A stretch of DNA of 64,000 nt, from assembly GCA_963662175.1 (NCBI GenBank), contig OY759225.1, forward strand, positions 19,827,601 to 19,891,600. The letters are read 5' to 3'. A program made the translations under genes and the position numbers. This DNA is from Aradus depressus. Taxonomy: Eukaryota; Arthropoda; Insecta; Hemiptera; Aradidae. Below, one piece after another: positions 1 through 64,000 of the stretch (positions within the stretch are counted from its first letter, which is position 1; the number at the start of each line of letters is the position of its first letter). The notes under the pieces are model-generated. The model saw nothing but the letters and a program-made list of their open reading frames with translations. It had not been told where the DNA came from and searched no databases.

Positions 1-550
1 GGTAGTACACCTGGAGAACCAACCTATCTACAGCAGGTTATCAGGGCAGTGACCTCTCAGTACTACGTGTCTTGGTGTTCTTCATGAGTAGAGAGATAGA
101 TCCTCCTGAGTTACATCTCAACTAAGGGAACCACCTGCGGTAGTACATCTGGAGAACCAACCTGGCAGTGACCTCTCAGTACTACGTGTCTTGGTGTTCT
201 TCATGAGTAGAGAGATAGATCCTCCTGAGTTACATCTCGACTAAGGGAACCACCTGCGGTAGTACATCTGGAGAACCAACCTGGCAGTGACCTCTCAGTA
301 CTACGTGTCTTGGTGTTCTTCATGCCTAGAGAGATAGATCCTCCTGAGTTACATCTCAACTAAGGGAACCACCTGCGGTAGTACATCTGGAGAACCAACC
401 TGGCAGTGACCTCTCAGTACTACGTGTCTTGGTGTTCTTCATGAGTAGAGAGATAGATCCTCCTGAGTTACATCTCAACTAAGAGAACCACCTGCGGTAG
501 TACACCTGGAGAACCAACCTATCTACAGCTGGTTATCAGGGCAGTGACCG
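1..550. repeat. 119-bp tandem array
   Basis: Units begin GGTAGTACAYCTGGAGAACC at 1, 139, 258, 377 and 496. The three middle units are exactly 119 bp; the first is 138 bp because of an extra 19-bp block (ATCTACAGCAGGTTATCAGG region) that returns in the last partial unit. Units are almost identical, so the array is young or homogenised. The array starts at or before the window edge and runs directly into LINE-derived sequence. No open frame spans it. Confidence 0.95.
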
Positions 551-555
551 CTGCA

Positions 556-980
556 GGAGGTGAGCGGACAGTCCATAACAGAGCGTTGCAAGGACATTGC
601 CTAGGAATGGCAACAACGTGGGTCACGAAGTTCGGATAGCCGAACGACTTAATCATACTTTCCGGTTGTCCGAGTACGCCTCGACTCGACGTGGGCCTGA
701 CCACTGGATGTCTCAGATATTATCAGGTCACGGAGACTTAAACTCCAAACTCTTCTTCTTTAGGAGGAAGACCAACCCAAACTGTTCATTTGGGGGCACC
801 GAGACTGCAGAACATATAGCCCTTAATTGCCCGCTGTATGACCAGGTCAGGGTGGAGTTGATTCGCGGTACCGGATCATACCTGGGACTGGATCTGCGGC
901 AGCTGGTGACGGAGACGGGCTACCCAGTGTTCAGCCGGTTTGTCGGCTCCTGGCGAGAGAAGAAAAAAGCTTTGTGACGG
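556..980 (+). pseudogene. R1-like LINE, ORF2 C-terminal fragment
   Basis: An open frame to the stop at 975-977 encodes the end of a non-LTR retrotransposon ORF2. It has the motif HWMSQILSGHGDLNSKLF followed by a C-terminal zinc-knuckle-like stretch (NCSFGG...EHIALNCPLYDQVR), as seen in R1/Jockey-type ORF2 proteins. The second cysteine of the usual C-x-C pair is replaced by Phe, so the knuckle is damaged. No methionine start belongs here: this is a 5'-truncated copy, with reverse transcriptase and endonuclease missing. A related, more decayed copy lies at 22890-23225, where C-S-C is kept. Family assignment beyond 'R1-like' is an inference from motif shape. Confidence 0.75.
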
Positions 981-984
981 GCTG

Positions 985-1016
985 GGGCGACCACCGATCA
1001 TAACCGGTGGTCGCCC
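985..1016 (+). other. Perfect 12-bp hairpin after LINE stop codon
   Basis: GGGCGACCACCG (985-996) pairs perfectly with CGGTGGTCGCCC (1005-1016) around the 8-nt loop ATCATAAC. It starts 8 nt after the ORF2 stop. A 3' hairpin near the end of a LINE transcript can be the recognition structure for its reverse transcriptase, so I infer a 3'-UTR element. The strong GC stem stands out in AT-rich surroundings. Confidence 0.7.
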
Positions 1017-1480
1017 CCGGCCCGCCATAACCTCACTAATCGGATCCCGAGCTCCCTCTACAAACATAGACTGGTAATGTTGAACAAAAGCAAGAAGCAC
1101 CCGAAACAATACAGAATAATAAAAAAATAATTTAAACTAAGAGAACTCCGTACCAACGCTGGGAAATCAATCCATAATATAGTAAATTTCTTTATGGACA
1201 ATTTTTTTTAGGAAAGAAAAACGTCACAAGTACGTGGACCAAAAAAATAACAACAAAAATGAATTGAAAACAAGAAAATATAAATGTTATGAACAAAACC
1301 TCAGAATCATGCCATTACGTCACTGACAAGATTATTGTCAAAGGAATTAAATATAATTGTTACTTTTATCATCTCACTCATTATGAATAAATCTAGAGCT
1401 GATAACTGTATCTAAATAATGTTAATTCATAAGAAGTGTAACTAAAAATTCATTAGTATTATAAAAATAGGTCAGTTCGG
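1017..1480. other. AT-rich stretch, no gene seen
   Basis: This follows the LINE 3' hairpin and probably includes its tail (AATAATAAAAAAATAA near 1115-1130). The rest is simple AT-rich sequence without open frames or repeats I can place. Confidence 0.4.
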
Positions 1481-1915
1481 CAATGTACTTCCCCAGAACG
1501 AATTAATCAATTAACTTTTCGCTCCCCCCAAAACAAGTCGACTATTTGCGCTAATATTCCACAGTTGACCTACATACACATATTTTTTGTCGATATATTC
1601 ATTACTACGGCACTTAATACAGTTTTCAAGTCAAGCCTCTCCTTTAATCCCCTCTCCCCTTTGGCTGATTTGTCAAAAAAACAATAGGTGTCGTCGTTAT
1701 AGAGTTATGGATTCACATATAAAATTTCGTCTCGATACATTCATTCTATCGTGAGTTATTGTGTTCACAGATACACAGACAGACAAACATTTTTATTTTT
1801 ATTTTTGAGATCCAGAGGTTAGAAAACATGAAATTCCGTTGAAAACTCCACTTCGAGTTTTTGACCGATTACATAACTTCCCCATACACTTCGTATAGCC
1901 AAAGAAGTAAAATCA
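1480..1915 (-). repeat. Dispersed repeat family A, near full length
   Basis: This is the clearest near-complete copy of the commonest repeat in the window. One end reads GTACTTCCCCAGAACGAATT and the other ends ...TACTTCGTATAGCCAAAGAAGTAAAA, so both ends carry a CTTC/GAAG inverted motif. Internal landmarks are GTCGATACATTCATT, CCCCTCTCCCCTTTGGCTGA, AGGTGTCGTC and AACATGAAATTCCGTTG. No protein similarity is evident, and the open frames crossing it are short and not shared between copies. It is about 430 bp, so a MITE-like or SINE-like non-coding element is possible; the class is unknown. Confidence 0.8.
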
Positions 1916-2167
1916 TGGTGAAGAAAAAATTAATTACAACAGAAATTAACGAACTCGTAGTAAATTCCGTTCAATTTGCCATCACAGATTATCCAAATAA
2001 TATGAAGATGGCTGATGTAGTGAGAAGTGATTATTTCACAGGTTGTCAAATAAAATATAGTATGACCTCTCACAGATTTTTATTGGAAGTAGCTAGCCGG
2101 CTTTCGAAGTTTCCCTCATCATCAGGCAGTCTACAAAAGAAACCATCCTTAATATAATAAAGTTGTA

Positions 2168-2273
2168 AGAAGTTAAAAAAATTTGAAATAACCATACCTG
2201 ATAAAAAATTAAATAAAAAAGTTTTTAAATTTTTTTCAGGTACCTATGGTAATTTCAAAAATTTTTAACTTCT
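2168..2273. repeat. AT-rich inverted repeat
   Basis: Imperfect arms of about 42 bp face each other: AGAAGTTAAAAAAATTTGAA on the left against TTCAAAAATTTTTAACTTCT on the right, with ACCATACCTGA / TCAGGTACCTATGGT inside. It could be a small foldback MITE. Confidence 0.6.
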
Positions 2274-2369
2274 TAGTCCATTTGGTTGAAAATTAACAGT
2301 TCTCATCTGTATACACATACAAAATTGCGTGTCGATACAGTCATTAACGCGTTAACAGACACACATAAA

Positions 2370-2511
2370 TTTTTATTCATCTAGGTTAGGGGTCTATAAT
2401 GGGTACCTGGCATCATACCGGCTCGGGACCATCGCTTAGCGTCTCATTCGAAGGACGGGCATGCTTAAGTATGACGTTAAGCGATGGTCGCGAGCCTGTA
2501 CAGTGTCAATG
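2370..2511. repeat. Two SINE fragments in opposite orientation
   Basis: Bases 2370-2470 match the middle of the tRNA-derived SINE in minus orientation (GGCTCGGGACCATCGCTTAG, AAGGACGG, GCTTAAG). Bases 2471-2511 match its CGTTAAGCGATGG...CCTGTAC section in plus orientation. Together they form an imperfect hairpin, which suggests an inverted duplication or two nested truncated insertions. Confidence 0.65.
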
Positions 2512-3500
2512 TTTCTATTGTATTTAAAATGAATGTTGAATGATTCAATATTTTTACTAATAATTTAGATTTTATCGTTTTTAGATAACGTCAACTAATA
2601 AACAAACAAGAAACATTTCATTTTATAACAAGAGTATCTTTGTTGAGTAAACACGTTACTTTGAGTGTAACAGCATTCCCCAGGTGAATTCCATCCCTAT
2701 CTTTATTTATTTTATAAATTTCATAAAGGATTTATTCATAAATATATTAGTATAATACACATCGTTAGTACATTATACTGATGCCATATACAATAACTCC
2801 GACTGCTAGTACAAATCAGTCTCCACAATAGTACTATTTGTGCTAACATTATTGCTATTGGATTAGAAACTTAGCATATTACTTGGAGGGTTTAGATATC
2901 AGTTTTGCCCTAAAAGTACCTGCAGGCTCTGTACCTTAGACGAAAGGACGACCTTCTACACTTTCTGTTCCATTATCCTTTTTTGGGTATCCCCAGCAAA
3001 CATTTCTCCACAAATATCTCACTAATAAACCAGAATTCCATATTTTCAACATATTTTTTTCTATGAATTCCTAACGTTTCCACGGTGGTTATAGACCAAA
3101 AATCTCTCAATAGATCTCTTTTTATGGTTCCATCGCTATATGGAAAGCCTATTAACGAGTGTTTGTTCCTGTTTATTGTGTTGTGTTTTCAATTTCTTTA
3201 TGGCATAAATGTCAATTCAACTTTCTATAAATATATTCTAATGTTACTTTTCGTTAATTAAGTGGCTTTGATATAACTCACCATTAACTTTAATCAGAAC
3301 TGAAAGCAATTTAAGGATTTACCTCTGTTGTGTTGGGGGAAAAGTTGTTCTACTCTAAGTTAATAGTTTAGTTGATTTTAGGTTGGCATTATTTATGTGA
3401 CTTTATGAAAAGTATTACAAGTTATAACACCTTCTTTTGGTGCTAAACAAGTAAAAGAAAGAAACTTTATGCCAACGAATAACGATGGGTATGTACCCAT
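2512..3500. other. AT-rich stretch, no gene seen
   Basis: There is no convincing coding frame, tRNA-like box or repeat unit that I can match elsewhere in the window. Confidence 0.4.
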
Positions 3501-3504
3501 ACGT

Positions 3505-3830
3505 CTGCTTAGAGTTACTAACCAACCTTCTTAAAGTTACTAACTTGTGTAAAGCTACTAATCTGCTTAGAGTTACTAACCAACCTTCTTAAAGTTACTA
3601 ACTTGTGTAAAGCTACTAATCTGCTTAGAGTTACTAACCAACCTTCTTAAAGTTACTAACTTGTGTAAAGCTACTAATCTGCTTAGAGTTACTAACCAAC
3701 CTTCTTAAAGTTACTAACTTGTGTAAAGCTACTAATCTGCTTAGAGTTACTAACCAACCTTCTTAAAGTTACTAACTTGTGTAAAGCTACTAATCTGCTT
3801 AGAGTTACTAACCTGTCTAAAGTTACACTG
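3505..3830. repeat. 58-bp tandem array
   Basis: Units starting CTGCTTAGAGTTACTAACCA recur at 3505, 3563, 3621, 3679, 3737 and 3795 with an exact 58-bp period, about 5.5 copies. Each unit contains the core AGTTACTAAC in slightly varied forms. A decayed inverse-orientation piece (AGTAACTTTAAGCAGATTAG) sits at about 4089-4108, outside the array. Confidence 0.95.
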
Positions 3831-4564
3831 GGTGAAGCCCTGTTTGTATAAAACACGTTTTTTCCAAAAATATACCTTATATTTCAATTATAGTGTACTG
3901 AAAAATTGATTAATAAATAAATAAATTAAATAGATTCTTTCCCCAGGCGATTGGTATTGGTAGAACTACATATAATATAGTAGACTGGAATAGAATAATG
4001 GGAGTATGATGGACATTAAAACAATAAATTCCTACAAATCCATACACTATTTTGTGCAGCTTATATCCCTAACTAGCAAGTTACCCAGAGTAACTTTAAG
4101 CAGATTAGTAAAGGTATCTGCCCAGTTAGTAACTTTACATGATTTTAGAAGAAGTAAGTTGAAATTTATTAATGATTTTGACGTCTCCCATCTTACAGTA
4201 TTAATGGAAATATCTGTTGCTTCATGAAAATTGTTTTTTTTTATCACTTCCCATATATAAAAACCTAAGAGCCTTGGCTGGTTGTTAATATAAGTTGTTA
4301 GGATGTTTCTCTATGCCAAATCTTCATTTGGGTCAATAAAAATTCATAATTCGATTTCACTTCCGTTCATTCTCGTTTTGCCTCTCTCTTTCTCTAAGGA
4401 AATACGAATGGAACAATATTTTATGTAAATTAACCAGAATGAAATACGAAAAATACTGTAATTTAAACTCAGTAATATAAAAATCAACTCCAGTCAAGAT
4501 AATTTAAGAAAAAAATTATAACATTATTACATAAATAAGTAATAAAGAGGCATTAGTTGAACAA

Positions 4565-4690
4565 TATATATATTATTTACAACAAAACTAGTTTCGGCAA
4601 TTATCTGTCATCAGCTGGTGAATCTGTACTCATGTGTCGAGGGAACCCACACTGATCTCAATCAGTCAGCATCCAACTTGACCACCAGAT
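4565..4690 (-). mobile_element. Decayed PLE-type end with hammerhead-like core
   Basis: Minus strand carries CTGATGA (complement of 4608-4614), then GAAA, the palindrome ACTAGT and a partial stem I. Stem II no longer pairs. The arrangement and the ACTAGTT stem III match the intact pair at 42284-42448, so I take this as an older copy of the same family, probably inactive. Confidence 0.5.
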
Positions 4691-4965
4691 GAATTTATAG
4701 TATTACAAAATTTCATGTCGATACATTCATTACGTCTGTAGTTAGTAGAGTATGTTAAGCCCTTCCCCTTCCCTATGGCCGATTCGTAAGTACATAAATC
4801 AGTATGTGTCGTCCATTTCGTGAGTTATTGCGTTGAGAGTCACATAATTTTTTTTCTTAATTTTTGGAACCAAGAGTCGTAAAACATGAAATTTCGGTGA
4901 GAACTGAACATAGACTGACAGATTACATAACTTTCCGTATACTTCAGTTATTAGAGTTTTTGTGC
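4690..4965 (-). repeat. Dispersed repeat family A, partial
   Basis: It contains TTTCATGTCGATACATTCAT, CCCCTTCCCTATGGCCGATT and AACATGAAATTTCGGTGA, and the terminal CATAACTTTCCGTATACTTC. The left third of the element is missing. Confidence 0.75.
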
Positions 4966-5257
4966 TAAGCCCCGAAATTAAATTAAAAACAAACGTTCAA
5001 AAAAATGTGCAGGATCTACAAGGTTTTTAATGATAACATTGACTTTTATGAGTCAATATAAAATTTCCGTGTATTTTATTGCTGTAGGTAATTCCAGGGT
5101 CCCAAAAGTCATTCTTCTGTTATGTAACAGTTATGTAATACATAATCGTCATTAATACTATCTATCTTTCTTACGTATTGTCACACATCACTTCCTAAAT
5201 AAATAAGTAAGAAAATTTTCATTTTAGACTTTGAATAATAAAAGTGAGTTTAATAAA

Positions 5258-5442
5258 AACCGAGGACGATACTGGAGGGACACCCGGGAGGACAAAGAAG
5301 AGGTAGACCCCGCTTACGTTGGCTGGAGGACGACCTCAGAACGATGGATGTGAGATGGAGACGGGAGGCCGAGGATAGAGTAGAATGGTGGAAGATCGTT
5401 GCGGAGGCCCAGGTTCTAGTAGCGCCGGGGAATATAAAGTAA
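5258..5442 (+). pseudogene. RTE-like LINE, C-terminal tail
   Basis: One frame runs open to the TAA at 5440-5442 and encodes RRGRPRLRWLEDDLRTMDV followed by WRREAEDRVEWWKIVAEA. This basic RGRPRxRWxxD(V)xxDL...W...A.DR..W motif is the usual extreme C-terminus of RTE-type LINE polyproteins. The upstream reverse transcriptase is absent, so the copy is 5'-truncated. Two other tails of the same type lie at 36165-36240 and 53441-53860. Confidence 0.8.
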
Positions 5443-6214
5443 GTAGAGAATAATAAATTTTTTTTTTTTGGATAGCTTTAATTAAGAGACCATAGGTATA
5501 GCCTACAATCAGAGCGCTCTGTCCTATACAGCAAATATTGTTTATAAGAACATCTATGGGACTTTAAAAACTATATTCTTGTAACCGATAGTTTTTATAT
5601 CCTGTAATTTACTTCAAAATGCCAGAAATCCCAATTTACAACTAAAAAATAATATTTTAAGTATTAAAATAATGTTTAAGGTTTAAGATCAAACAAGAAA
5701 AAAAATATGCACGTACATATGTATATATTTAATAAATTAATTTTTGAAACTGCACATAACTTCTGAAAAAAATAATTAAAGAAAAAACTAAGAGAGAAAA
5801 AATTAATACAATGTTACACACATAACAAAATCTAATGGAAATTATGTAATTACTGATTTTGTACCGAAAAATAGTCGGTAATATGAGTTTGTTTAGTTAA
5901 TCCTCCACGAAATTTTGCAAGTCAAAAAAGTATCAACAATATTGATCCCTGAAACATTTCGTTTAAAATCGGGCATTAAAATCATTTGAGATCACATGCA
6001 CAGGAAAATTTCCGTCTGAATATAAGCGATTTTTTCCCCCGGAAATCAATTCATTTTCAGTTACTAAAAGCGATATGTTCTTATTAATGGTGTTCTTATA
6101 ACCGGATTTTTCATACATTAAATTATATGAAAACCAGCCGGGAACTAGTAATTCCATTCTTTTAGGCGATATGTTTTTGTAACCGGTGTTCTTATAAATG
6201 ATTATTAGTGTATA
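5443..6214. other. AT-rich stretch, no gene seen
   Basis: It starts with the likely LINE tail (AATAATAAATTTTTTTTT). The remainder has short interrupted frames only and two similar motifs (CGATATGTTCTTATTAATGG; CGATATGTTTTTGTAACCGG) that hint at decayed repeats. Confidence 0.4.
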
Positions 6215-6693
6215 TCTTATATATAAAGCTGAAAATGTCTGTGCGTTGTAACTAATTTGTTCGTCATCGTCTGTGGAAGGTTATAGGCGTATTAGTACCT
6301 CAATATCTGGTCCATCCCAGCATCCACCCACGCAATCTTTGTAACTCAAAAACCACTGCAATGATTAATGAGGAATCTTTTTGAATAGATAAGTTTTATC
6401 TACCGGAAGGTTAAGGTCTATTTTTTAATCAACCCCTGGTCCATCCCAGCATCCACTCACGCAATCTTTGTAACTCGAAAACCATTGCAACGATTAATGA
6501 GAAATCTTTTTGAATAAATTAGTTTTAGCTCCAAAGCTAGCGTTACTACAGTTGAAGGACTATAATCCTTATTCCGTATGAATAATTGAAAATTATAACA
6601 TCATGAATGTACTGTCGAGGAACTGAATAGCCTTATAGGAGATATTGGGAGAAAAGTCAAAGTTCCCGTGGCAACGCCGGGTATTACGGCTAG
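6215..6693 (+). mobile_element. Non-autonomous Helitron
   Basis: The 5' end is TCTTATATATAAAGCTGAAA directly after a host A. The 3' end is a short hairpin, CCCGTGGCAACGCCGGG, then TATTACGGCTAG directly before a host T. TC...CTAG between A and T, with a GC hairpin about 10 nt from the 3' end, is the Helitron signature. There is no Rep/helicase coding. The element contains an internal near-duplication (two copies of CTGGTCCATCCCAGCATCCA). It is a close relative of 16333-16862 but lacks about 50 bp near the 5' end. Confidence 0.85.
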
Positions 6694-6769
6694 TCTCGTA
6701 TATTGCCCACCCTATACTATGCTAAGAAGTCAGAATGATGGGTCAAAAACACACTGACAGGCTTTTTTT

Positions 6770-6882
6770 TTTGATTGTGAAGATTGGAAAACATGAAATT
6801 TCCTTAACTCCGCAACGATTCCACAATTTCCCTTATACTTCGTATAGCTGGTGAAGTAAAAATATGTTGAAATGAACCATCT
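6770..6882 (-). repeat. Dispersed repeat family A, terminal fragment
   Basis: It retains the AACATGAAATTTCC block and the terminal CCCTTATACTTCGTATAGCT...GAAGTAAAA. Confidence 0.7.
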
Positions 6883-7251
6883 CAACCTGCCCTATGTTGA
6901 AATGGTGGCAACATGAACATGAAACTGTTTGAAACGTCAAAGTGAAACATCAGACAGACAGACGCGCTTCTGAAATCTGACAGAACGCCCGGGGGCAATG
7001 TAGAGTCTGATAAGTGAGCGAGTGAATGAAATATTTTCACAGAGTCAAAAGGAGGGGAGAGCACTGTCTGTTTGTGATGGGAAGCCCAAACACAAATAAG
7101 GATAATATTTTAGGTTTACCAAGGTTTACCTTGGCCCCGGAAAAAAAAAAAAATACACACATTCAAATTATTAAATGGACTATATTTGAGTAGGTGATTT
7201 CCAAAACCAGCCATTTCTCATGTTGAGTGCAAAAAGTAGCTATTAGAAAAC

Positions 7252-8207
7252 TTAACCCTCTAATGGTAAGGTGAACTTTTGTAACGCATACGGTAAGATG
7301 GGGTCTGTATGGACCCCACGTGTATTTCTTATAATTTCGGGTTTACTTAAAGCACTTACATCAAGAATCATAATTAATGGTCTTAGTTGACGTCAACCCA
7401 TGAAAAAAAATAGGTTATTAGAAGAAAAAAAAAACTAATTGATAATGGGTCGTGGTTTTGTCGTGACAAAGCTTGTAGAGAACGTAAACGTCACCCTTGG
7501 TCATGTTATAGAAATTGTACAAACTCAGGTTTGTTTGTTTGATGAAATCAATAACACCGTTTTGTTCTTATCGAGCATCTTATCGTATTGGTATAAAAAA
7601 GTGCTAGTTGATGCTGGGGCGCGAGCTAGCATCTTAGGAGAAATCTGTGGTTTGTTTTTCCGTAATGTTTCTACATATATAAGTTTATTTTTCTGGAGCT
7701 CTCCAGTTAATTCGTAGGAGGAGAACCAGTTATCTGCTGTTATATTTCTATTGGTCCTTTTCCACGAATTGGTGAGTCGCAGTACGTATTGAGCCGGCAT
7801 AGGTAAATCTCTCTTCATTTTTTCAATTTCTTTGTCGACATAGGGTATTCCTCCCAAAAAAATAAAATTGTATTATTATATTATTTTATTACAGAAAACA
7901 AATTAGTTTTCTACATAACAAATATAAATCCCGAAATGAAAATTTTGGGTAAGTGAAGGTAAAAAAATATACGCAAACGGTAAGGTGGGGTCTGCGGCGA
8001 CCCCAAAGTCGAACACGTGAATTGCAAACGAGATTGAGAAGAAGGGGTAGCTTAGCTGAGACTTGCGGTCGGTCTGGATGCTAGACGAAGACTGCGAGAT
8101 AGGATACCTTTTGGTTTTGTGACCTTGAGACGAGTTCCCTAGAAGGTACGTAAAATAAACAACGTTTGGGGTCCAAAAATACCCCCACCTTACCATTTGA
8201 GGGTTAA
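7252..8207 (-). mobile_element. Defective piggyBac-like transposon
   Basis: TTAA lies at both edges (7252-7255 and 8204-8207), followed by inverted termini CCCTCTAATGGTAAGGTG and, on the other side, CCCTCAAATGGTAAGGTG. TTAA target duplication with CCC-starting ends is diagnostic of the piggyBac superfamily. Subterminal repeats ACGCATACGGTAAGATGGGG and ACGCAAACGGTAAGGTGGGG lie inside both ends. It encloses the transposase remnant at 7525-7857 and must be younger than the surrounding inverted-repeat element. Confidence 0.88.
7525..7857 (-). pseudogene. piggyBac-like transposase fragment
   Basis: The minus-strand frame of about 110 codons contains NITADNWFSSYELTGELQKN followed by LIYVETLRKNKPQIS. 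NxTxDNWFxSxxL...TxxGTxRxNK is the conserved block around the second catalytic Asp of the piggyBac DDE domain. The first and third catalytic acidic residues lie outside the fragment, so it cannot be active. The upstream part (VPMPAQYVLRLTNSW-like region) sits where the domain precedes this motif. Confidence 0.85.
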
Positions 8208-8399
8208 ATAAAAAATAGCAAATTTTCTAGCCACAATATATTTGGCAACGTTTGAAGATGAGAGATAAAGTTATTACCCATCCATGAAAAAAAAAAAATC
8301 GGAACTTCAACATTAAAACTGTTAATTTTTATCAGTTTTTGGTGATTATCCCAAAAGTTGTTTACGGACAAATGGCTCGTTTTGGAAATCGCCTACTCA

Positions 8400-9140
8400 T
8401 TTATTAGTATAAAAAAAATCCAAGAAGAAACTAAATTAGTGAATAATAATATGAATGCATTTTGTTTTAAAACAACGCATGAATAAAAAACAAAACACGA
8501 CCATCAGCTGTTTATAATGTAGTGCAGAGGAGCCGAAGGTTGGAAGGTCTGAGTTGAGATGGAGTGCGAGTTTAGGCTTAAGGTGTGGAGAACTAAGTTG
8601 TAGGGAATTAATTGATTTTTAACTGAAATAGATGCACAAAGGAGGTACTTTAATTTATTTATATGTTTTACATGCCCTAAAATAACTTAAATTTGAAGAA
8701 TGGCCAGTATTTAGAAAAGAGACTAAAACATAAATGTAAAAATTAACTTGTAACATTTATTTTTGTAGATAATTTGATTTTTTTTTAAATCTCTTAGTTA
8801 TTAATTTTATTCTGTAGTTAAAGTAAATAAACCCAATTATTTGTTCTCGTAAATGCTATTATATTCATTTCCCCTGTTGGTTTTAAAGATAATTTAAAAA
8901 CCTTTGGATTAAATTTAATATTTTAAATTTTAATGTAATTTTAAAATTACTTGAACTTTCTTCTAAATTGCACGTCTTGAACTTTTGATATTTTTTTAGG
9001 GCCCTTTTCGGAAAATAAAGTAGAAATCAAAATTTAGTAAAAGACCAGAGTTATAAAATTTCTACAGGAAATGTGGTAATTTATTGTTTATTTAATAATT
9101 ATTTTTCATTATTATTAATTATTATTTATATATTTATCAT
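8400..9140 (+). repeat. Dispersed repeat family B, long copy
   Basis: It aligns by eye with 15185-16095 over hundreds of bases. Shared landmarks include AATTGCACGTCTTGAACTTT, CCTTTTCGGAAAATAAAGTA, AATCAAAATTTAGTA and TTTCTACAGGAAATGTGGTA. No protein is evident. It could be an LTR or a LINE 3' end; the class is unresolved. Confidence 0.7.
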
Positions 9141-9164
9141 TAACATTATTTATTTTATCACATA

Positions 9165-9670
9165 GGAGCTCCTAAATTCTAAACTAAACTTTGTGTCGAT
9201 AAATTCATTACATCGGCAGTTATGGTTTTTTTTAATTGACCCCCCTCCTAAATTTGACCCTCATTGGGTTTTAACTTTAAAAATGAAATTTCACTGAAAT
9301 TTCATGATTTTTACCCTCTGACTCAATTTTCCTTTTTTAAATGTTTTTCTGCTTGTCTGTCTATATGTCTATGAACACGATAACTCTCAACAGAATATTC
9401 ACACGAAATTTAGTAATATGTCTAGAACCCCATAAGGACATCTTTTTAATTTTCAGACAAATTGCCCAAAGAGTTAGAGGGGGGGGGGGGGGGGGGGGGG
9501 GCTTAACACAAAGGTGATATAACTGTGAATATAGTAAATATATTGACACGAAATTTTATTTTTAAATTCAAAACCCTACAGGTGCAACACTTAATAATTT
9601 TCAGCAAAATCGGCCACAAGGGATCAAGGAGGGGTCCCCAACTCAAAAACCAATATTCACACATCAGCCA
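9165..9670. repeat. Family A pieces with 23-bp poly-G tract
   Basis: A short minus-oriented piece (GGAGCTCCTAAATTCTAAAC, GTGTCGATAAATTCATTACA) meets a longer plus-oriented piece (GAACACGATAACTCTCAACA, ATTCAAAACCC). An uninterrupted run of 23 G (9479-9501) sits where other copies have GGGGAGGGG before CTTAACAC. Confidence 0.7.
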
Positions 9671-10037
9671 TCTTCACATTAACATTTTCTATTTCTTCAA
9701 TAACCTAGTAAAATGTAGGTTATTTATTAATACATATATAATAATATTTTAAAATTAAATTTAAAAATACATAAATAATCTGAAATAAATCAAATTATCT
9801 ATAATTGAATGGAAATATTCACTGGTCATTATTGCTATCTTCGCGGGGTTTCCCAGGTTCTTATCAGACTCTGATAAGATATTGTTAATAACTAATTGGA
9901 AATAATTAAACAATATGTTCTCTACTTATATACTGATATTTCACTTATTTCTCTGGCATAGTTTTACAATTAATAATCAGAAGAGAATTATGTTAAGAAA
10001 TTTAAGTCAGGTACATCTAAAAACCATATAATTAATA

Positions 10038-10323
10038 GTTATTATGACTCATGCCAGGGATTTAACTATGAGGTCATATCGCCTACTACCAGAGCGCTCT
10101 TTCGTCACTCTGGTGGACATGAGCCCGACTCTACTGTGGGAGTCCTAAATTTTGCCTATCCTAAATTTTTATTCACCTAGGGCAGGAGTCGTTAACGAGT
10201 ACCAATCCAAAGGACGGCGTTTACTTCCTAGATTAAATAAACTAAGGGCCTCGGTCGGGTTACGAACCCATGACCTTCAGCTCAGAAGGCAAGCACGCAT
10301 ACCACTGAGCTACCGGCGCCCTC
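10038..10323 (-). mobile_element. tRNA-derived SINE with target duplication
   Basis: The minus-strand head GCGCCGGTAGCTCAGTGGTA carries the A box and GGTTCG(T)AACCC carries the B box of RNA polymerase III promoters. The 3' end is the GGGCATGAGTCATAA-type end. The flanks ATAATTAATA (10028-10037) and ATAATTAATA (10324-10333) match exactly, a 10-bp target duplication. Part of the middle, including the GGTCCCGAGCCTGTACGATG segment, is deleted. Confidence 0.88.
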
Positions 10324-10369
10324 ATAATTAATATATATTCATATGTACAACTGTATTGGACAAATTTAT

Positions 10370-10490
10370 AATCGATAATTTTATGGAATCGATGGATCGG
10401 TGATAACATGAAATTCTGTTAAATACCGCATTAAATTGTTTGCCGATTAAATAACTTCCCGTATACTATGTATATTTAAAGAAAAAAAGG
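10370..10490 (-). repeat. Dispersed repeat family A, terminal fragment
   Basis: It contains AACATGAAATTCTGTTAAAT, GATTAAATAACTTCCCGTAT and ACTATGTATA near its end. Confidence 0.65.
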
Positions 10491-10499
10491 TTGTTGGTG

Positions 10500-11240
10500 A
10501 ATCACCGGCAATGTACTTCCCCAGAACGAATTAATCAATTAACTTTTCGCCTCCCCTTCAAAACTAGTTGACTGTTTGCGCTAATATTCAACAGTTGACT
10601 TACATTGGGGCTCCTAAATCTTCATACTATATTTTGTGTCGATAAATTCATTACATCGGCAGTTATTGGGATTTTTGAGTGGGGCCCCCGACTATTCCGC
10701 TGAGAATTAATAGGCCTTATTGGCCCTTGCATTTACGCAACACAATTCAGTACAGTGACTGTTATTAGTGTTTTTGTGTTAATCCCCTTTCCCTTTGGCT
10801 GATTTGGATGATAATCAAAAGGTTTAGTCCTTAAAGGGCTCAGAATACACATATAAACATTCATATCTTCATAGACATACAGCTTTTTTTTTTTTTTTTT
10901 TCTAATTTTTCGAATCAGGAGGTCGAAAAACATAAAATTTTCGTTGTTTCCGGCATTTTTTCCTCCAGAGGTGTCTTCTTTTTTCTTCGTTGGACAATAT
11001 TTCGGGACAATTGCAGGTCCCTTCTTCTGGTGACTATGAACCTAAGAAACCTAACCAGAAGAAGGGACCTGCAATTGTCCCGAAATATTGTCCAACGAAG
11101 AAAAAAGAAGACACCTCTGGAGGAAAAAATGCCGGAAACAACGAAAAGTGGAACATCCCAGAGAAGTTTAAGAAACACATAAACATAAAATTCCCTTGAA
11201 AACTACATATCGAATTTCTTACCGATTACGTACTTATAAC
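10500..11240 (-). repeat. Family A, near full length, split by a palindromic insertion
   Basis: It begins GTGAATCACCGGCAATGTAC / TTCCCCAGAACGAATTAATC and ends TACCGATTACGTACTTATAA. The internal order matches the copy at 1480-1915. The insertion at 10940-11181 interrupts it between two copies of AACATAAAATT. Confidence 0.8.
10940..11181. mobile_element. Palindromic PLE-type insertion (GGGAC family)
   Basis: Arms of about 94 bp (10938-11031 and 11054-11147) are inverted copies of each other around a 22-bp spacer. An unduplicated 34-bp stretch follows on the right. AACATAAAATT flanks it at 10929-10939 and 11182-11192, an 11-bp target duplication. Each arm carries CAGAAGA-A-GGGAC...GTCCC-GAAA-TAT, which is the hammerhead layout with U4 changed to A, so the ribozyme core is not intact here. 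Confidence 0.75.
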
Positions 11241-11249
11241 TGAGGAAGC

Positions 11250-12055
11250 AAAAAAACTATTTAACTAGGTGTGCAATGCATTTTGCTGTTTGCAAAAACT
11301 GAGCTGAGTCAGGCATATCTGTATAAAAAACTCAGTTAATAATTATCACAGTTTTAATAATTATCAGTAACTTCTCACCTTGTATGTGCTTTATGAATAT
11401 ATTAATACTTTAAATAGATTTCAATGGATTTTTTCTAGCCTTTTTGTAGACAACAACAGCTGTGAATATTTTTATCGAAAAAAATTCGAAGTACGTTAGA
11501 ACACTGGAAAAACGGCTCAAAAAAAGTGGTGTCCGATGGTAAACCGAAAAGGGCTTCGCCCGGATTTTTACATTTGAAATCGAAAAATTCTATTTTGCGC
11601 GAGAGTTTTGTCTCTCAATTGATTTCAATGGGGATTTCGTTTTTCGGTGATTATTCCTCCGTGGTATGTTCGATTTCAGATTTTTTTTAGTAGTAAACCA
11701 TCGTCACCGTCTCCACTACCATCGTGGCAAATTTCAATGTGATCGGTAAAGGGGTTTAGGAGGAGTACGAGTACAACGAAATACATGAGGCGCCTAAGAA
11801 AGAGCTTCGTAAACTCAGCTCAAAAATTTAATTTAATGTATCCCCGTTTGAATGTAGGACAGAAAGGTCAGTTCGGGTTCTAAATTTGTTGCAGTTGAGT
11901 GTGCAGCTCACCTAACACACTCACACAGAGTAGTTAAGAATGAATGATGAACTGAGTATAAATCACCGATGATTATCGGAATGAGTTCATGTTTTTTTTG
12001 GACGTCTGATCCTTTGACTCTTTGCCAAGTCTTAAAGAAGGTTTTTATTTAATTT
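11250..12055. other. No gene seen
   Basis: Mixed AT-rich sequence with a more GC-balanced block (about 11500-11830, e.g. ACCGAAAAGGGCTTCGCCCG). It has no long frame and no repeat that I can match within the window. Confidence 0.35.
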
Positions 12056-12365
12056 TTACTTCCCAGGGATATATAAGGGAAGTTATGTAATCAGTTTGAA
12101 ATTCGATGCTGAATTTTCAACGGAATTTCGTATATTCCGACGTCTGAATGTGTGTCTGTAAACATGATAACTCCCGGTACAATGAACGTAGCGACACAAA
12201 ATTGTATATGTGTATCCAGAACCCTTTAAGGACGACACCTATGGATTTTCAGCCAAATCGACAAAAGGGAAGGGGGGATTAGGGGAGAGGCTCACAAAAA
12301 CTCAACATCTTAAAATTTCTGACCGATTGCATAACTTCCCCTATACTTGCGATAGCTTCGAAAGG
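12056..12365 (+). repeat. Dispersed repeat family A
   Basis: It starts TTACTTCCCAGGGATATATA, passes AACGGAATTTCGTATATTCC, GATAACTCCCGGTACAATGA and AGGACGACACCTATGG, and ends near CTCACAAAAACTCAACATCT. The last part rejoins an inverted terminal piece (ACTTCCCCTATACTTGCGAT). Confidence 0.75.
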
Positions 12366-12584
12366 TAATAAACCGATGAAAATAAATATTTTTAAATATT
12401 TAATTATCTCCTAAACTATCCTAAATAACCTAATTCAAATATTTTTCCACAAATAATTTTTGGTGAGGGGCTCTGGAGCCCCTCCAAAATTGATTAATCT
12501 ATATATATATATATATATATATTATTTTTCATATATTGTTATAGTTACATTGTTTTCTTTCTTTTCTATATCTCGCCACATTGG

Positions 12585-13215
12585 GACCTGATGATGGGAC
12601 GTAAGAACGTCCCAAAACATCGTTGGGATAAAGACACTTCCGAAGAGTTTTTTTTGAAAAATAGTTATCTTAATTTTTATTAAATTAAAAAATGTGTCTA
12701 CTTATTATAAACGTATCATGTATTAATTTTGTTTATATACTCATATATTTTTAAGTATTTATTTTTCGTAACCCGACCGAGGCCCTTAGTTTATTTTATC
12801 TGGGAGGTAAAATAAACTTAAGCATGCCGTCCTTCGGATGGGACGTTAAGCGATGGTCCCGAGCCTGTACGATGTCAGGTACTCGTTAAAGACCCTTGCC
12901 CTAAGTGAACAAAAATTTATGGTAGGCAAAATTTAGGACTCCCACAGTAGAGTCAGGCTCATGTCCACCAGAGTGACGAGAGAGCGCTCTGGTAGTAGGC
13001 GATATGACCTCGTAGTTAAAGCCCGGGCATGAGTCATAAAACCTAACCTAACCTAAGTATTTATTTGTTCAGTTTTATTAATTTCATTTTACTTTTTTTA
13101 ATAGTTTTGTTATTACTACTACTCATAGGTGTGTTAGACTCAAGTAGTTATAAATCTAATTTATAAGCTATTATTATATGGTAGGAAATAGTATTCTTTT
13201 AATTTAAGAATACTT
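12585..13215 (+). mobile_element. PLE-like 3' end (GGGACG family), SINE-interrupted
   Basis: It begins GACCTGATGATGGGACGTAA with a decayed hammerhead core (GAAA has become AAAA), then ATCGTTGGGATAAAGACACT. The continuing sequence (TTATCTTAATTTTTATTAAA, ACTCATATATTTTTAAGTAT, CTAATTTATAAGCT) is shared with 18640, 19120, 41082 and 47080. The SINE at 12765-13054 splits it. Assignment to PLEs rests on the motif, not on a protein. Confidence 0.6.
12765..13054 (+). mobile_element. 5'-truncated SINE with (CCTAA)n tail
   Basis: It starts inside the tRNA head (CGTAACCCGACCGAGGCCC) and runs to GAGTCATAAAACCTAACCTA. Exact 12-bp duplications AAGTATTTATTT flank it (12753-12764 and 13055-13066), which fixes the 3' end at the telomere-like tail. 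The body contains the hairpin-forming CCAGAG...CTCTGG. Confidence 0.9.
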
Positions 13216-13298
13216 TAAATTGTATACTTGTAGCATTCCATGAATAATAATTTCTTTAATAGAAATAAAAGACGTTGTCTTCCCACTGTTTTATTTAT

Positions 13299-13340
13299 AC
13301 CAGAACCGGTTTTCGACGCAACAGCGTCATCATCAGTGGT
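13299..13340 (-). ncRNA. Hammerhead-like ribozyme motif, left arm
   Basis: This is the exact inverse copy of the motif at 13415-13456: same CUGAUGA, GACGC/GCGUC stem II, GAAA and AACCGGUU stem III. Confidence 0.6.
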
Positions 13341-13414
13341 TCATACACCCACACAGCACAGCGGTTGGAAGATAACTGGCCATCTTCCAACCGCTGTGCT
13401 GTGTGGGTGGATGA

Positions 13415-13456
13415 ACCACTGATGATGACGCTGTTGCGTCGAAAACCGGTTCTGGT
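13415..13456 (+). ncRNA. Hammerhead-like ribozyme motif, right arm
   Basis: Stem I 5' strand ACCA (13415-13418), CUGAUGA (13419-13425), one unpaired U, stem II GACGC/GCGUC with loop UGUU (27-40), GAAA (13441-13444), stem III AACC/GGUU (A15.1-U16.1 present), C17 at 13452, then stem I 3' strand UGGU (13453-13456) pairing with ACCA. Predicted cleavage would follow C13452. The unpaired U before stem II departs from the textbook core, and stem III is a loopless palindrome, so dimeric folding is likely. Activity is untested. Confidence 0.65.
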
Positions 13457-13577
13457 ATAAATAAAACAGTGGGAAGACAACGTCTTTTATTTCTATTAGA
13501 AATCTCGTCCCACAACATCTTACTATCACATATGAATAATTTCTGTGGTTTCTACAGCATAAAGGTTAGTTATTATT

Positions 13578-13705
13578 ATTCATGCCCGGGCTTTAACTAC
13601 GAGGTCACATCGCCTACTAGCAGAGCAACGACGTCAAACAGACTCGGGACCATCGCGTAATGTCTCTGAAAGACAGCATGCTCAAGGTTTTTTCACCTCC
13701 CAGTT
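13578..13705 (-). mobile_element. SINE fragment with internal deletion
   Basis: It reads ATGCCCGGGCTTTAACTACG, GAGGTCACATCGCCTACTA, then skips to GACTCGGGACCATCGCGTAA and the TTTTTTCACCTCCCAG end. It is inverted relative to the SINE at 12765. Confidence 0.75.
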
Positions 13706-13736
13706 AAAAAAAAACCTGCAGCGTAATATCTCCCAC

Positions 13737-14395
13737 TTGTTTCGCGGAATTAAGAAAGAGAAAATGTTCATAAATAAAATAAATAAAAAAAATCTCTGTT
13801 CATTTTATCATGATATATTTAAAATATTCAGTAATCAACAATTTAATTTCAACAATATTGTCGTTGTTACGTATTTCAAATTTATTACACCGAAAAAAAA
13901 ATTTGCGCAGACCATCACCTCAATTGTAATGAGGACAAACCCACACACATCAACATCATTGTGACAATTTATTTTTTATTCATAATTTTAAATCTTTCGA
14001 AATTGAATTTTCAATAATGTTAATTTTTACATTGTACAAGAAATAATATATTTGGATATGTCTTGTTGAGTTGTGGGCTTTTGATTTCATTAAATTTTGT
14101 GTAAATAATTAGTCATTCTAAGGGATATTGTAAATTTATTCTATCGAAGACCTTGGTAGCATTGTGGGTAGCGTTGTTGTCTACCCACCTGAAAGGTTCC
14201 CAAGTCCCCGTCCAATCAGGTATTAATGTGAAAAACGATATTTCTGTGATGAGAGAGTTAACAACCAGTAGATAGCCCACCATGAGTAATCAGAAGACGA
14301 AAAACCTATGAGATGCGAAACGTTGTGTAAATAATTAATCAGACTATTTTACATCGGCACAGAAGAATATTGATTGGATAATTACCAGTTTTCTG
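13737..14395. other. AT-rich stretch, no gene seen
   Basis: No convincing frame beyond 75 codons and no match to other repeats in the window. Confidence 0.35.
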
Positions 14396-14412
14396 CTCTA
14401 AAGCCACTTATA

Positions 14413-14754
14413 AGTTAGGTTTTATGACTCATGCCCGGGCTTTAACTACGAGGTCATATCGCCTACTACCAGAGTGCTCTTTAATCATTCTGGTGGACAT
14501 GAGCCCGACTCTATTGTGGGAGTCCCAAATTTTGCCTACCCTAAATTTTTATTCACCTAGGCTAGGGGGTCTTTAACGAGTACCTGACATCGTGCAGGCT
14601 CGGGACCATCGCTTAACGTCCCATCCGAAGGACAGCCGTGCTTAAGTTTATTTTACCTCCCAGATATAATAAACTAAGGGCCTCGGTCGGGTTACGAACC
14701 CACGACCTTGAGCTCAGAAGACAAGCACGCATACCACTGAGCTACCGGCGCCCT
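14413..14754 (-). mobile_element. Full-length SINE with 14-bp target duplication
   Basis: The tRNA-like head ends at GCGCCC (14749-14754) and the tail side starts TTAGGTTTTATGACTCATGC. TAAAGCCACTTATA flanks it exactly at 14399-14412 and 14755-14768. At about 342 bp it is a good reference copy for the family. Confidence 0.92.
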
Positions 14755-14768
14755 TAAAGCCACTTATA

Positions 14769-15157
14769 TATGGAGGGGTCAGTGCACAAGTGAACCAAGT
14801 CCATTTTTTTCACTTTGTGAGGTTTTTCGTGCTAAATAGGCGTAAAAGTAATATCTTTCAGTGCTACAGTGAACCAAGTCCTTAGTTCATTTTAACGCCG
14901 CAGGATATCAGCTTGAATCAAGTCCTTGGCCCCAGTTTTTCATTTATTTCAGAGCGCTAGTGAACCAAGTCCATAAACCCATTATTCTGATTGTTTTAGT
15001 TGACAGTTTATTTAATGAAAGGACAACCGTTTCAGCTATAATGACATTTATTACTACGGTGCACCTCAGAATTGATTATGAAAAAAAAACTTTGAGAGCC
15101 AATTGCTCGGAATCAAATGTGATGGACTTGGTTCACTTGTGCTCTGAACCCTCCATA
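14769..15157. mobile_element. MITE with TA duplication and repeated GTGAACCAAGTCC
   Basis: Inverted ends of about 37 bp: ATGGAGGGGTCAGTGCACAA on the left against ATGGAGGGTTCAGAGCACAA on the right (reverse complement), both running into GTGAACCAAGTCCAT. TA flanks each side, as for Tc1/mariner-type MITEs. GTGAACCAAGTCC occurs three times in direct orientation (about 14782, 14871, 14960), with a variant at about 14912, and once inverted at the right end. There is no transposase. Confidence 0.75.
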
Positions 15158-15184
15158 TAACTCATCCACCAACCTAAATAATCG

Positions 15185-16095
15185 GTGAATCACATGTGAT
15201 GTAAAACATTTACACACATTAAGATTATTAATATATTATAAAATTAATTATATTTTTTTGTATAAAAACAGCGATTAAGAGTGAAGTAACTTAATTAGTG
15301 AATAAATATACATAAAAAAAGAACTAGTCACATTTTGCTTTAAAACGAAATGTGAACAACCAATGAATGGAGATTAAAATAGGACGAACAGCTGTTCTAA
15401 TATTGTGAAACAGTCTAAGTTGTGTTGTGGAAGTGGACAGTCTAGAGAGAGAGTTGTTTTTAGGGTTAAGGTGTAGTGAACCAGTCTGAGTGAAGATGTA
15501 GAGGAGATGTAGGAGTGAAAATTATAACATTGGAAGTACGTAGAAGAGAAAAGGTACCTTTTATTTATATGTATATATGCCCAAAATATAAAAGAATTAT
15601 AAATAATGGTCACTATAAAACAGAAAAAAGACTGATATAGTTTTAAGTAATTAGTTGGTAAGATTTCTTTTTGTAAATAATTTCATTTTTTTTATTTCCA
15701 TCTTAGTTTTTAATTTTATTATGTAAGTTAAGAAAAAATAAACCCAATATTTATTCTCTTATTCTATGCTATTCATTTTCCCTGTGAACCCAGTAACATA
15801 ATTCATACCTTTGGATTAGATTTAACATTCTTTCAAATTTAGAAAAAACAAGATGGCATCTCTTCAGTAAAAGAAGAAATCTACTTTCTTAAAAATTGCA
15901 CGTCTTAAACTTCCGATATTTTTTAGAGTCCTTTTTCGGAAATTACTGTAGAAATCAAAATTTAGTAGAAGACCAGCTATAATTTCTACAGGAAATATGG
16001 TAATTTTATTTATTATTTGTTTATTTTATTTAATTATTATATTAATTATTTTTATTTTATTTAACATTACATTTTTTTAAATTATCACACACAGG
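15185..16095 (+). repeat. Dispersed repeat family B, long copy
   Basis: The left side has ATTTACACACATTAAGATTA (shared with 43450) and AGCGATTAAGAGTGAAGTAA. The right side has TTGCACGTCTTAAACTTCCG and TTCTACAGGAAATATGGTAA (shared with 8985-9075). At about 900 bp it is the longest copy here. No coding frame is shared between copies. Confidence 0.7.
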
Positions 16096-16332
16096 CTATG
16101 TACTTTCCCAGCACGAATTAATCAACTACGTTATCGTTGATCCTCCAAAGCCAATCCATTCGCGCTAAAACTAAATATTGTGTGGTTTCTGTATCTTCAT
16201 ACGAATATAAATTTTGTGTTAATACGTTCATTACATCGGCTGTGGCGCCCCTTTCACTGGTTCCCCTCCCCTTCGGCTGATTCCGCTGAAAATTAATAGG
16301 TGTCGTCCTTAGAGGGTTCTGGACCCACATCA
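16095..16332 (-). repeat. Dispersed repeat family A, partial
   Basis: It begins GTACTTTCCCAGCACGAATT and contains CGTTCATTACATCGGCTGTG and AATTAATAGGTGTCGTCCTT. It ends abruptly at the Helitron 5' terminus, so the Helitron probably inserted here. Confidence 0.75.
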
Positions 16333-16862
16333 TCATATATATAAAGCTGAAAATGTCTGTGCGTTGTACCGCTATAACTCACGAATGGCTTGATGGATTA
16401 GATTATTTTTTTTTTTTAAATTTGTTCGTCATCGTCTGTGGAAGGTTATAGGCGTATTAGTAACTACCTCAATATCTGGTCCATCCCAGCATCCACTCAC
16501 GCAATCTTTGTAACTCAAAAACCACTGCAATGATTAATGAGGAATCTTTTTGAATAGATAAGTTTTATCTACCGGAAGGTTAAGGTCTATTTTTTAATCA
16601 ACCCCTGGTCCATCCCAGCATCCACTCACGCAATCTTTGTAACTCGAAAACCATTGCAACGATTAATGAGAAATCTTTTTGAATAAATTAGTTTTAGCTC
16701 CAAAGCTAGCGTTACTACAGTTGAAGGACTATAAGCCTTATTCCGTATGAATAATTGAAAATTATAACATCATGAATGTACTGTCGAGGAACTGAATAGC
16801 CTTATAGGAGATATTGGGAGAAATGTCAAAGTTCCCCGGGCAACGCCGGATATTACTGCTAG
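16333..16862 (+). mobile_element. Non-autonomous Helitron, longer copy
   Basis: It starts TCATATATATAAAGCTGAAA after A and ends CCCCGGGCAACGCCGGATAT then TACTGCTAG before T. Family A sequence lies on both sides (to 16330 and from about 16870), which is consistent with Helitron insertion without target duplication. It is nearly identical to 6215-6693 over the shared part but has the extra CCGCTATAACTCACGAATGG block. Confidence 0.87.
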
Positions 16863-16869
16863 TATACAA

Positions 16870-17046
16870 TAAATGTGAAAATGAATGAATTGAGACGAAA
16901 TTTCATATATAAATTCTGTCCTCTAAGGACGATGACATCTATTGATATCGACATGAAATTGTATATTCAAATTCAAAACCCCATAAGGATAGCAGATATT
17001 ACCGCGATAATCGGACAAGAGAAGGGGATCGACACAAATATCCCAA
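16870..17046 (+). repeat. Dispersed repeat family A, partial
   Basis: It contains CGAAATTTCATATATAAATT, AAGGACGATGACATCTATTG and AAAACCCCATAAGGATAGCA. Confidence 0.55.
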
Positions 17047-17049
17047 TAA

Positions 17050-17943
17050 GGCCAACCTCACATTAGGCAATTCTGAAGCGACGCGACTGATACTCAAGTA
17101 TCAGCCATTTGAGTTGCCTGTGGGTATGATACCCGTAGGCAACTTTTCTCCTCACACTGAGGATACTGTGAAGCGACTAGGATCTCTTCAGTCTCCATCT
17201 AGCCATGTCGAGAAGCTGAGTTGTTCACCGTGTCAAGTGAAGATTCTTCAAGTGATGAAGATGTCGTTGTTGCTTATTATTATTATTATTATTATTATTA
17301 TAGAAAAAGGAAAATCCGAAGATTGTGGCGCCATCCTTACATCGAAATGTTAACTGCAGATTATTTGTTGGTGCTAAAGAGCTGGAAAAGTCGGAATGCA
17401 AGTTCGTAGCATTCTACCGAATGACGAAAGAATCATTCCTACATTTGATTAGCATTGTTTCTCCATTCATAAGACAGAGGAACACACAAATGCGGAAATG
17501 TGTGAGTGCAGAAGAAAGAATCTTGATCACGTTGAGGTAAGTAATTTATTAAATTTTTATTTAAGATTAATTACATTAGTGGCACTTCATCACGCTCATC
17601 TAAAATAGTTTCTGAAAGCAATTGTGAAAAAGACATTGGTCCACGACTTTTGGGATCAATTCCATCTTCACTGTGCTCTGCGGAAGTAGATGGCTCTATT
17701 TGATGAGGTGTGGCGATATGGGGTTCACTAACCATGGCGAGGCGACGCAGGAGACTCAAGAGACGGGCGACCTTCCTAGCAGGTCGCCTGAGTTTGGTAG
17801 GATACGGGTAGGATACGCGTCTCCTGGGAGTGGCGTCGTTTGTGTCTCCCCACCACTCAACATAAGAAGTGACGTCTAAGATACCCTCAAGATACTTGAG
17901 TATCGGTCGCGTCGCTTCGGAATTGCCTAATGTGAGGTTGGCC
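17050..17943 (+). mobile_element. PIF/Harbinger element, internally truncated
   Basis: TAA flanks both sides (17047-17049, 17944-17946). The inverted ends GGCCAACCTCACATTAGGCA are identical on both sides, and similarity continues for about 50 bp (ATTCYGAAGCGACGCGACYG, ATACTCAAGTATC). A 3-bp TWA duplication and GGC-starting ends fit PIF/Harbinger. It holds one transposase exon with a splice donor but not the catalytic part, so it needs an outside source of transposase. Confidence 0.9.
17300..17536 (+). pseudogene. Harbinger (HARBI1/ALP1-like) transposase exon 1
   Basis: The frame encodes RKRKIRRLWRHPYI, then after a frameshift near 17336-17345 FVAFYRMTKESFLHLISIV, SPFIRQRNTQMRKCVSAEE and RILITLR. 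This follows the N-terminal order of HARBI1/ALP1-type transposases (basic WxxP block, FxxxFRM...F..LL..V.P.I, then (P)EERL..TLR). It stops exactly at GAG|GTAAGT (17536/17537), a good splice donor at the place where the family continues TLRFLATG. A (TTA)n microsatellite at 17275-17301 lies just upstream. The DDE catalytic region is missing. Confidence 0.8.
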
Positions 17944-18008
17944 TAACTGCCGATGTAATGAATGTAGCAAAACTTCTATAAGGATTCAAAAGTTACTATG
18001 TAAGTCAA

Positions 18009-18350
18009 ATGAGTCGGACCATTGGTTTTGCAGAGAAAGTGAAAATTTCATTGATTAATTCGTATTGGGTAAGTACATACACTTTTACTTTTGAATTGAT
18101 TCGATTTAAATTTTCTTTTTTTTTTTTGGAATTTTCACCACAAGAGACTTCCACTCAAGATCTGCTCATTAGCATGATACGACGTCTTCCATCCGTAGTG
18201 ACCTTCATCCATGTCTATTTATGCACAGTACTCACATATAGTGGGTCTATTAATAAGACTTGGATATCTAAGAAGAGTGTGGGTGTCTTGTGCCATCAGA
18301 ACCACAACACTGGCCACGCCTCCTTCTCAAAGACAAAATATTTTGGTTAG
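18009..18350 (+). other. 113-codon open frame of unknown meaning
   Basis: The frame starts in family A-like sequence and crosses a poly-T tract. Its second half reads QDLLISMIRRLPSVVTFIHV, with some hydrophobic character. I recognise no domain, no conserved neighbour and no splice signals. It is more likely a chance frame than a gene. Confidence 0.15.
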
Positions 18351-18557
18351 TTTTATAAATCTCATTAATTGACCTACTTCCCTCTTTCATCTTTCACTCT
18401 GTAATTTTATATAATTGTGAGTAATGATCGAATTCAAAAGGATTATTTTTTTTAGTCAATTTTTAAACCAATATAGTGTGAAAAAAAAAAATCGTCGGTG
18501 AATCATCGATTATGTACTTCTCCAGCACGAATTAATCTACCGATAGGCTAAAACCAG

Positions 18558-18625
18558 TGGCGTAGCTAATCCTGAGTGGGTCCTGTATCAAAATTTCTTG
18601 GGGGCCCTTTTTCAGAAAATAAACA
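18558..18625 (+). mobile_element. hAT-type MITE end, truncated
   Basis: CAGTGGCGTAGCTAAT (18560-18575) is a common terminal motif of hAT non-autonomous elements. It sits at the edge of a family A fragment (18480-18557: GTGAATCATCGATTATGTAC). No opposite end is visible. Confidence 0.4.
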
Positions 18626-18639
18626 AAAATACACATTGT

Positions 18640-18995
18640 GACCTGAGGAACGTCCCGAAATGTCGTGAAAAAGACACTTCCGGAACAGTTATCAAAAATT
18701 ATTATCTTGATTTTAATTAAATTATAAAATATATCTACTCTATTTATTATATATTCTACTGTATAATATGTATTATTATTTTTGTACTCATATTTTCAAG
18801 TACCTATTTATTTATTAATATATTTTTACTTCTAAGTAGTATTGTTAATTCTAACCCATGTGTGTCAGATAAGAGTTAATATCTGTTTATGTATCTAATA
18901 TATAAGCTATCTTAATGTAAACATTCTTATGACGTATCCTAATTCCTTTAAGCTCTGTCGAATCCTACGTTTAAATCATTATTTTTTATTTTTTT
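18640..18995 (+). mobile_element. PLE-like 3' end (GGGACG family), truncated
   Basis: ACCTGAGGAACGTCCCGAAA keeps CUGANGA and GAAA but has lost the 5' half of stem II, so it cannot form the ribozyme. The 3' part (TTATCTTGATTTTAATTAAA, TACTGTATAATATGTATTAT, TTTACTTCTAAGTAGTATTG) matches 19195-19800. The same stem II deletion is shared with 19120, so the two descend from one damaged source or a local duplication. Confidence 0.6.
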
Positions 18996-19119
18996 ATTCT
19001 AATTTATTTTTCTTGTTTTTATCTTTTATGTATTTTTATTAGCATTTTATTTATTTATTTATTTTTATATATTATAATTGATATTGTTATTATATTTTCT
19101 TCATATTGTCTATATATTG

Positions 19120-19860
19120 CACAATGTGACCTGAGGAACGTCCCGAAATCTCGTGAAAAAGACACTTCCGGAAAAGTATATCAAAAATTATTATCTTAAT
19201 TTTAATTAAATTATCAAATATATCTACTCTATTTATTATATACTTTATTTATCTACTGTATAATATGAGGAGTTTGGAGCCAGAGCGGAACAACTGGTTG
19301 AAACTGAACAGGTAGAAAATGGCAATTGAAAATTGAGTACATTTTGTTTATCTCCATAAATGGGCCCCAAATATTTATTTATATTTGAAATTTTAGAATA
19401 GTATTGGATGAGTGATCCCTTTTTGTGTTCTATAAAGTTTTTGAAGGCGTATGATCCATTGTGACTTTGAAAATATATGCACAAAATATTTGTGGACTAA
19501 ACTTAAAGTGCTGCTATCTATCACTGAAGTGAAGAAACTAAGTGATCCACACTGGTTTTGAAAAAAGGGAACCTATGCCAACATCAGGATGGTAATAACT
19601 AATTTTCCGAAAAATTGTGGGTTGGTCCGCTCTGGCTCCAAACTCCTCATTTGTATTATTATTTTTGTACTCATATTTTCAAGTATTTATTTATTAATAT
19701 ATTTTTACTTCTAAGTAGTATTGTTAATTCTAATCCATTGTGTCAGATTGTAACAGTTAATATATGTTTAAGTATCTAATTTATAAGCTAACTTAATGTA
19801 AACATTCTTATGTATCCTATTACCATGTTATGGTTTAACGGAAATAAATATTATTATTAT
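19120..19860 (+). mobile_element. PLE-like 3' end with (ATT)n tail
   Basis: A second copy of the preceding element, here complete to TTATGGTTTAACGGAAATAA followed by (ATT)n. It is interrupted at 19267-19648 by an inverted-repeat element that the 18640 copy lacks at the corresponding ATAATATG|TATTATT point. Confidence 0.65.
19267..19648. mobile_element. Inverted-repeat element, about 382 bp
   Basis: Inverted termini are GAGGAGTTTGGAGCCAGAGC and GCTCTGGCTCCAAACTCCTC, 20 bp or more and perfect. The copy at 18640 shows the empty site. AT lies outside both ends, but the target duplication is not clear because two extra T follow on the right. There is no transposase; the superfamily is unknown. 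Confidence 0.8.
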
Positions 19861-20254
19861 TATAAAGCCCAGGCAAGAGTCACAGTAACTAACTAACATA
19901 ACTAAGAAAGTACTAATTGGACTCGTATGATTTTTTGAGGCTCGAGCGAGCATCGATAATCGTTTGAGATAAACTATTTTCGCTCAAAAATGTAAAGAAA
20001 TTCAAGGTTTTGGGATTTGATTCTTTTATTCTACTTTTAAAATGCGAAACGTAAAATATTTCTTTTTTTTCTGACGTATTTACTCTCCATGAATACCAAA
20101 TGGGCAATTCAGTGGCTCATTAAACAAACTCGTCACATACTGTGTTGCAGCATGTTGAATTTCAGATCAGAACACTCAAAATTCAACTTATTCCACTTAA
20201 AGTCAGTGTTTAAACTTTGGAAAATTTGTTTTTTGAAAGCAATTCTTTCAATTT

Positions 20255-20380
20255 TTACTTTCCCAGATATTCGTATAGGAGAAGTTATGTAATCGGTAAA
20301 AAATTCGATACGAAGTTTTCTACAAAATTCCACGTTGTCCGACCTCTGGTGCCAAATATGAAAAAAAAAACAAGCAGTTT
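20255..20380 (+). repeat. Dispersed repeat family A, 5' fragment
   Basis: It reads TTTTACTTTCCCAGATATTC, GGAGAAGTTATGTAATCGGT, CCACGTTGTCCGACCTCTGG. Confidence 0.65.
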
Positions 20381-20499
20381 CTTGGATGTGTGTTTCGCCT
20401 CTTTGCAGCCTAAATCAGAGGAAAATACTGGGCCGTGTATTATGACTCTACAAAGGTGGCATTTGTAACTAAGTGCGGCCCTTGAGGTCCACACGGCAA

Positions 20500-21240
20500 A
20501 CTTCCCAGCATGATATCAATATCATTAATAATAATATCACAAAACTAGGCATTTTATTCACTACAGAATTATTTATTCATTTTATTGAATTTAATCTAAA
20601 CATAGATTTTTAATTGATATGCAAATGCACATAGGTCACATAGCCTATTTTTTAAATTTTGCTTTTAAAACTACTGCATGTAAAATTTCATGACATTCCA
20701 ATAATCCTATTAACTATTTTTATGCTCAACCTCCACTCACAGTCCCCCCTCCCGATAAGATTTTTGAGACGTCACACACCCTTTTTTTCAATTTGGCTTT
20801 GAAGATACTACATGTTAAATTCCATTAAAATCCAATCACCCGTTGATGAGCTAGACCTATTTTTATGTTAAACATAATATTTTTATTTTTAAAAGGATGA
20901 ATCTTTTTCAAGAATTCCTAAAATCCACTTTTTTAGCAGTCTTTTTGTTCAAACAAAAAAACGGGTGGACCGAATTTGATAAAATTCCTTTCAGATCATA
21001 TTTATACGTTGATACGCTTTGATTGGCACCAAAACGGAGTCGATATCATTTTTCATTCGCGAGATATCGTGCAGGAAAAATTGACCACGCACATACACAC
21101 ACACTTCTTTCCAAATATAGTGTCAAAATACTGTAATAACCTTGAAACATAAAAATATGATGAAAATTTTGATTTCGATTTTCGAACCCATTACAATAAC
21201 TTCCCTACTTGTTGGGCAGTTAAAAATGTCTGTAAAAAAT
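20500..21240. other. No gene seen
   Basis: Interrupted AT-rich sequence. Around 20930-21100 there is a stretch (ACGGGTGGACCGAATTTGAT; TTCATTCGCGAGATATCGTG) that looks like an old repeat, but I cannot place it. Confidence 0.35.
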
Positions 21241-21990
21241 CGACACAAATTTAGGAGCATTTAGGAGTACCAATGTTAACAATCGACTGGTTTTGGAGGG
21301 GGAGCGAAAAGTCAATTGATTAATTCATCTCGAATAAAAAGTGCATAATATTGAGGAAGCAGTAAGTTCTGGGATTCAGAAAGACTGCAAATGTCATTGC
21401 ACTTAGTGACAGCTTGCACTTAGAACATCTGCATACCATACCATCTTCTCACCACGTTTAACTCCCCTTACAAATGTCACGTCAGATTTAGGATCTCCAC
21501 TGTATTTTATTTTTTAAGAAAAATACTGAAGAATTAGAATAAACTATAGACAGAATATGATTATCATAACTAAAACGGAAGAGGGGATTCGGGGGGTCGC
21601 TTAACACCAAAACTCTAATAACTGCCGTTGTAATAAATGTATTGACACGAAATTTCATATGTAAATTCAGAGCCCTTTAAGGACGATATTAATTTTCCGT
21701 GGAATCGATCGAAGGGAAGAGGGCGTAATTAGAGGGGGGGGGGGGGGGGGGGGGGCAGGGCTTCTTTTTACAGAACATATTTACTAAATCTACCACTATA
21801 TTTAAACTCAGAATCTCCGTACACAACCCAAAAGTTACATATTTCGTGTTGATACATCCATTACATCGGTAGTTGTTAGTCTTTAGGTCAAGCCCCTATT
21901 CCTATCAGTTAATATGGATGAAAATTGGTAGGTGTCGTCGTCTTTATGGGTTTCTGGAGACACATATAAAATTTTGCAAAATAAATTAAT
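21240..21990. repeat. Cluster of family A fragments
   Basis: Plus pieces lie at 21240-21350 (GGTTTTGGAGGGGGAGCGAA; TGATTAATTCATCTC) and 21555-21770 (TGTATTGACACGAAATTTCA, with a 22-G run at 21734-21755). A minus piece lies at about 21790-21990 (TTCGTGTTGATACATCCATT; GGTAGGTGTCGTCGTC). Confidence 0.65.
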
Positions 21991-22059
21991 TTTTAACTTT
22001 TTTGTAAAGGAATTTTTTCTATTATTTACAAATACATACTCACAAGCACTCATTTATAA

Positions 22060-22316
22060 CACACTGTCATTGCTGCCACTGAGGAGGTCTCTAGGCCATT
22101 GGCACTTGAGGCATTTTTGGAGAAGTGTGGAAGACTAGAGGATTACTGTGGGAACTCGGGGAGGAAAATAATTTTTTCTGCATGGATTTAGCTACTTTCG
22201 TTGGAAACGTAGTAAGGAGCCTTGGCAATTGTACAAAGGATTTTTAATTGAAGGGATTGGATGCGCTGGAGATTGGAAACCGTGGCAGAACCCCAGAGTT
22301 CAAGTCTAAGTCCACA
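22060..22316 (-). pseudogene. Jockey-like LINE C-terminal remnant
   Basis: The minus strand encodes LRLELWGSATVSNLQRIQSL then KILCTIAKAPYYVSNESS, matching the copy at 43506-44039. Stop codons and frameshifts follow, but the end (PRDLL...VTVCYK-like) is still recognisable in DNA (GGCCTAGAGACCTCCT on the minus strand). It is 5'-truncated and inactive. Confidence 0.8.
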
Positions 22317-22889
22317 TCGGTTTCTACACTGCATTGTATGAAAGGAATTCAATGATTTTTTGTTTTTTGGGGTTTCAGAGGGAGAGAGTAAACTTAGTTG
22401 ATTAATTTGTGCTGGGGAAGTACATTGCAAGAAAACATGAAATTTCTGTGATTCCCCCCCTCCCAATTTGCCACTAGACCATCAACCATGTTATTTTTTT
22501 AAAATCAATCAACCCCAAAGCGATCAATAAAGTTCATTTTGTGAATTCCTAGTCTGACTTTTCGTTGCAAACTTGTCGACCAAAAGAAGGAAAATAGAAA
22601 GACCGGAAGAAGGGCTATAGCCCTTAACAGAATATAAGGATACTCCCCTTTCTTAGGGGCTTAGGATTTGTCATGGGGGAGGGTCGGGGACTGGGGGCAA
22701 ATGGGGGGGACTTTAGGGGTCTGTCCCTAATAAAAGTAATGGATATCATCGAAGGAACCTCATGATCAGAACTTTCTGGAGTATGGCAATTGTGTTGGCT
22801 CATTTGTGAACGACTCATTTAGGCAGGAATAACAAAAACCTTCATACTAATAAAGGTCTCTTCTAAAAAAGGGGGTGGTCACGATCATC

Positions 22890-23225
22890 GGATGGCTGGA
22901 CGACCAATGCATACTTCCCCGAAATCCAGGTATGGACTCTATATGGGTAGCCTGACTACTGGATGTCCCAGATACTATCAAGTCACGGAAATTTCAACTT
23001 CAAGCTCATCTTCTTTAAGGGGAAGAACTTGTTCGTGCGATGGAGTCGATGTAGAGCATGTTTCAAATGTCCCCTATAAGACGGGCCTAGGGTGGAGTTG
23101 ATGCGCGGAACAAGATCGTAACTGGGACTCGACCTATGGCTGCTGGTGACGGAGTCCGGCTATCCAGTGTTCAACCAATTTGTCGCCCCCTGGCGGAGGA
23201 AGAGGAAAGCACACGGTAGTAATGT
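22890..23225 (+). pseudogene. R1-like LINE remnant, frameshifted
   Basis: DNA similarity to 690-970 is clear: ACTGGATGTCCCAGATACTA, TATCCAGTGTTCAACCAATT, GTGGAGTTGATGCGCGG. One frame gives CSCDGVDVEHVSNVP, keeping the C-x-C and His positions of the C-terminal knuckle that the first copy has lost. Several stops and frameshifts are present. The 3' region (CGACCTAATGAAATTAGGCCG) can also form a hairpin. Confidence 0.7.
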
Positions 23226-23451
23226 CAGCCAGCGCTTTTCCTAGATCTCGACCTAATGAAATTAGGCCGATCGCGAAAGAGTGTCGCTCCGAAAAAAATA
23301 AATAATAATCGTGTTATGTGTGCTGTGAAGAATATATGTTTTTCTATTTTTACTTTCTAAAGAAAGTATTGTAATCGTGCGAAAATTCGAGATCGAGTTT
23401 TCAAAGGAATTTCACATTTCAACGTCCCCTGAACCCGTCTTAACCATTTTC

Positions 23452-23612
23452 GATGTCAGGTACTCGTTAAAGACTCCTGCCCTAAATGAATAAAAATTTA
23501 GAATATGCCACATTAAGAACTGACATAGTACAGTCGGGCTCATATCCACCAGAATGGTGAAATAGCCTCTGGTAGTAGGCGATATGACCTCGTAGTTAAA
23601 GCCCGGGCATGT
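23452..23612 (+). mobile_element. SINE 3' half
   Basis: From TTTCGATGTCAGGTACTCGT to TAAAGCCCGGGCATGTG. The tRNA head and tail repeat are missing. Confidence 0.75.
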
Positions 23613-24359
23613 GTTTTACAATGAACAAATTTAAAATGGACAATGGTGAATAGAATGGCTCTCCTGTAGTGTGGATTATTTATCCACACTCTGCGGATGG
23701 GTTGTCTATGACAATGTTTTTGACACATCCTCATCAGAGCCAAATATGCAAACAACTTCAATGGAATTTTTTTTTTTCTATATAAATAACTCGAAAATAC
23801 ACATTACCAGTTGTACAAATATCATTTTTTGTTTTATATAGTATCTCAGATAAGAAAATAATTAATATTTCTTTGAATATTTTGTCCTCCAGGGAAGAAA
23901 TCATTAAAAATTATATATTTTAGAATATTCTACTTCCCCCAGCTGTACGAAGTAGATGTCTATGTGTATTTAATGGAGGTACGGAGAGATGCTATGGTCG
24001 CATCAATTTTTTTTTTCTTTATTTTATGCGTATATTTAGAGCTAATCCATTATGAATTAGTTATTATGAGATAATGAAAAATGTATTGAAAGTTGAGATT
24101 TTCATATTAAGTTTTTGTCAAATACTTGTTATTTACAGTTTAAGTACAAAGCGGTTTGACTTAATGTTTATTACTTTGGTTTTATTTAAAGTCATTATAA
24201 TATGTATATGTGTATGTATGTTTATAAAAGTATATATTTTTTCTGTTTTGCATTTCTCTTGGCTGTATGTATACAAGTAAATGTGCTTATTATAATATTT
24301 GGATATTTATTAAACAGTAATATTCTTACTATATTATTATATCGAATGTATATTCAGAT

Positions 24360-24440
24360 TGTAACCCAACTCTCTACAATAAGCCCTAATAGGCTTCAAT
24401 GTAGTAATAAATAAATAAAAATAAATAAATAAATATATAA
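24360..24440 (+). mobile_element. Probable LINE 3' end with (AAATA)n tail
   Basis: TAAGCCCTAATAGGCTTCAA is followed by GTAATAAATAAATAAAAATA and similar simple repeats, a typical LINE terminus. There is no coding part. The SINE at 24441 abuts it. Confidence 0.45.
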
Positions 24441-24569
24441 GGGCACCGGTAGCTCAATGGTAATCGTGCTTATCTTCTGAGCTCAAGATCGTGGGTTCGA
24501 AACCCGACCGAAGCCCTTAGTTTATTATATCTGGGAGGTAAAATAAACTTAAGCACGCCGTCCTTCCAG
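24441..24569 (+). mobile_element. SINE, 5' head only
   Basis: It starts GGGCACCGGTAGCTCAATGG (A box) with GTGGGTTCGAAACCC (B box) and CTGGGAGGTAAAATAAACTT, then is cut off at GCCGTCCTTCC by the next element. Confidence 0.8.
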
Positions 24570-24571
24570 GA

Positions 24572-24740
24572 TTGTAAACTGGTTGAACTTTCATTTAGTA
24601 TTTGTTAAATCGTGGCTGAAGATGGCAGCAATACCGAAAGTACTACCATATATTATATATATTTTGTGAAATAGACAATATTTTTAAAAACATACGTTTT
24701 TCTTTATTTTTCACAATATCTCTGCCGAAAATGTTAAATA
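24572..24740 (+). mobile_element. PLE 3' end (GGYA family)
   Basis: GATTGTAAACTGGTTGAACT, TCATTTAGTATTTGTTAAAT, the hammerhead-like motif, then TATTTTGTGAAATAGACAAT and ATTTTTAAAAACATACG. It is the same family as 34262-35010 and 60877-61100. It begins directly at the truncated SINE. Confidence 0.65.
24613..24648 (+). ncRNA. Hammerhead-like motif, one stem II mismatch
   Basis: UGG (24613-24615), CUGAAGA, unpaired U, GGCA-GCAA-UACC (C-A mismatch at the third pair), GAAA, AGUACU palindrome, A17, then CCA (24646-24648). The core is intact; only stem II is weakened. Confidence 0.5.
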
Positions 24741-25214
24741 TCATATTGATATATTGCACAAACGGTAGATTGGTTTTGGAGAGAAAAAATAACTGATTAA
24801 TTCATGTTGGGGAAGTATATTGTCGGTGAATCATTGATTTTTTTTTTTTTTTTTTAAGATTCAATGGCGCTACTTAGAGCCGAAAGTTGGAAAAATATAT
24901 AAAGGCACTTAAATTAGTGTTGGATCTGTACGGGTGGGTTCGTGTTGGGAGTCGTAATTCATTCCGGCCGTTAAACTTACACACACTTAACAAAAAGTCA
25001 CAAAGAAACAAAACTACAATGAAACAACAAGAAGGCAGGAGGGAAGAAGAGTCATAAAACCAAACAGCTGATCTGTAGGACAGCCTTCTTCCTTGTTGTA
25101 AAAACATCTTTTATAACCTATGAATGAGTTGGTCTGGTCGCTATAAAGGCATGAATGAGCCTCATTCAGGATCAGTAAAAATAATAAGGTGATCAGAAAT
25201 ATTGGGAGACAATT

Positions 25215-25640
25215 GGTTTGCACTGAGGAATGAAGGAACCATCACGGAAAGGGCGATATAAAATTGGTTTGCACTGAGGAATGAAGGAACCTTCACGGAA
25301 AGGGCGATATAAAATTGGTTTGCACTGAGGAATGAAGGAACCTTCACGGAAAGGGCAATATAAAATTGGTTTGCACTGAGGAATGAAGGAACCTTCACGG
25401 AAAGGGCGATATAAAATTGGTTTGCACTGAGGAATGAAGGAACCTTCACGGAAAGGGCGATATAAAATAGGTTTGCACTGAGGAATGAAGGAACCTTCAC
25501 GGAAAGGGTGATATAAAATTGGTTTGCACTGAAGAATAAAGGAAACATCTCGGAAAGGGTGATATAAAATAGGTTTGCACTGAGGAATGAAGGAACCTTC
25601 ACGGAAAGGACGATATAAAATTGGTTTGCACTTTTATAAA
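25215..25640. repeat. 51-bp tandem array
   Basis: Units GGTTTGCACTGAGGAATGAA-GGAACCTTCACGGAAAGGGC-GATATAAAATT repeat every 51 bp for about 8.3 copies. Because 51 is a multiple of 3, the minus strand stays open for 146 codons (25162-25602) with a 17-residue repeat (VKVPSFLSANQFYIALS). I see no start context, signal or flanking exon, so I treat the frame as a by-product. Confidence 0.92.
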
Positions 25641-25889
25641 ATTCAAAAACTTACTCAGAAACGGATAACAAATGGAAATACACTTTCTTACCTGAAACAA
25701 AAAAATAAAAATAAAACAATATTAGTAGAATACTTATTGAAAATAAAATAAATAAAAATGAAGAAATAAAATGCAGAAGGACTGCGCAGCAAATTTGCAT
25801 CTAAAGATTGTAAATGTCAATAATGATTTGATTAATATGTAAGTAATGTTTAAATTGTAACGCATAGAAAAAATATTATAAAATACAGG

Positions 25890-26722
25890 ATGTTCCAGCA
25901 TGGAGTTTAAAAACTTTGAGGTCTTAAAGGAAATTTAATTTTGAACAAAAAATTTCCTATAAACATTGGTCCGATTCGGAACCGTTTCAGAAATATTCAA
26001 CGTCTTCCAATTTTTGTACTTAGCACTATTTTTTTGCATAAAATCTCTTATTCCTCCTTAAGTATAAGAGCTAACACGAATTTAATTATACCATCATAAA
26101 AAGCGGTAAATTACCTTTAAAATAAGTTCACTTTATCAGAAATTTGGTTTTCTTTGAATAATAGCATTAAAATCTTTTTGGGGTTAGTTTATTTATAAAT
26201 ATAAAAATCAAAAATTCATTTTTTTTTTTTCTTTTGGCTTTATGAACGGTGCATATTAGCCATGTCAATGTGTTATGTATAATTATTTAAGACATCCATG
26301 GCCCCAGGAGGGAGTTCTATCTACGAAATAAAAATCACTCCCGGACGGGATTCGAACCCGCAAACCATGGTGAGACAAAAGCCCTACGCTCTAGCCCGCA
26401 CGGCCACCATGGCCCCCAAAAATTCATTTTAAAATCATAGAAATTGTTCAAAATAGCCCACCATCCACACTTAAACAGCACATACAGCGGTCGGTAACTG
26501 ATTTAACTATTGTTTTCATATCTTCTTGAAAACCAATTTTCTGATAAAGTGAACTTATTTTAAAGGTAATTTACCGCTTTTTATGATGATATAATTAACT
26601 TTGTGTTGGCTCTTATACTTAAGGAGGAAAAAGAGATTTTAGTCTAAAAAATAGTGCTAAGTACAAAACTTGGAAGATGTTGAATATTTCTGAAACGGTT
26701 CCGAATCGGACCTATGTTTACC
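25890..26722. mobile_element. Foldback element with embedded tRNA-like SINE
   Basis: Left arm 25955-26145 (GGTCCGATTCGGAACCGTTT; GCGGTAAATTACCTTTAAAA) is the inverse of right arm 26530-26722 (TTTTAAAGGTAATTTACCGC; AAACGGTTCCGAATCGGACC), about 190 bp each. The centre holds extra sequence, including the tRNA-like unit at 26285-26416. The left edge reads ACAGGATGTTCCAGCATGGA. There is no transposase. Confidence 0.75.
26285..26416 (-). mobile_element. Second tRNA-derived SINE family
   Basis: Minus strand: GGGCCATGGTGGCCGTGCGG (A-box-like TGGCCGTGCGGGC) followed by CGGGTTCGAATCCCG (B box), then TCCGGGAGTGATTTTTATTT and an end repeating GGGGCCATGG. It differs from the main SINE family. A tRNA gene is less likely because the 3' body continues past the tRNA portion. 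Confidence 0.6.
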
Positions 26723-27029
26723 CCCCCTAAGTAACTCAGACCACACACCATTCACTCCTCTACACTGATTCTGTTTTAAAAGAAAATGCATTCATATTAT
26801 TTATTTACTAATTCAGTTGCTTCTTGGATTTTATAGAAAAATAAATATAACTAATTTTTTAATATTAATAATTTAAAAGTATGTATTTTTTATACATCAC
26901 ACGACATGAAATTTCATATTTAAATCAAATCCCCATGAGTTCAATAACTGTTATTTTTCAAAGAAATCAGCTGAAAAAACGGGGCTCAGGGTAGTAGCTC
27001 CACTAAAAAACCGTAATAACTGTCAATGT

Positions 27030-27272
27030 AACTGAGCTCAAGATCGCGGGTTCAAAACTCGGCTGTGACCCTTGGTTTCTTTCATCTAACAGGTAAAATA
27101 AACTAAAAGCCTGTACGATGTCAGATACTCGTCAAAGACCCTAGGTGAACGAAAATTTAGAGTAGACCAAAAGGACTAAGTAGAGTCGGGCTAATGTCCA
27201 CCAGAGTAATGAAACGATTCTGGTAGTAGGCGATATGACCTTGAAGTTAAAGCCCGGGCATGAGTCATAATA
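27030..27272 (+). mobile_element. Diverged SINE, partial head
   Basis: GAGCTCAAGATCGCGGGTTC, AGGTAAAATAAACT, CCTGTACGATGTCAGATACT and GTAGGCGATATGACC...GGGCATGAGTCATAATAACC. Several internal deletions. Confidence 0.75.
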
Positions 27273-27784
27273 ACCAAATATTTACAAACAATAGTTTAGT
27301 TTACACTTACTGTTTACGTGTGAATTACAGCCGAGTGGGTCAGTTGAGATGACGCTTACACAGACCTTGAAGTTTCTCTTATCGTAAGATACAACTTTAA
27401 CAATTAACAATTTTTCTTACATACATTTATTTATACGGATATATAATGAAAAGGTAATTATTTTAAATTTACTCAAGGTTATAAAGATAACCTGACCAGA
27501 AGAAATAGTTAAGCAATGAAGATAAGTGTCTCGTCTCGTGGTGAAATACCCGATTAGACAATCTATAGATTCCAGGCTCAAATCCTGAAATAGCTGTTTT
27601 ATTAAAAAGAGTTCTAAACGTGCAAAAATCCGAATTCTAGTTTTGAATGAAATTTCACTTTTCAAGTTCTCCTTAATACGTTTTGACCATTTTCGCTATG
27701 ATTAGAGATTTGTGAGCTAATTTAGTAAAAGGATTCAGAAGATCATTTCGTTTCTTAAACTTCTCTGAGCTGTTGAAATGTTGA

Positions 27785-27905
27785 TTTTTTAAATTTTTTT
27801 CGGGAAAGTGTCCCGAAATATTGTCTAAAAAGGGAAAAAAGACGACACCTCTGGAAGATGTGCCGGAAAAAAATCAACAAGACCATTTCTTCAAGAAGTA
27901 TACAC
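27785..27905 (+). mobile_element. PLE-type remnant (GGGAC family)
   Basis: AAGTGTCCCGAAATATTGTC, GACGACACCTCTGGAAGATG and CCGGAAAAAAATCAAC match the palindromic insertions at 10940 and 50745. The CUGANGA side is missing. Confidence 0.5.
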
Positions 27906-28149
27906 ACCAGCAGATTACCCGGATATCAAGAGATAATACGTAACTACTAACTTAATAAAATGGTATAAAGCTTAGCCAAAATTATAACGCAAAATGAATA
28001 CACTATTGAGAAAGGGAGAGGTTGCATGTGGAATTGACGGGCTCTAAGATTTCTGGATATTAATACCTCATAATTGTACACTAGGAACACGATAAGCTAT
28101 AATTTTCACATCACATTTTTTGAAAAGCTTGACTTATTTGTTGGAGCCT

Positions 28150-29140
28150 CTTGAGTCACTAACCTGGGACGGCACGTGCCAACTCTTGGGTGTGGTACCA
28201 AGTGCTAAGAGGCCACCTGTTGCGTGGGTCTTGCTAAAACAACAGATGCATCCAGGTAGGAGAGATCAATGGGAGGCTCAGTTCATTCAGCTCACCCTCC
28301 TGACCTAGCTACCAACCTGACAGTCTGGCAGCCCTAAAGTGTGGTATCAAGTGCTAAGGGGCCACCTGTTGCATGGGTCTTGCTAAAACAACAGATGCAT
28401 CCAGGTTGGAGAGATCAATGGGAGGCTCAGTTCATTCAGTCCACCCTCCTGACCTAGCCACCAACCTGGCAGTCTGGCAGCCCTAAAGTGTGGTATCAAG
28501 TGCTAAGAGGCCACCTGTTGCATGGGTCTTGCTAAAACAACAGATGCATCCAGGTAGGAGAGATCAATGGGAGGCTCAGTTCATTCAGTCCACCCTCCTG
28601 ACCTAGCCTCCAACCTGGCAGTCTGGCAGCCATAAAGTGTGGTATCAAGTGTTAAGAGGCCACTTGTTGCATGGGTCTTGCTAAAACAACAGAAGCATCC
28701 AGGTAGAAGAGATCAATGGGAGGCTCAGTTCATTCAGTCCACCCTCCTGACCTAGTAGCCACCAACCTGGCAGTCTGGCAGCCCTAAAGTGTGGTATCAA
28801 GTGCTAAGAGGCCACCTGTTGCGTGAGTCTTGCTAAAACAACAGATGCATCCAGGTAGGAGAGATCAATGGGAGACTCAGTTCATTCAGTCCACCCTCCT
28901 GACCTAGCCACCAACCTGGCAGTCTGGCAGCCCTAAAGTGTGGTATCAAGTGCTAAGAGGCCACCTGTTGCAAAAACAACAGATGCATCCAGGTAGAAGA
29001 GATCAATGGGAGGCTCAGTTCATTCACCTCACCCTCCTGACCTAGCCACCAACCTGGCAGTCTGGCAGCCCTAAAGTGTGGTATCAAGTGCTAAGAGGCC
29101 ACCTGTTGCAAAAACAACAGACGCATCCATGTCGAAGAGA
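28150..29140. repeat. 149-bp tandem array
   Basis: GTGTGGTATCAAGTGCTAAG recurs at 28190, 28339, 28488, 28637, 28789, 28938 and 29076, with spacings of 149, 149, 149, 152, 149 and 138. Units carry GCAGTCTGGCAGCCCTAAAG and AACAACAGATGCATCCAGGT. The last two units share a deletion after CACCTGTTGC. It is GC-richer than its surroundings. Confidence 0.95.
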
Positions 29141-29825
29141 TCAGGTCAACACAAGTTTAGTGGAAAATTAGGAAGATGAAGAGCCTAAAACCGTAAGCAA
29201 AACACACTCATACTTCATCACTCAAATGACAGGGTTAACAGAAATTTGAATAACAGCAGCTCATTCTTTTTAAAAAAAACTGGACACCCAAAAATCATTT
29301 TGAGATATGTATTTGAAGCACTTTTACCAGAAACAACAAGTGATAAGATTAGAAAATTGATAAGGAATCAAAACAGAGTATATTTCTTATCTACGTAAAA
29401 TAAGGAATTAGGGATTAAGTCAAACGTAAACTAAGTGTAGTAACAAACATTACGTGGCAGTAACACTACAGATAAATTAATTTAAAAATCTAAAATATAT
29501 ATAAAATCATCTCCGAGCGTCATCTAAATATAAAATCATCTCCACGTTAAAAGTATGTAACGTGGCCATTAAAAAATATCTTATATGAACCCTTTTTTTA
29601 CAGATCATTCATCGTCCTGTAGAGATTTAGATGCGTCCCCAACTGTTTTATAAGTAATCAAAATTGCAACTAATCTCAGGTGATGTTGGGATGCTGGGTG
29701 CTTGCAACATAGAGAAGAGGACTCAGAATGCTCACCTGTGAAGGATTTCAGAGAATATCATTCGATCCCAAATTACAAAAAAAAATCATTAAAATATTGG
29801 TATATGAAATAAGTGAGCCCTAAAA
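29141..29825. other. No gene seen
   Basis: AT-rich, without long frames. A short tandem motif ATATAAAATCATCTCC occurs twice near 29500-29540. Confidence 0.35.
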
Positions 29826-29831
29826 TGGTAT

Positions 29832-30176
29832 GGTTAGGTTAGGTTTTATGACTCATGCCCGGGCTTTAACTACGAGGTCATATCGCCTACTACCAGAGCG
29901 CTCTTTCGTCACTCTGGTGGACATGAGCCCGACTCTACTATGGGAGTCCTAAATTTTGCCTACCCTAAATTTTTATTCATCTAGGGTAGGGGTCTTTAAC
30001 GAGTACCTGACATCGTACAGGCTCGGGACCATCGATTAACGTCCCATCCGAAGGACGGCGTGCTTAAGTTTATTTTACCTCCCAGATAAAATAAACTAAG
30101 GGCCTCGGTCGGGCTACGAACCCACGACCTTGAGCTCAGAAGTCAAGCACGCATACCACTGAGCTACCGGCGCCCT
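29832..30176 (-). mobile_element. Full-length SINE, near consensus
   Basis: From GGTTAGGTTTTATGACTCAT to GAGCTACCGGCGCCCT, with all landmarks intact. CCTAAAATG occurs on both sides (about 29819-29827 and 30181-30189) and may be the target duplication. The tail (CCTAA)n is on the left because the element is inverted. Confidence 0.9.
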
Positions 30177-30261
30177 CAGTCCTAAAATGTTTTTATATTG
30201 TAATTATACGACTGTAGTAATTATTGCCAAAAAATAATTATAACTTGAGAACGCCATATCT

Positions 30262-30358
30262 CAGAGCTAGTGTGTTAGCCATGCTCAAGATCGCGGTTTC
30301 GAATCCCGTCCGAGGCCCATAGGTTTTTAGATGAAATTTCGGATGGGACATTAACCCC
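30262..30358 (+). mobile_element. Decayed SINE head
   Basis: CATGCTCAAGATCGCGGTTT, CGAATCCCGTCCGAGGCCC and TTTCGGATGGGACATTAA. Confidence 0.5.
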
Positions 30359-30547
30359 TTACCATTCTTTTTTTCCAATGTGTACCATATAAAAGTGAGA
30401 CCTCTCAAATTTTGTTTTTATTTATGTACTAAAATGGCGTCCCAAAAAAATCGGGCAGGTCAAAAAGTAAAAGTTTTACTAATAAAACCAAGTACATTTT
30501 TTAATTATTCTTATAAAAATGCATAAAACGTGAATATGACACAACAT

Positions 30548-30755
30548 ACAACTCAATAAAATCAACTTTCGCACATCAACGAAAACAAACACCATTTCGA
30601 TATAAATGTAGGCGTACAATACCTACATTTTTGTGACAAATGTGCATTACTTAAGTGACTGGAACAACTCGAAATAAACAGAGCGCTACAAAAAGGAACT
30701 TGCTCGAACGATCAGACCAACCCAAATATTCATCCCTTTTACCACCAATAATATA
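30548..30755 (+). pseudogene. PLE C-terminal (endonuclease-side) coding remnant
   Basis: The frame reads INENKHHFDINVGVQYLHFC then LEQLEINRALQKGTCSNDQT. One stop (TGA after LLK) and a 5-bp deletion upstream compared with 34269-34484 break it. The H-x-x-x-N-x-H...LH...L..LE..EI.....N..NDQ pattern resembles the region after GIY-YIG in Penelope-like polyproteins. The copy is cut off before its 3' end. Confidence 0.6.
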
Positions 30756-30859
30756 ATCCTCCAGTCTCTGTGGATACGTACTTACTTCCTCAAAAAAAAG
30801 TACTTAAATAATAATATTGTAGTTAGTAACTAACTTTTGCTTCTTGTATACATCTGAAA

Positions 30860-32640
30860 TGAAATTAAATTTTATTCAGCGACTAAGGACCCCTAAGAAT
30901 AAATACATGAAAGTCACTGAACAGAGCAACAAATACAAATAAAATAAAATATCTGTTCTACAGTGGATAGAAACAAGAAAAAAATAAATATAACTAAATA
31001 AGAAAATACAATTAAATAAAAATAAAATAGATAATAATGAAATAAGTAAAAAAATAAAATAAAAAAAATAATAGTACAAAAGTAATTAAATTAACAGCTT
31101 CATTATGAAGAAATCATACAAAAAATAATGTTTTTAAATAAATATATAGAAGATAAAATAAATTTTATTCTGGGACCAAGGTCCCCTAAGAATAAATACA
31201 TGAAAGTCACTGAACAGAGCAACAAATACAAATAAAATAAAATATCTGTGCTACAGTGGATAGAAACAAGAAAAAAATAAATATAACTAAATAAGAAAAT
31301 ACAATTAAATAAAAATAAAATAGATAATAATGAAATAAGTAAAAAATAAATAAATAAAATAATAGTTCAAAAATAATTAATATAACAGCTTCAATATAAA
31401 GAAATCATACGAAAATAAATGTCTCTAAATAAATATATAGAAGGAGATAAAATAAATTTTATTCTGGGACCAAGGTCCCCTAAGAATAAATACATGAAAG
31501 TCACTAAACAGAGCAACAAATACAAATAAAATAAAATATCTGTTCTACAGTGGATAGAAACAAGAAAAAAATAAATATAACTAAATAAGAAAATACAATT
31601 AAATAAAAATAAAATAGATAATAATGAAATAAGTAAAAAAATAAAATAAAAAAAATAATAGTACAAAAGTAATTAAATTAACAGCTTCATTATGAAGAAA
31701 TCATACAAAAAATAATCTATTTAAATAAATATATAGGAGATCAAATAAATTTTATTCTGGGACCGAGGTCCCCTAAGAATAAATACATGTGTTAGCGCAA
31801 CATTTAATTAATTTTTGATTTTTTGTAGAGGTATTTTTTCTTAAGTTTTCTTTCATTAATTATTCTAATAATTATTAATATTATTATCATAATAACTATG
31901 GTCAATATTACTCATGTTATTTATTCTTATGTTTATATTACATATACTGATCATATTAACAATTTGTGGGAGGAGCCTATGTATGTGGGGGAGTGGGGAA
32001 TAGTTCGTTTTATGACCGCTGGTCAGTGTTGGACAGATAGTCTTCCATGGTACATTGCCTGTTGACATCAGGGCACTCCTCAAGGCCAACAACCCGCCAA
32101 CTTCTCTCGTCAACCCGGATCGCCTTTCTGTGGACCTCTGAAGTCTGGTGCCTTGCTCATTTGGTGTGACGGCGTCCTCAGCCTATTCCCAGATCTTCTC
32201 GGCCTTGTTTGGAGATCAGTTCATCAGCCCATCTTCCACATTCACTCCTCCACATCAGGAGAGTTAACTTTGTTTATTTTTGTTTTTCCTTTTAACTACG
32301 CCGACTGGCCCTTGTATTTGAAATGAAATATAATTATATTATTTTTCAAAATCTAGTCTATGTTATTTATTAACAACATGAAAGTCACTAAACAGAGCAA
32401 CAAATACAAATAAAATAAAATATCTGTACTATAGTGGATAGAAATAAGAAACAAAAAAATAAATATAACTAAATAAGAAAATACAATAAAATAAAAATAA
32501 AATAGATAATAATGAAATAAGTAAAAAAATAAATAAATAAAATAATAGTTCAAAAATAATTAATATAACAGCTTCAATATAAAGAAATCATACGAAAATA
32601 AATGTCTCTAAATAAATATATAGAAGGAGATAAAATAAAT
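30860..32640. repeat. 293-bp tandem array, interrupted by a solo LTR
   Basis: TTTTATTCTGGGACCAAGGT-type unit starts at 30870, 31163, 31457 and 31750, a period of 293-294. The fourth unit is split at TACATG by 31790-32375 and resumes CATGAAAGTCACTAAACAGA. Units are very A-rich. Minus-strand frames full of Phe/Tyr/Leu reflect that composition, not a membrane protein. Confidence 0.92.
31790..32375 (+). mobile_element. Solo LTR
   Basis: It starts TGTTAGCGCAAC and ends TTATTTATTAACA, giving TGTTA...TAACA termini. The 5-bp duplication ACATG lies at 31785-31789 and 32376-32380. Neighbouring units of the host array show the empty site AATACATGAAAGTCACT, so the insertion limits are unambiguous. 586 bp with no internal coding fits an LTR left after recombination between the two ends of an LTR retrotransposon. 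Strand follows the repeat as read; true transcription direction is unknown. Confidence 0.85.
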
Positions 32641-33700
32641 TTTAAAAAAATATATAAAAAACAAGATTATAGAGGAGGAGGAAATCTAGAACTTATAAAA
32701 TTAATTTAAGAAAAACTGATGAAAAAAAAGAAATAAAATAAAAGGATGAAGATGAAAACATGAATAAAATAAATACGAAAAATAAAAAAAACTCATCTGT
32801 ACCTAGTTAATTTAATTTATTTTATTTTATATTATCATTCATTTTTACTGTTCTCTTTTATCACCATCACATTTACTTATAGTGATTTAACGATTGTAGA
32901 TATTCAAAATAACGAAAGTTAAGACTAAAAAATACTTGCATCTCCCATCTTTGTGAGATCACAAAAGACCTAATTTTTCTTTTTGACTATTCTGTTTATC
33001 GGTGTCAATTGTAATATCAGGATGATGTCTAGCCGATATAAAAATGTAGTTTTATGTAGTGGATAGACAAACGTGCTGCTATAATATAAAGGAAGCCGAG
33101 AAGAACGTATACTGGCAGTATAAAAGACATGAAGCGGAGTTGACTTGTTGAGTTCGATATGAAACTCGTAAAACTAGCACAGGGGGCAACTTTGACCAAC
33201 AATACACCCAGAAAGAGAGTCACTAAAAAGTTCAACCATCTCTGGGGGTTAATAAAATGAAATTGCACTTTTTTTTTTTCTAGAATGAGGGATGAAAGAA
33301 ATTTGAGGATCTGAGCGTGACGTATTTTAGAGTATGACAAAGCCTACAAGATAGTTATTCCGACTCATTATGTTACTAATGAGTCATAATAACTAATAAC
33401 TAACTATTTTGTGTGATACAGCCAGTTAGAGAGGCATCATTCAAGAGTATTTCAAAAAGTATGGTTAATAATTAGATAAGTGATGGGGAATGATTAGGTA
33501 ACTAAGGGAAAATCCAAGAAAGGATTAACAATATTCATTTTCATTCACTGCTATAGATTTAGAAGGTATATGATCAATAATGATGCAAACATAATTTATT
33601 TATTCCAAAAACTGGATTTACACGATTAATGCAAAATTAAAAAAGTGATGTCCTGAAAAGTTACGAATTTAGACTTACCAATTTATTCCCTCTGACCACA
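32641..33700. other. AT-rich stretch, no gene seen
   Basis: Poly-purine-rich, then mixed sequence. No coding frame has recognisable similarity. Confidence 0.35.
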
Positions 33701-33704
33701 GATA

Positions 33705-33789
33705 TATATACTTATTTATTTTTATTCATATATTTTTTATTTATCTGTAATTATGTATGGAAGCTTCTTTTTATTTAATTCTTCTTCTA

Positions 33790-33823
<34 letters not shown>

Positions 33824-33905
33824 GAATTAAATATATTAAAATCCTGAAGCTTCCATGCATAATTACAGATAAATAAAAAATATGTGAATAAAAATAAATA
33901 AAAGA
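33705..33905. repeat. Inverted repeat with (TA)n centre
   Basis: Left TTTTATTTATCTGTAATTAT / GTATGGAAGCTTC and right GAAGCTTCCATGCATAATTA / CAGATAAATAAAAAATATG are inverse copies around a (TA)n run (about 33793-33821). Confidence 0.7.
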
Positions 33906-34138
33906 AAAAAGTAAAAAATTAAATGGCCATGTGTGACGCGAATTGTGAGAGAGCGGAAAGTGTATGTGTGTTTGTGTGTGTGTGAAGAAGCGACCTTGGT
34001 CGAATCCTTGAGGAATCTCACACGGGCAACCTGCTTGGCTTACAGTCCCATTGGAAAATCTTAATGATAAACTACATATTTTCATTACATTTAAATTAAT
34101 AATTTGTATTTTATATTATATATATATTTTTTTTTTAG

Positions 34139-34256
34139 TAGCGCCGGTAGCTCAGAGGTAGCGTGCTTGCCTTCTGAGCTCAAAATCGCGGGTTCGAAAC
34201 CCGACCGAAGCCCTTTATCGAGGAGGTAAAATAAACTTAAGCATGCCGTCCCCCGG
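34139..34256 (+). mobile_element. SINE head, truncated
   Basis: AGCGCCGGTAGCTCAGAGGT, CGGGTTCGAAACCCGACCGA and GGAGGTAAAATAAACTTAAG, then cut at GCCGTCCCCCGG. The PLE copy begins here, as at 24572, where a SINE head is also cut within GCCGTCC. Confidence 0.8.
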
Positions 34257-34268
34257 TGTCTCACTACA

Positions 34269-34484
34269 TACAACTCAGTAAAATCAACTTTCGCACAACA
34301 CATCAACGAAAACAAACCCCATTTTGACATAAACACAGGCATACAATATCTACATTTTTGTGACAAAGGTACATTACTCAACTCACTGGAACAACTAGAA
34401 ATAAACAGAGCGCTACAAAAAGGAAATTGTACGAACGATCAGACCAATCTCAAATATTCACCCCTTTTATCGCCAATAATATAA
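34269..34484 (+). CDS. PLE polyprotein C-terminal tail, open, no start
   Basis: A 71-codon open frame ending at TAA 34482-34484, without any methionine start because the copy is 5'-truncated. It reads STFAQHINENKPHFDI, LHFCDKGTLLNSLEQLEINR and CTNDQTNLKYSPLLSP. The H..(E)N.H.F, the LN.LE.LEI and NDQ motifs are the pattern that follows the GIY-YIG nuclease in Penelope-like elements. Compared with 30548-30755, substitutions keep the reading frame. It is not a functional gene on its own. Confidence 0.65.
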   Translation, partial: YNSVKSTFAQHINENKPHFDINTGIQYLHFCDKGTLLNSLEQLEINRALQKGNCTNDQTNLKYSPLLSPII

Positions 34485-34913
34485 TCCTCCAGTCTCTTTG
34501 TATACATACTTACTTTCCCAAGAACCTATGTATTTTATTTTATATTTTGATTTTCATTTGTATAATTTTAGTCTTTGATTTATTTAATGTATGCATACAT
34601 AATATGTATTCTTCAAATGTGTGGAGCGTTGGAGATGAGATTTCGTCTCGGGGTGGGGTCACAATGGTGGAGGCTTTGGGATGGTAGGTTCATTAAAATA
34701 CAAATCATATGATGTATACCATAGTTACTGCTTCGGAGTTTTTGTTATTGGGATTTCGCTTTGGGACGGAGGTTCGTTTTTCATGTTTCACAAATTTGAA
34801 GAAGTAACAGTACAGGAGGGATAGGAAACCCCCATGGGGGGCTGAGTAAGGGTACCTACCTACCGGTTAAATTGTAAAAATAGTTGAACTTCCATTTAGT
34901 ATTTGTTAAGTCG

Positions 34914-34950
34914 TGGCTGAAGATGGTAGCAATACCGTAAGTACTCCCAT
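34914..34950 (+). ncRNA. Hammerhead-like motif, core mutated
   Basis: UGG, CUGAAGA, unpaired U, GGUA-GCAA-UACC (perfect stem II with a GNRA loop), then GUAA instead of GAAA, AGUACU, C17 and CCAU. The A13 change should abolish cleavage. Confidence 0.5.
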
Positions 34951-35447
34951 ATATTTTATATATCTTGTGAAATAGACAATATTTAAAAAACATTCGTGTT
35001 TTTTTAATAATTTTCCGAAAAGTTCTTCAATAGAAAAATTTGCTTAAATGAAGGAGAGAAAGTTGTGGCGATATAAATGAACACAGAATTCAGTTAAAAG
35101 ACTCCCCTCCTCGTTTGTCCCCAATTAAATACGAGAAATGAATTAATTTAAGCAAGGGACCAGGCCCTTGACACAGTTCTTTGCCAATTGGTGAAAGCGA
35201 AGAGGCTGACTGTCTCCCTCTTATCAATCTATCAGTCATTCTTATCACTTATCTGTGATGAAATGTTTATAATGGACAATCTGGGCGCAAAGAAGTAAAA
35301 AAAAAAAATTTTTTTATCAAAAATCTACTATCTACAGAAACCGAGTATAGGAAAAAAAATGAAAAATTTGTTGGTAAATCACCGGCAATGTATTTCCCCA
35401 GCTCAAACAAAGTTTCATATACCTTATTATCTTTTTATTTTTTATTA

Positions 35448-35535
35448 TCATATATATAAAGCTGAAAACGTCTGTGCGTTGTACCGCTATAACTCACGAA
35501 CGGCTTGATGGATTTGATTAATTTTTTTTTTTTAA
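35448..35535 (+). mobile_element. Helitron 5' end only
   Basis: TCATATATATAAAGCTGAAA after A, then CCGCTATAACTCACGAACGG CTTGATGG, the same as the 16333 copy. It ends in poly-T, and unrelated AT-rich sequence follows (shared with 57900-58040: GAATGACATTAAACATTAA). No 3' hairpin was found. Confidence 0.6.
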
Positions 35536-36160
35536 TTCTTTATTTTGAATATTTACAATCGGTATAAACCATAGGTAAAGATATGAATGACATTAAACAT
35601 TAAAATATACATTAAAAAAAAAAAATTTAAAAATATATACATCGAAAGCAAATAGATTATGTATAAAATAATAGATTAAAAAAAATAAAATGTATATAAT
35701 AAAATAATAATGGTCTCTAAAGAAATAATATAATATATACAAAACCAAGAGAAAATATTAAATTTAAATAATAATAAACAGAAAGATAAAACAATAATAA
35801 TAAAGATAAAATAAAATCTTGGTCTTGAACGGGGATGTTCATTTGTAGACGCGATTTGCCTTTAGGAGCAGATAGGAAGAGATGCGCGGACAGTCCAGAC
35901 TAGAGCGTTGCAATGACATTGTCCATGGATGGATTGTGGAGAAATGGCTACTAGCGCCAAACATTTATTTCGAACTCTCTCGGTGAGCCAAGGAAATTAA
36001 GATGGAGTGGGAGTCGCTCCTATCGACCACAGCAACAGATAATTACTTTTTCTTATTTTTTGTATATATAGTGAACTTGTTAGGCCCTCTTTTCGCGGCG
36101 AACGGGTATCTTGGCTTCCACCAGAGGTCGGCAACCCCCCCAAAAAAAAAAGTATAGAGA
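35536..36160. other. AT-rich sequence with an old repeat piece
   Basis: 35536-35820 resembles 57900-58040. GCGGACAGTCCAGACTAGAG and CGTTGCAATGACATTG (about 35897-35930) match 564-596, directly upstream of the R1-like fragment, so this is probably part of the same element. Otherwise no gene seen. Confidence 0.4.
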
Positions 36161-36164
36161 AGAA

Positions 36165-36240
36165 TTTGAGGCGACTTCAGGACGATGAGTGTGAAAAGGT
36201 GGAGATGGCAAGCTGAGAAAGGGAAAGAAAAGGTAAAGAG
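36165..36240 (+). pseudogene. RTE-like LINE tail, short remnant
   Basis: The frame DFRTMSVKRWRWQAEKGKEK aligns with DLRTMDV..WRREAEDR at 5330-5390. Only about 25 codons remain. Confidence 0.5.
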
Positions 36241-36642
36241 AATAGAAACCTATAAAATTGTGGAAAATTCTCGGAAAATCTCGAGTTTTAAATGGCCCCC
36301 TCCCTTCCCCCCAAGCAGGTTCATATCCTCGTCCCTGGCAGTGGAACTACGAAATTCGTAAAGAAATTCAAGACAAGTTCTTCACGTAACATGTCCCTGT
36401 GGCGCTAACAATGGTTCATATTAACATACAATTAGTTTTCAGACCACAGTCACAAGTCCAATACAAAAGGCACATACTCGTTCACTCATTATAAGGTGAG
36501 AGCCCCGAGTATGACCTTACTCGTTCGTTAACAATTACTCGGTATTCACAGCTCAAACCATACCATTGCATAATCACAGATCGTCACTTATGGGAGGGTT
36601 CATTTAATAAAAAATTGCATTTCTGGGTGTCATTTATTAAGG

Positions 36643-37460
36643 CCCGTTTATACGCTCAAACTAGTTTGTGCAAATGAACTGAATGAAATGTTGCCGTTCA
36701 CACGTTCAATTTGGCTTGCACAATTGTGAAGTGAGGAACCCTGAAAATTGGAGTTCGCTGTGTTCAAAATAGGAAACTTTTAACTAAGAACTAATTCATA
36801 GAACGGGTGCGGTTTGCATTATAAAAAAAAAAGATCAATTTGAAGGCGAATAAAAGGAAATGGTTTAAACCATGTTTGCTAAAAAGGGATTTGTTTTCTC
36901 ATACCAATTTAATAGCTGAATTACGCAGTGAGCATGACGATTTTGCAACTATTTGCATATGGACGAAGCCACATACCAGCATTTGCTGAATTTAATTACA
37001 CCAATAATTTCAAGAGTCTGTTATGAGACGTGGAATCACCCCCCATGATCGGCTATCAGCTACGCTGAGATTTTTGGCAACAGGGAGAAGTTATGAAGAT
37101 TTAAAATTTTCCACATGTATTTCCAAACCAGCTCTAAGTGCTATAATTCCAGAAACATGCGACGCAATTTACACGGCATTGAAAGACACATTTCTAAAGG
37201 TAAGTTTATTAAATGTTAATAAAAAGTTTAAATAAAATGCGATGCGCATGCCCAAGGTTGGAGCTGAGGCTTGAGCATCGTTTAGACGCTCATGCCAATA
37301 CAACCAACCTCAAGCCGATTTTCTGTCGGGACAGATTTTACTCAAGCCAAACTTTTTGGCTTGCGCAAACGTCATGCCTGAGTTCACACGCAACGATTTA
37401 CTTGTGCAAACTGGCTTGCGCAAGCAAGTCGTGTCCAACACGATTTCAACCAATTAAGTT
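36643..37460 (+). mobile_element. Harbinger element remnant
   Basis: The left end TAA|GGCCCGTTTATACGCTCA looks like a Harbinger terminus after a TAA. Inside lies the transposase N-terminal exon. The right side holds related palindromic motifs (TTGCGCAAGCAAGT; TTTGGCTTGCGCAAAC), but no matching GGGCC end is visible, so the right limit is approximate. Confidence 0.6.
36855..37200 (+). pseudogene. Harbinger (HARBI1/ALP1-like) transposase, exon 1
   Basis: Three frames read in succession: KRKWFKPCLLKRDLFSHTNL...ELRSEHDDF, then NYLHMDEATYQHLLNLITPI, then PHDRLSATLRFLATGRSYED...DTFLK. This matches the family order up to a splice donor, AAG|GTAAGT (37200/37201). Two frameshifts break it. The DDE part is absent. 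It belongs to a different lineage from the fragment at 17300-17536. Confidence 0.8.
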
Positions 37461-37479
37461 TTAAGTTAAGTAACATAGG

Positions 37480-37730
37480 GGCTTATGAATCCTCAATTTA
37501 ATTAATAAATTTTGTGTCGATAAATACTTTACATATGAAGTTATTAGTGTTTTTGAGTTCAGCCTCCACTGCTGAAGCCTCTTTCTCTTCGGCCGATTTA
37601 CCTGAAAATTAATGTGTTGTCCTCATGTAGTTTTGAATTTACATATGAAATTTCATGTCGTTACTATCATTACAACGGCAGTTATTGGAGTTTTTGTGTT
37701 AAGCCCCTCGCATTCGCCATAATCGTTATC
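37480..37730 (-). repeat. Dispersed repeat family A, partial
   Basis: TTTTGTGTCGATAAATACTT, CTCTTTCTCTTCGGCCGATT, ATTAATGTGTTGTCCTCATG and a second GTCGTTACTATCATTACAAC block. Confidence 0.7.
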
Positions 37731-37815
37731 GTGACTCATGTTCGAGCTACAAGGTCATATCGCCTACTACCAGAGCGGTATTTCGTCGCTCTGGTCGACA
37801 TGAGCCCGACTCTAT
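37731..37815 (-). mobile_element. SINE fragment
   Basis: GTGACTCATGTTCGAGCTAC, AAGGTCATATCGCCTACTAC and CGACATGAGCCCGACTCTAT. Confidence 0.65.
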
Positions 37816-38420
37816 TGTTCTTCGTTTCATTGTGTTCTTATTGGTCATAAAAATCTGAGGGCATTTTGATAGTTGAATTTTAATAGGGATCATTTTTTTT
37901 AAGAACCTTTTAATCTTTTATTATTTTTGAGTGCACCTTGCACGTGTGCAACATTTTTTGGTAAGAACCAATTTTTCGATACATCGTTTTCGCGTAAATC
38001 GGTTTTAAGATGTCATTTTAAGACCGTCTGCGGCATGTATCTCGCAAACCGGGCGACCTTCAAAAATCGTAATTATATAAATTATGCTTTTTAGTATTCA
38101 CTATAACTTTTATTTGAAAAGAAGTTTGATAGGTCATAAAGTAGTATAAGCGTTATAAGTAGATATGTCTTAACTTTTGTCTGACATCGGCCAAAATCTA
38201 ATCATATCTAAGATAGCGAGTGCATGTGACATCATAGTTATTAATTTCAACTTCAGTGCTACACTCGGTTTTGAGTTGGAAGGCTCACGTGCCAATCACA
38301 AAACATACACACAAAGACATGATCACAAAAATGGTCAAAACGTGTTCAACGGGACCTTGAAACATGGAATTAAGTTGAAGACTCGATATCAGATTTTTGC
38401 ACGATTATTTTACTTCCTTA
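37816..38420. other. No gene seen; shares a motif with 53130-53200
   Basis: TGTCATTTTAAGACCGTCTG, ATGTATCTCGCAAACCGGGC resembles ACGACATTTTAAGACGATTT, TATGTATATCTCAAAAACCG at 53138. This is an unplaced dispersed repeat. Confidence 0.4.
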
Positions 38421-38424
38421 TAAT

Positions 38425-38590
38425 AATCGTAGCTCAGAGGTAGTTCGCGTGAGCACGCTGTCCTTCGGATAGTACATTAGGCGATAGTCCCGAATCTGTG
38501 CGATGGGATCTCGTTAACGAAGTAGATAACTAAAGCTGGGAAGGCCAAATTTAGGTATTTCACAGTAGAGCTAACATGACTGGGATAAGA
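38425..38590 (+). mobile_element. Strongly decayed SINE
   Basis: GTAGCTCAGAGGTAGTTCGC, CACGCTGTCCTTCGGATAGT, GGCGATAGTCCCGAATCTGT and GGCCAAATTTAGGTATTTCA. A minus-oriented scrap lies at 38765-38818. Confidence 0.55.
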
Positions 38591-38925
38591 GCATTGGATG
38601 CTTAGGTCCCTAGGTGTATCCAATATCTATACTAAAAGTACAAAAAATAAAGCAAAAAATGTAGTAAAAAATTATCAATTAATTTTCATTGAATAAATGA
38701 ACAATATTGACTTTATGTTCCGGCTGAGATCTCACCTAAATTAAAAAAGTCGACGACGGTTTAGCTTAACTGCAAGGCCATGTTGCCTACTACTCTGGCC
38801 GCTCTGGTCGACATGACCGGTAATAAATCAAGTATGATTTCGTTTTCCCATTAAACCAATTATCCAATTTCCTTGAAAATCGGATGATATACTCAGGAAC
38901 TCCTGTGTCCTCACGCTAAATTACC

Positions 38926-39155
38926 CTTAGGTTTTTTTTATCTGGGAGGTAAAAAAACCTTCAGCAACCCTTCGGATGGGACGTTAAGCAATGGCCCCGA
39001 GAGCCTCAGGTACTACCATAGCTGAAGAAACCTAGGTAGGCAAAATTTAGGACTCTCACAATAGAGTCGGGCTCATGTTCACCAGAGTGAGAAAAGAACG
39101 CTCTAGTAGGCGATATGACCTCGTTAAAGCCCCGGCATTAGTCACAATAACTAAC
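38926..39155 (+). mobile_element. SINE, head missing
   Basis: TTTTATCTGGGAGGTAAAAA, CCTTCGGATGGGACGTTAAG, GGCAAAATTTAGGACTCTCA, GTAGGCGATATGACCTCGTT and GGCATTAGTCACAATAAC. Confidence 0.7.
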
Positions 39156-39543
39156 TAAATTTCGTGACTATACAATGACCTATGAGTTGAGCCCCCTCCT
39201 CTGGTCCTCTTTCCCACTTAGCCGATTTGACTGAAAATCAAATCCTCGACTCCCTGAAGATCTAACCCAACTACGAAGGTAAGTTCTTAGTTTTGATGTT
39301 TTATTACCATTAAATATTCTTATATCGCTTACTACCTTACCTCGTTTGAAGCTTTTGTCTGTGTGTGTGTGTCTGTCTGTGGCATCGTAGCTCCAACCGA
39401 TTTCAAAGTGGTTTTTTCGTTTCAAAAGCTGGTATTTTCGAGATGGTTCTTAGCCATGTTTGGTGGAAATCGGGTATGCCGTCTCCAAGATCTTCTGGTT
39501 TCATGAGAGCCTGTGTAGGGATCTAGGCCTCTATTACAGCTAG

Positions 39544-39812
39544 AGACTTGGAGTTTGAGCTCAAATGTTTATAAGGCCAAGCCCCCTCAAAAAAAAAAAA
39601 AAAAGCTCTCTCCACCAAGGTTTCAGTAAAAAAAAGTTCGGGAGTTTTTAAAATTTAAAATTTTATGTTTTAAATTAATTGTATCAAATATAAAAAAAAA
39701 GTTAAATTAAAAATTTAAAAAACCTCCGACAAATTTTTTTTTTACTGAAACCTTGGGGGGGAGGGGCTTGGCCTTATAAACATTTGAGCTCAAACTCCAA
39801 GTCTCCAAGTAA
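39544..39812. mobile_element. Foldback MITE
   Basis: GAGACTTGGAGTTTGAGCTC / AAATGTTTATAAGGCCAAGCCC on the left is the exact inverse of GGGCTTGGCCTTATAAACAT / TTGAGCTCAAACTCCAAGTCTC on the right. The inner parts (ACCAAGGTTTCAGTAAAAAA / TTTTTTTACTGAAACCTTGG) also pair, over arms of about 100 bp. There is no coding. Confidence 0.75.
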
Positions 39813-40075
39813 ATAGAATAGTTACATGCAACAGACACAAAATTGAGCGATTAGAATTTGGAACGCATTTCAGATTGGGCAAAAAATAAGTTGAAAAAAA
39901 AAGAAATGCAGATATATAAAATGAAGGGGTCAGCGACTCGGCACAAAAATAAACGAGGTCCTCTCGTCGGCAAGAATTTGTATCTTAAAAAAAACTCCTT
40001 CAGACTGACCAATGATATTGAGAGTAGGTTGGCAGACAGCCTCTACAGAACTGGGTGGATATAGTAAGTCAATCT

Positions 40076-40850
40076 ATCAACCCTGATCGCAACAGGCGAA
40101 ACCCTTAATCATAAGAGTAACACGGCCTTATCGGACTTACTGACCCAAATCGCTTAATCATAAGAGTAACAAGATCTTATTAGGCAAATCTATTAATCAT
40201 AAGAGTAACTAGATCTTATTGGGCAAATCTATTAATCATAAGAGTAACTAAGTATTATCGAGAAAATCTCTAAGTCATAAGAGTAACAAGATCTTATTGG
40301 GAAAATCTATTAATCATAAGAGTAACTAAGTATTATCGAGAAAATCTCTAAATCATAAGAGTAACAAGATCTTATTGGGCAAATCTATTAATCATAAGAG
40401 TAACTAAGTATTATCGAGAAAATCTCTAAATCATAAGAGTAACAAGATCTTATTGGTCAAATCTATTAATCATAAGAGTAACAAGATCTTATTGGGCAAA
40501 TCTATTAATCATAAAAGTAACTAAGTATTATCGAGAAAATGTCTAAATCATAAGACTAAGAGGATCTTATTGGGCAAATATCTTAATCTTGAGAGTAATT
40601 AGGTCTCATCGGACAAATACATTAATCGTAAGAAAAACACGATCTTATCGGACTTACTGGCCCAAATCCCTTAATTATAAGAGTAACAAGATCTTATTGG
40701 GCAAATCTCTTAATCTTGAGCGTAACTAGGTCTCATCGGACAAATACATTAATCGTAAGAAAAACACGATCTTATCGGGCAAATACCATAATCATAATAG
40801 TAACAATGTCTTATAGGGAAAATCCCTTTATCATAAAAGTGATCTGGCAA
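40076..40850. repeat. Tandem array, unit about 39-40 bp
   Basis: AATCATAAGAGTAAC recurs about every 39-40 bp in two alternating variants: ...AAGATCTTATTGGGCAAATC and ...TAAGTATTATCGAGAAAATC. The alternation suggests a higher-order repeat near 80 bp. The right edge is followed by two direct copies of GTGATCTGGCAAATCTTCCG (about 40850 and 40905). Confidence 0.88.
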
Positions 40851-40949
40851 ATCTTCCGAAAAAAAGTGCGTATAGGTATTAGAGAAAATCCCTTTATCAT
40901 AAAAGTGATCTGGCAAATCTTCCGAAAAAAAGTGCGTGTAGGTATGTGT

Positions 40950-41060
40950 GAGGGTCTGTGAACATGATAACTCCCGATATATCGACAAATTTTATATGTG
41001 AATCCAGAACCCTCTAAAGACGACACTTAAACATTTTCAGCGGATATGAACGTATCGACA
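40950..41060 (+). repeat. Dispersed repeat family A, fragment
   Basis: GTCTGTGAACATGATAACTC, TTTATATGTGAATCCAGAAC, CTCTAAAGACGACACTTAAA. Confidence 0.65.
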
Positions 41061-41081
41061 TGAAATTTCATAATAATAATA

Positions 41082-41355
41082 ATAAATTTATTTCCGTTAG
41101 ACCAATACATGGTAATAGAATACGTCAAAAGAATGTATACATTAAGATATAGATTTATAACTACTTGAGTCTAACACATCTATGATTAGTAGTAATAACA
41201 AAACTATTAAAAACAAGTAAAATATATGAGTGTATAAACATATTAATACAAGATACATTTATAATAAGTAGAGACAATTAAGATAACTATTTTTCAAAAA
41301 CACTCTTCGCAAGTGTCTTTATCCCAACGATATTTCGGGACGTTCTTACGATTTG
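41082..41355 (-). mobile_element. PLE-like 3' end (GGGACG family), inverted
   Basis: Reversed order of the 19120 element: (AAT)n, TTATTTCCGTTAGACCAATA, then CGCAAGTGTCTTTATCCCAA and CGATATTTCGGGACGTTCTT. The CUGANGA box is missing, so it is truncated just before the core. Confidence 0.6.
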
Positions 41356-41364
41356 AAGACAAAA

Positions 41365-41600
41365 ACCGTGAGGATTTCAACGATATCGGCAGAAGGGAAG
41401 GGGGTTCAATTCAAAAACCCTAATAACTGTCAATGTAATGAATTTATAGACAAAAAATTTAGTATGAATATGTGAGTCCATATGTAAATCAACTATTGAA
41501 TATTAGTGCAAACGGTAGACTGGTTTTGAAGGAGGAGCGAAAAGTTAATTGATTAATTCGTTCTGGGGAAGTACATCGCAGGTGTGTCACCGACGAATTG
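41365..41600 (+). repeat. Dispersed repeat family A, 3' half
   Basis: GGCAGAAGGGAAGGGGGTTC, TAATAACTGTCAATGTAATG, GGTTTTGAAGGAGGAGCGAA and CGTTCTGGGGAAGTACATCG. Confidence 0.75.
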
Positions 41601-42283
41601 CTTCATTTTATGAAAACATTATTCGAGGAACTGCCCTTTAGCCCTCAACAGAGAAAACACATCAATTAACAGCCTATTAAGATACTTAAATAGTTTAATA
41701 ATCATTGTGAAAATTATCTTTACACCCAGGAAACTTGAATAGCCATAGATCATAGAGTAAAAAAAGGAAGAGGTGTTAGAGTGAGACACCTTGGTGTGAC
41801 CCCAGATTTTCGGGGTCAACCGTGACTATAAATCTGTACGCGAGAGAACGTGAGGGTTTGCGTACGGAATGGAAGACGCCTCAAGGCTGAAAACGGCGCC
41901 CTATCCTCACGGTCAGGACCTTAAACTACACCAGCCTCAGTGCCATCAATTAGCAACACGAACAACTTCCTTCAGGCGAATTATAATTTTTTTTTTTTTC
42001 TAGCTATACGAAATATAGAGGAATTAATGTAATAGGTCAAAAATTCGATGTTAAATTTTGACAGGAATTTCTTCATTGAATTCCTGGCAATGTACTTCCC
42101 CAGAAGAAATTAAACAATTAATGTTTTGCTCCAAAACCAGTCGACAGTTTGCGCTAATATTCAAAATTTTGTGCCGATAAATTGATTACATTATCAGTTA
42201 TTTCTTGGTGGTAGGAAGATGTAGTGGACTAACTTGTTAAATTAGTAATTCGATTTATCAGTCCAACATTTTATTTATTTAAA

Positions 42284-42320
42284 CCACAACTAGTTTCGGC
42301 AATTTGCCATCTTCAGATGG
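42284..42320 (-). ncRNA. Hammerhead-like motif, left arm
   Basis: Minus strand: CCAU, CUGAAGA, unpaired U, GGCA-AAU-UGCC, GAAA, ACUAGU, U17, GUGG. Stem I has one U-G pair instead of the C-G found in the right arm. Confidence 0.6.
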
Positions 42321-42411
42321 TGAATCTTTCTTGAGAAGGGGTCAAGGGACACGTACGAGCTGGACACTGATACTCGTACGTGTCCCTTGACCTCTTCTCT
42401 AGAAAGATTCA

Positions 42412-42448
42412 CCACCTGAAGATGGCAAATTGCCGAAACTAGTTGTGG
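42412..42448 (+). ncRNA. Hammerhead-like motif, right arm
   Basis: CCAC (42412-42415), CUGAAGA (16-22), unpaired U23, GGCA/UGCC stem II with loop AAU, GAAA (35-38), palindromic ACUAGU (38-43), U17 at 42444, GUGG (45-48) pairing with CCAC. A further A-U pair extends stem I. Confidence 0.62.
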
Positions 42449-42529
42449 TTCAAATAAATAAAATGTTGGACTGATAAATCGAATTACTTATTTATCAGTT
42501 ATTTGGGCTTTAGACAGTTACTTACCCTC

Positions 42530-43490
42530 GACAGTTACATAGACGACACCATAGCACTCACTATACTGGACACAAACTCACAACACCTTCACCACACACA
42601 TCCACTCAAGTCATTCATAAGACCCTCAAGAAGAAAATAAATAGTTTTCGAAACGTTGGCCAATTTTGAATTTTTCATTTACACGACAAAACCTCGAATT
42701 CCTTCTATACACGCAATTATGATCAGGTTTTTGTGAAGAGGTTAGAAACCCCAGTTCGATACGTTTTAAAAATAGTGAATGAATTTAAATTAGTTTGTGA
42801 ATAAATTAGTTTTTATAATATGAAGTGACATATCATTTCACTGGAAGGTATAAGGGGATTCAATTAATTTTTCGTGACACCTAAATTAGTAGTGTAAAAA
42901 AGATAGATCGTAATTAAAAATTAAAAAAAAAAAATATTTTTTTCTTTTTGACCGGGACCTTTTGAGAAGACGTTGATTGAAAATAATTTCATGGCTGAGT
43001 GAGAATTTTATTTAAAATTTAACCAGTGTTGAAAAATGCATGACTGGTTTCTAGATTTTCTTAAAAAAGGTTATAATCTATTTTTATGAAATTTGAAATT
43101 CATCTACTCATTAATATGAGTTGTTCAGGGACAAATTAGACCCAAATCCTTGAAAAATTAAATAAAAAAATGAAACAGTACTAAAATAAAAAATAAGAAT
43201 AATAAATATGCATTCATAAGGATTTTAGAGTTTACCTCCTCCCTCCTCTTCTTATCCCCCTTTCCATTGGTCGATTTGGCTGAAAATCATACAAAATTTA
43301 ATTTTTTGGGAGTTATATTGTCTTTTGACATATTTTGATATTCTCTTTCGTTTTACACAGAAAACGTTTACTTCCCCAGGTATACAAAATATAGGAACGT
43401 TATGTAAATTAAGTTTTCAATTTCATGTTTTTCGACACCCTGATTTACACACATTAAAATTATTAATATAATTAAAAAAAAAAAAAAAAA
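42530..43490. other. No gene seen; end resembles family B
   Basis: AT-rich. TTTACACACATTAAAATTAT near 43443 and AACAGCTGTTAGGAGTGAAG after 44225 match family B on either side of the Jockey copy, so that LINE probably inserted into a family B repeat. Confidence 0.4.
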
Positions 43491-43495
43491 TTAAC

Positions 43496-44196
43496 CTGCC
43501 CTCCAGTGTACCTTAACAAAAATCCCATCCCCTTAAAAAACGAAGTCCGCTATCTAGGCCTCATATTCGACAAACGACTAACTTGGAATGCTCACACGAG
43601 ACTGAAAAAACAAGAAATGAACAGACGTTATAAACTTCTACTACGACTGCTAGACAAAAGATCCAAACTAACTTTGACAACAAAACGACTTATAAACAAC
43701 TCAATACTCAAACCTATGTGGACTTACGGACTTGAACTCTGGGGTTCTGCCAAGGCTTCCAATCTCCAGCGCATCCAATCCCTTCAATCCAAAATCCTTC
43801 GTACAATAGCCAATGCTCCTTACTACGTCTCCAACAAAACCCTTCACACTGACCTTAATGTACCTTTCATTACTGAAGTCGCTAAATGCAAATATAAAAA
43901 ATTATTTTCCCTTCTTGGTTCCCACAATAATCCTCTGGTCCGTGCCCTCCATTCTGCCGTACTTCCCCAACGACGGCTTAAGCGTCAATGGCCTAGAGAC
44001 CTCCTAGCAGTGACAGTGACAGTGATTAGTTACAAATGAGAGAAAATCAGTGACTAGGGAGTGTCACCACTGGGTGATTTCTCCCCTCATGACATTTTGA
44101 CATTGCCATTATCCCTGTATTAGCATATTTGCTTGTTGTATATATTTTTATACAGTTGTAAATATCTCTTTGTAAAGAAAAAAAAAAAAAAAAAAT
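43496..44196 (+). mobile_element. 5'-truncated Jockey-like LINE with poly-A
   Basis: It contains the coding fragment below, a 3' UTR of about 140 bp (GTGTCACCACTGGGTGATTT; TCATGACATTTTGACATTGC) and a poly-A run at about 44179-44197. The left limit coincides with the segment that forms the minisatellite at 45780. Confidence 0.8.
43500..44039 (+). pseudogene. Jockey-like reverse transcriptase C-terminus
   Basis: Open for about 179 codons to the TGA at 44037. It carries VRYLGLIFDKRLTWNAH (conserved block after the RT palm), LKPMWTYGLELWGSAKASN, LQRIQSLQSKILRTIANAPY, YVSNKTLHTDL and LKRQWPRDLL near the end. These are standard Jockey-clade ORF2 C-terminal motifs. The catalytic FADD-type motif lies upstream and is missing. 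The frame is undisrupted, so the insertion is fairly young. Confidence 0.88.
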
Positions 44197-44219
44197 CAAT
44201 TATTACTATTTGTAAAAAA

Positions 44220-44470
44220 AACAAAAACAGCTGTTAGGAGTGAAGTAACTTAAATAGAATGAGAGAAGTGTTTTTAGGGTTAAGGTGTAGTGAACTAGTC
44301 TGAGAGAAGATGTAGAGATGTAGGAGTGAAAATTATAACATTGGAAGTATGTAGAAGAGAAAAGGTACCAAAATAACATTGAATTAAAGAATGCCCACAA
44401 TATTTAAAAAGAAAAGAGACTAAAGTAGATGTAGAAATAAGTTTTTTATTGTAAGTAATTTGATTTTTTA
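44220..44470 (+). repeat. Dispersed repeat family B, part
   Basis: AGGAGTGAAGTAACTTAAAT, TTAGGGTTAAGGTGTAGTGA, ATTATAACATTGGAAGTATG match 15285-15550. Confidence 0.7.
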
Positions 44471-44472
44471 TT

Positions 44473-44604
44473 TGTACCTGATGAGGCGTGCTTAAGTTTA
44501 TTTTACCTCCCAGATAAAAAAAACTAAGGGCTTCGGTCGGGTTTCGAACCCACGAAACTGAGCTCAAAAGGCAAGCACGCATACCACTGAGCTACCGGCG
44601 CCCT
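44473..44604 (-). mobile_element. SINE head
   Basis: GAGCTACCGGCGCCCT (end), GAACCCACG (B box, reversed) and TTATTTTACCTCCCAG. Truncated at GGCGTGCTTAAG. Confidence 0.8.
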
Positions 44605-44618
44605 CTGGTAATATAATA

Positions 44619-44956
44619 GGTTAGGTTAGGTTTTATGACTCATGCCCGGGCTTTAACAACGAAGTCATATCGCCTACTACCAGAGCGCTCTTTCGTCACT
44701 CTGGTGGACATGAGTCCGACTCTACTGTGGGAGTCCTAAATTTTGCCTACCCTTTATTCATCTAGGGTAGGGGTCTTTAACGAGTACCTGACATCGTACA
44801 GGCTCGGGACCATCGCTTAACGTCCCACCCGAAGGACGGCGTGCTTAAGTTTATTTTACCTCACAGATAAAGTAAACTAAGGGCCTCGGTCGGGTTTCAA
44901 ACCCACGATCTTGAGCTCAAAAGGCAAGCACGCATACCACTGAGCTACCGACGCGC
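44619..44956 (-). mobile_element. Full-length SINE
   Basis: GTTAGGTTTTATGACTCATG to GAGCTACCGACGCGCT. The B box has GGTTTCAAACCC in place of GGTTCGAACCC, so its promoter is probably weakened. Confidence 0.88.
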
Positions 44957-44984
44957 TCTATTGTCCTTTATTAACCTAAAATAT

Positions 44985-45060
44985 ATATTTATTAATTTGT
45001 TTATTTAATTCTCATGGTTAATGAAGACAAAAGAAGTTTCACTTCAACCGTGCGCTTATA
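44985..45060 (-). mobile_element. LINE 3' end, inverted
   Basis: CATGGTTAATGAAGACAAAA and GAAGTTTCACTTCAACC are the reverse complement of the terminus at 48840-48875, with TTATTTAATT on the tail side. Confidence 0.5.
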
Positions 45061-45491
45061 TGAGTGAGGCACATTTTTTTTTTTAGCAATATTAAATTTT
45101 TAGCCAGTCATTCTAACCACTGACCCATCGAGTTCTCTGAAAATATACTGGTATGTTACGACTGAATATGTTGAGGTAGAGTTACTGATATAGGCCTTTT
45201 AGATTGTAGGCGTCTCGCCTTGGAGCTGCGTAGTAGGCTCGTCCAAAGGTTTTATATAACCACATCTGCCCCCCCCCCCCCCCTTCTGTCCGTCTCTTTT
45301 TGGTTTTGGCCAATGAACCCGTTTCGACAAAAAAGATAAAAAAAAAAAAAAAAAAAAAAGAACCCGTTCTTCGCCGCTAGAAGCCGTTCGCCTGGTCAAT
45401 TCCCTCTTGTCCCCCGCGCATCGTACGGGAAAATGTGTGTCTCTTTCAACTCCACTCTTCTATTTCAAAATTCCTTTTGCAGTTTTTCATC

Positions 45492-45735
45492 TCAGGATCG
45501 TGGGTTCGAAACCTAATCGAGTATGCCGTCCTTCGGATGGAACGTTAAGAGATGTTCTCGAGCCTACGATGTCAGATACTCGTTACAGACTCTTACTCTA
45601 GGTGAAGAAACTTGGGTAGGCAAAATATAGGATAGCCACAGTAGAGCCGGGCTCATGTCCTCAGAGCGACGAAAGAGCGCTCTGGTAGCAACCAATATGA
45701 CCTCGTAGTCAAAGCCCGGGCATGAGTCATAATAA
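45492..45735 (+). mobile_element. SINE, partial head
   Basis: GATCGTGGGTTCGAAACCTA, ATGCCGTCCTTCGGATGGAA, GGCAAAATATAGGATAGCCA and AAGCCCGGGCATGAGTCATA. Confidence 0.78.
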
Positions 45736-45764
45736 CATTATATATTAAATTCGTTTTTTAAAGG

Positions 45765-46195
45765 GATGGGTTTTTTTGTTAAGGTACACTGGGGGGCAGG
45801 TATATTTTTGTTAAGGTACACTGGGGGGCAGGTATATTTTTGTTAAGGTACACTGGGGGGCAGGTATATTTTTGTTAAGGTACACTGGGGGGCAGATATA
45901 TTTTTGTTAAGGTACACTGGGGGGCAGGTATATTTTTGTTAAGGTACACTGGAGGGCAGGTATATTTTTGTTAAGGCACACTGGAGGGCAGGTATATTTT
46001 TGTTAAGGTACACTGGAGGGCAGGTATATTTTTGTTAAGGTATACTGGAGGGCAGGTATATTTTTGTTAAGGTACACTGGAAGGCAGGTATATTTTTGTT
46101 AAGGTACACTGGGGGGCAGTTATATTTTCGACGAAGGGAGAAGACGATGTGAACTGATTTACTCCAATTTATAGAATCCAGAAAATCGGTCACAT
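45765..46195 (-). pseudogene. Jockey-like LINE fragment expanded into minisatellite
   Basis: The outer parts are Jockey coding on the minus strand: INWSKSVHIVFSLRRKYN at 46130-46190, and GGGATGGGTTTTTTTGTTAAGG (antisense of LNKNPIP) at 45765-45785. Between them the same coding segment is repeated about 11 times (next entry). The matching unexpanded sequence is at 43500-43535. Confidence 0.8.
45780..46125. repeat. 32-bp minisatellite derived from LINE coding sequence
   Basis: Units TTTTTGTTAAGGTACACTGG-RGGGCAGGTATA repeat every 32 bp, about 11 copies. The unit is the antisense of the CPPVYLNKN codons of the Jockey ORF. 32 is not a multiple of three, so reading frame cannot have been selected. 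GGGGGG and GGAGGG variants cluster in the left and right halves, recording how the array grew. Confidence 0.92.
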
Positions 46196-46431
46196 CAAAT
46201 TTGGACGAATACTCAACATGGAATGTCTGTCCGATTCCATAACCTCCCCTATACTTCAATAGTTGGAGAAATAAAAAAAAAATTAACCTTGGACAAATCC
46301 AATCTCCGGTTATACCACGACGTATGGTACATGCTCAGAGATTTATGTAACAGAGAAAAGTGGTTAGAGGGATCAAACAGGTACAGACCTCATAATTACA
46401 TAATTAACAACACATTACGTAAGATTGGAGG

Positions 46432-46665
46432 GCGCCAGTATCTCAGAGGTAGCTTGCCTTCTGAACTCAAGACAGCGGGTTCGAATCCCGGCCGAGGTCC
46501 TTAGCTTTTTAATATGAGAGGTGAGCACACCGCCCTTCGGATAAGACTTTAAGCGCTGTGCAACGTCAGATGAGCTCTCGATGAATAAACCTAGGCAGGT
46601 TAGAGCGCACTGGTAGTAGGCGATATGATCTCATAGTTAAAGCCCGGTCATGTGTCACAATAACT
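46432..46665 (+). mobile_element. SINE, decayed
   Basis: GGCGCCAGTATCTCAGAGGT, GCGGGTTCGAATCCCGGCCG and AGTTAAAGCCCGGTCATGTG. The A box is changed to TATCTCAG. Confidence 0.75.
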
Positions 46666-46898
46666 TAAGTTCAATATTTCCTCGAATTATTACGGCCGAA
46701 ACTTGAGAAAAATATTTTTCAAACCGAAACGAGAAATGTTGTCTTCTTTATGGAGTTCTGAATAGAAAAAAGTCATCATTGAATCACCAGTTGTACTTCC
46801 CCAGAACGAATGAATAAATTAAGTATCCGCTCTTCCTCCGAGACTAGGAATTCTTTTTTAATTTGACTGGCTCATAAGTTAATGAGTTACAATTTTTA

Positions 46899-47076
46899 TG
46901 TCAGGTACTCGTTAAAGACCCCTACCCAAGGTGAATAAAAATTTAGTGTAAACAAAATGTTGGACTCCCACACTAGATTCGGGCTCATGTCCACCAGAGT
47001 GACGAAAGAGCGCTATGGTAGTAGGCCAGGGTATAATATATGACCTCGTAGTTAAACCTCGGCCAGAAGTCATAAT
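46899..47076 (+). mobile_element. SINE 3' half
   Basis: TGTCAGGTACTCGTTAAAGA to TAAACCTCGGCCAGAAGTCATAA, with a 14-bp insertion (CAGGGTATAATATA) before TGACCTCGTAG. Confidence 0.75.
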
Positions 47077-47079
47077 AAC

Positions 47080-47300
47080 TATCTACTGTATAATATTATT
47101 ATTTTTGTACTCATATTTTCAAGTATTTATTTATTAATATTTTTAATAGTATTGTTAATTTTAATACATGTGTGTCAGACTCTAAGAGTTAATATCTGTT
47201 TAAGTATCTAAATTATAAGCTTTTAATGTTAACATTTTTATGTATCCTATTACCATGTTATGGTTTAACGGAAATAAATATTATTATTTTTATCATTATT
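47080..47300 (+). mobile_element. PLE-like 3' end (GGGACG family), terminal part
   Basis: CTACTGTATAATATTATTAT, GTATTTATTTATTAATATTT, GTGTGTCAGACTCTAAGAGT and GGTTTAACGGAAATAAATAT, ending in (ATT)n. Confidence 0.65.
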
Positions 47301-48257
47301 ATCTGGAGTTATCGTGTTTTATAGACACGATATTATAGACAAATGTACACAACTTCGAATTTCTGATTGAATACATAACTTCTATTATATTTCATTATTA
47401 CTCGAGAAGTAAAACTTCGTGTCGATACATTCATGCTATTGGAAGTTATCGTACGGACGTTTTAAGGGTCGTAAAGGTTTTATTGGTATCAAGGGGTCGA
47501 AAAATATGGAATATTCTGCTGAAAGCTCGACTTCGTATATAAAGTAAAAATAATTTATGTAATCCTCCTCCACTCACATACACATAGACAAAAGTTGAAT
47601 AATTCACAAGAATGATAAAATACCTGATATGTGAAGTTAAGAGATGAACGTAAACACTGAAAAAGGCGGTATACATTTCAGTCTCCCAGAAATAACTTCG
47701 AAGTCTGTTTTTTTTTTTTTTCTACTAACTATACTGATGAATAGCTCGGTCAACGATCCCGACTCAACAGTGTTATTTTTTTTTTACAGTCAACTCAATG
47801 GCGTAGATAAGAAGATAGATTAGGTCAAGAGAGACAACAAATTTGGCATCTAAATGTATTTTCCGTTCTTTAATGCCAGGGAAGGGGAAAGTAATAACTG
47901 TCTGTGAATCACTGGAAATGTAATTTTCCATCCCGATTTAAGTTTCCGCTCTCCCACCAAAATCAATCGTTAGCGCTAAAAATCAATAGTTGTTTTCTGA
48001 ATCCTTATACTTGAATGTCATATTCATTAAGGTTTTTGAAGAACCGATTTGGCTGAAAATCAATGTGTCGTCCTTAAGAGGATTTTAATTCAAATATAAA
48101 ATTTCATGAAGATACATACATTTCATCAACAGATTTTTGAGTTTTTGGGTTAAACTGCCCCTAAGTCCCTTTCCGATTTGAATCACAATCAATAGGTGTC
48201 GTTTTTAGGGGTTGTGGGTACACAAAAATAGAAGAAATTTTGTGTAAATACATTCTT

Positions 48258-48534
48258 CTAAGTTGAGGAACGCGGACATATTGTGGAAACTTGTAATAAA
48301 TGAATAAAACAAACTTATTTTTGAAATATTGTACAGCCGGGGGACTCCCAAGTTTTAATAGCACCCTTTGACCTGAGATGTATTTGAAGGGTCGCTCTCT
48401 GCAAACTGACTTAGTTCACAACTAGACCTGACGATGGTATAAAGCCGAAACCGGTAGTTGTATATATATATATATCTTTAGTGGAATAGACAATATTTCA
48501 AAAATAAGTTTGTTTTATTCATTTAAATACATTC
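48258..48534. mobile_element. PLE-type insertion with inverted ends (ACCGGU family)
   Basis: AAATACATTCTT flanks it (48246-48257 and 48535-48546), an exact 12-bp target duplication. The inverted ends TAAATGAATAAAACAAACTT / ATTTTTGAAATATTGT and ACAATATTTCAAAAATAAGT / TTGTTTTATTCATTTA match over 36 bp. One hammerhead-like motif is inside. Confidence 0.8.
48424..48460 (+). ncRNA. Hammerhead-like motif, short stems
   Basis: GAC (48425-48427), CUGACGA (28-34), unpaired U35, GGU/GCC stem II (one U-G pair), GAAA (47-50), palindromic ACCGGU (50-55), A17, then GUU (57-59) pairing with GAC (one G-U). The core is intact; stems I and II are only 3 bp. Confidence 0.5.
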
Positions 48535-48633
48535 TTTCCAAAGAAATTTATTGTGTTCAAAGACACACAGAAAGACAAGAATTTTTTTTTTTAATTTTTG
48601 GAATGGGGTCGAAAAACATGAAATTTCCCGAAA

Positions 48634-48727
48634 GCGCCGGTAGCTCAGAGGTAGCGTTCGAAACCCGACCTTAGATTATATATCTGAAAGGTAAAAAAAA
48701 ACGTTGAGCACGCTGTCCTTCGGATAA
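48634..48727 (+). mobile_element. SINE head with internal deletion
   Basis: AGCGCCGGTAGCTCAGAGGT joins directly to AGCGTTCGAAACCCGACC, so the anticodon region is deleted. It ends at GCTGTCCTTCGGATAA. Confidence 0.7.
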
Positions 48728-49095
48728 CTAAACAATTAATATTTGGTATAACGTCTTAAAATACTCTCAATTAAGGGCAGAAAGTATGAGCATTCTACAA
48801 TCTACAAATATGCTGAATAAAATATATAAGTTAATATGGTTGAAGTGAAACTTCTTTTGTCTATTAACCATGCGAAATAAATAAATAAATAAATAAATAA
48901 AATAAATAAAATAAATAAAATAAATAAAATAAATAAAATAAATAAAATAAATAAAATAAATAAAATAAATAAAATAAATAAAATAAATAAAATAAATAAA
49001 ATAAATAAAATAAATAAAATAAATAAAATAAATAAAATAAATAAAATAAATAAAATAAATAAAATAAATAAAATAAATAAAATAAATAAATAAAT
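48728..49095 (+). repeat. LINE 3' end with expanded (AAATA)n
   Basis: GGTTGAAGTGAAACTTCTTT and ATTAACCATGCGAAATAAAT (a LINE terminus also seen inverted at 44985) lead into about 220 bp of near-perfect AAATA repeats (48876-49095). Confidence 0.85.
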
Positions 49096-49110
49096 TATTT
49101 TATTGATCTG

Positions 49111-49444
49111 GGTTAGGTTAGGTTAGGTTTTATGACTCATGCCCGGGCTTTAACTACGAGGTCATATCTCCTACTAGAGCGCTCTTTCGTCACTCTGGTT
49201 GACATGACCCCGACTCTACTGTGGGAGTCTTAAATTTTGTCTACCCTAAATTTTTTTATTCACCTAGGACACGGGTCTTTAACGAGTACCTGACATCGTA
49301 CAGGCTCGGGACCATCGCTTAACGTCCCATTCGAAGGACGGCGTGCTTAAGTTTATTTACCTCCCAGATAAAATAAAATAAGAGCCTCGGTCAGGTTTTG
49401 AACCCACGTTCTTGAGCTCAGAAGACAAGCACGCATACCACTGT
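49111..49444 (-). mobile_element. SINE with three telomere-like repeats, head truncated
   Basis: GGTTAGGTTAGGTTAGGTTT on the tail side, full body, then it stops at CGCATACCACTG before the A box. Inserted beside the (AAATA)n array. Confidence 0.88.
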
Positions 49445-49534
49445 AATCAGTCACCATGACAACGACACTTACTGATCTTCAGCTGAAACAGCCGGAGAAA
49501 GGTAAGTTGGGGATTAGGGGGTACATCACAGTTA

Positions 49535-50113
49535 AGGGGCCCTCACACTGGCAAAAATTTCGCTCAAAATTTTGAGCACAAATATTGAGCTTATTTTTGT
49601 ACAAAATATTGAATGGTCGTGGACCCCTCACACTACACAAAAATATTGCACAAAATTTGAGTGTCGACTAAACATTCGTGATGGAAGCACGGCGCATCGC
49701 GTTGTACTCAGCCATAGCTGCATACGTTCCTTTGCCCAGGGTAAACCCGGACGTTGAAATTAGCGTAGTTGTATTGTGTGCAGTGTTGAAGGAGTCTTTA
49801 AATAATAAGAAGAAAAGAGTGTGGGTCAGGAATTATTTGAAGAAGCGACCGACCCATGGTCATCGTAACCTACTTCGCGAACTGAGCTTGGAACCTACAC
49901 TTTATCAAAATGTCCTCACACTAAGCGCTCATGCTACAAAATATTGACAGGTCCTCAAAAATTTTCTAAACTTTCAGAAAACTTTTGAACGCCCCACAAA
50001 ATATGGAATACCCCTTTTTTTGCACAATATTTGTCCTCACACTCTCAATATTTTTGCACAAAACCGACATCTTCAAATTTTTGAGCGAAATTTCTGCCAA
50101 TGTGAGGGCCTCC
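49535..50113 (+). mobile_element. Second Harbinger-type non-autonomous element
   Basis: TTA lies on both sides (49532-49534, 50114-50116). The inverted ends AGGGGCCCTCACACTGGCAA and, reversed, GGAGGCCCTCACATTGGCAG continue as AATTTCGCTCAAAA. It holds a short transposase N-terminal frame. Ends differ from those of 17050-17943, so it is another subfamily. Confidence 0.85.
49681..49947 (+). pseudogene. Harbinger transposase N-terminal fragment
   Basis: The frame starts at ATG 49681, close to the left inverted repeat, and reads MEARRIALYSAIAAYVPLPR, then KKKRVWVRNYLKKRPTHGHR and NLLRELSLEPTLYQNVL. The RxWVRxxLxxR...NLxRELxLE block is the N-terminal signature of HARBI1-type transposases. It ends after 89 codons, right where the internal deletion joins the 3' end region. 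Confidence 0.78.
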
Positions 50114-50179
50114 TTACTTACAAATGTTACCAGTTTTCAGAGGGAGAGCGAACACTTGTTGATTAATTTACACTGGGGA

Positions 50180-50575
50180 AGTACACTGATGTTTCAACGT
50201 CGACTTTTAATAGCTGACAAGTCGTGTTCCGACTCCTTCAGTTTGGACTTTACTACACCGTACATTTGTTCCTGTCTTCACTACTCCTTGGAGTCCCCCC
50301 TTGCTGACGCCTGGGCTCAGATTCATATACCCTCAGATTGCATCCCTCATCCTGTTTTTCTCCGTCAACTTCTCCATTCTGCCATCCCTAAAAATATTAC
50401 TTTGTTTGCAAGGCAGGTGCCTCAAACTATACACCGGGCACCCCCCAAAAAAAAAATTCAAGCAATGATATTGCCTCCCCCAGGCTCCTCTAATAAGCCT
50501 GTTGCTCTTCTGTTACTGCCAAAGTCCAATAAGTTCAGCCATATTGACCCAGCTCGACGTATTTCTTGCTTATGA
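50180..50575 (+). CDS. Open coding-like stretch, unknown
   Basis: About 130 codons stay open (frame LMFQRRLLIADKSCSDSF ... SHIDPARRISCL, stop at 50573-50575), with mixed, non-repetitive amino acid use and a GC content higher than its flanks. It follows a family A end (GAACACTTGTTGATTAATTT). A pyrimidine-rich stretch with CAG lies after the stop. The frame continues upstream into the Harbinger end, but that part is incidental. I do not recognise the protein; a LINE ORF1 or LTR gag fragment is as likely as a host exon. Confidence 0.3.
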   Translation, partial: STLMFQRRLLIADKSCSDSFSLDFTTPYICSCLHYSLESPLADAWAQIHIPSDCIPHPVFLRQLLHSAIPKNITLFARQVPQTIHRAPPKKKIQAMILPPPGSSNKPVALLLLPKSNKFSHIDPARRISCL

Positions 50576-50744
50576 GATATTTGTTTTTCTTTCTTGGATT
50601 GTCTTCTTTCAGAGGCAGACTTCCAATTAATATAGTGTTATAAAATGCTCCAGACTTGTATCCGAACCGCGAATCTTAGAGCTTAAGATGTCAGGTATAA
50701 TTTGCCAAAAATTTGGACAGAGCGCTATAGGTTCATATACACTG

Positions 50745-51250
50745 CGATGTTGATTTTTTCCAGATGGTGTCTGCTTTTTTCTTTTTTGACAATATTTCGG
50801 GATACTTTCACGTCCCTTCTTCTGGTCCGTATGAACGTTCATAATGAGGTATGCGTGCTTGTCTTCTGAGCTTGAGCTCTTGAGAACGTGGGTTCGAAAT
50901 CCGAGGACCTTAGTTTATTTCACCTCTTAGGTAAAGCACGCCGTCCTTCTGATGGGACGTTAAACGATGGTCCTGAGCCTGTACGATGTCAGCTACTCGT
51001 TAAAAACCCCTGCTCTAGGTGAATAAAAATTTAGTGTAGGCAAAATTTAGGACTCCCACAGTAGAGTCGGGCCACCAGAGTGACGAAAGAGCGCTCTGGT
51101 AGTAGGCGATGTGACCTCCTAGTTAAAGTCCAGACATGAGTCATAAAACCTAACCTAACGTTCATAGTGACCAGAAGAAAGGACATGAAATATTGGCAAA
51201 AAATAAGAAAGAAGACACTTCCAGAAAAAATCAACATTTCAACATCCCAG
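50745..51250. mobile_element. Palindromic PLE-type insertion (GGGAC family), split by SINE
   Basis: Left arm TTGATTTTTTCCAGATGGTG / CAATATTTCGGGATACTTTC / CCTTCTTCTGGTC and right arm GACCAGAAGAAAGGACATGA / AGACACTTCCAGAAAAAATC are inverse copies. The SINE at 50844-51156 lies between them. The core reads CAGAAGA, as at 10940. Confidence 0.65.
50844..51156 (+). mobile_element. SINE with 10-bp target duplication
   Basis: AACGTTCATA at 50834-50843 and 51157-51166. The head is diverged (GAGGTATGCGTGCTTGTCTT; GTGGGTTCGAAATCC). The tail ends CATAAAACCTAACCT. Confidence 0.9.
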
Positions 51251-51360
51251 AGAAGTTTAAGAAATGCATCATATAAGTGCAAAATTATACTTTAAAGTTT
51301 GCAGTTTACTAAGGTTTATAAATAAAAAATTTAATGCGATACAATCTATTATAGTAAGAT

Positions 51361-51390
51361 GTCATCATCAGTGGCACATATATATTCGAA
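51361..51390 (-). mobile_element. PLE end scrap (GACGC family)
   Basis: GTCATCATCAGTGGCACATA is the reverse complement of the CCACTGATGATGAC part of the 13415 motif. TAGTAAGATG next to it matches 13519-13528 in opposite orientation. Confidence 0.45.
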
Positions 51391-51524
51391 TAAATGTAAA
51401 ATATAAATAAAGAAAAGTAACTAGCAAGCTTAAAGCATCAGAGTGCAGAGTAACAAAATAATATTTTTAAAAAAAGCTTACCCCATGCGTACAGCATAGA
51501 GACTAATGCCTAAAAATCGACTCA

Positions 51525-51920
51525 GAGTTTTCAACGGAATTTCATGTTTTTCCGACCTTTAGACTACAAGTATGAAAAAAAAAATGTTGTCTGTGTGTGT
51601 CTGTGAACAAGATAACTCTCGATAGAATGAAGGTAACGACACAAAATATGTGAATCCAGAACCCTTTAACGACGACACCTATCGATTTTCAGCCGAATCG
51701 GTCAAAAAGGAGAAGGGATTAGAAGAGAGGTTTGGCTTAAAAAATCCCAATAACTGCCGATCTAATGAATTTATCGACAGAAAATTTAGTATAATTCAGG
51801 AGCTCCTAAGTAAGTCCACTGTTGAATATTGACCCAAATGGTTAACTGGTTTTGGAAGGGGAGCGAAAATTTTATTAATTAATTCGTTCTGGGGCAGTAC
51901 ATTTCCAGTGATGCACCAAC
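51525..51920 (+). repeat. Dispersed repeat family A, long copy
   Basis: AGTTTTCAACGGAATTTCAT, GTGTCTGTGAACAAGATAAC, AACGACGACACCTATCGATT, AATAACTGCCGATCTAATGA, GGTTTTGGAAGGGGAGCGAA and CGTTCTGGGGCAGTACATTT in order. Continues for a few bases after the hAT MITE. Confidence 0.8.
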
Positions 51921-52340
51921 CAAGGGCGGATCCAGGATGCCAGGAGGGGGGGGGGGGGGGGGGGTGTAAAATTTCGTTGGTTCAAGATTTGGATATTATA
52001 CCCTATTCGCAAGATTTGGAACGATGAAGGACAAGTAATATTTTGGCTGGTTTGACGAAGCGCATGAATTAACAATCAAGTCTGAAATATTATTATAATA
52101 GTAACAGGTTGAGTAACAGTCTGAGTCTGTAAAGGAATGACGTCATTAAAGTCTGTGCGCAAGACCGCAAGATGTCCTTCGCGCATCACTAGGACGTCTT
52201 TCCCAATTTAATGTGCATATTCTTTTTCCTTAACGAAACTGACTTATGAGCCTCTGCGATAGGGGGGTGGGGATGGGGGGGGGGGGGGGGGGAGGGGTTA
52301 AAAGCAAAATTACCCCACCCTCCCCTTGTATCCGCCACTG
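51921..52340. mobile_element. hAT-type MITE
   Basis: Left CAAGGGCGGATCCAGGATGC and right (reversed) CAGTGGCGGATACAAGGGGA are imperfect hAT-type ends. The flanking 8-bp sequences GCACCAAC (51913-51920) and ACACCAAC (52341-52348) match at 7 of 8 positions, as expected for hAT. Two long G runs (19 and 18) lie inside, near each end. There is no transposase. Confidence 0.8.
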
Positions 52341-52440
52341 ACACCAACGACTTTTTAATTTTGTTACGCTATACCCTAATGCTTTAAGATTTGTTATTTA
52401 CTTTTCATTATTTATATTTTATATATTTATTTTATCCTGT

Positions 52441-52490
52441 ACCACTGATGATGACGCTGTTGCCTTTTATTTCTATGAGATACAATATTA
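52441..52490 (+). mobile_element. PLE end fragment (GACGC family)
   Basis: ACCACTGATGATGACGCTGT then jumps to CCTTTTATTTCTATGAGA: the second half of the hammerhead motif is deleted. Confidence 0.6.
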
Positions 52491-52499
52491 TAGTCAAAT

Positions 52500-52910
52500 A
52501 AAAGTAATACTGTCCATTAATTACCTGGAATCTAAGAAATCCATTTAAAGCCATTGTCTAGGACATAGACAAACAACCCAAGAAGGTCCCTGATATGAAC
52601 CTGTCTGCTGCCATGTCCAAATGACTCCGTTAATGACAGACCTAATGACCTAATGACCATGTTAACACACAACTAATGACATCATTTCTTTAACAGCTTT
52701 CTTATCTTCAACGAAACACTCCAGGATATGTCTCTGAGAAAAGTCTAAAATTATACTGAGCAAAACTTAATAAATTCTTTAAAAGGATGAATGTCGCAGA
52801 TAAGGGTGAAAGGTTGTATAATTTTTCAAGAAAACAAACTTCACTGTAAACTGTATACAAGAATGTTCGCTCCTTTGTAGCCCCTGTGAAGTTTTTTACA
52901 TAAATATACA
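52500..52910. other. No gene seen
   Basis: AT-rich. CTAATGACCTAATGACCATG is a small direct repeat near 52640. No long frame or recognised repeat. Confidence 0.35.
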
Positions 52911-52911
52911 A

Positions 52912-53070
52912 ATTATTTGGAAGTTATGTAATCAGTTGGAAATTCGAAGTTGAGTTTTCTACAAAATTCCAAAAAGGCGTCGGTGAGACATCGGCTATGT
53001 ACGTTCCCAGCAAGAATTTATCAATAACGTTTTCGCTCTCCCTTCAAATCCAATCGATTTGGGCTAAAAC
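52912..53070. repeat. Family A fragments
   Basis: A plus piece (TTTGGAAGTTATGTAATCAG; TTTTCTACAAAATTCC) is followed by a minus piece (GTGAGACATCGGCTATGTAC; CCAATCGATTTGGGCTAAAA). Confidence 0.6.
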
Positions 53071-53264
53071 TGAACATTAGGTAGAAAGAACCTTTTTCGC
53101 GACGAACGTAATCAAGCCAACGTCTAAAAAAAATTGGGTCCAAAACGACATTTTAAGACGATTTTCGATATGTATATCTCAAAAACCGGGCAGTATTCGA
53201 TAAATGTATTTTATATAAACTGCGAAATTGACGACTGTACATTTTAGTTCTTTGGGCATCTCAT

Positions 53265-53440
53265 GTTTGGCTTTATATAACCAACATTTTCCACACTCAT
53301 AGCTTCATATAACTTCATATAACCAACATTCCAGACGCATGGCTTCATATAACCAAAATATTCCACACGCATGGCTTCATATAACCAACATATTTCACAC
53401 GCATGGCTTCATGTAACCAATATATTCCACACGCTTCAAT
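53265..53440. repeat. Short tandem array, unit about 31 bp
   Basis: GCATGGCTTCATATAACCAA recurs with AACATTTTCCACAC / ATATTCCACAC variants, about five units. Confidence 0.8.
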
Positions 53441-53860
53441 TATAAAGAAGGGATATATGCAGAAGGTGCTCGGATCGAAGATTGTTTACCGAGACGCCAA
53501 AATTATTTATAAAACAGTTCTGAGACAGGTCGTCATATATGCGAGTGAAACCTGGGTCCTGTCTAAGAGGGACGAAGTCTTGCTCAATACGTGGAAGAGG
53601 AAGATATATATATGGAGGATATGTGTCCTTCGTGAAGCAGGGGCGGCGCCTATGGCTGGGGCATTTACAGAGGATGGCCGAGGAAGATACTGGGGGGACA
53701 CCCGAAGAAGACGAGGTACGCTTAATTAAGTTGGCTGGAGGACTACCTCAGAACGATGGGTGTGAGAAGATGGAGACGGCAGACTGAGGATAGAGAGGAA
53801 TGGCGGAAGATCGTTGCGGAGGCCCTGGTTCTACAAGGACCGTAGCGCCAAGGAAAGTGA
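53441..53860 (+). pseudogene. RTE-like LINE C-terminal region
   Basis: Frames in succession: IIYKTVLRQVVIYASETWVL then SKRDEVLLNTWKRKIY (the IYKTVIRPVxxYGSETWxL motif of RTE), RLWLGHLQRMAEEDTGG (RWxGHVxRM), and WLEDYLRTMGV...WRRQTEDREEWRKIVAEAL. At least two frameshifts separate these blocks. The tail corresponds to the remnant at 5258-5442. Confidence 0.85.
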
Positions 53861-53880
53861 AAAGTGAAGAAAGATATATA

Positions 53881-54219
53881 CAGTAGAACCTCGATTATCC
53901 GGGGTAATGGGGGGAAAGGTCGCACGGATAAATGAAAACCACGGTTAATCGACCTTCTATGTTTTTTGCGGTTTGAAATTATTTTCCTTACTTCAGTTCA
54001 AATTTTTCTCAAAATCATGACGTCATGGAAGTCAAAATTTTCGCAGAAGTTCAGGAGAACATCAACTGCATCCATTAGCTTGACTTATCTGAATGTTTTC
54101 TTCTTTAGCCCCAAAGCTGTCATCATTGTCATTCTACTCTGTTTCTAAGTTTCTAGGAACCTATATTTACTGCTAACACACCACGGGTAATCGAGAGACG
54201 GTTAATCGAGGTTCTACTG
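53881..54219. mobile_element. pogo/Tigger-like MITE
   Basis: TA flanks both sides. Ends are CAGTAGAACCTCGATTATCC and, reversed, CAGTAGAACCTCGATTAACC, the usual pogo/Tigger-type terminal sequence. 339 bp, no transposase. Inserted directly after the RTE tail. Confidence 0.88.
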
Positions 54220-54584
54220 TACAGAAATGCATTTTAGTTGCATAATATCAGTAAGTCAGTTGCATTTTTTTTATTAGGTGATTAGAACTTTTATTTTATT
54301 TGTATTGTTATCATTCTATTTACTTATTCATTAATATTATCTTACGTGTTTTTTTTTTAATTTATAAGAAAATTTCTTTTTTATTCAACCATTATCTTAT
54401 TAACTTTTTCTTTCCTCAAGCCTTAGTATTTTTTTTTTTTTTACATAGAGAATGTCCCCTAGGTCCCATGACGGCAAAAATAATAATGTACCTATTAAAT
54501 TAAAATTTGTAAATAATGCAACAGGTACCGAGCAAAGCTCAGTTCTTCGGTACTCATTCAAAACAAAAAAAAAGTCATCGATGA

Positions 54585-54890
54585 ATGTTATACTTCCCCA
54601 GCACGAATTAATCAATTATGTTTTCGCTCTCCCTCCAAATTCAATCGACCGTTTGGGCTAAATCTCAATATTTGACTTATATAGTGGACTCTGGATCCAC
54701 ATATTAAATTTTGTGTCGATACATTCATTACATCGGCAGTTATAAGGATTTTTGAGATGAGCACCCCTCTGATTCCCCTCTCTCTTTCAGCTGATTCCGC
54801 TGAAAATTATTAGTTGTCGTCCTTACAAGGCTTTGAATATAAATATGAAATTTCGTGACAATATATTCATTCTATCATTCTCATTCACTC
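54585..54890 (-). repeat. Dispersed repeat family A, long copy
   Basis: TATACTTCCCCAGCACGAAT, TTTTGTGTCGATACATTCAT, ACATCGGCAGTTATAAGGAT, GCTGAAAATTATTAGTTGTC. Confidence 0.78.
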
Positions 54891-54899
54891 TCCCCCACC

Positions 54900-55253
54900 C
54901 CTTTCTTAAATTCATTGAATACTGCGCATTACTGGGAATTTGAAACCATTCTCAGAATTACGTTCTACAATGGAGGGAGGGGGAAGGAGAGTGATTTGTG
55001 AAAAAAAGGGGTTGGTAGAAGAAAGTCCTTTTATGGCAATATCACATATAATTTTTTTTTTTCAGATTTAATACTTCCGATAATCTCGTTATAACTATAA
55101 TAAAGGACTGATAACAAACTAATTTACAAGAAAATAAATAAGAGATAAACTATGAAAATATGCCAAGTTGCATCAGAGTTTATCGTAGGATTACCAACTC
55201 AAGGATTCCTACTAATCCAGGTCGCAGGGAACTCAAAAACGTAACGTAAGTTA
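54900..55253. other. No gene seen
   Basis: Purine-rich and AT-rich sequence with no recognisable feature. Confidence 0.35.
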
Positions 55254-55905
55254 ATTTTTTGGTGTAAGAACAGAAACATATTACATAAAATTAGTTAGAT
55301 ATTGTGACTCATTCTCAACGAGCACCTGGCTCGGGACCCTCAGTTAAGGTCCCATCCGAAGGACGGCGTGCTCAAGGGGACGATTCACTAATCGGTGTGC
55401 TAGTCTACTTAGCTCAAAAGATCGCGGGTCAAAACTCGGCCGAGGTGTAAGAACACTTTGAATTTAAATTGTGTAATAAGTGATTTTGGTGTAAGAACAG
55501 AAACATATTACATAGAATTGTTAGATATTGTGACACATGCTCGACGAGCACCTGGCTCGGGACCCTCAGTTAAGGTCCCATCCGAAGGACGGCGTGCTCA
55601 AGGGGACGATTCACTAATCGGTGTGCTAGTCTACTTAGCTCAAGATCGCAGGTCAAAACTCGGCCGAGGTGTAAGAACAGACTTTGAATTTAAATTGTGT
55701 AATAAGTGATTTTGGTGTAAGAACAGAAACATATTACATAGAATTAGTTAGATATTGTGACTCATGCTCGACGAGCACCTGGCTCGGGACCCTCAGTTAA
55801 GGTCCCATCCGAAGGACGGCGTGCTCAAGGAAACGATTCACTAATCGGTGTGCTAGTCTACTGAGCTCAGGATCGCGGGTTAAAACTCGGCCGAGGCTAC
55901 GTTTT
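55254..55905. repeat. 226-bp tandem array containing SINE pieces
   Basis: GGTGTAAGAACAGAAACATA occurs at 55261, 55488 and 55714. Each unit holds a scrambled SINE: GGCTCGGGACCCTCAGTTAA, GTCCCATCCGAAGGACGGCG, then AGCTCAAGATCGCGGGT, CAAAACTCGGCCGAGG. SINE pieces within one unit are not in native order or orientation, so the unit arose from a rearranged SINE before duplicating. Confidence 0.88.
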
Positions 55906-55964
55906 TTTATCTGGGAGATAGTATTAAATTATCAAAATGTCCAGCAGTCATGAGTGTTTAATAG

Positions 55965-56260
55965 ATACTCTAGCAGTATTACCCGGCGTTGCCCGGGGAA
56001 CTTTGAATTTTTACCATAATATCTCTCATGCAATTCCTAGGCATTCCTTCAACAATACATTCATGACTTTACAATTTTCTATTAGTCACATGGAATTTGG
56101 CATATAGTCAAATCCCGGAAAAAAAGGCAATGATGTTTATTGTTTTGATATGAAAACTAATTTAAGACCAAGCAGCGATGGTCATCGTAGCTGATTAGAA
56201 TAACCCGTGCTACGGTGTACACCCGAGATGCGTGGGTGGGGTAAGGGTGTGGTAGAAAGA
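55965..56260 (-). mobile_element. Helitron 3' end, inverted
   Basis: CTAGCAGTATTACCCGGCGT, TGCCCGGGGAACTTTGAA is the reverse complement of the hairpin terminus at 16834-16862 and has the same ...CTAG end. The interior differs from the other two copies, so this is another Helitron subfamily. The 5' end was not found; the right limit is a guess. Confidence 0.65.
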
Positions 56261-56506
56261 AGTCTCAAACATTTTTAGTGCTCCATAGAAACCAATGCAA
56301 AAAGGTTTTATGCAACATTTTAAGTACATTAAAATGACATCAGTTATAAAAATTCTTCATCATTGATTTTATTCATCCATCATTTTAAGTTCAGTTTGAA
56401 GTTTTGAATACTACAATTTTTGATGGCAAGTGGTATTAGATTATAAGCTCGAATGCCTAGGTAGTAAACATTAAGTTGCGTAATTTTTTTGTCAAATGGG
56501 GTAAAA

Positions 56507-57180
56507 CTGCCATCTTAGCTGCTGCTGAATCTTCCATACATGCCTCGTTCACATTACAACACCATGTTACTCAAATTGAGAACTGGTGCAACATTTGGAA
56601 AATTAAACTCAACACGAACAAATCACAACATATCACATTTACACTAAGACGAGATACATGTCCCGCCGTTTTTATCTACAACAAGCCCCTCCCTCAGACT
56701 AACACCGTGAGATATTTGGGACTTACTCTGGACAGACGACTGACATGGAACCCACATACAAGCCCCATACGTAATACACTAAACAAACGATTAAAAATGC
56801 TTTATTCTCTTCTGCACAGACATTCAAAATTACCCTTAACACAAAAACGTAACTACTACACATTTCTACTAAAGCCACTCTGGATGTATGGCTCACAAAT
56901 CTACGGTTCGGCTAAAATATCTAACCTGAAACGTATCCAGGTTTTCCAGTCAAAGACACTCAGACTCATTACACAATGCCCACTATACGTAAGTAACAGA
57001 ACACTTCACAATGACCTCATGATAAACACAGTACACGACACAATTCAGGACCTTTACAGACGTTTCCACAGCAAATTGCATTCACACCCAAATCCTTACG
57101 TCCACTCACTTTCTTCACCACACTTGCCACACAATCCTCCCAGGAGATTGAAGAGGAGGTGGAACCGTGACTTAATATAA
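56507..57180 (+). pseudogene. Jockey-like reverse transcriptase C-terminus, second family
   Basis: Open to the TAA at 57178. Motifs: WKIKLNTNKSQHITFTLRR, VRYLGLTLDRRLTWNPHT, LKPLWMYGSQIYGSAKISNL, LRLITQCPLYVSNRTLHNDL and PPRRLKRRWNRDLI at the end. It is about half identical by eye to the 43500 copy in the shared blocks. The open frame extends upstream of 56507 by chance. Confidence 0.88.
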
Positions 57181-57394
57181 TCCCAAATTACAACCCCCCA
57201 CTTCTTGAAACAAAATCATAATATCGCTATTCATTGATAATAACCATAATATTCATTGTTTTAAATTTCGCCCTGAGGAGCTACCGCTGGGTGGCCTTCC
57301 TCTCTCACACCAATCAAGTCATCCACATTCAATGAAATCCTCTTGGTAGCTGGTTGTTGCGTCATGGTAACAGTTGCGACCAACATTATAAAGA

Positions 57395-57436
<42 letters not shown>
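56507..57436 (+). mobile_element. 5'-truncated Jockey-like LINE with poly-A and 9-bp duplication
   Basis: GGGGTAAAA lies at 56498-56506 and again at 57437-57445 directly after a 41-base poly-A (57396-57436). It starts at the codons for TAILAAAES, immediately after where the catalytic Asp pair would be, so it is dead on arrival. It is a textbook target-primed insertion. Confidence 0.92.
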
Positions 57437-57439
<3 letters not shown>

Positions 57440-58095
57440 GTAAAAAAACCGCTGCCGCCGGAGAGGGGGGAGGAGAGTATTGTGTAAAATCGTGGTTAGT
57501 ATATGAAAGGCCACAATACGTCTAATTGCCTATTGATCCGATGATTGCTTACGATATACTGTTGTGTTGCCGACTGTAGGTGAGTCTTGTCTCATTACTC
57601 TTGTTGTCCCTTCGTTGTTGACCAAATTGTGGAAGGGGAGAGGGTCGGGGTCAAGAGCTGTTTGAACGATGCAATGGGACCTCAGTGACGTGGCTGTCCT
57701 GGCTCTGTTTTTCAAAACAGGGTCACTGACTATATTTCTGTCAGTCTGTCTCAACACAATCATCCCACTTATATCGGTAACTGTTGAACGGGAGTCATCG
57801 CACAGACAGATTTTTTTTTATATTTGGAATCTAGAGGTCGGAAAACATGAAATTCCGTTGGAAACTCCGCATTTAATAATAATATAATCCCAACAAAATT
57901 TTTATATTTATATTTTGAATTTTACAATCAGTACAAACTATAAGTAAATTTGATGAATGACATTAAACATTAACGACATTAAATAAAAAAATAAAAAAAA
58001 TAAAAGAAAAAAAATTGTAATAATTATTGAAATAAGTGAAAAAATAAAATTCGTTGGTGAATCACCAGCAGTGTACTTTCCCAGGGAAAATTAAA
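57437..58095. other. No gene seen
   Basis: It contains family A scraps (GGTCGGAAAACATGAAATTC near 57837) and an AT-rich part shared with 35536-35640 (GAATGACATTAAACATTAA). Confidence 0.4.
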
Positions 58096-58097
58096 CA

Positions 58098-58306
58098 ATT
58101 GAATGGGTGGCTGGAAGAACGTTGCATGTTGAAAATAGGAATTTTTTTTTTCAAGTTATAGAGCCCTTGATATATCTCTGACAACCCCCACCCATTTTTT
58201 TAGTTAGATTTTAAGTCAATTGCACTCTATTGCCTTAAAATCTAACTTGAAAAAAAAAAAATTCCTATTTTCAACATGCAACGTTCTTCCAGCCACCCAT
58301 TCAATT
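58098..58306. mobile_element. Foldback MITE
   Basis: AATTGAATGGGTGGCTGGAA / GAACGTTGCATGTTGAAAAT on the left and its exact inverse on the right (58243-58306), about 62 bp each. A second internal hairpin TAGATTTTAAGTCAA / TTGCCTTAAAATCTA sits near the centre. Confidence 0.8.
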
Positions 58307-58778
58307 ACCTTTTGGCAATAATAATAATATAATATAATTTTTGGCCGATTACATAACTTCCCTTATACTCGTATCGCTGGGACTTTTTCATTTTTGGGTG
58401 AGGGTGTTATTTTGTACTGTTGACAATTTGATGGCATCTCGTCTCTGTGAGAGCGCCCTGATTTGAAAATCAAACTTGATTTTTTTTTTTTTTTTTTTTT
58501 TTCATAACTTGTCCTCTCGAGGTTCAGAGCAAGACATTTGCAAGAACTGGCTCTCCCCTCCCTTCGACATCGAAGATAAATAACCGGAAAGAGGCAAGGT
58601 GGGGGAGGGGATTAAGAAGTGAAAACGATATAAAATTTGCATAGGTTGGGTGTGAATACGGCGCCAGGTTCTGTCAACATACTGGGACAACCCAACCTTC
58701 TCCGACCGGGTCCTCATCTCTTGACGTTATTACATCCCCACAGCTATTCCAAGTATGGAGGAAGTTTTATAATCAGAA

Positions 58779-59431
58779 AGGGCCTAGCCGGATAAGAGTG
58801 CGAAAACTTACAGTTTGCACATATAAAAAGAAAATTTTCCTGAAAATTTCAGCTCCCAACTCCCATTATTCGATGAGAAAAAAAAAAAAATGAATTTTTT
58901 CTCATTAATAGAATACAACTGTCGATACTTTTTTTAAGTTCTTATGCTTCAAATATACCTTGATGTATTTTTTTATTATCTTCCGATTTAAATTCGATTT
59001 TTTATCAACTTTAGAAAAATTCAAAATGACCTTTTGGAATGTTATTTTTAAGTGACACTCATCAAATTTTCACAGAATACGTGTTTTTTATATCGAAATA
59101 TTCCCTAATTTTTTCAAATTTTTTGGTATGGTGCAACAATGTTAAAAAAATAAAAAATTGAAATTAAATCGAAAGATAATAAAAAAATACTATAGAGGTG
59201 TATTTGAAGCATAAGAACTCAAAAAAAATCGACAGTTTCATACTCGGAATAACCGCAAAGAAAAAAAAAAATAATGAAAATTGCATTTTTTTTATTTTTC
59301 ATTGAATAATGGAAGTTGGGAGCTGAAATTTTCAGGAAAATTTTTTTTTTTATATGTGCAAACTGTCGGTCAATTGCCCATTCGAAAATCGTTGGGGGCA
59401 GTTTTCGAACTCTTATTCGGCTAGGCCCTTT
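58779..59431. mobile_element. Long inverted-repeat element inside family A
   Basis: Ends AAAGGGCCTAGCCGGATAAG and, reversed, AAAGGGCCTAGCCGAATAAG; pairing resumes over CTGAAAATTTCAGCTCCCAA and TCTTATGCTTCAAATA on both arms, nearly 200 bp each. Flanks GAAGTTTTATAATCAG and TGTTGACTTTTCAACGGAAT are the two sides of a family A copy. No coding. Confidence 0.78.
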
Positions 59432-59635
59432 GGTGTTGACTTTTCAACGGAATTCCATGTTTACTGACCCGCCAGATCCAAAATATAAAATAAAAAATCG
59501 ACCGTTTGGGCTAGAATTCTAGTTATTTAAATGTTTTTATTATTTTTTTTTTCTCAAATTATACAGTACTATACATATGTACTATGAGACAACATTAAAT
59601 TGACAATGTAATTGTAATAATATACTATATAAAGT

Positions 59636-59983
59636 GAGGGCGCCGGTAGCTCAGTGGTATGCGTGCTTGACTTCTGAGCTCAAGGTTGTGGGTTCGTAAC
59701 CCGACCGAGGCCCTTAGTTTATTTTATCTGGGAGGTAAAATAAACTTAAGCACGCCGTCCTTCGGATGGGACGTTAAGCAATGGTCCCGAGCCTGTACGA
59801 TGTCAGGTACTCGTTAAAGACCCCTACCCTAGGTGAATAAAAATTTAGGGTAGGCAAAATTTAGGACTCCCATAGTAGAGTCGGGCTCATGTCCACCAGA
59901 GTGACGAAAGAGCGCTTTGGTAGAAGGCGATATGACCTCGTTGTTAAAGCCCGGGCATGAGTCATAAACCCTAACCCTAACCC
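59636..59983 (+). mobile_element. Full-length SINE, reference copy
   Basis: 13-bp duplication TACTATATAAAGT (59623-59635, 59984-59996). Head GGGCGCCGGTAGCTCAGTGG; B-box region GTGGGTTCGTAACCC with one change. Its tail reads CATAAACCCTAACCCTAACC, i.e. CCCTAA units rather than CCTAA. Confidence 0.93.
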
Positions 59984-60139
59984 TACTATATAAAGTTTAC
60001 AAACAAAATAACAAAGTAAAATTTGAGGATAAATCCCACAAGACCTAGGCCTGAGTGCGGGAAAACAATTTAAATGAGATACATATATAAAAGATGAAAA
60101 GATGGCTAACTAAGATTTTGACATAAGGAGTTAGGCAAT

Positions 60140-60590
60140 AGGTACTTAGTATTATAAGGGGAGTTATGTAATCGGTCAAAAATTATATTATATTATATTA
60201 TTATTAGGTATATGCGGAGTTTCCAACGGAATTTCATGTTTTCCGACCTCTAGATTCCAAATATGAAAAAAAAAATCTGTCTATCCGATGACTCCCGATA
60301 GAATGAATGTATCGACACGAAATTTTATATGTGAGTCCAGAACCCTCTAGACAACACATATTGTTTTTCAGACAAATTGAATGTGAATTCAAAACCCCAA
60401 AAGGACTTATTATTTTTCAGCGGAATCGGCAGAAGGGAAGGAGAGATCAGAGGAGGGCTTAACTCAAAAACCCCAATAACTGCCGATGTAATAAATTTAA
60501 CGATACAAAAGTAAGTATAAGGATTTAGGAGGACCTATATAAGTCAATTGTTGAATATTAGAGCAGTCATTTTGAAACACATTTTTTTGA
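60140..60590 (+). repeat. Dispersed repeat family A, long copy
   Basis: GGGGAGTTATGTAATCGGTC, AACGGAATTTCATGTTTTCC, GTATCGACACGAAATTTTAT, AATAACTGCCGATGTAATAA and AGTCAATTGTTGAATATTAG in order. A (TTATA)n insert lies near 60185-60210. Confidence 0.78.
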
Positions 60591-60927
60591 TTTACGCGAA
60601 AACATTTAGTTCTATCGAAAAATAGGTCAGTAACAAAAATGTTCCTTATAACATTTTCAGCATCAATAAGCACTTAGATTTGAGATAGGACCAATTTGAA
60701 CAAAATTATAGCCCCCTAAAATAAGAACAATGAATTTCCGTAGATTATAATTATAAAGATTTTTTGAGCCTATCACCGTAATTCCATTTTGTTCCTCGGA
60801 ACTTAGAAGTAAGAATAATGAATAATGATTCAATTATCTATCAAAACCCAAAAATATTTGACTAAAGATCATTTATAAAACGTATGTTTTTTACAAAATA
60901 TTGTCTATTTCACAAATAATATATAAT

Positions 60928-60965
60928 ATGGGAGTACTTTCGGTATTGCTACCATCTTCAGCCAC
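60928..60965 (-). ncRNA. Hammerhead-like motif, intact core
   Basis: Minus strand: UGG, CUGAAGA, unpaired U, GGUA-GCAA-UACC, GAAA, palindromic AGUACU, C17, CCA. This is the best preserved member of its family: all core bases are present and stem II is capped by a GNRA tetraloop. Confidence 0.6.
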
Positions 60966-61014
60966 GACTTAACAAATACTGAATTGAAGTTCAACTAGGT
61001 AGTTTACAATCCTA

Positions 61015-61049
61015 CCTGAAGATGGTAGCAATACCGAAAGTACTCCCAT
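61015..61049 (+). ncRNA. Hammerhead-like motif, stem I lost
   Basis: CUGAAGA (61016-61022), U, GGUA-GCAA-UACC, GAAA, AGUACU, C17, CCAU are intact, but the 5' side reads CCUAC and cannot pair with CCAU. The copy was truncated just before the motif. Confidence 0.45.
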
Positions 61050-61104
61050 ATTATATATTATTGGTGAAATAGACAATATTTTTTTAAAAACATATGTTTC
61101 ATTT

Positions 61105-61690
61105 ATTTTTATCAAGTGTTTCATAATATCTCTGCAAAAATGTTTTTTCAAGTGATTGGATATTGTCCCCTTCAAAGTACTCCCCTAGGGAAGCTATACA
61201 TTTTTCCCAACGCCGTTTCCACTGCTGGAAGGACCCTGAGAACTCATCTTCTGGAATGTTGTTCAGATTCTCCAGCGATTTTTCTTTAATTTCGTCAGTT
61301 GAGTGAAATCTCTGCCCTTTTAAGGGTACCTTGAGTTTCGGAAATAGGAAAAAGTCCGCAGGGGCCAGGTCTGGTGAGTACGACGGCCATGGCGTTTTTT
61401 GTACAATAATTGCGAATGAGCAACACAGAATGATGCACCCACTCCCCACTTGGCCAGAGCTCAGGTGTCTTCCTCCTCACAGCCTCGAGGAAATGTCTCA
61501 GGGTTTCAAGGTAACGAAAATGATTAATTGTCTCACCACGTGGAAGAAATTTGTTGTACACACCCTTCCATTGGAAGAAAACAGTGAGCATGACCTTGAC
61601 GTTTGATTTGACTTGACGAGCTTTTTTGGGTGTTGGAGAGGATTTTGTCTTCCAATGTGATGATTGGGTCTTTGTCACGAGTTTCCCAAA
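61105..61690 (-). pseudogene. Mariner transposase fragment
   Basis: The minus frame reads SSHWKTKSSPTPKKARQVKS, NVKVMLTVFFQWKGVYNKFL, ETINHFRYLETLRHFLEAV and RRKTPELWPSGEWV, then after a frameshift YSPDLAPADFFLFPKLKVPL, KGQRFHSTDEIKE and CIASLGEYFEGDNI. The block with the third catalytic Asp is present. The HHDNAPAH block with the second Asp is broken at the frameshift. Clearly a pseudogene. Confidence 0.9.
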
Positions 61691-61850
61691 AACGTCTGTT
61701 ACTTCACAACAAAGTAGGTTGCAAAGAATCTACAGAAACACCTGAGCTCAGGAAGAGTCACAACAACTAATGCTGACAACTGTACCGCTCTCTAACGCTC
61801 CGTTGGCGCGCAATCCAAAAAGTCCTGGAACTTTTTGATCACCCCTCATA
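61105..61850 (-). mobile_element. Mariner element, internally deleted
   Basis: The outer end on the right reads (minus strand) TATGAGGGGTGATCAAAAAG, a mariner-type inverted terminus, at 61831-61850. The opposite terminus was not found. About 150 bp of leader is joined directly to the transposase C-terminal two thirds, so the DNA-binding part and first catalytic Asp are deleted. Confidence 0.75.
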
Positions 61851-61989
61851 CACCGACAAAATGACATACGGGCAATACAGATTTCTCTATTTTTGAATTT
61901 AGGGGATCGGAAAAAATATAAATCATTAAAAATTTAAAATCGATTTGCCAACCGATTACACAACTTTAAAACTTGAGAAGTAAAATAAT

Positions 61990-62525
61990 TTTTCCTTTCT
62001 TGGTCAAGTTGGCGCCCCGACTTGAAGAAATAATGAATGACGCAGACACGTGGTGGCCTCTGAGACGAGACGGAGGTAGAGGGGAGGATATGGAGGTCAT
62101 CTGAAGAAACTGGAATATTGGGGAAATCCCCAGTGGACAGTGGGGGGCAGGTTGGAGGAGGAACGCGGGGGCGAAAACTGAAGAACAGGTTCGACTGGGA
62201 TAGAACGGCATGAGTCGTTCGACTGCATTTGACCAGTGAGGGGGAGCATCGAATGAGGTTGATTTGCACTGCTGGGTTGACTCCGATTGAACGGTTGTTC
62301 GAAAACACGATCAATTAGGGAATGAGATGAATGAAACTTCAAAGTTGGATCAAGGACCCCATTGATCAACTCCGAGTTATCAGAGTCTCTTAGTTATTTG
62401 ACCAATGGGTGTATACAGCTAGTCGAAGTAGGCTTGAAGAAGAATGATTCTCAATCAATGGTAGAGTATGAGTCGTTCAGCTGCAGTCGAATCGTATAAG
62501 CAATCATCTTCACGGCAAGGATCTA
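61990..62525 (+). other. Possible LTR-retrotransposon leader/gag remnant
   Basis: TTGGCGCCCCGACTTGAAGA (62009-62028) resembles a tRNA primer-binding site followed by a leader. Downstream sequence is GC-balanced, with open stretches on both strands, e.g. plus-frame NFKVGSRTPLINSELSE near 62337-62390. I see no RT, protease or LTR pair. The assignment is speculative. Confidence 0.25.
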
Positions 62526-62533
62526 CAATCGAA

Positions 62534-62726
62534 AGAGGGCGCCGGTAGCTCAGTGGTATGCGTGCTTGCCTTCTGGGAAGTTAAGCGATGGTCCCGAGCC
62601 TGTACGATGACAGGTACTCGTTCAAGACCCTTAGGTGAATAAAAATTTGGGGTAGGCAAAATTTAGGACTCCCATAGTATTGTAGGGCTCAGTAGGCGAT
62701 AAGGCCTCGTAGTTAAAGCCAAAACT
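62534..62726 (+). mobile_element. SINE with internal deletion
   Basis: Head GGGCGCCGGTAGCTCAGTGG joins at CTTCTGGG to AAGTTAAGCGATGGTCCCG, losing the B box. CTACAATCGAA (62523-62533) and CTACAATTGAA (62727-62737) are the target duplication. Having lost the B box, it was either copied before the deletion or is a dead copy. Confidence 0.85.
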
Positions 62727-62739
62727 CTACAATTGAATC

Positions 62740-63045
62740 GATTCCAGGATTTAACTGCTGTAGTAATGGATTTATCGACATGAAATTTCATATTTGAATT
62801 CAAAACCCCATGAGGATGGCACCTATCAATTTTCCGTGGAATTGGGAGGAGAAAAATGGGGAAACAAAAGAGTGAGTTTAATAAACAATTCTAATAACTG
62901 CCGATGAAATTAATATATCGACATAAAATTTAGTTTGATGATACATAAGCACCATCTTAAGTCAACTTATGACTTTTAATGACTTTATGATTGGTTTTGG
63001 AGTCGAAAACGTAAACTTAGTTGATTAATTCATTTTAGAGAACCA
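62740..63045 (+). repeat. Dispersed repeat family A, 3' two thirds
   Basis: TTATCGACATGAAATTTCAT, AAAACCCCATGAGGATGGCA, AATAACTGCCGATGAAATTA, GGTTTTGGAGTCGAAAACGT, TTGATTAATTCATTTTAGAG. Confidence 0.75.
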
Positions 63046-63099
63046 AGTAAATTGCCCTAATTTTTTTTTTTTTTTTACTGAAGTCCGTTTCAAGTAACT

Positions 63100-64000
63100 G
63101 TTACTCCGTTACTGTACACCCGATTTAAGTGTTAATTGTACTTCACATACTTAATTGATCATTAGTGGAGCATTAACTTTACTAAGAGTAAAGTAATATG
63201 TCAGTAGTTTAGTTAGCACTAACATCAGTCTGATAATGGAAATATACTTAGCTTATTTTGTGTTACCTTTGGTACTGTATGGCTTAGATTTAAGTTTATT
63301 GTACTTCACATACTTAATTGACCTATTAGTTGAGCATTAACTTTAATAAGAGGAAGATAATATGTCATTAGTTTAGTTAGCTCTAACATTAGTCTAATAA
63401 TGGATAGATAGATAATGGAAAGATACCTAGCTTATTTTGTGTTACCTTTGTTACTGTATGGTTTAGATTTAAGTTTATTGTACTTCACATACTTAATTGA
63501 CCTATTAGTTGAGCATTAACTTTAATAAGAGGAAGATAATATGTCATTAGTTTAGTAAGCTCTAACATTAGTCTAATAATGGATAGATAATGGAAAGATA
63601 CCTAGCTTATTTTGTGTTACCTTTGTTACTGTATGGGTTAGATTTAAGTTTATTGTACTTCACATACTTAATTGACCTATTAGTTGAGCATTAACTTTAA
63701 TAAGAGGAAGATAATATGTCATTAGTCTAGTTAGCTCTAACATCAGTCTGATAATGAATAGATAATGGAAAGATACTTAACTTATTTTGTGTTACTTTTG
63801 TTACTGTATGGCTTAGATTTAAGTTTATTGTACTTCACATACTTAATTGACCTATTAGTTGAGCATTAACTTTAATAAGAGGAAGATAATATGTCATTAG
63901 TTTAGTTAGCTCTAACATTAGTCTAATAATGGATAGATAATGGAAAGATACCTAGCTTATTTTCTGTTACCTTTGGTACTGTATGGCTTAGATTTAAGTT
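63100..64000. repeat. 175-bp tandem array, running off the window
   Basis: TACTTCACATACTTAATTGA occurs at 63139, 63302, 63481, 63656 and 63831 (spacings 163, 179, 175, 175). Units carry TTAGATTTAAGTTTATTGTA and TGTCATTAGTTTAGTTAGCT. A short ATAGATAG expansion explains the 179-bp unit. Copies become more uniform to the right. Confidence 0.93.

What the first reader, a model, noticed from the sequence alone, without database searches (positions are those of the whole stretch)
13299..61049. Hammerhead-like ribozyme motifs with compensatory stems in four repeat families
Seen directly: four families share CUGANGA, a stem II, GAAA, a palindromic stem III and a stem I that pairs across the motif, while their stems differ. 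Stem I is ACCA/UGGU, CCAC/GUGG, UGG/CCA or GAC/GUU. Stem II is GACGC/GCGUC, GGCA/UGCC, GGUA/UACC or GGU/GCC. Stem III is AACCGGUU, ACUAGU, AGUACU or ACCGGU. Different sequence with conserved pairing is the signature of a selected RNA fold. Known: Penelope-like elements carry type I/III hammerheads with tiny palindromic stem III. Sites: 13415, 13299(-), 42412, 42284(-), 60928(-), 24613, 48424, with a core-mutated one at 34914. Each family differs enough to have been recruited or diverged separately.
Basis: partly seen in the sequence, partly recalled or inferred. Interest (0 to 1): 0.9.

Follow-up and report, generated by a model that had tools for sequence, protein, structure and literature searches.

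The report
Penelope retroelements with lopsided mirror-image copies
Hammerhead-shaped RNA motifs in this window sit in repeats of Penelope-type jumping genes (shown for one of the four families, likely for the other three), and their mirror-image copies end in two different ways, so each such insertion was likely built from two DNA copies, one started at each side of the cut target.

Summary
The motifs are real: six sites fit CUGANGA–U–stem II–GAA–palindromic stem III–H–stem I; a compact form fixed afterwards occurs in 0 of 200 simulated windows. Stems covary across families (9 of 11 pairs change on both sides), and a model that never saw F1 finds it (E 0.0016). Rfam's hammerhead models do not match, and the matched motifs carry one extra base before stem II.

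F4, and a fifth family F5, flank RT + GIY-YIG genes of Penelope-like elements; 17 of 20 chosen GIY-YIG 3' flanks carry the motif. F3 is F4-like; no enzyme gene was tied to F1 or F2.

The newer part is the anatomy: head-to-head pairs, 53 of 69 with a 9–16 nt target duplication. One end has a 36–42 nt tail, the other lacks it: F2 26 of 26, F4 13 of 13, F5 1 of 1, F1 21 of 24 (tail-biased); F3 4 of 10, six unassigned. This fits two target-primed cDNAs, one from each RT start site known in vitro, better than published self-priming. Ribozyme cleavage is untested.

The parts
13246..13255 (.). F1 target duplication, left copy (AATAATTTCT)
   Evidence: sequence; (L007 is this copy)
13256..13381 (-). 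F1 antisense arm, tailless outer end (start site 1)
13299..13340 (-). F1 hammerhead-type motif on the minus strand
   Evidence: E 0.0016, family held out of the model
13382..13534 (+). F1 sense arm with 36-nt tail (start site 2)
13415..13456 (+). F1 hammerhead-type motif; predicted cut after C13452
13535..13544 (.). F1 target duplication, right copy
   Evidence: sequence
42191..42203 (.). F2 target duplication, left copy (TTATCAGTTATTT)
   Evidence: sequence
42204..42359 (-). F2 antisense arm with tail
42280..42324 (-). F2 hammerhead-type motif, minus strand
42368..42491 (+). F2 sense arm, tailless
42408..42452 (+). F2 hammerhead-type motif
   Evidence: used to build the model
42492..42504 (.). 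F2 target duplication, right copy
   Evidence: sequence
48245..48257 (.). F4 target duplication, left copy (TAAATACATTCTT)
   Evidence: sequence; (L029 is this copy)
48258..48332 (-). F4 antisense arm with tail, ends before reaching its hammerhead
48331..48523 (+). F4 sense arm, tailless
48420..48464 (+). F4 hammerhead-type motif
   Evidence: used to build the model
48524..48536 (.). F4 target duplication, right copy
   Evidence: sequence
60875..60961 (-). F3 antisense arm, tailless
60924..60969 (-). F3 hammerhead-type motif
   Evidence: used to build the model
61008..61053 (+). F3 motif in the sense arm, stem I not formed
61016..61144 (+). F3 sense arm, tail end placed by comparison with L088-L096
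   Evidence: this arm was the F3 reference, so one search leaves its end unassigned; no clear target duplication
24608..24735 (+). single F3 arm with tail, hammerhead-type motif at 24608-24653
   Evidence: used to build the model
34909..34954 (+). F3 motif with GAA changed to GUA
34281..34475 (+). decayed endonuclease C-terminus of an F4-like Penelope-like element, about 440 nt upstream of the F3 motif
   Evidence: tblastn 60% identity, E 1e-18
1998..2217 (-). single F5 arm, tailed end at 1998, motif at 2086-2133(-)
4578..4622 (-). decayed F2-like motif
   Evidence: E 0.001

Best explanation
The motifs are minimal hammerhead-type RNA folds in the terminal repeats (pseudo-LTRs) of endonuclease-bearing Penelope-like elements and of short relatives likely mobilised by them, and the head-to-head copies were likely made by two target-primed reverse transcriptions per insertion, one from each of two start sites in the RNA. 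Shown here: the fold covaries; RT + GIY-YIG genes lie next to the motifs of F4 and F5; the 40 two-armed copies of F2, F4 and F5 with both ends assigned each have one tailed and one tailless outer end, most of them inside one target duplication; arm lengths differ from copy to copy, and an arm can be about 30 nt long and need not overlap the other. Inferred: the enzyme nicks both strands some 9-16 bp apart; one nick primes at start site 2 (tail), the other at start site 1 (tailless, 36-42 nt further 5' in the RNA); the two cDNA 3' ends are then joined by end joining. Inferred, less sure: both RTs work on one RNA and cannot share a start site, which would force one of each. The hammerhead would cut tandem transcripts as a dimer through its palindromic stem III, but cutting would destroy, not make, the template seen in genomic copies.
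For: Setting: GIY-YIG over the cut-off in 150 of 150 scored places (1,852 first-look candidates); RVT_1 + GIY-YIG in an 841-aa and a 663-aa frame; motif on the coding strand in 17 of 20 GIY-YIG 3' flanks that I chose from the 150 (two of the 20 had helped build the model, so 15 of 18 others); F4 motifs at both ends of head-to-head RT/EN frames in L046. Ends (within 10 nt of a site set from the data): F2 21 of 21 fetched pairs plus 5 of 5 short-armed copies, F4 13 of 13 with both ends in view, F5 1 of 1; the F2 and F4 queries did not contain the tail. A free choice of site would give at most about half mixed pairs. Shared flank word of 9 nt or more in 53 of 69 pairs (F1 20 of 24, F2 18 of 21, F4 11 of 14, F3 4 of 10) against about 1% of shuffled flank pairs, in 4 of 5 short-armed F2 copies and in L045. 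L097: antisense arm covers only reference 145-174 and sense arm 5-139, no overlap, within a 15-nt duplication. F2 arms of one copy are more alike than arms of different copies (2.43 against 4.53 differences, permutation P 5e-5, 21 copies). In vitro a PLE enzyme cuts and extends both strands and starts at two internal sites, the tail being the stretch between (PMC11167929, parts 1, 2 and 4 of 4 read).
Against: F1 was found with a query that held part of the tail, so its counts are biased; 21 of 24 adjacent arm pairs fit, L003 and L021 fit only when their third arm is counted, and one old pair in L022 has two tails. F3, also unbiased, has only 4 of 10 pairs with both ends assigned (all mixed); the other 6 have one assigned end and an unclear partner. 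In 16 of 69 pairs no shared flank word of 9 nt was found. Of five F2 copies with no partner arm, two are tailed and three tailless but only one has a clear duplication, so they are a poor guide to free site choice. The arm-likeness test is uninformative for F1 and F4, and several F2 copies have clearly different arms, which argues against one RNA in each case; gene conversion between arms could also raise likeness. PMC11167929 reports no difference in start site between top and bottom strand; in the parts read it does not pair the ends of one molecule. No RT gene was tied to F1 or F2. No Rfam match.
Confidence: 0.76

Rival explanations
1. Self-priming: one cDNA (or an antisense RNA) folds back at a palindrome and primes its own second arm, giving the head-to-head repeat.
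For: Proposed for Adineta vaga Penelope elements from palindromes at inverted junctions (PMC3846280, passages). Two F1 copies have fully palindromic centres (L017, L025).
Against: A folded-back strand would copy the tail too, yet the second arm stops at start site 1 in the 40 F2, F4 and F5 copies with both ends assigned. Arms that do not overlap (L097) cannot come from one folded strand. One target duplication brackets both arms in most pairs.
Confidence: 0.1
2. The short F1 and F2 elements are foldback or MITE-like DNA transposons that happen to hold the motif.
For: Short (about 280 bp), many copies (1,454 and 1,701 first-look candidates), inverted arms, no enzyme gene tied to them.
Against: Outer ends are unequal, not matching terminal inverted repeats; the duplication length varies; arm lengths and centres differ from copy to copy; the same anatomy occurs in an RT-bearing element.
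Confidence: 0.06
3. The fold is kept as a binding structure for the PLE protein near its RT start sites, not for cutting RNA.
For: 155 of 166 arms run through the predicted cut and 1 ends within 4 nt of it, so those templates were uncut. In Anolis, ribozyme mutants did not affect insertion in vitro and cleavage needed the protein (PMC11167929). Extra base in the core and no Rfam match.
Against: The core (CUGANGA, GAA, UH) is kept across five families beyond what a stem scaffold would seem to need. PLE hammerhead variants are reported to cut as dimers (Lunse 2017; title and citing passages only). The genome searches used the motif region, so arms starting at the cut would be seen only as partners of longer arms.
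Confidence: 0.3

Closest known systems
Penelope-like elements with GIY-YIG endonuclease (Penelope/Poseidon; Anolis PAc, PMC11167929)
   Same: RT + GIY-YIG frame, tandem units, pseudo-LTR, hammerhead motif, tail between two RT start sites
   Different: Here the two start sites are read as the two ends of single genomic insertions, one of each; in F5 (L045) both lie upstream of the first ATG rather than inside the frame
Adineta vaga Penelope families (PMC3846280, passages)
   Same: Inverted head-to-head pLTRs, a 31-bp tail on one of them, 8-10 bp target duplications
   Different: Authors favour self-priming; here unequal, sometimes non-overlapping arms and the one-tail pattern favour two cDNAs
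Small PLE hammerhead variants (Cervera and de la Pena 2014; Lunse 2017; both not held, known from citing papers)
   Same: Minimal type I hammerheads with little or no stem III
   Different: Whether the extra base between A9 and stem II is described there could not be checked
Animal retrozymes (PMC7229834, passages)
   Same: Short non-autonomous elements with hammerheads
   Different: Those are tandem repeats (RNAs of about 170-400 nt) with canonical type I hammerheads; the F1 and F2 copies fetched are mostly head-to-head pairs with minimal motifs

Membership tests
Hammerhead ribozyme (minimal type I) | CUGANGA and GAA core with NUH cut site | tested here: met
   the 34917 copy has a core change
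Hammerhead ribozyme (minimal type I) | three helices kept by covariation | tested here: met
   (seven sequences); held-out family found; stem I weak in F5
Hammerhead ribozyme (minimal type I) | A9 directly followed by stem II | tested here: not met
   one extra base in 164 of 164 matched instances; extra core bases in viroid hammerheads are recalled, not looked up
Hammerhead ribozyme (minimal type I) | match to an Rfam hammerhead model | tested here: not met
Hammerhead ribozyme (minimal type I) | self-cleavage | not testable with these tools
   no bench data
Penelope-like element (F4, F5) | RT plus GIY-YIG frame next to the motif-bearing repeat | tested here: met
Penelope-like element (F3) | RT plus GIY-YIG frame next to the repeat | tested here: inconclusive
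   endonuclease remnant about 440 nt upstream of 34917; 70% identity to F4
Penelope-like element (F1, F2) | RT plus GIY-YIG frame next to the repeat | tested here: inconclusive
   arms of fetched pairs meet within 39 nt, leaving no room for a frame; tblastn of the two PLE proteins over 67 F1, F2 and F3 loci hits only L002, L013, L017 and L024, outside the F1 arms; L002 is an F5 element beside an F1 arm. Only 28 F1 loci and 31 F2 copies were seen
Penelope-like element (all) | inverted repeats, optional 30-40 nt tail, variable target duplication | tested here: met
   F3 less clear
Animal retrozyme | tandem repeat array with canonical type I hammerhead | tested here: not met
   one three-armed F1 locus with a 126-nt tandem step (L003); otherwise pairs or single arms in the loci fetched

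The most novel reading that the evidence does not exclude
Penelope-like elements integrate by an obligatory two-headed reaction: a dimeric RT seizes both cut ends of the target and copies one RNA twice at once, from two start sites set one polymerase footprint apart, so each insertion is born as a mirror pair with one tailed and one tailless end.
Probability: 0.42. Interest if true: 0.78.

Novelty: new member of a known kind. Interest (0 to 1): 0.6.

Why it matters
How Penelope-like elements insert is open: PMC11167929 calls the later steps of its scheme yet to be validated, and PMC3846280 reads the mirror-image copies as self-priming. The pairing of the two start sites at the two ends of one insertion gives a record of single events in the genome and a sharp test: read both ends of one insertion product. 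It also bears on the hammerhead, since nearly all arms examined come from uncut RNA.

Tried and rejected
Rfam scans in four settings gave no hammerhead; the miRNA and snoRNA hits there are sub-threshold. Separate recruitment of each family: not needed, though for F1 and F2 the relation is weak. Foldback DNA transposon and self-priming: see rivals. A sequence search of solved structures with the L045 protein gave none. Alignment A2 was spoiled by a wrongly placed L056 range and A3 misaligned stem II; neither was used. Arm-likeness is uninformative for F1 and F4. Minimum-energy folds of single monomers show no clear stem III, as expected for a palindrome that must pair with a second copy; the F4 monomer does not show stem II either. 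On re-checking I added and lowered the two odds slightly, because only one of five single-armed F2 copies has a clear duplication.
Full report
1. The observation. The sequences at the stated places show the described stems and cores. A descriptor (CUGANGA, 0 or 1 extra base, stem II of at least 3 bp, GAA, an A...U-closed stem III, H, stem I of at least 3 bp) finds six sites in the window; all six have one extra U after A9. Any form of it hits in 10 of 200 Markov-simulated windows; the compact form that the six share, whose limits I set after seeing them, in 0 of 200. The other two named sites (24616, 34917) have a broken stem II pair or a changed GAA. Over all 362,302 bases then held, 164 of 164 matching instances (18 distinct sequences; some places are held twice) have exactly one extra base there, U in 162.

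2. Is it a selected fold? I aligned seven motifs of F2, F3, F4 and a fifth family F5 (F1 left out). Of 11 pairs, 9 change on both sides (15 of 500 shuffles as high); 89.6% of 77 cells are paired; the covariation score is 0.745 against 0.306 in shuffles (0 of 500 as high) and 0.02-0.20 when the partner is slid. The count of further pair types, 13, is no higher than in shuffles, 12.4. Seven related sequences describe few events. A covariance model from them found the left-out F1 on both strands at E 0.0016, and copies not used to build it at 2086-2133(-), 4578-4622(-), 34909-34954(+), 42280-42324(-) and 61008-61053(+).

3. What carries it. The window is part of a 698-Mb genome in 74 contigs; the host was not identified. 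GIY-YIG domains are abundant: 1,852 first-look candidates, 150 scored, 150 over the cut-off, with frames up to 859 aa and four places with tandem spacing of 2,819 bp. L045 holds an 859-aa frame (841 aa from its first ATG) with RVT_1 and GIY-YIG, between F5 motifs. F4 motifs flank head-to-head RT/EN frames in L046. Of 20 endonuclease 3' flanks that I picked from the 150, 17 carry the motif on the coding strand; two of the 17 (L053, L055) had helped build the model. F3 is 70% identical to F4 over 142 columns, and a decayed F4-like endonuclease end lies at 34281-34475, about 440 nt before the F3 motif at 34917. No RT was tied to F1 or F2: in the fetched pairs the arms meet within 39 nt, and tblastn of the two PLE proteins over 67 F1, F2 and F3 loci hits only L002 (an F5 element beside a single F1 arm) and pieces in L013, L017 and L024 away from the arms. 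F1 and F2 inner ends pile up (35 of 57 F1 arms at reference 1-6; 41 of 57 F2 arms at 5-11), which suggests short non-autonomous units.

4. Copy structure. F1: 40 of 1,454 candidates scored, 76 matches, 41 of them identical over 122 bp; the scoring favours the closest copies, but this many identical ones suggest a young family. I hold 28 F1 loci. F2: 40 of 1,701 scored, 30 with a listed head-to-head partner; of the 10 without, 5 proved to have a short partner. F4: 40 of 566 scored, 16 loci cut, 15 distinct. F3: 40 of 301 scored, 9 with a listed partner fetched.

5. The one-tail pattern. Outer ends fall on two positions per family: F1 about 124 and 160, F2 136 and 172, F4 196 and 238, F3 116 and 149, F5 191 and 230, each in its own reference coordinates; an end was assigned if within 10 nt. 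Adjacent head-to-head pairs with one end of each type: F2 21 of 21 fetched (9 listed pairs not fetched), F4 13 of 13 with both ends in view (L035 is cut by the locus end, L041 shows no partner), F1 21 of 24, F3 4 of 10 with 6 unassigned. F2 short-armed copies add 5 of 5, and the RT-bearing L045 element adds one. For F2, F3 and F4 the search query did not contain the tail; for F1 it did. F1 departures: L003 and L021 have a third arm and their outermost ends are again one of each, while an old pair in L022 has two tails. Five F2 copies show no partner arm: 2 tailed, 3 tailless. In the window itself F1, F2 and F4 show the pattern with their target duplications; F3 shows one tailless and, by comparison with other copies, one tailed arm but no clear duplication.

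6. Target duplication. The longest shared word at the outer flanks is 9 nt or more in 53 of 69 pairs, most often 12-14, against about 1% in shuffled pairings; by family F1 20 of 24, F2 18 of 21, F4 11 of 14, F3 4 of 10. By the same measure it is so in 4 of 5 short-armed F2 copies, in L045, and in 1 of 5 single-armed F2 copies. So in most pairs both arms went in together.

7. Mechanism. PMC11167929 (parts 1, 2 and 4 of 4 read) shows a PLE enzyme cutting and extending both strands, with two internal start sites whose interval is the tail. PMC3846280 (passages) describes inverted pLTRs with the tail on one of them and prefers self-priming. The data here fit two cDNAs, one per cut end and one per start site: unequal arms, arms of about 30 nt, arms that do not overlap (L097), and a tailless end that self-priming does not explain. 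F2 arms of one copy resemble each other more than arms of different copies (P 5e-5), which fits a shared RNA or source but may also reflect gene conversion; some copies have clearly different arms, and F1 and F4 are uninformative. That both RTs sit on one RNA is therefore a guess.

8. The ribozyme's part. Of 166 arms, 155 run through the predicted cut, 6 start 3' of it, 1 ends within 4 nt of it and 4 are otherwise placed, so the templates were mostly uncut RNA; the searches used the motif region, which favours such arms. This agrees with the Anolis result that ribozyme mutants did not affect insertion in vitro. The likeliest use is cutting tandem transcripts as dimers, as reported for other PLE variants (Lunse 2017, known only through citing papers), or as a protein-bound fold.

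9. Novelty. PLE hammerheads, tails and inverted copies are in print. I found no paper that pairs the two start sites with the two ends of single insertions; this rests on searches of an open-access library in which Cervera 2014, Craig 2021 and Lunse 2017 are not held.

Noticed in passing
window 10989-11096: Near-perfect short hairpin that draws sub-threshold miRNA hits on both strands; looks like a foldback element.
   Followed up: no
window 25960-26152 and 26528-26720: 193-nt inverted repeat, 94% complementary, 375 nt apart.
   Followed up: no
window 12765-13062, 29837-30178, 44753-44958, 59635-59976: Repeat of about 300 bp in many copies with tRNA-like letters in some copies by eye; perhaps a SINE.
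   Followed up: no
window 30569-30739(+), 39439-39522(-): Further decayed pieces of an F4-like PLE protein (endonuclease end and the start of the 663-aa frame).
   Followed up: partly
window 43476-44039, 56461-57180: Open frames that look by eye like LINE reverse transcriptase remnants; not searched.
   Followed up: no
window 45773-46128, 25211-25632, 28190-29110, 63232-64000: Minisatellite arrays with 32-, 51-, 149- and 175-bp units.
   Followed up: no
L003 1230-1636; L021 4177-4640: Three-armed F1 copies: L003 has a 126-nt head-to-tail step joined at start site 1, L021 an extra tailed arm in the middle; may show template jumping.
   Followed up: partly
L002 1480-1636 and 2029-3120: A single F1 arm lies beside an F5 element with an RT/endonuclease frame on the other strand.
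   Followed up: no
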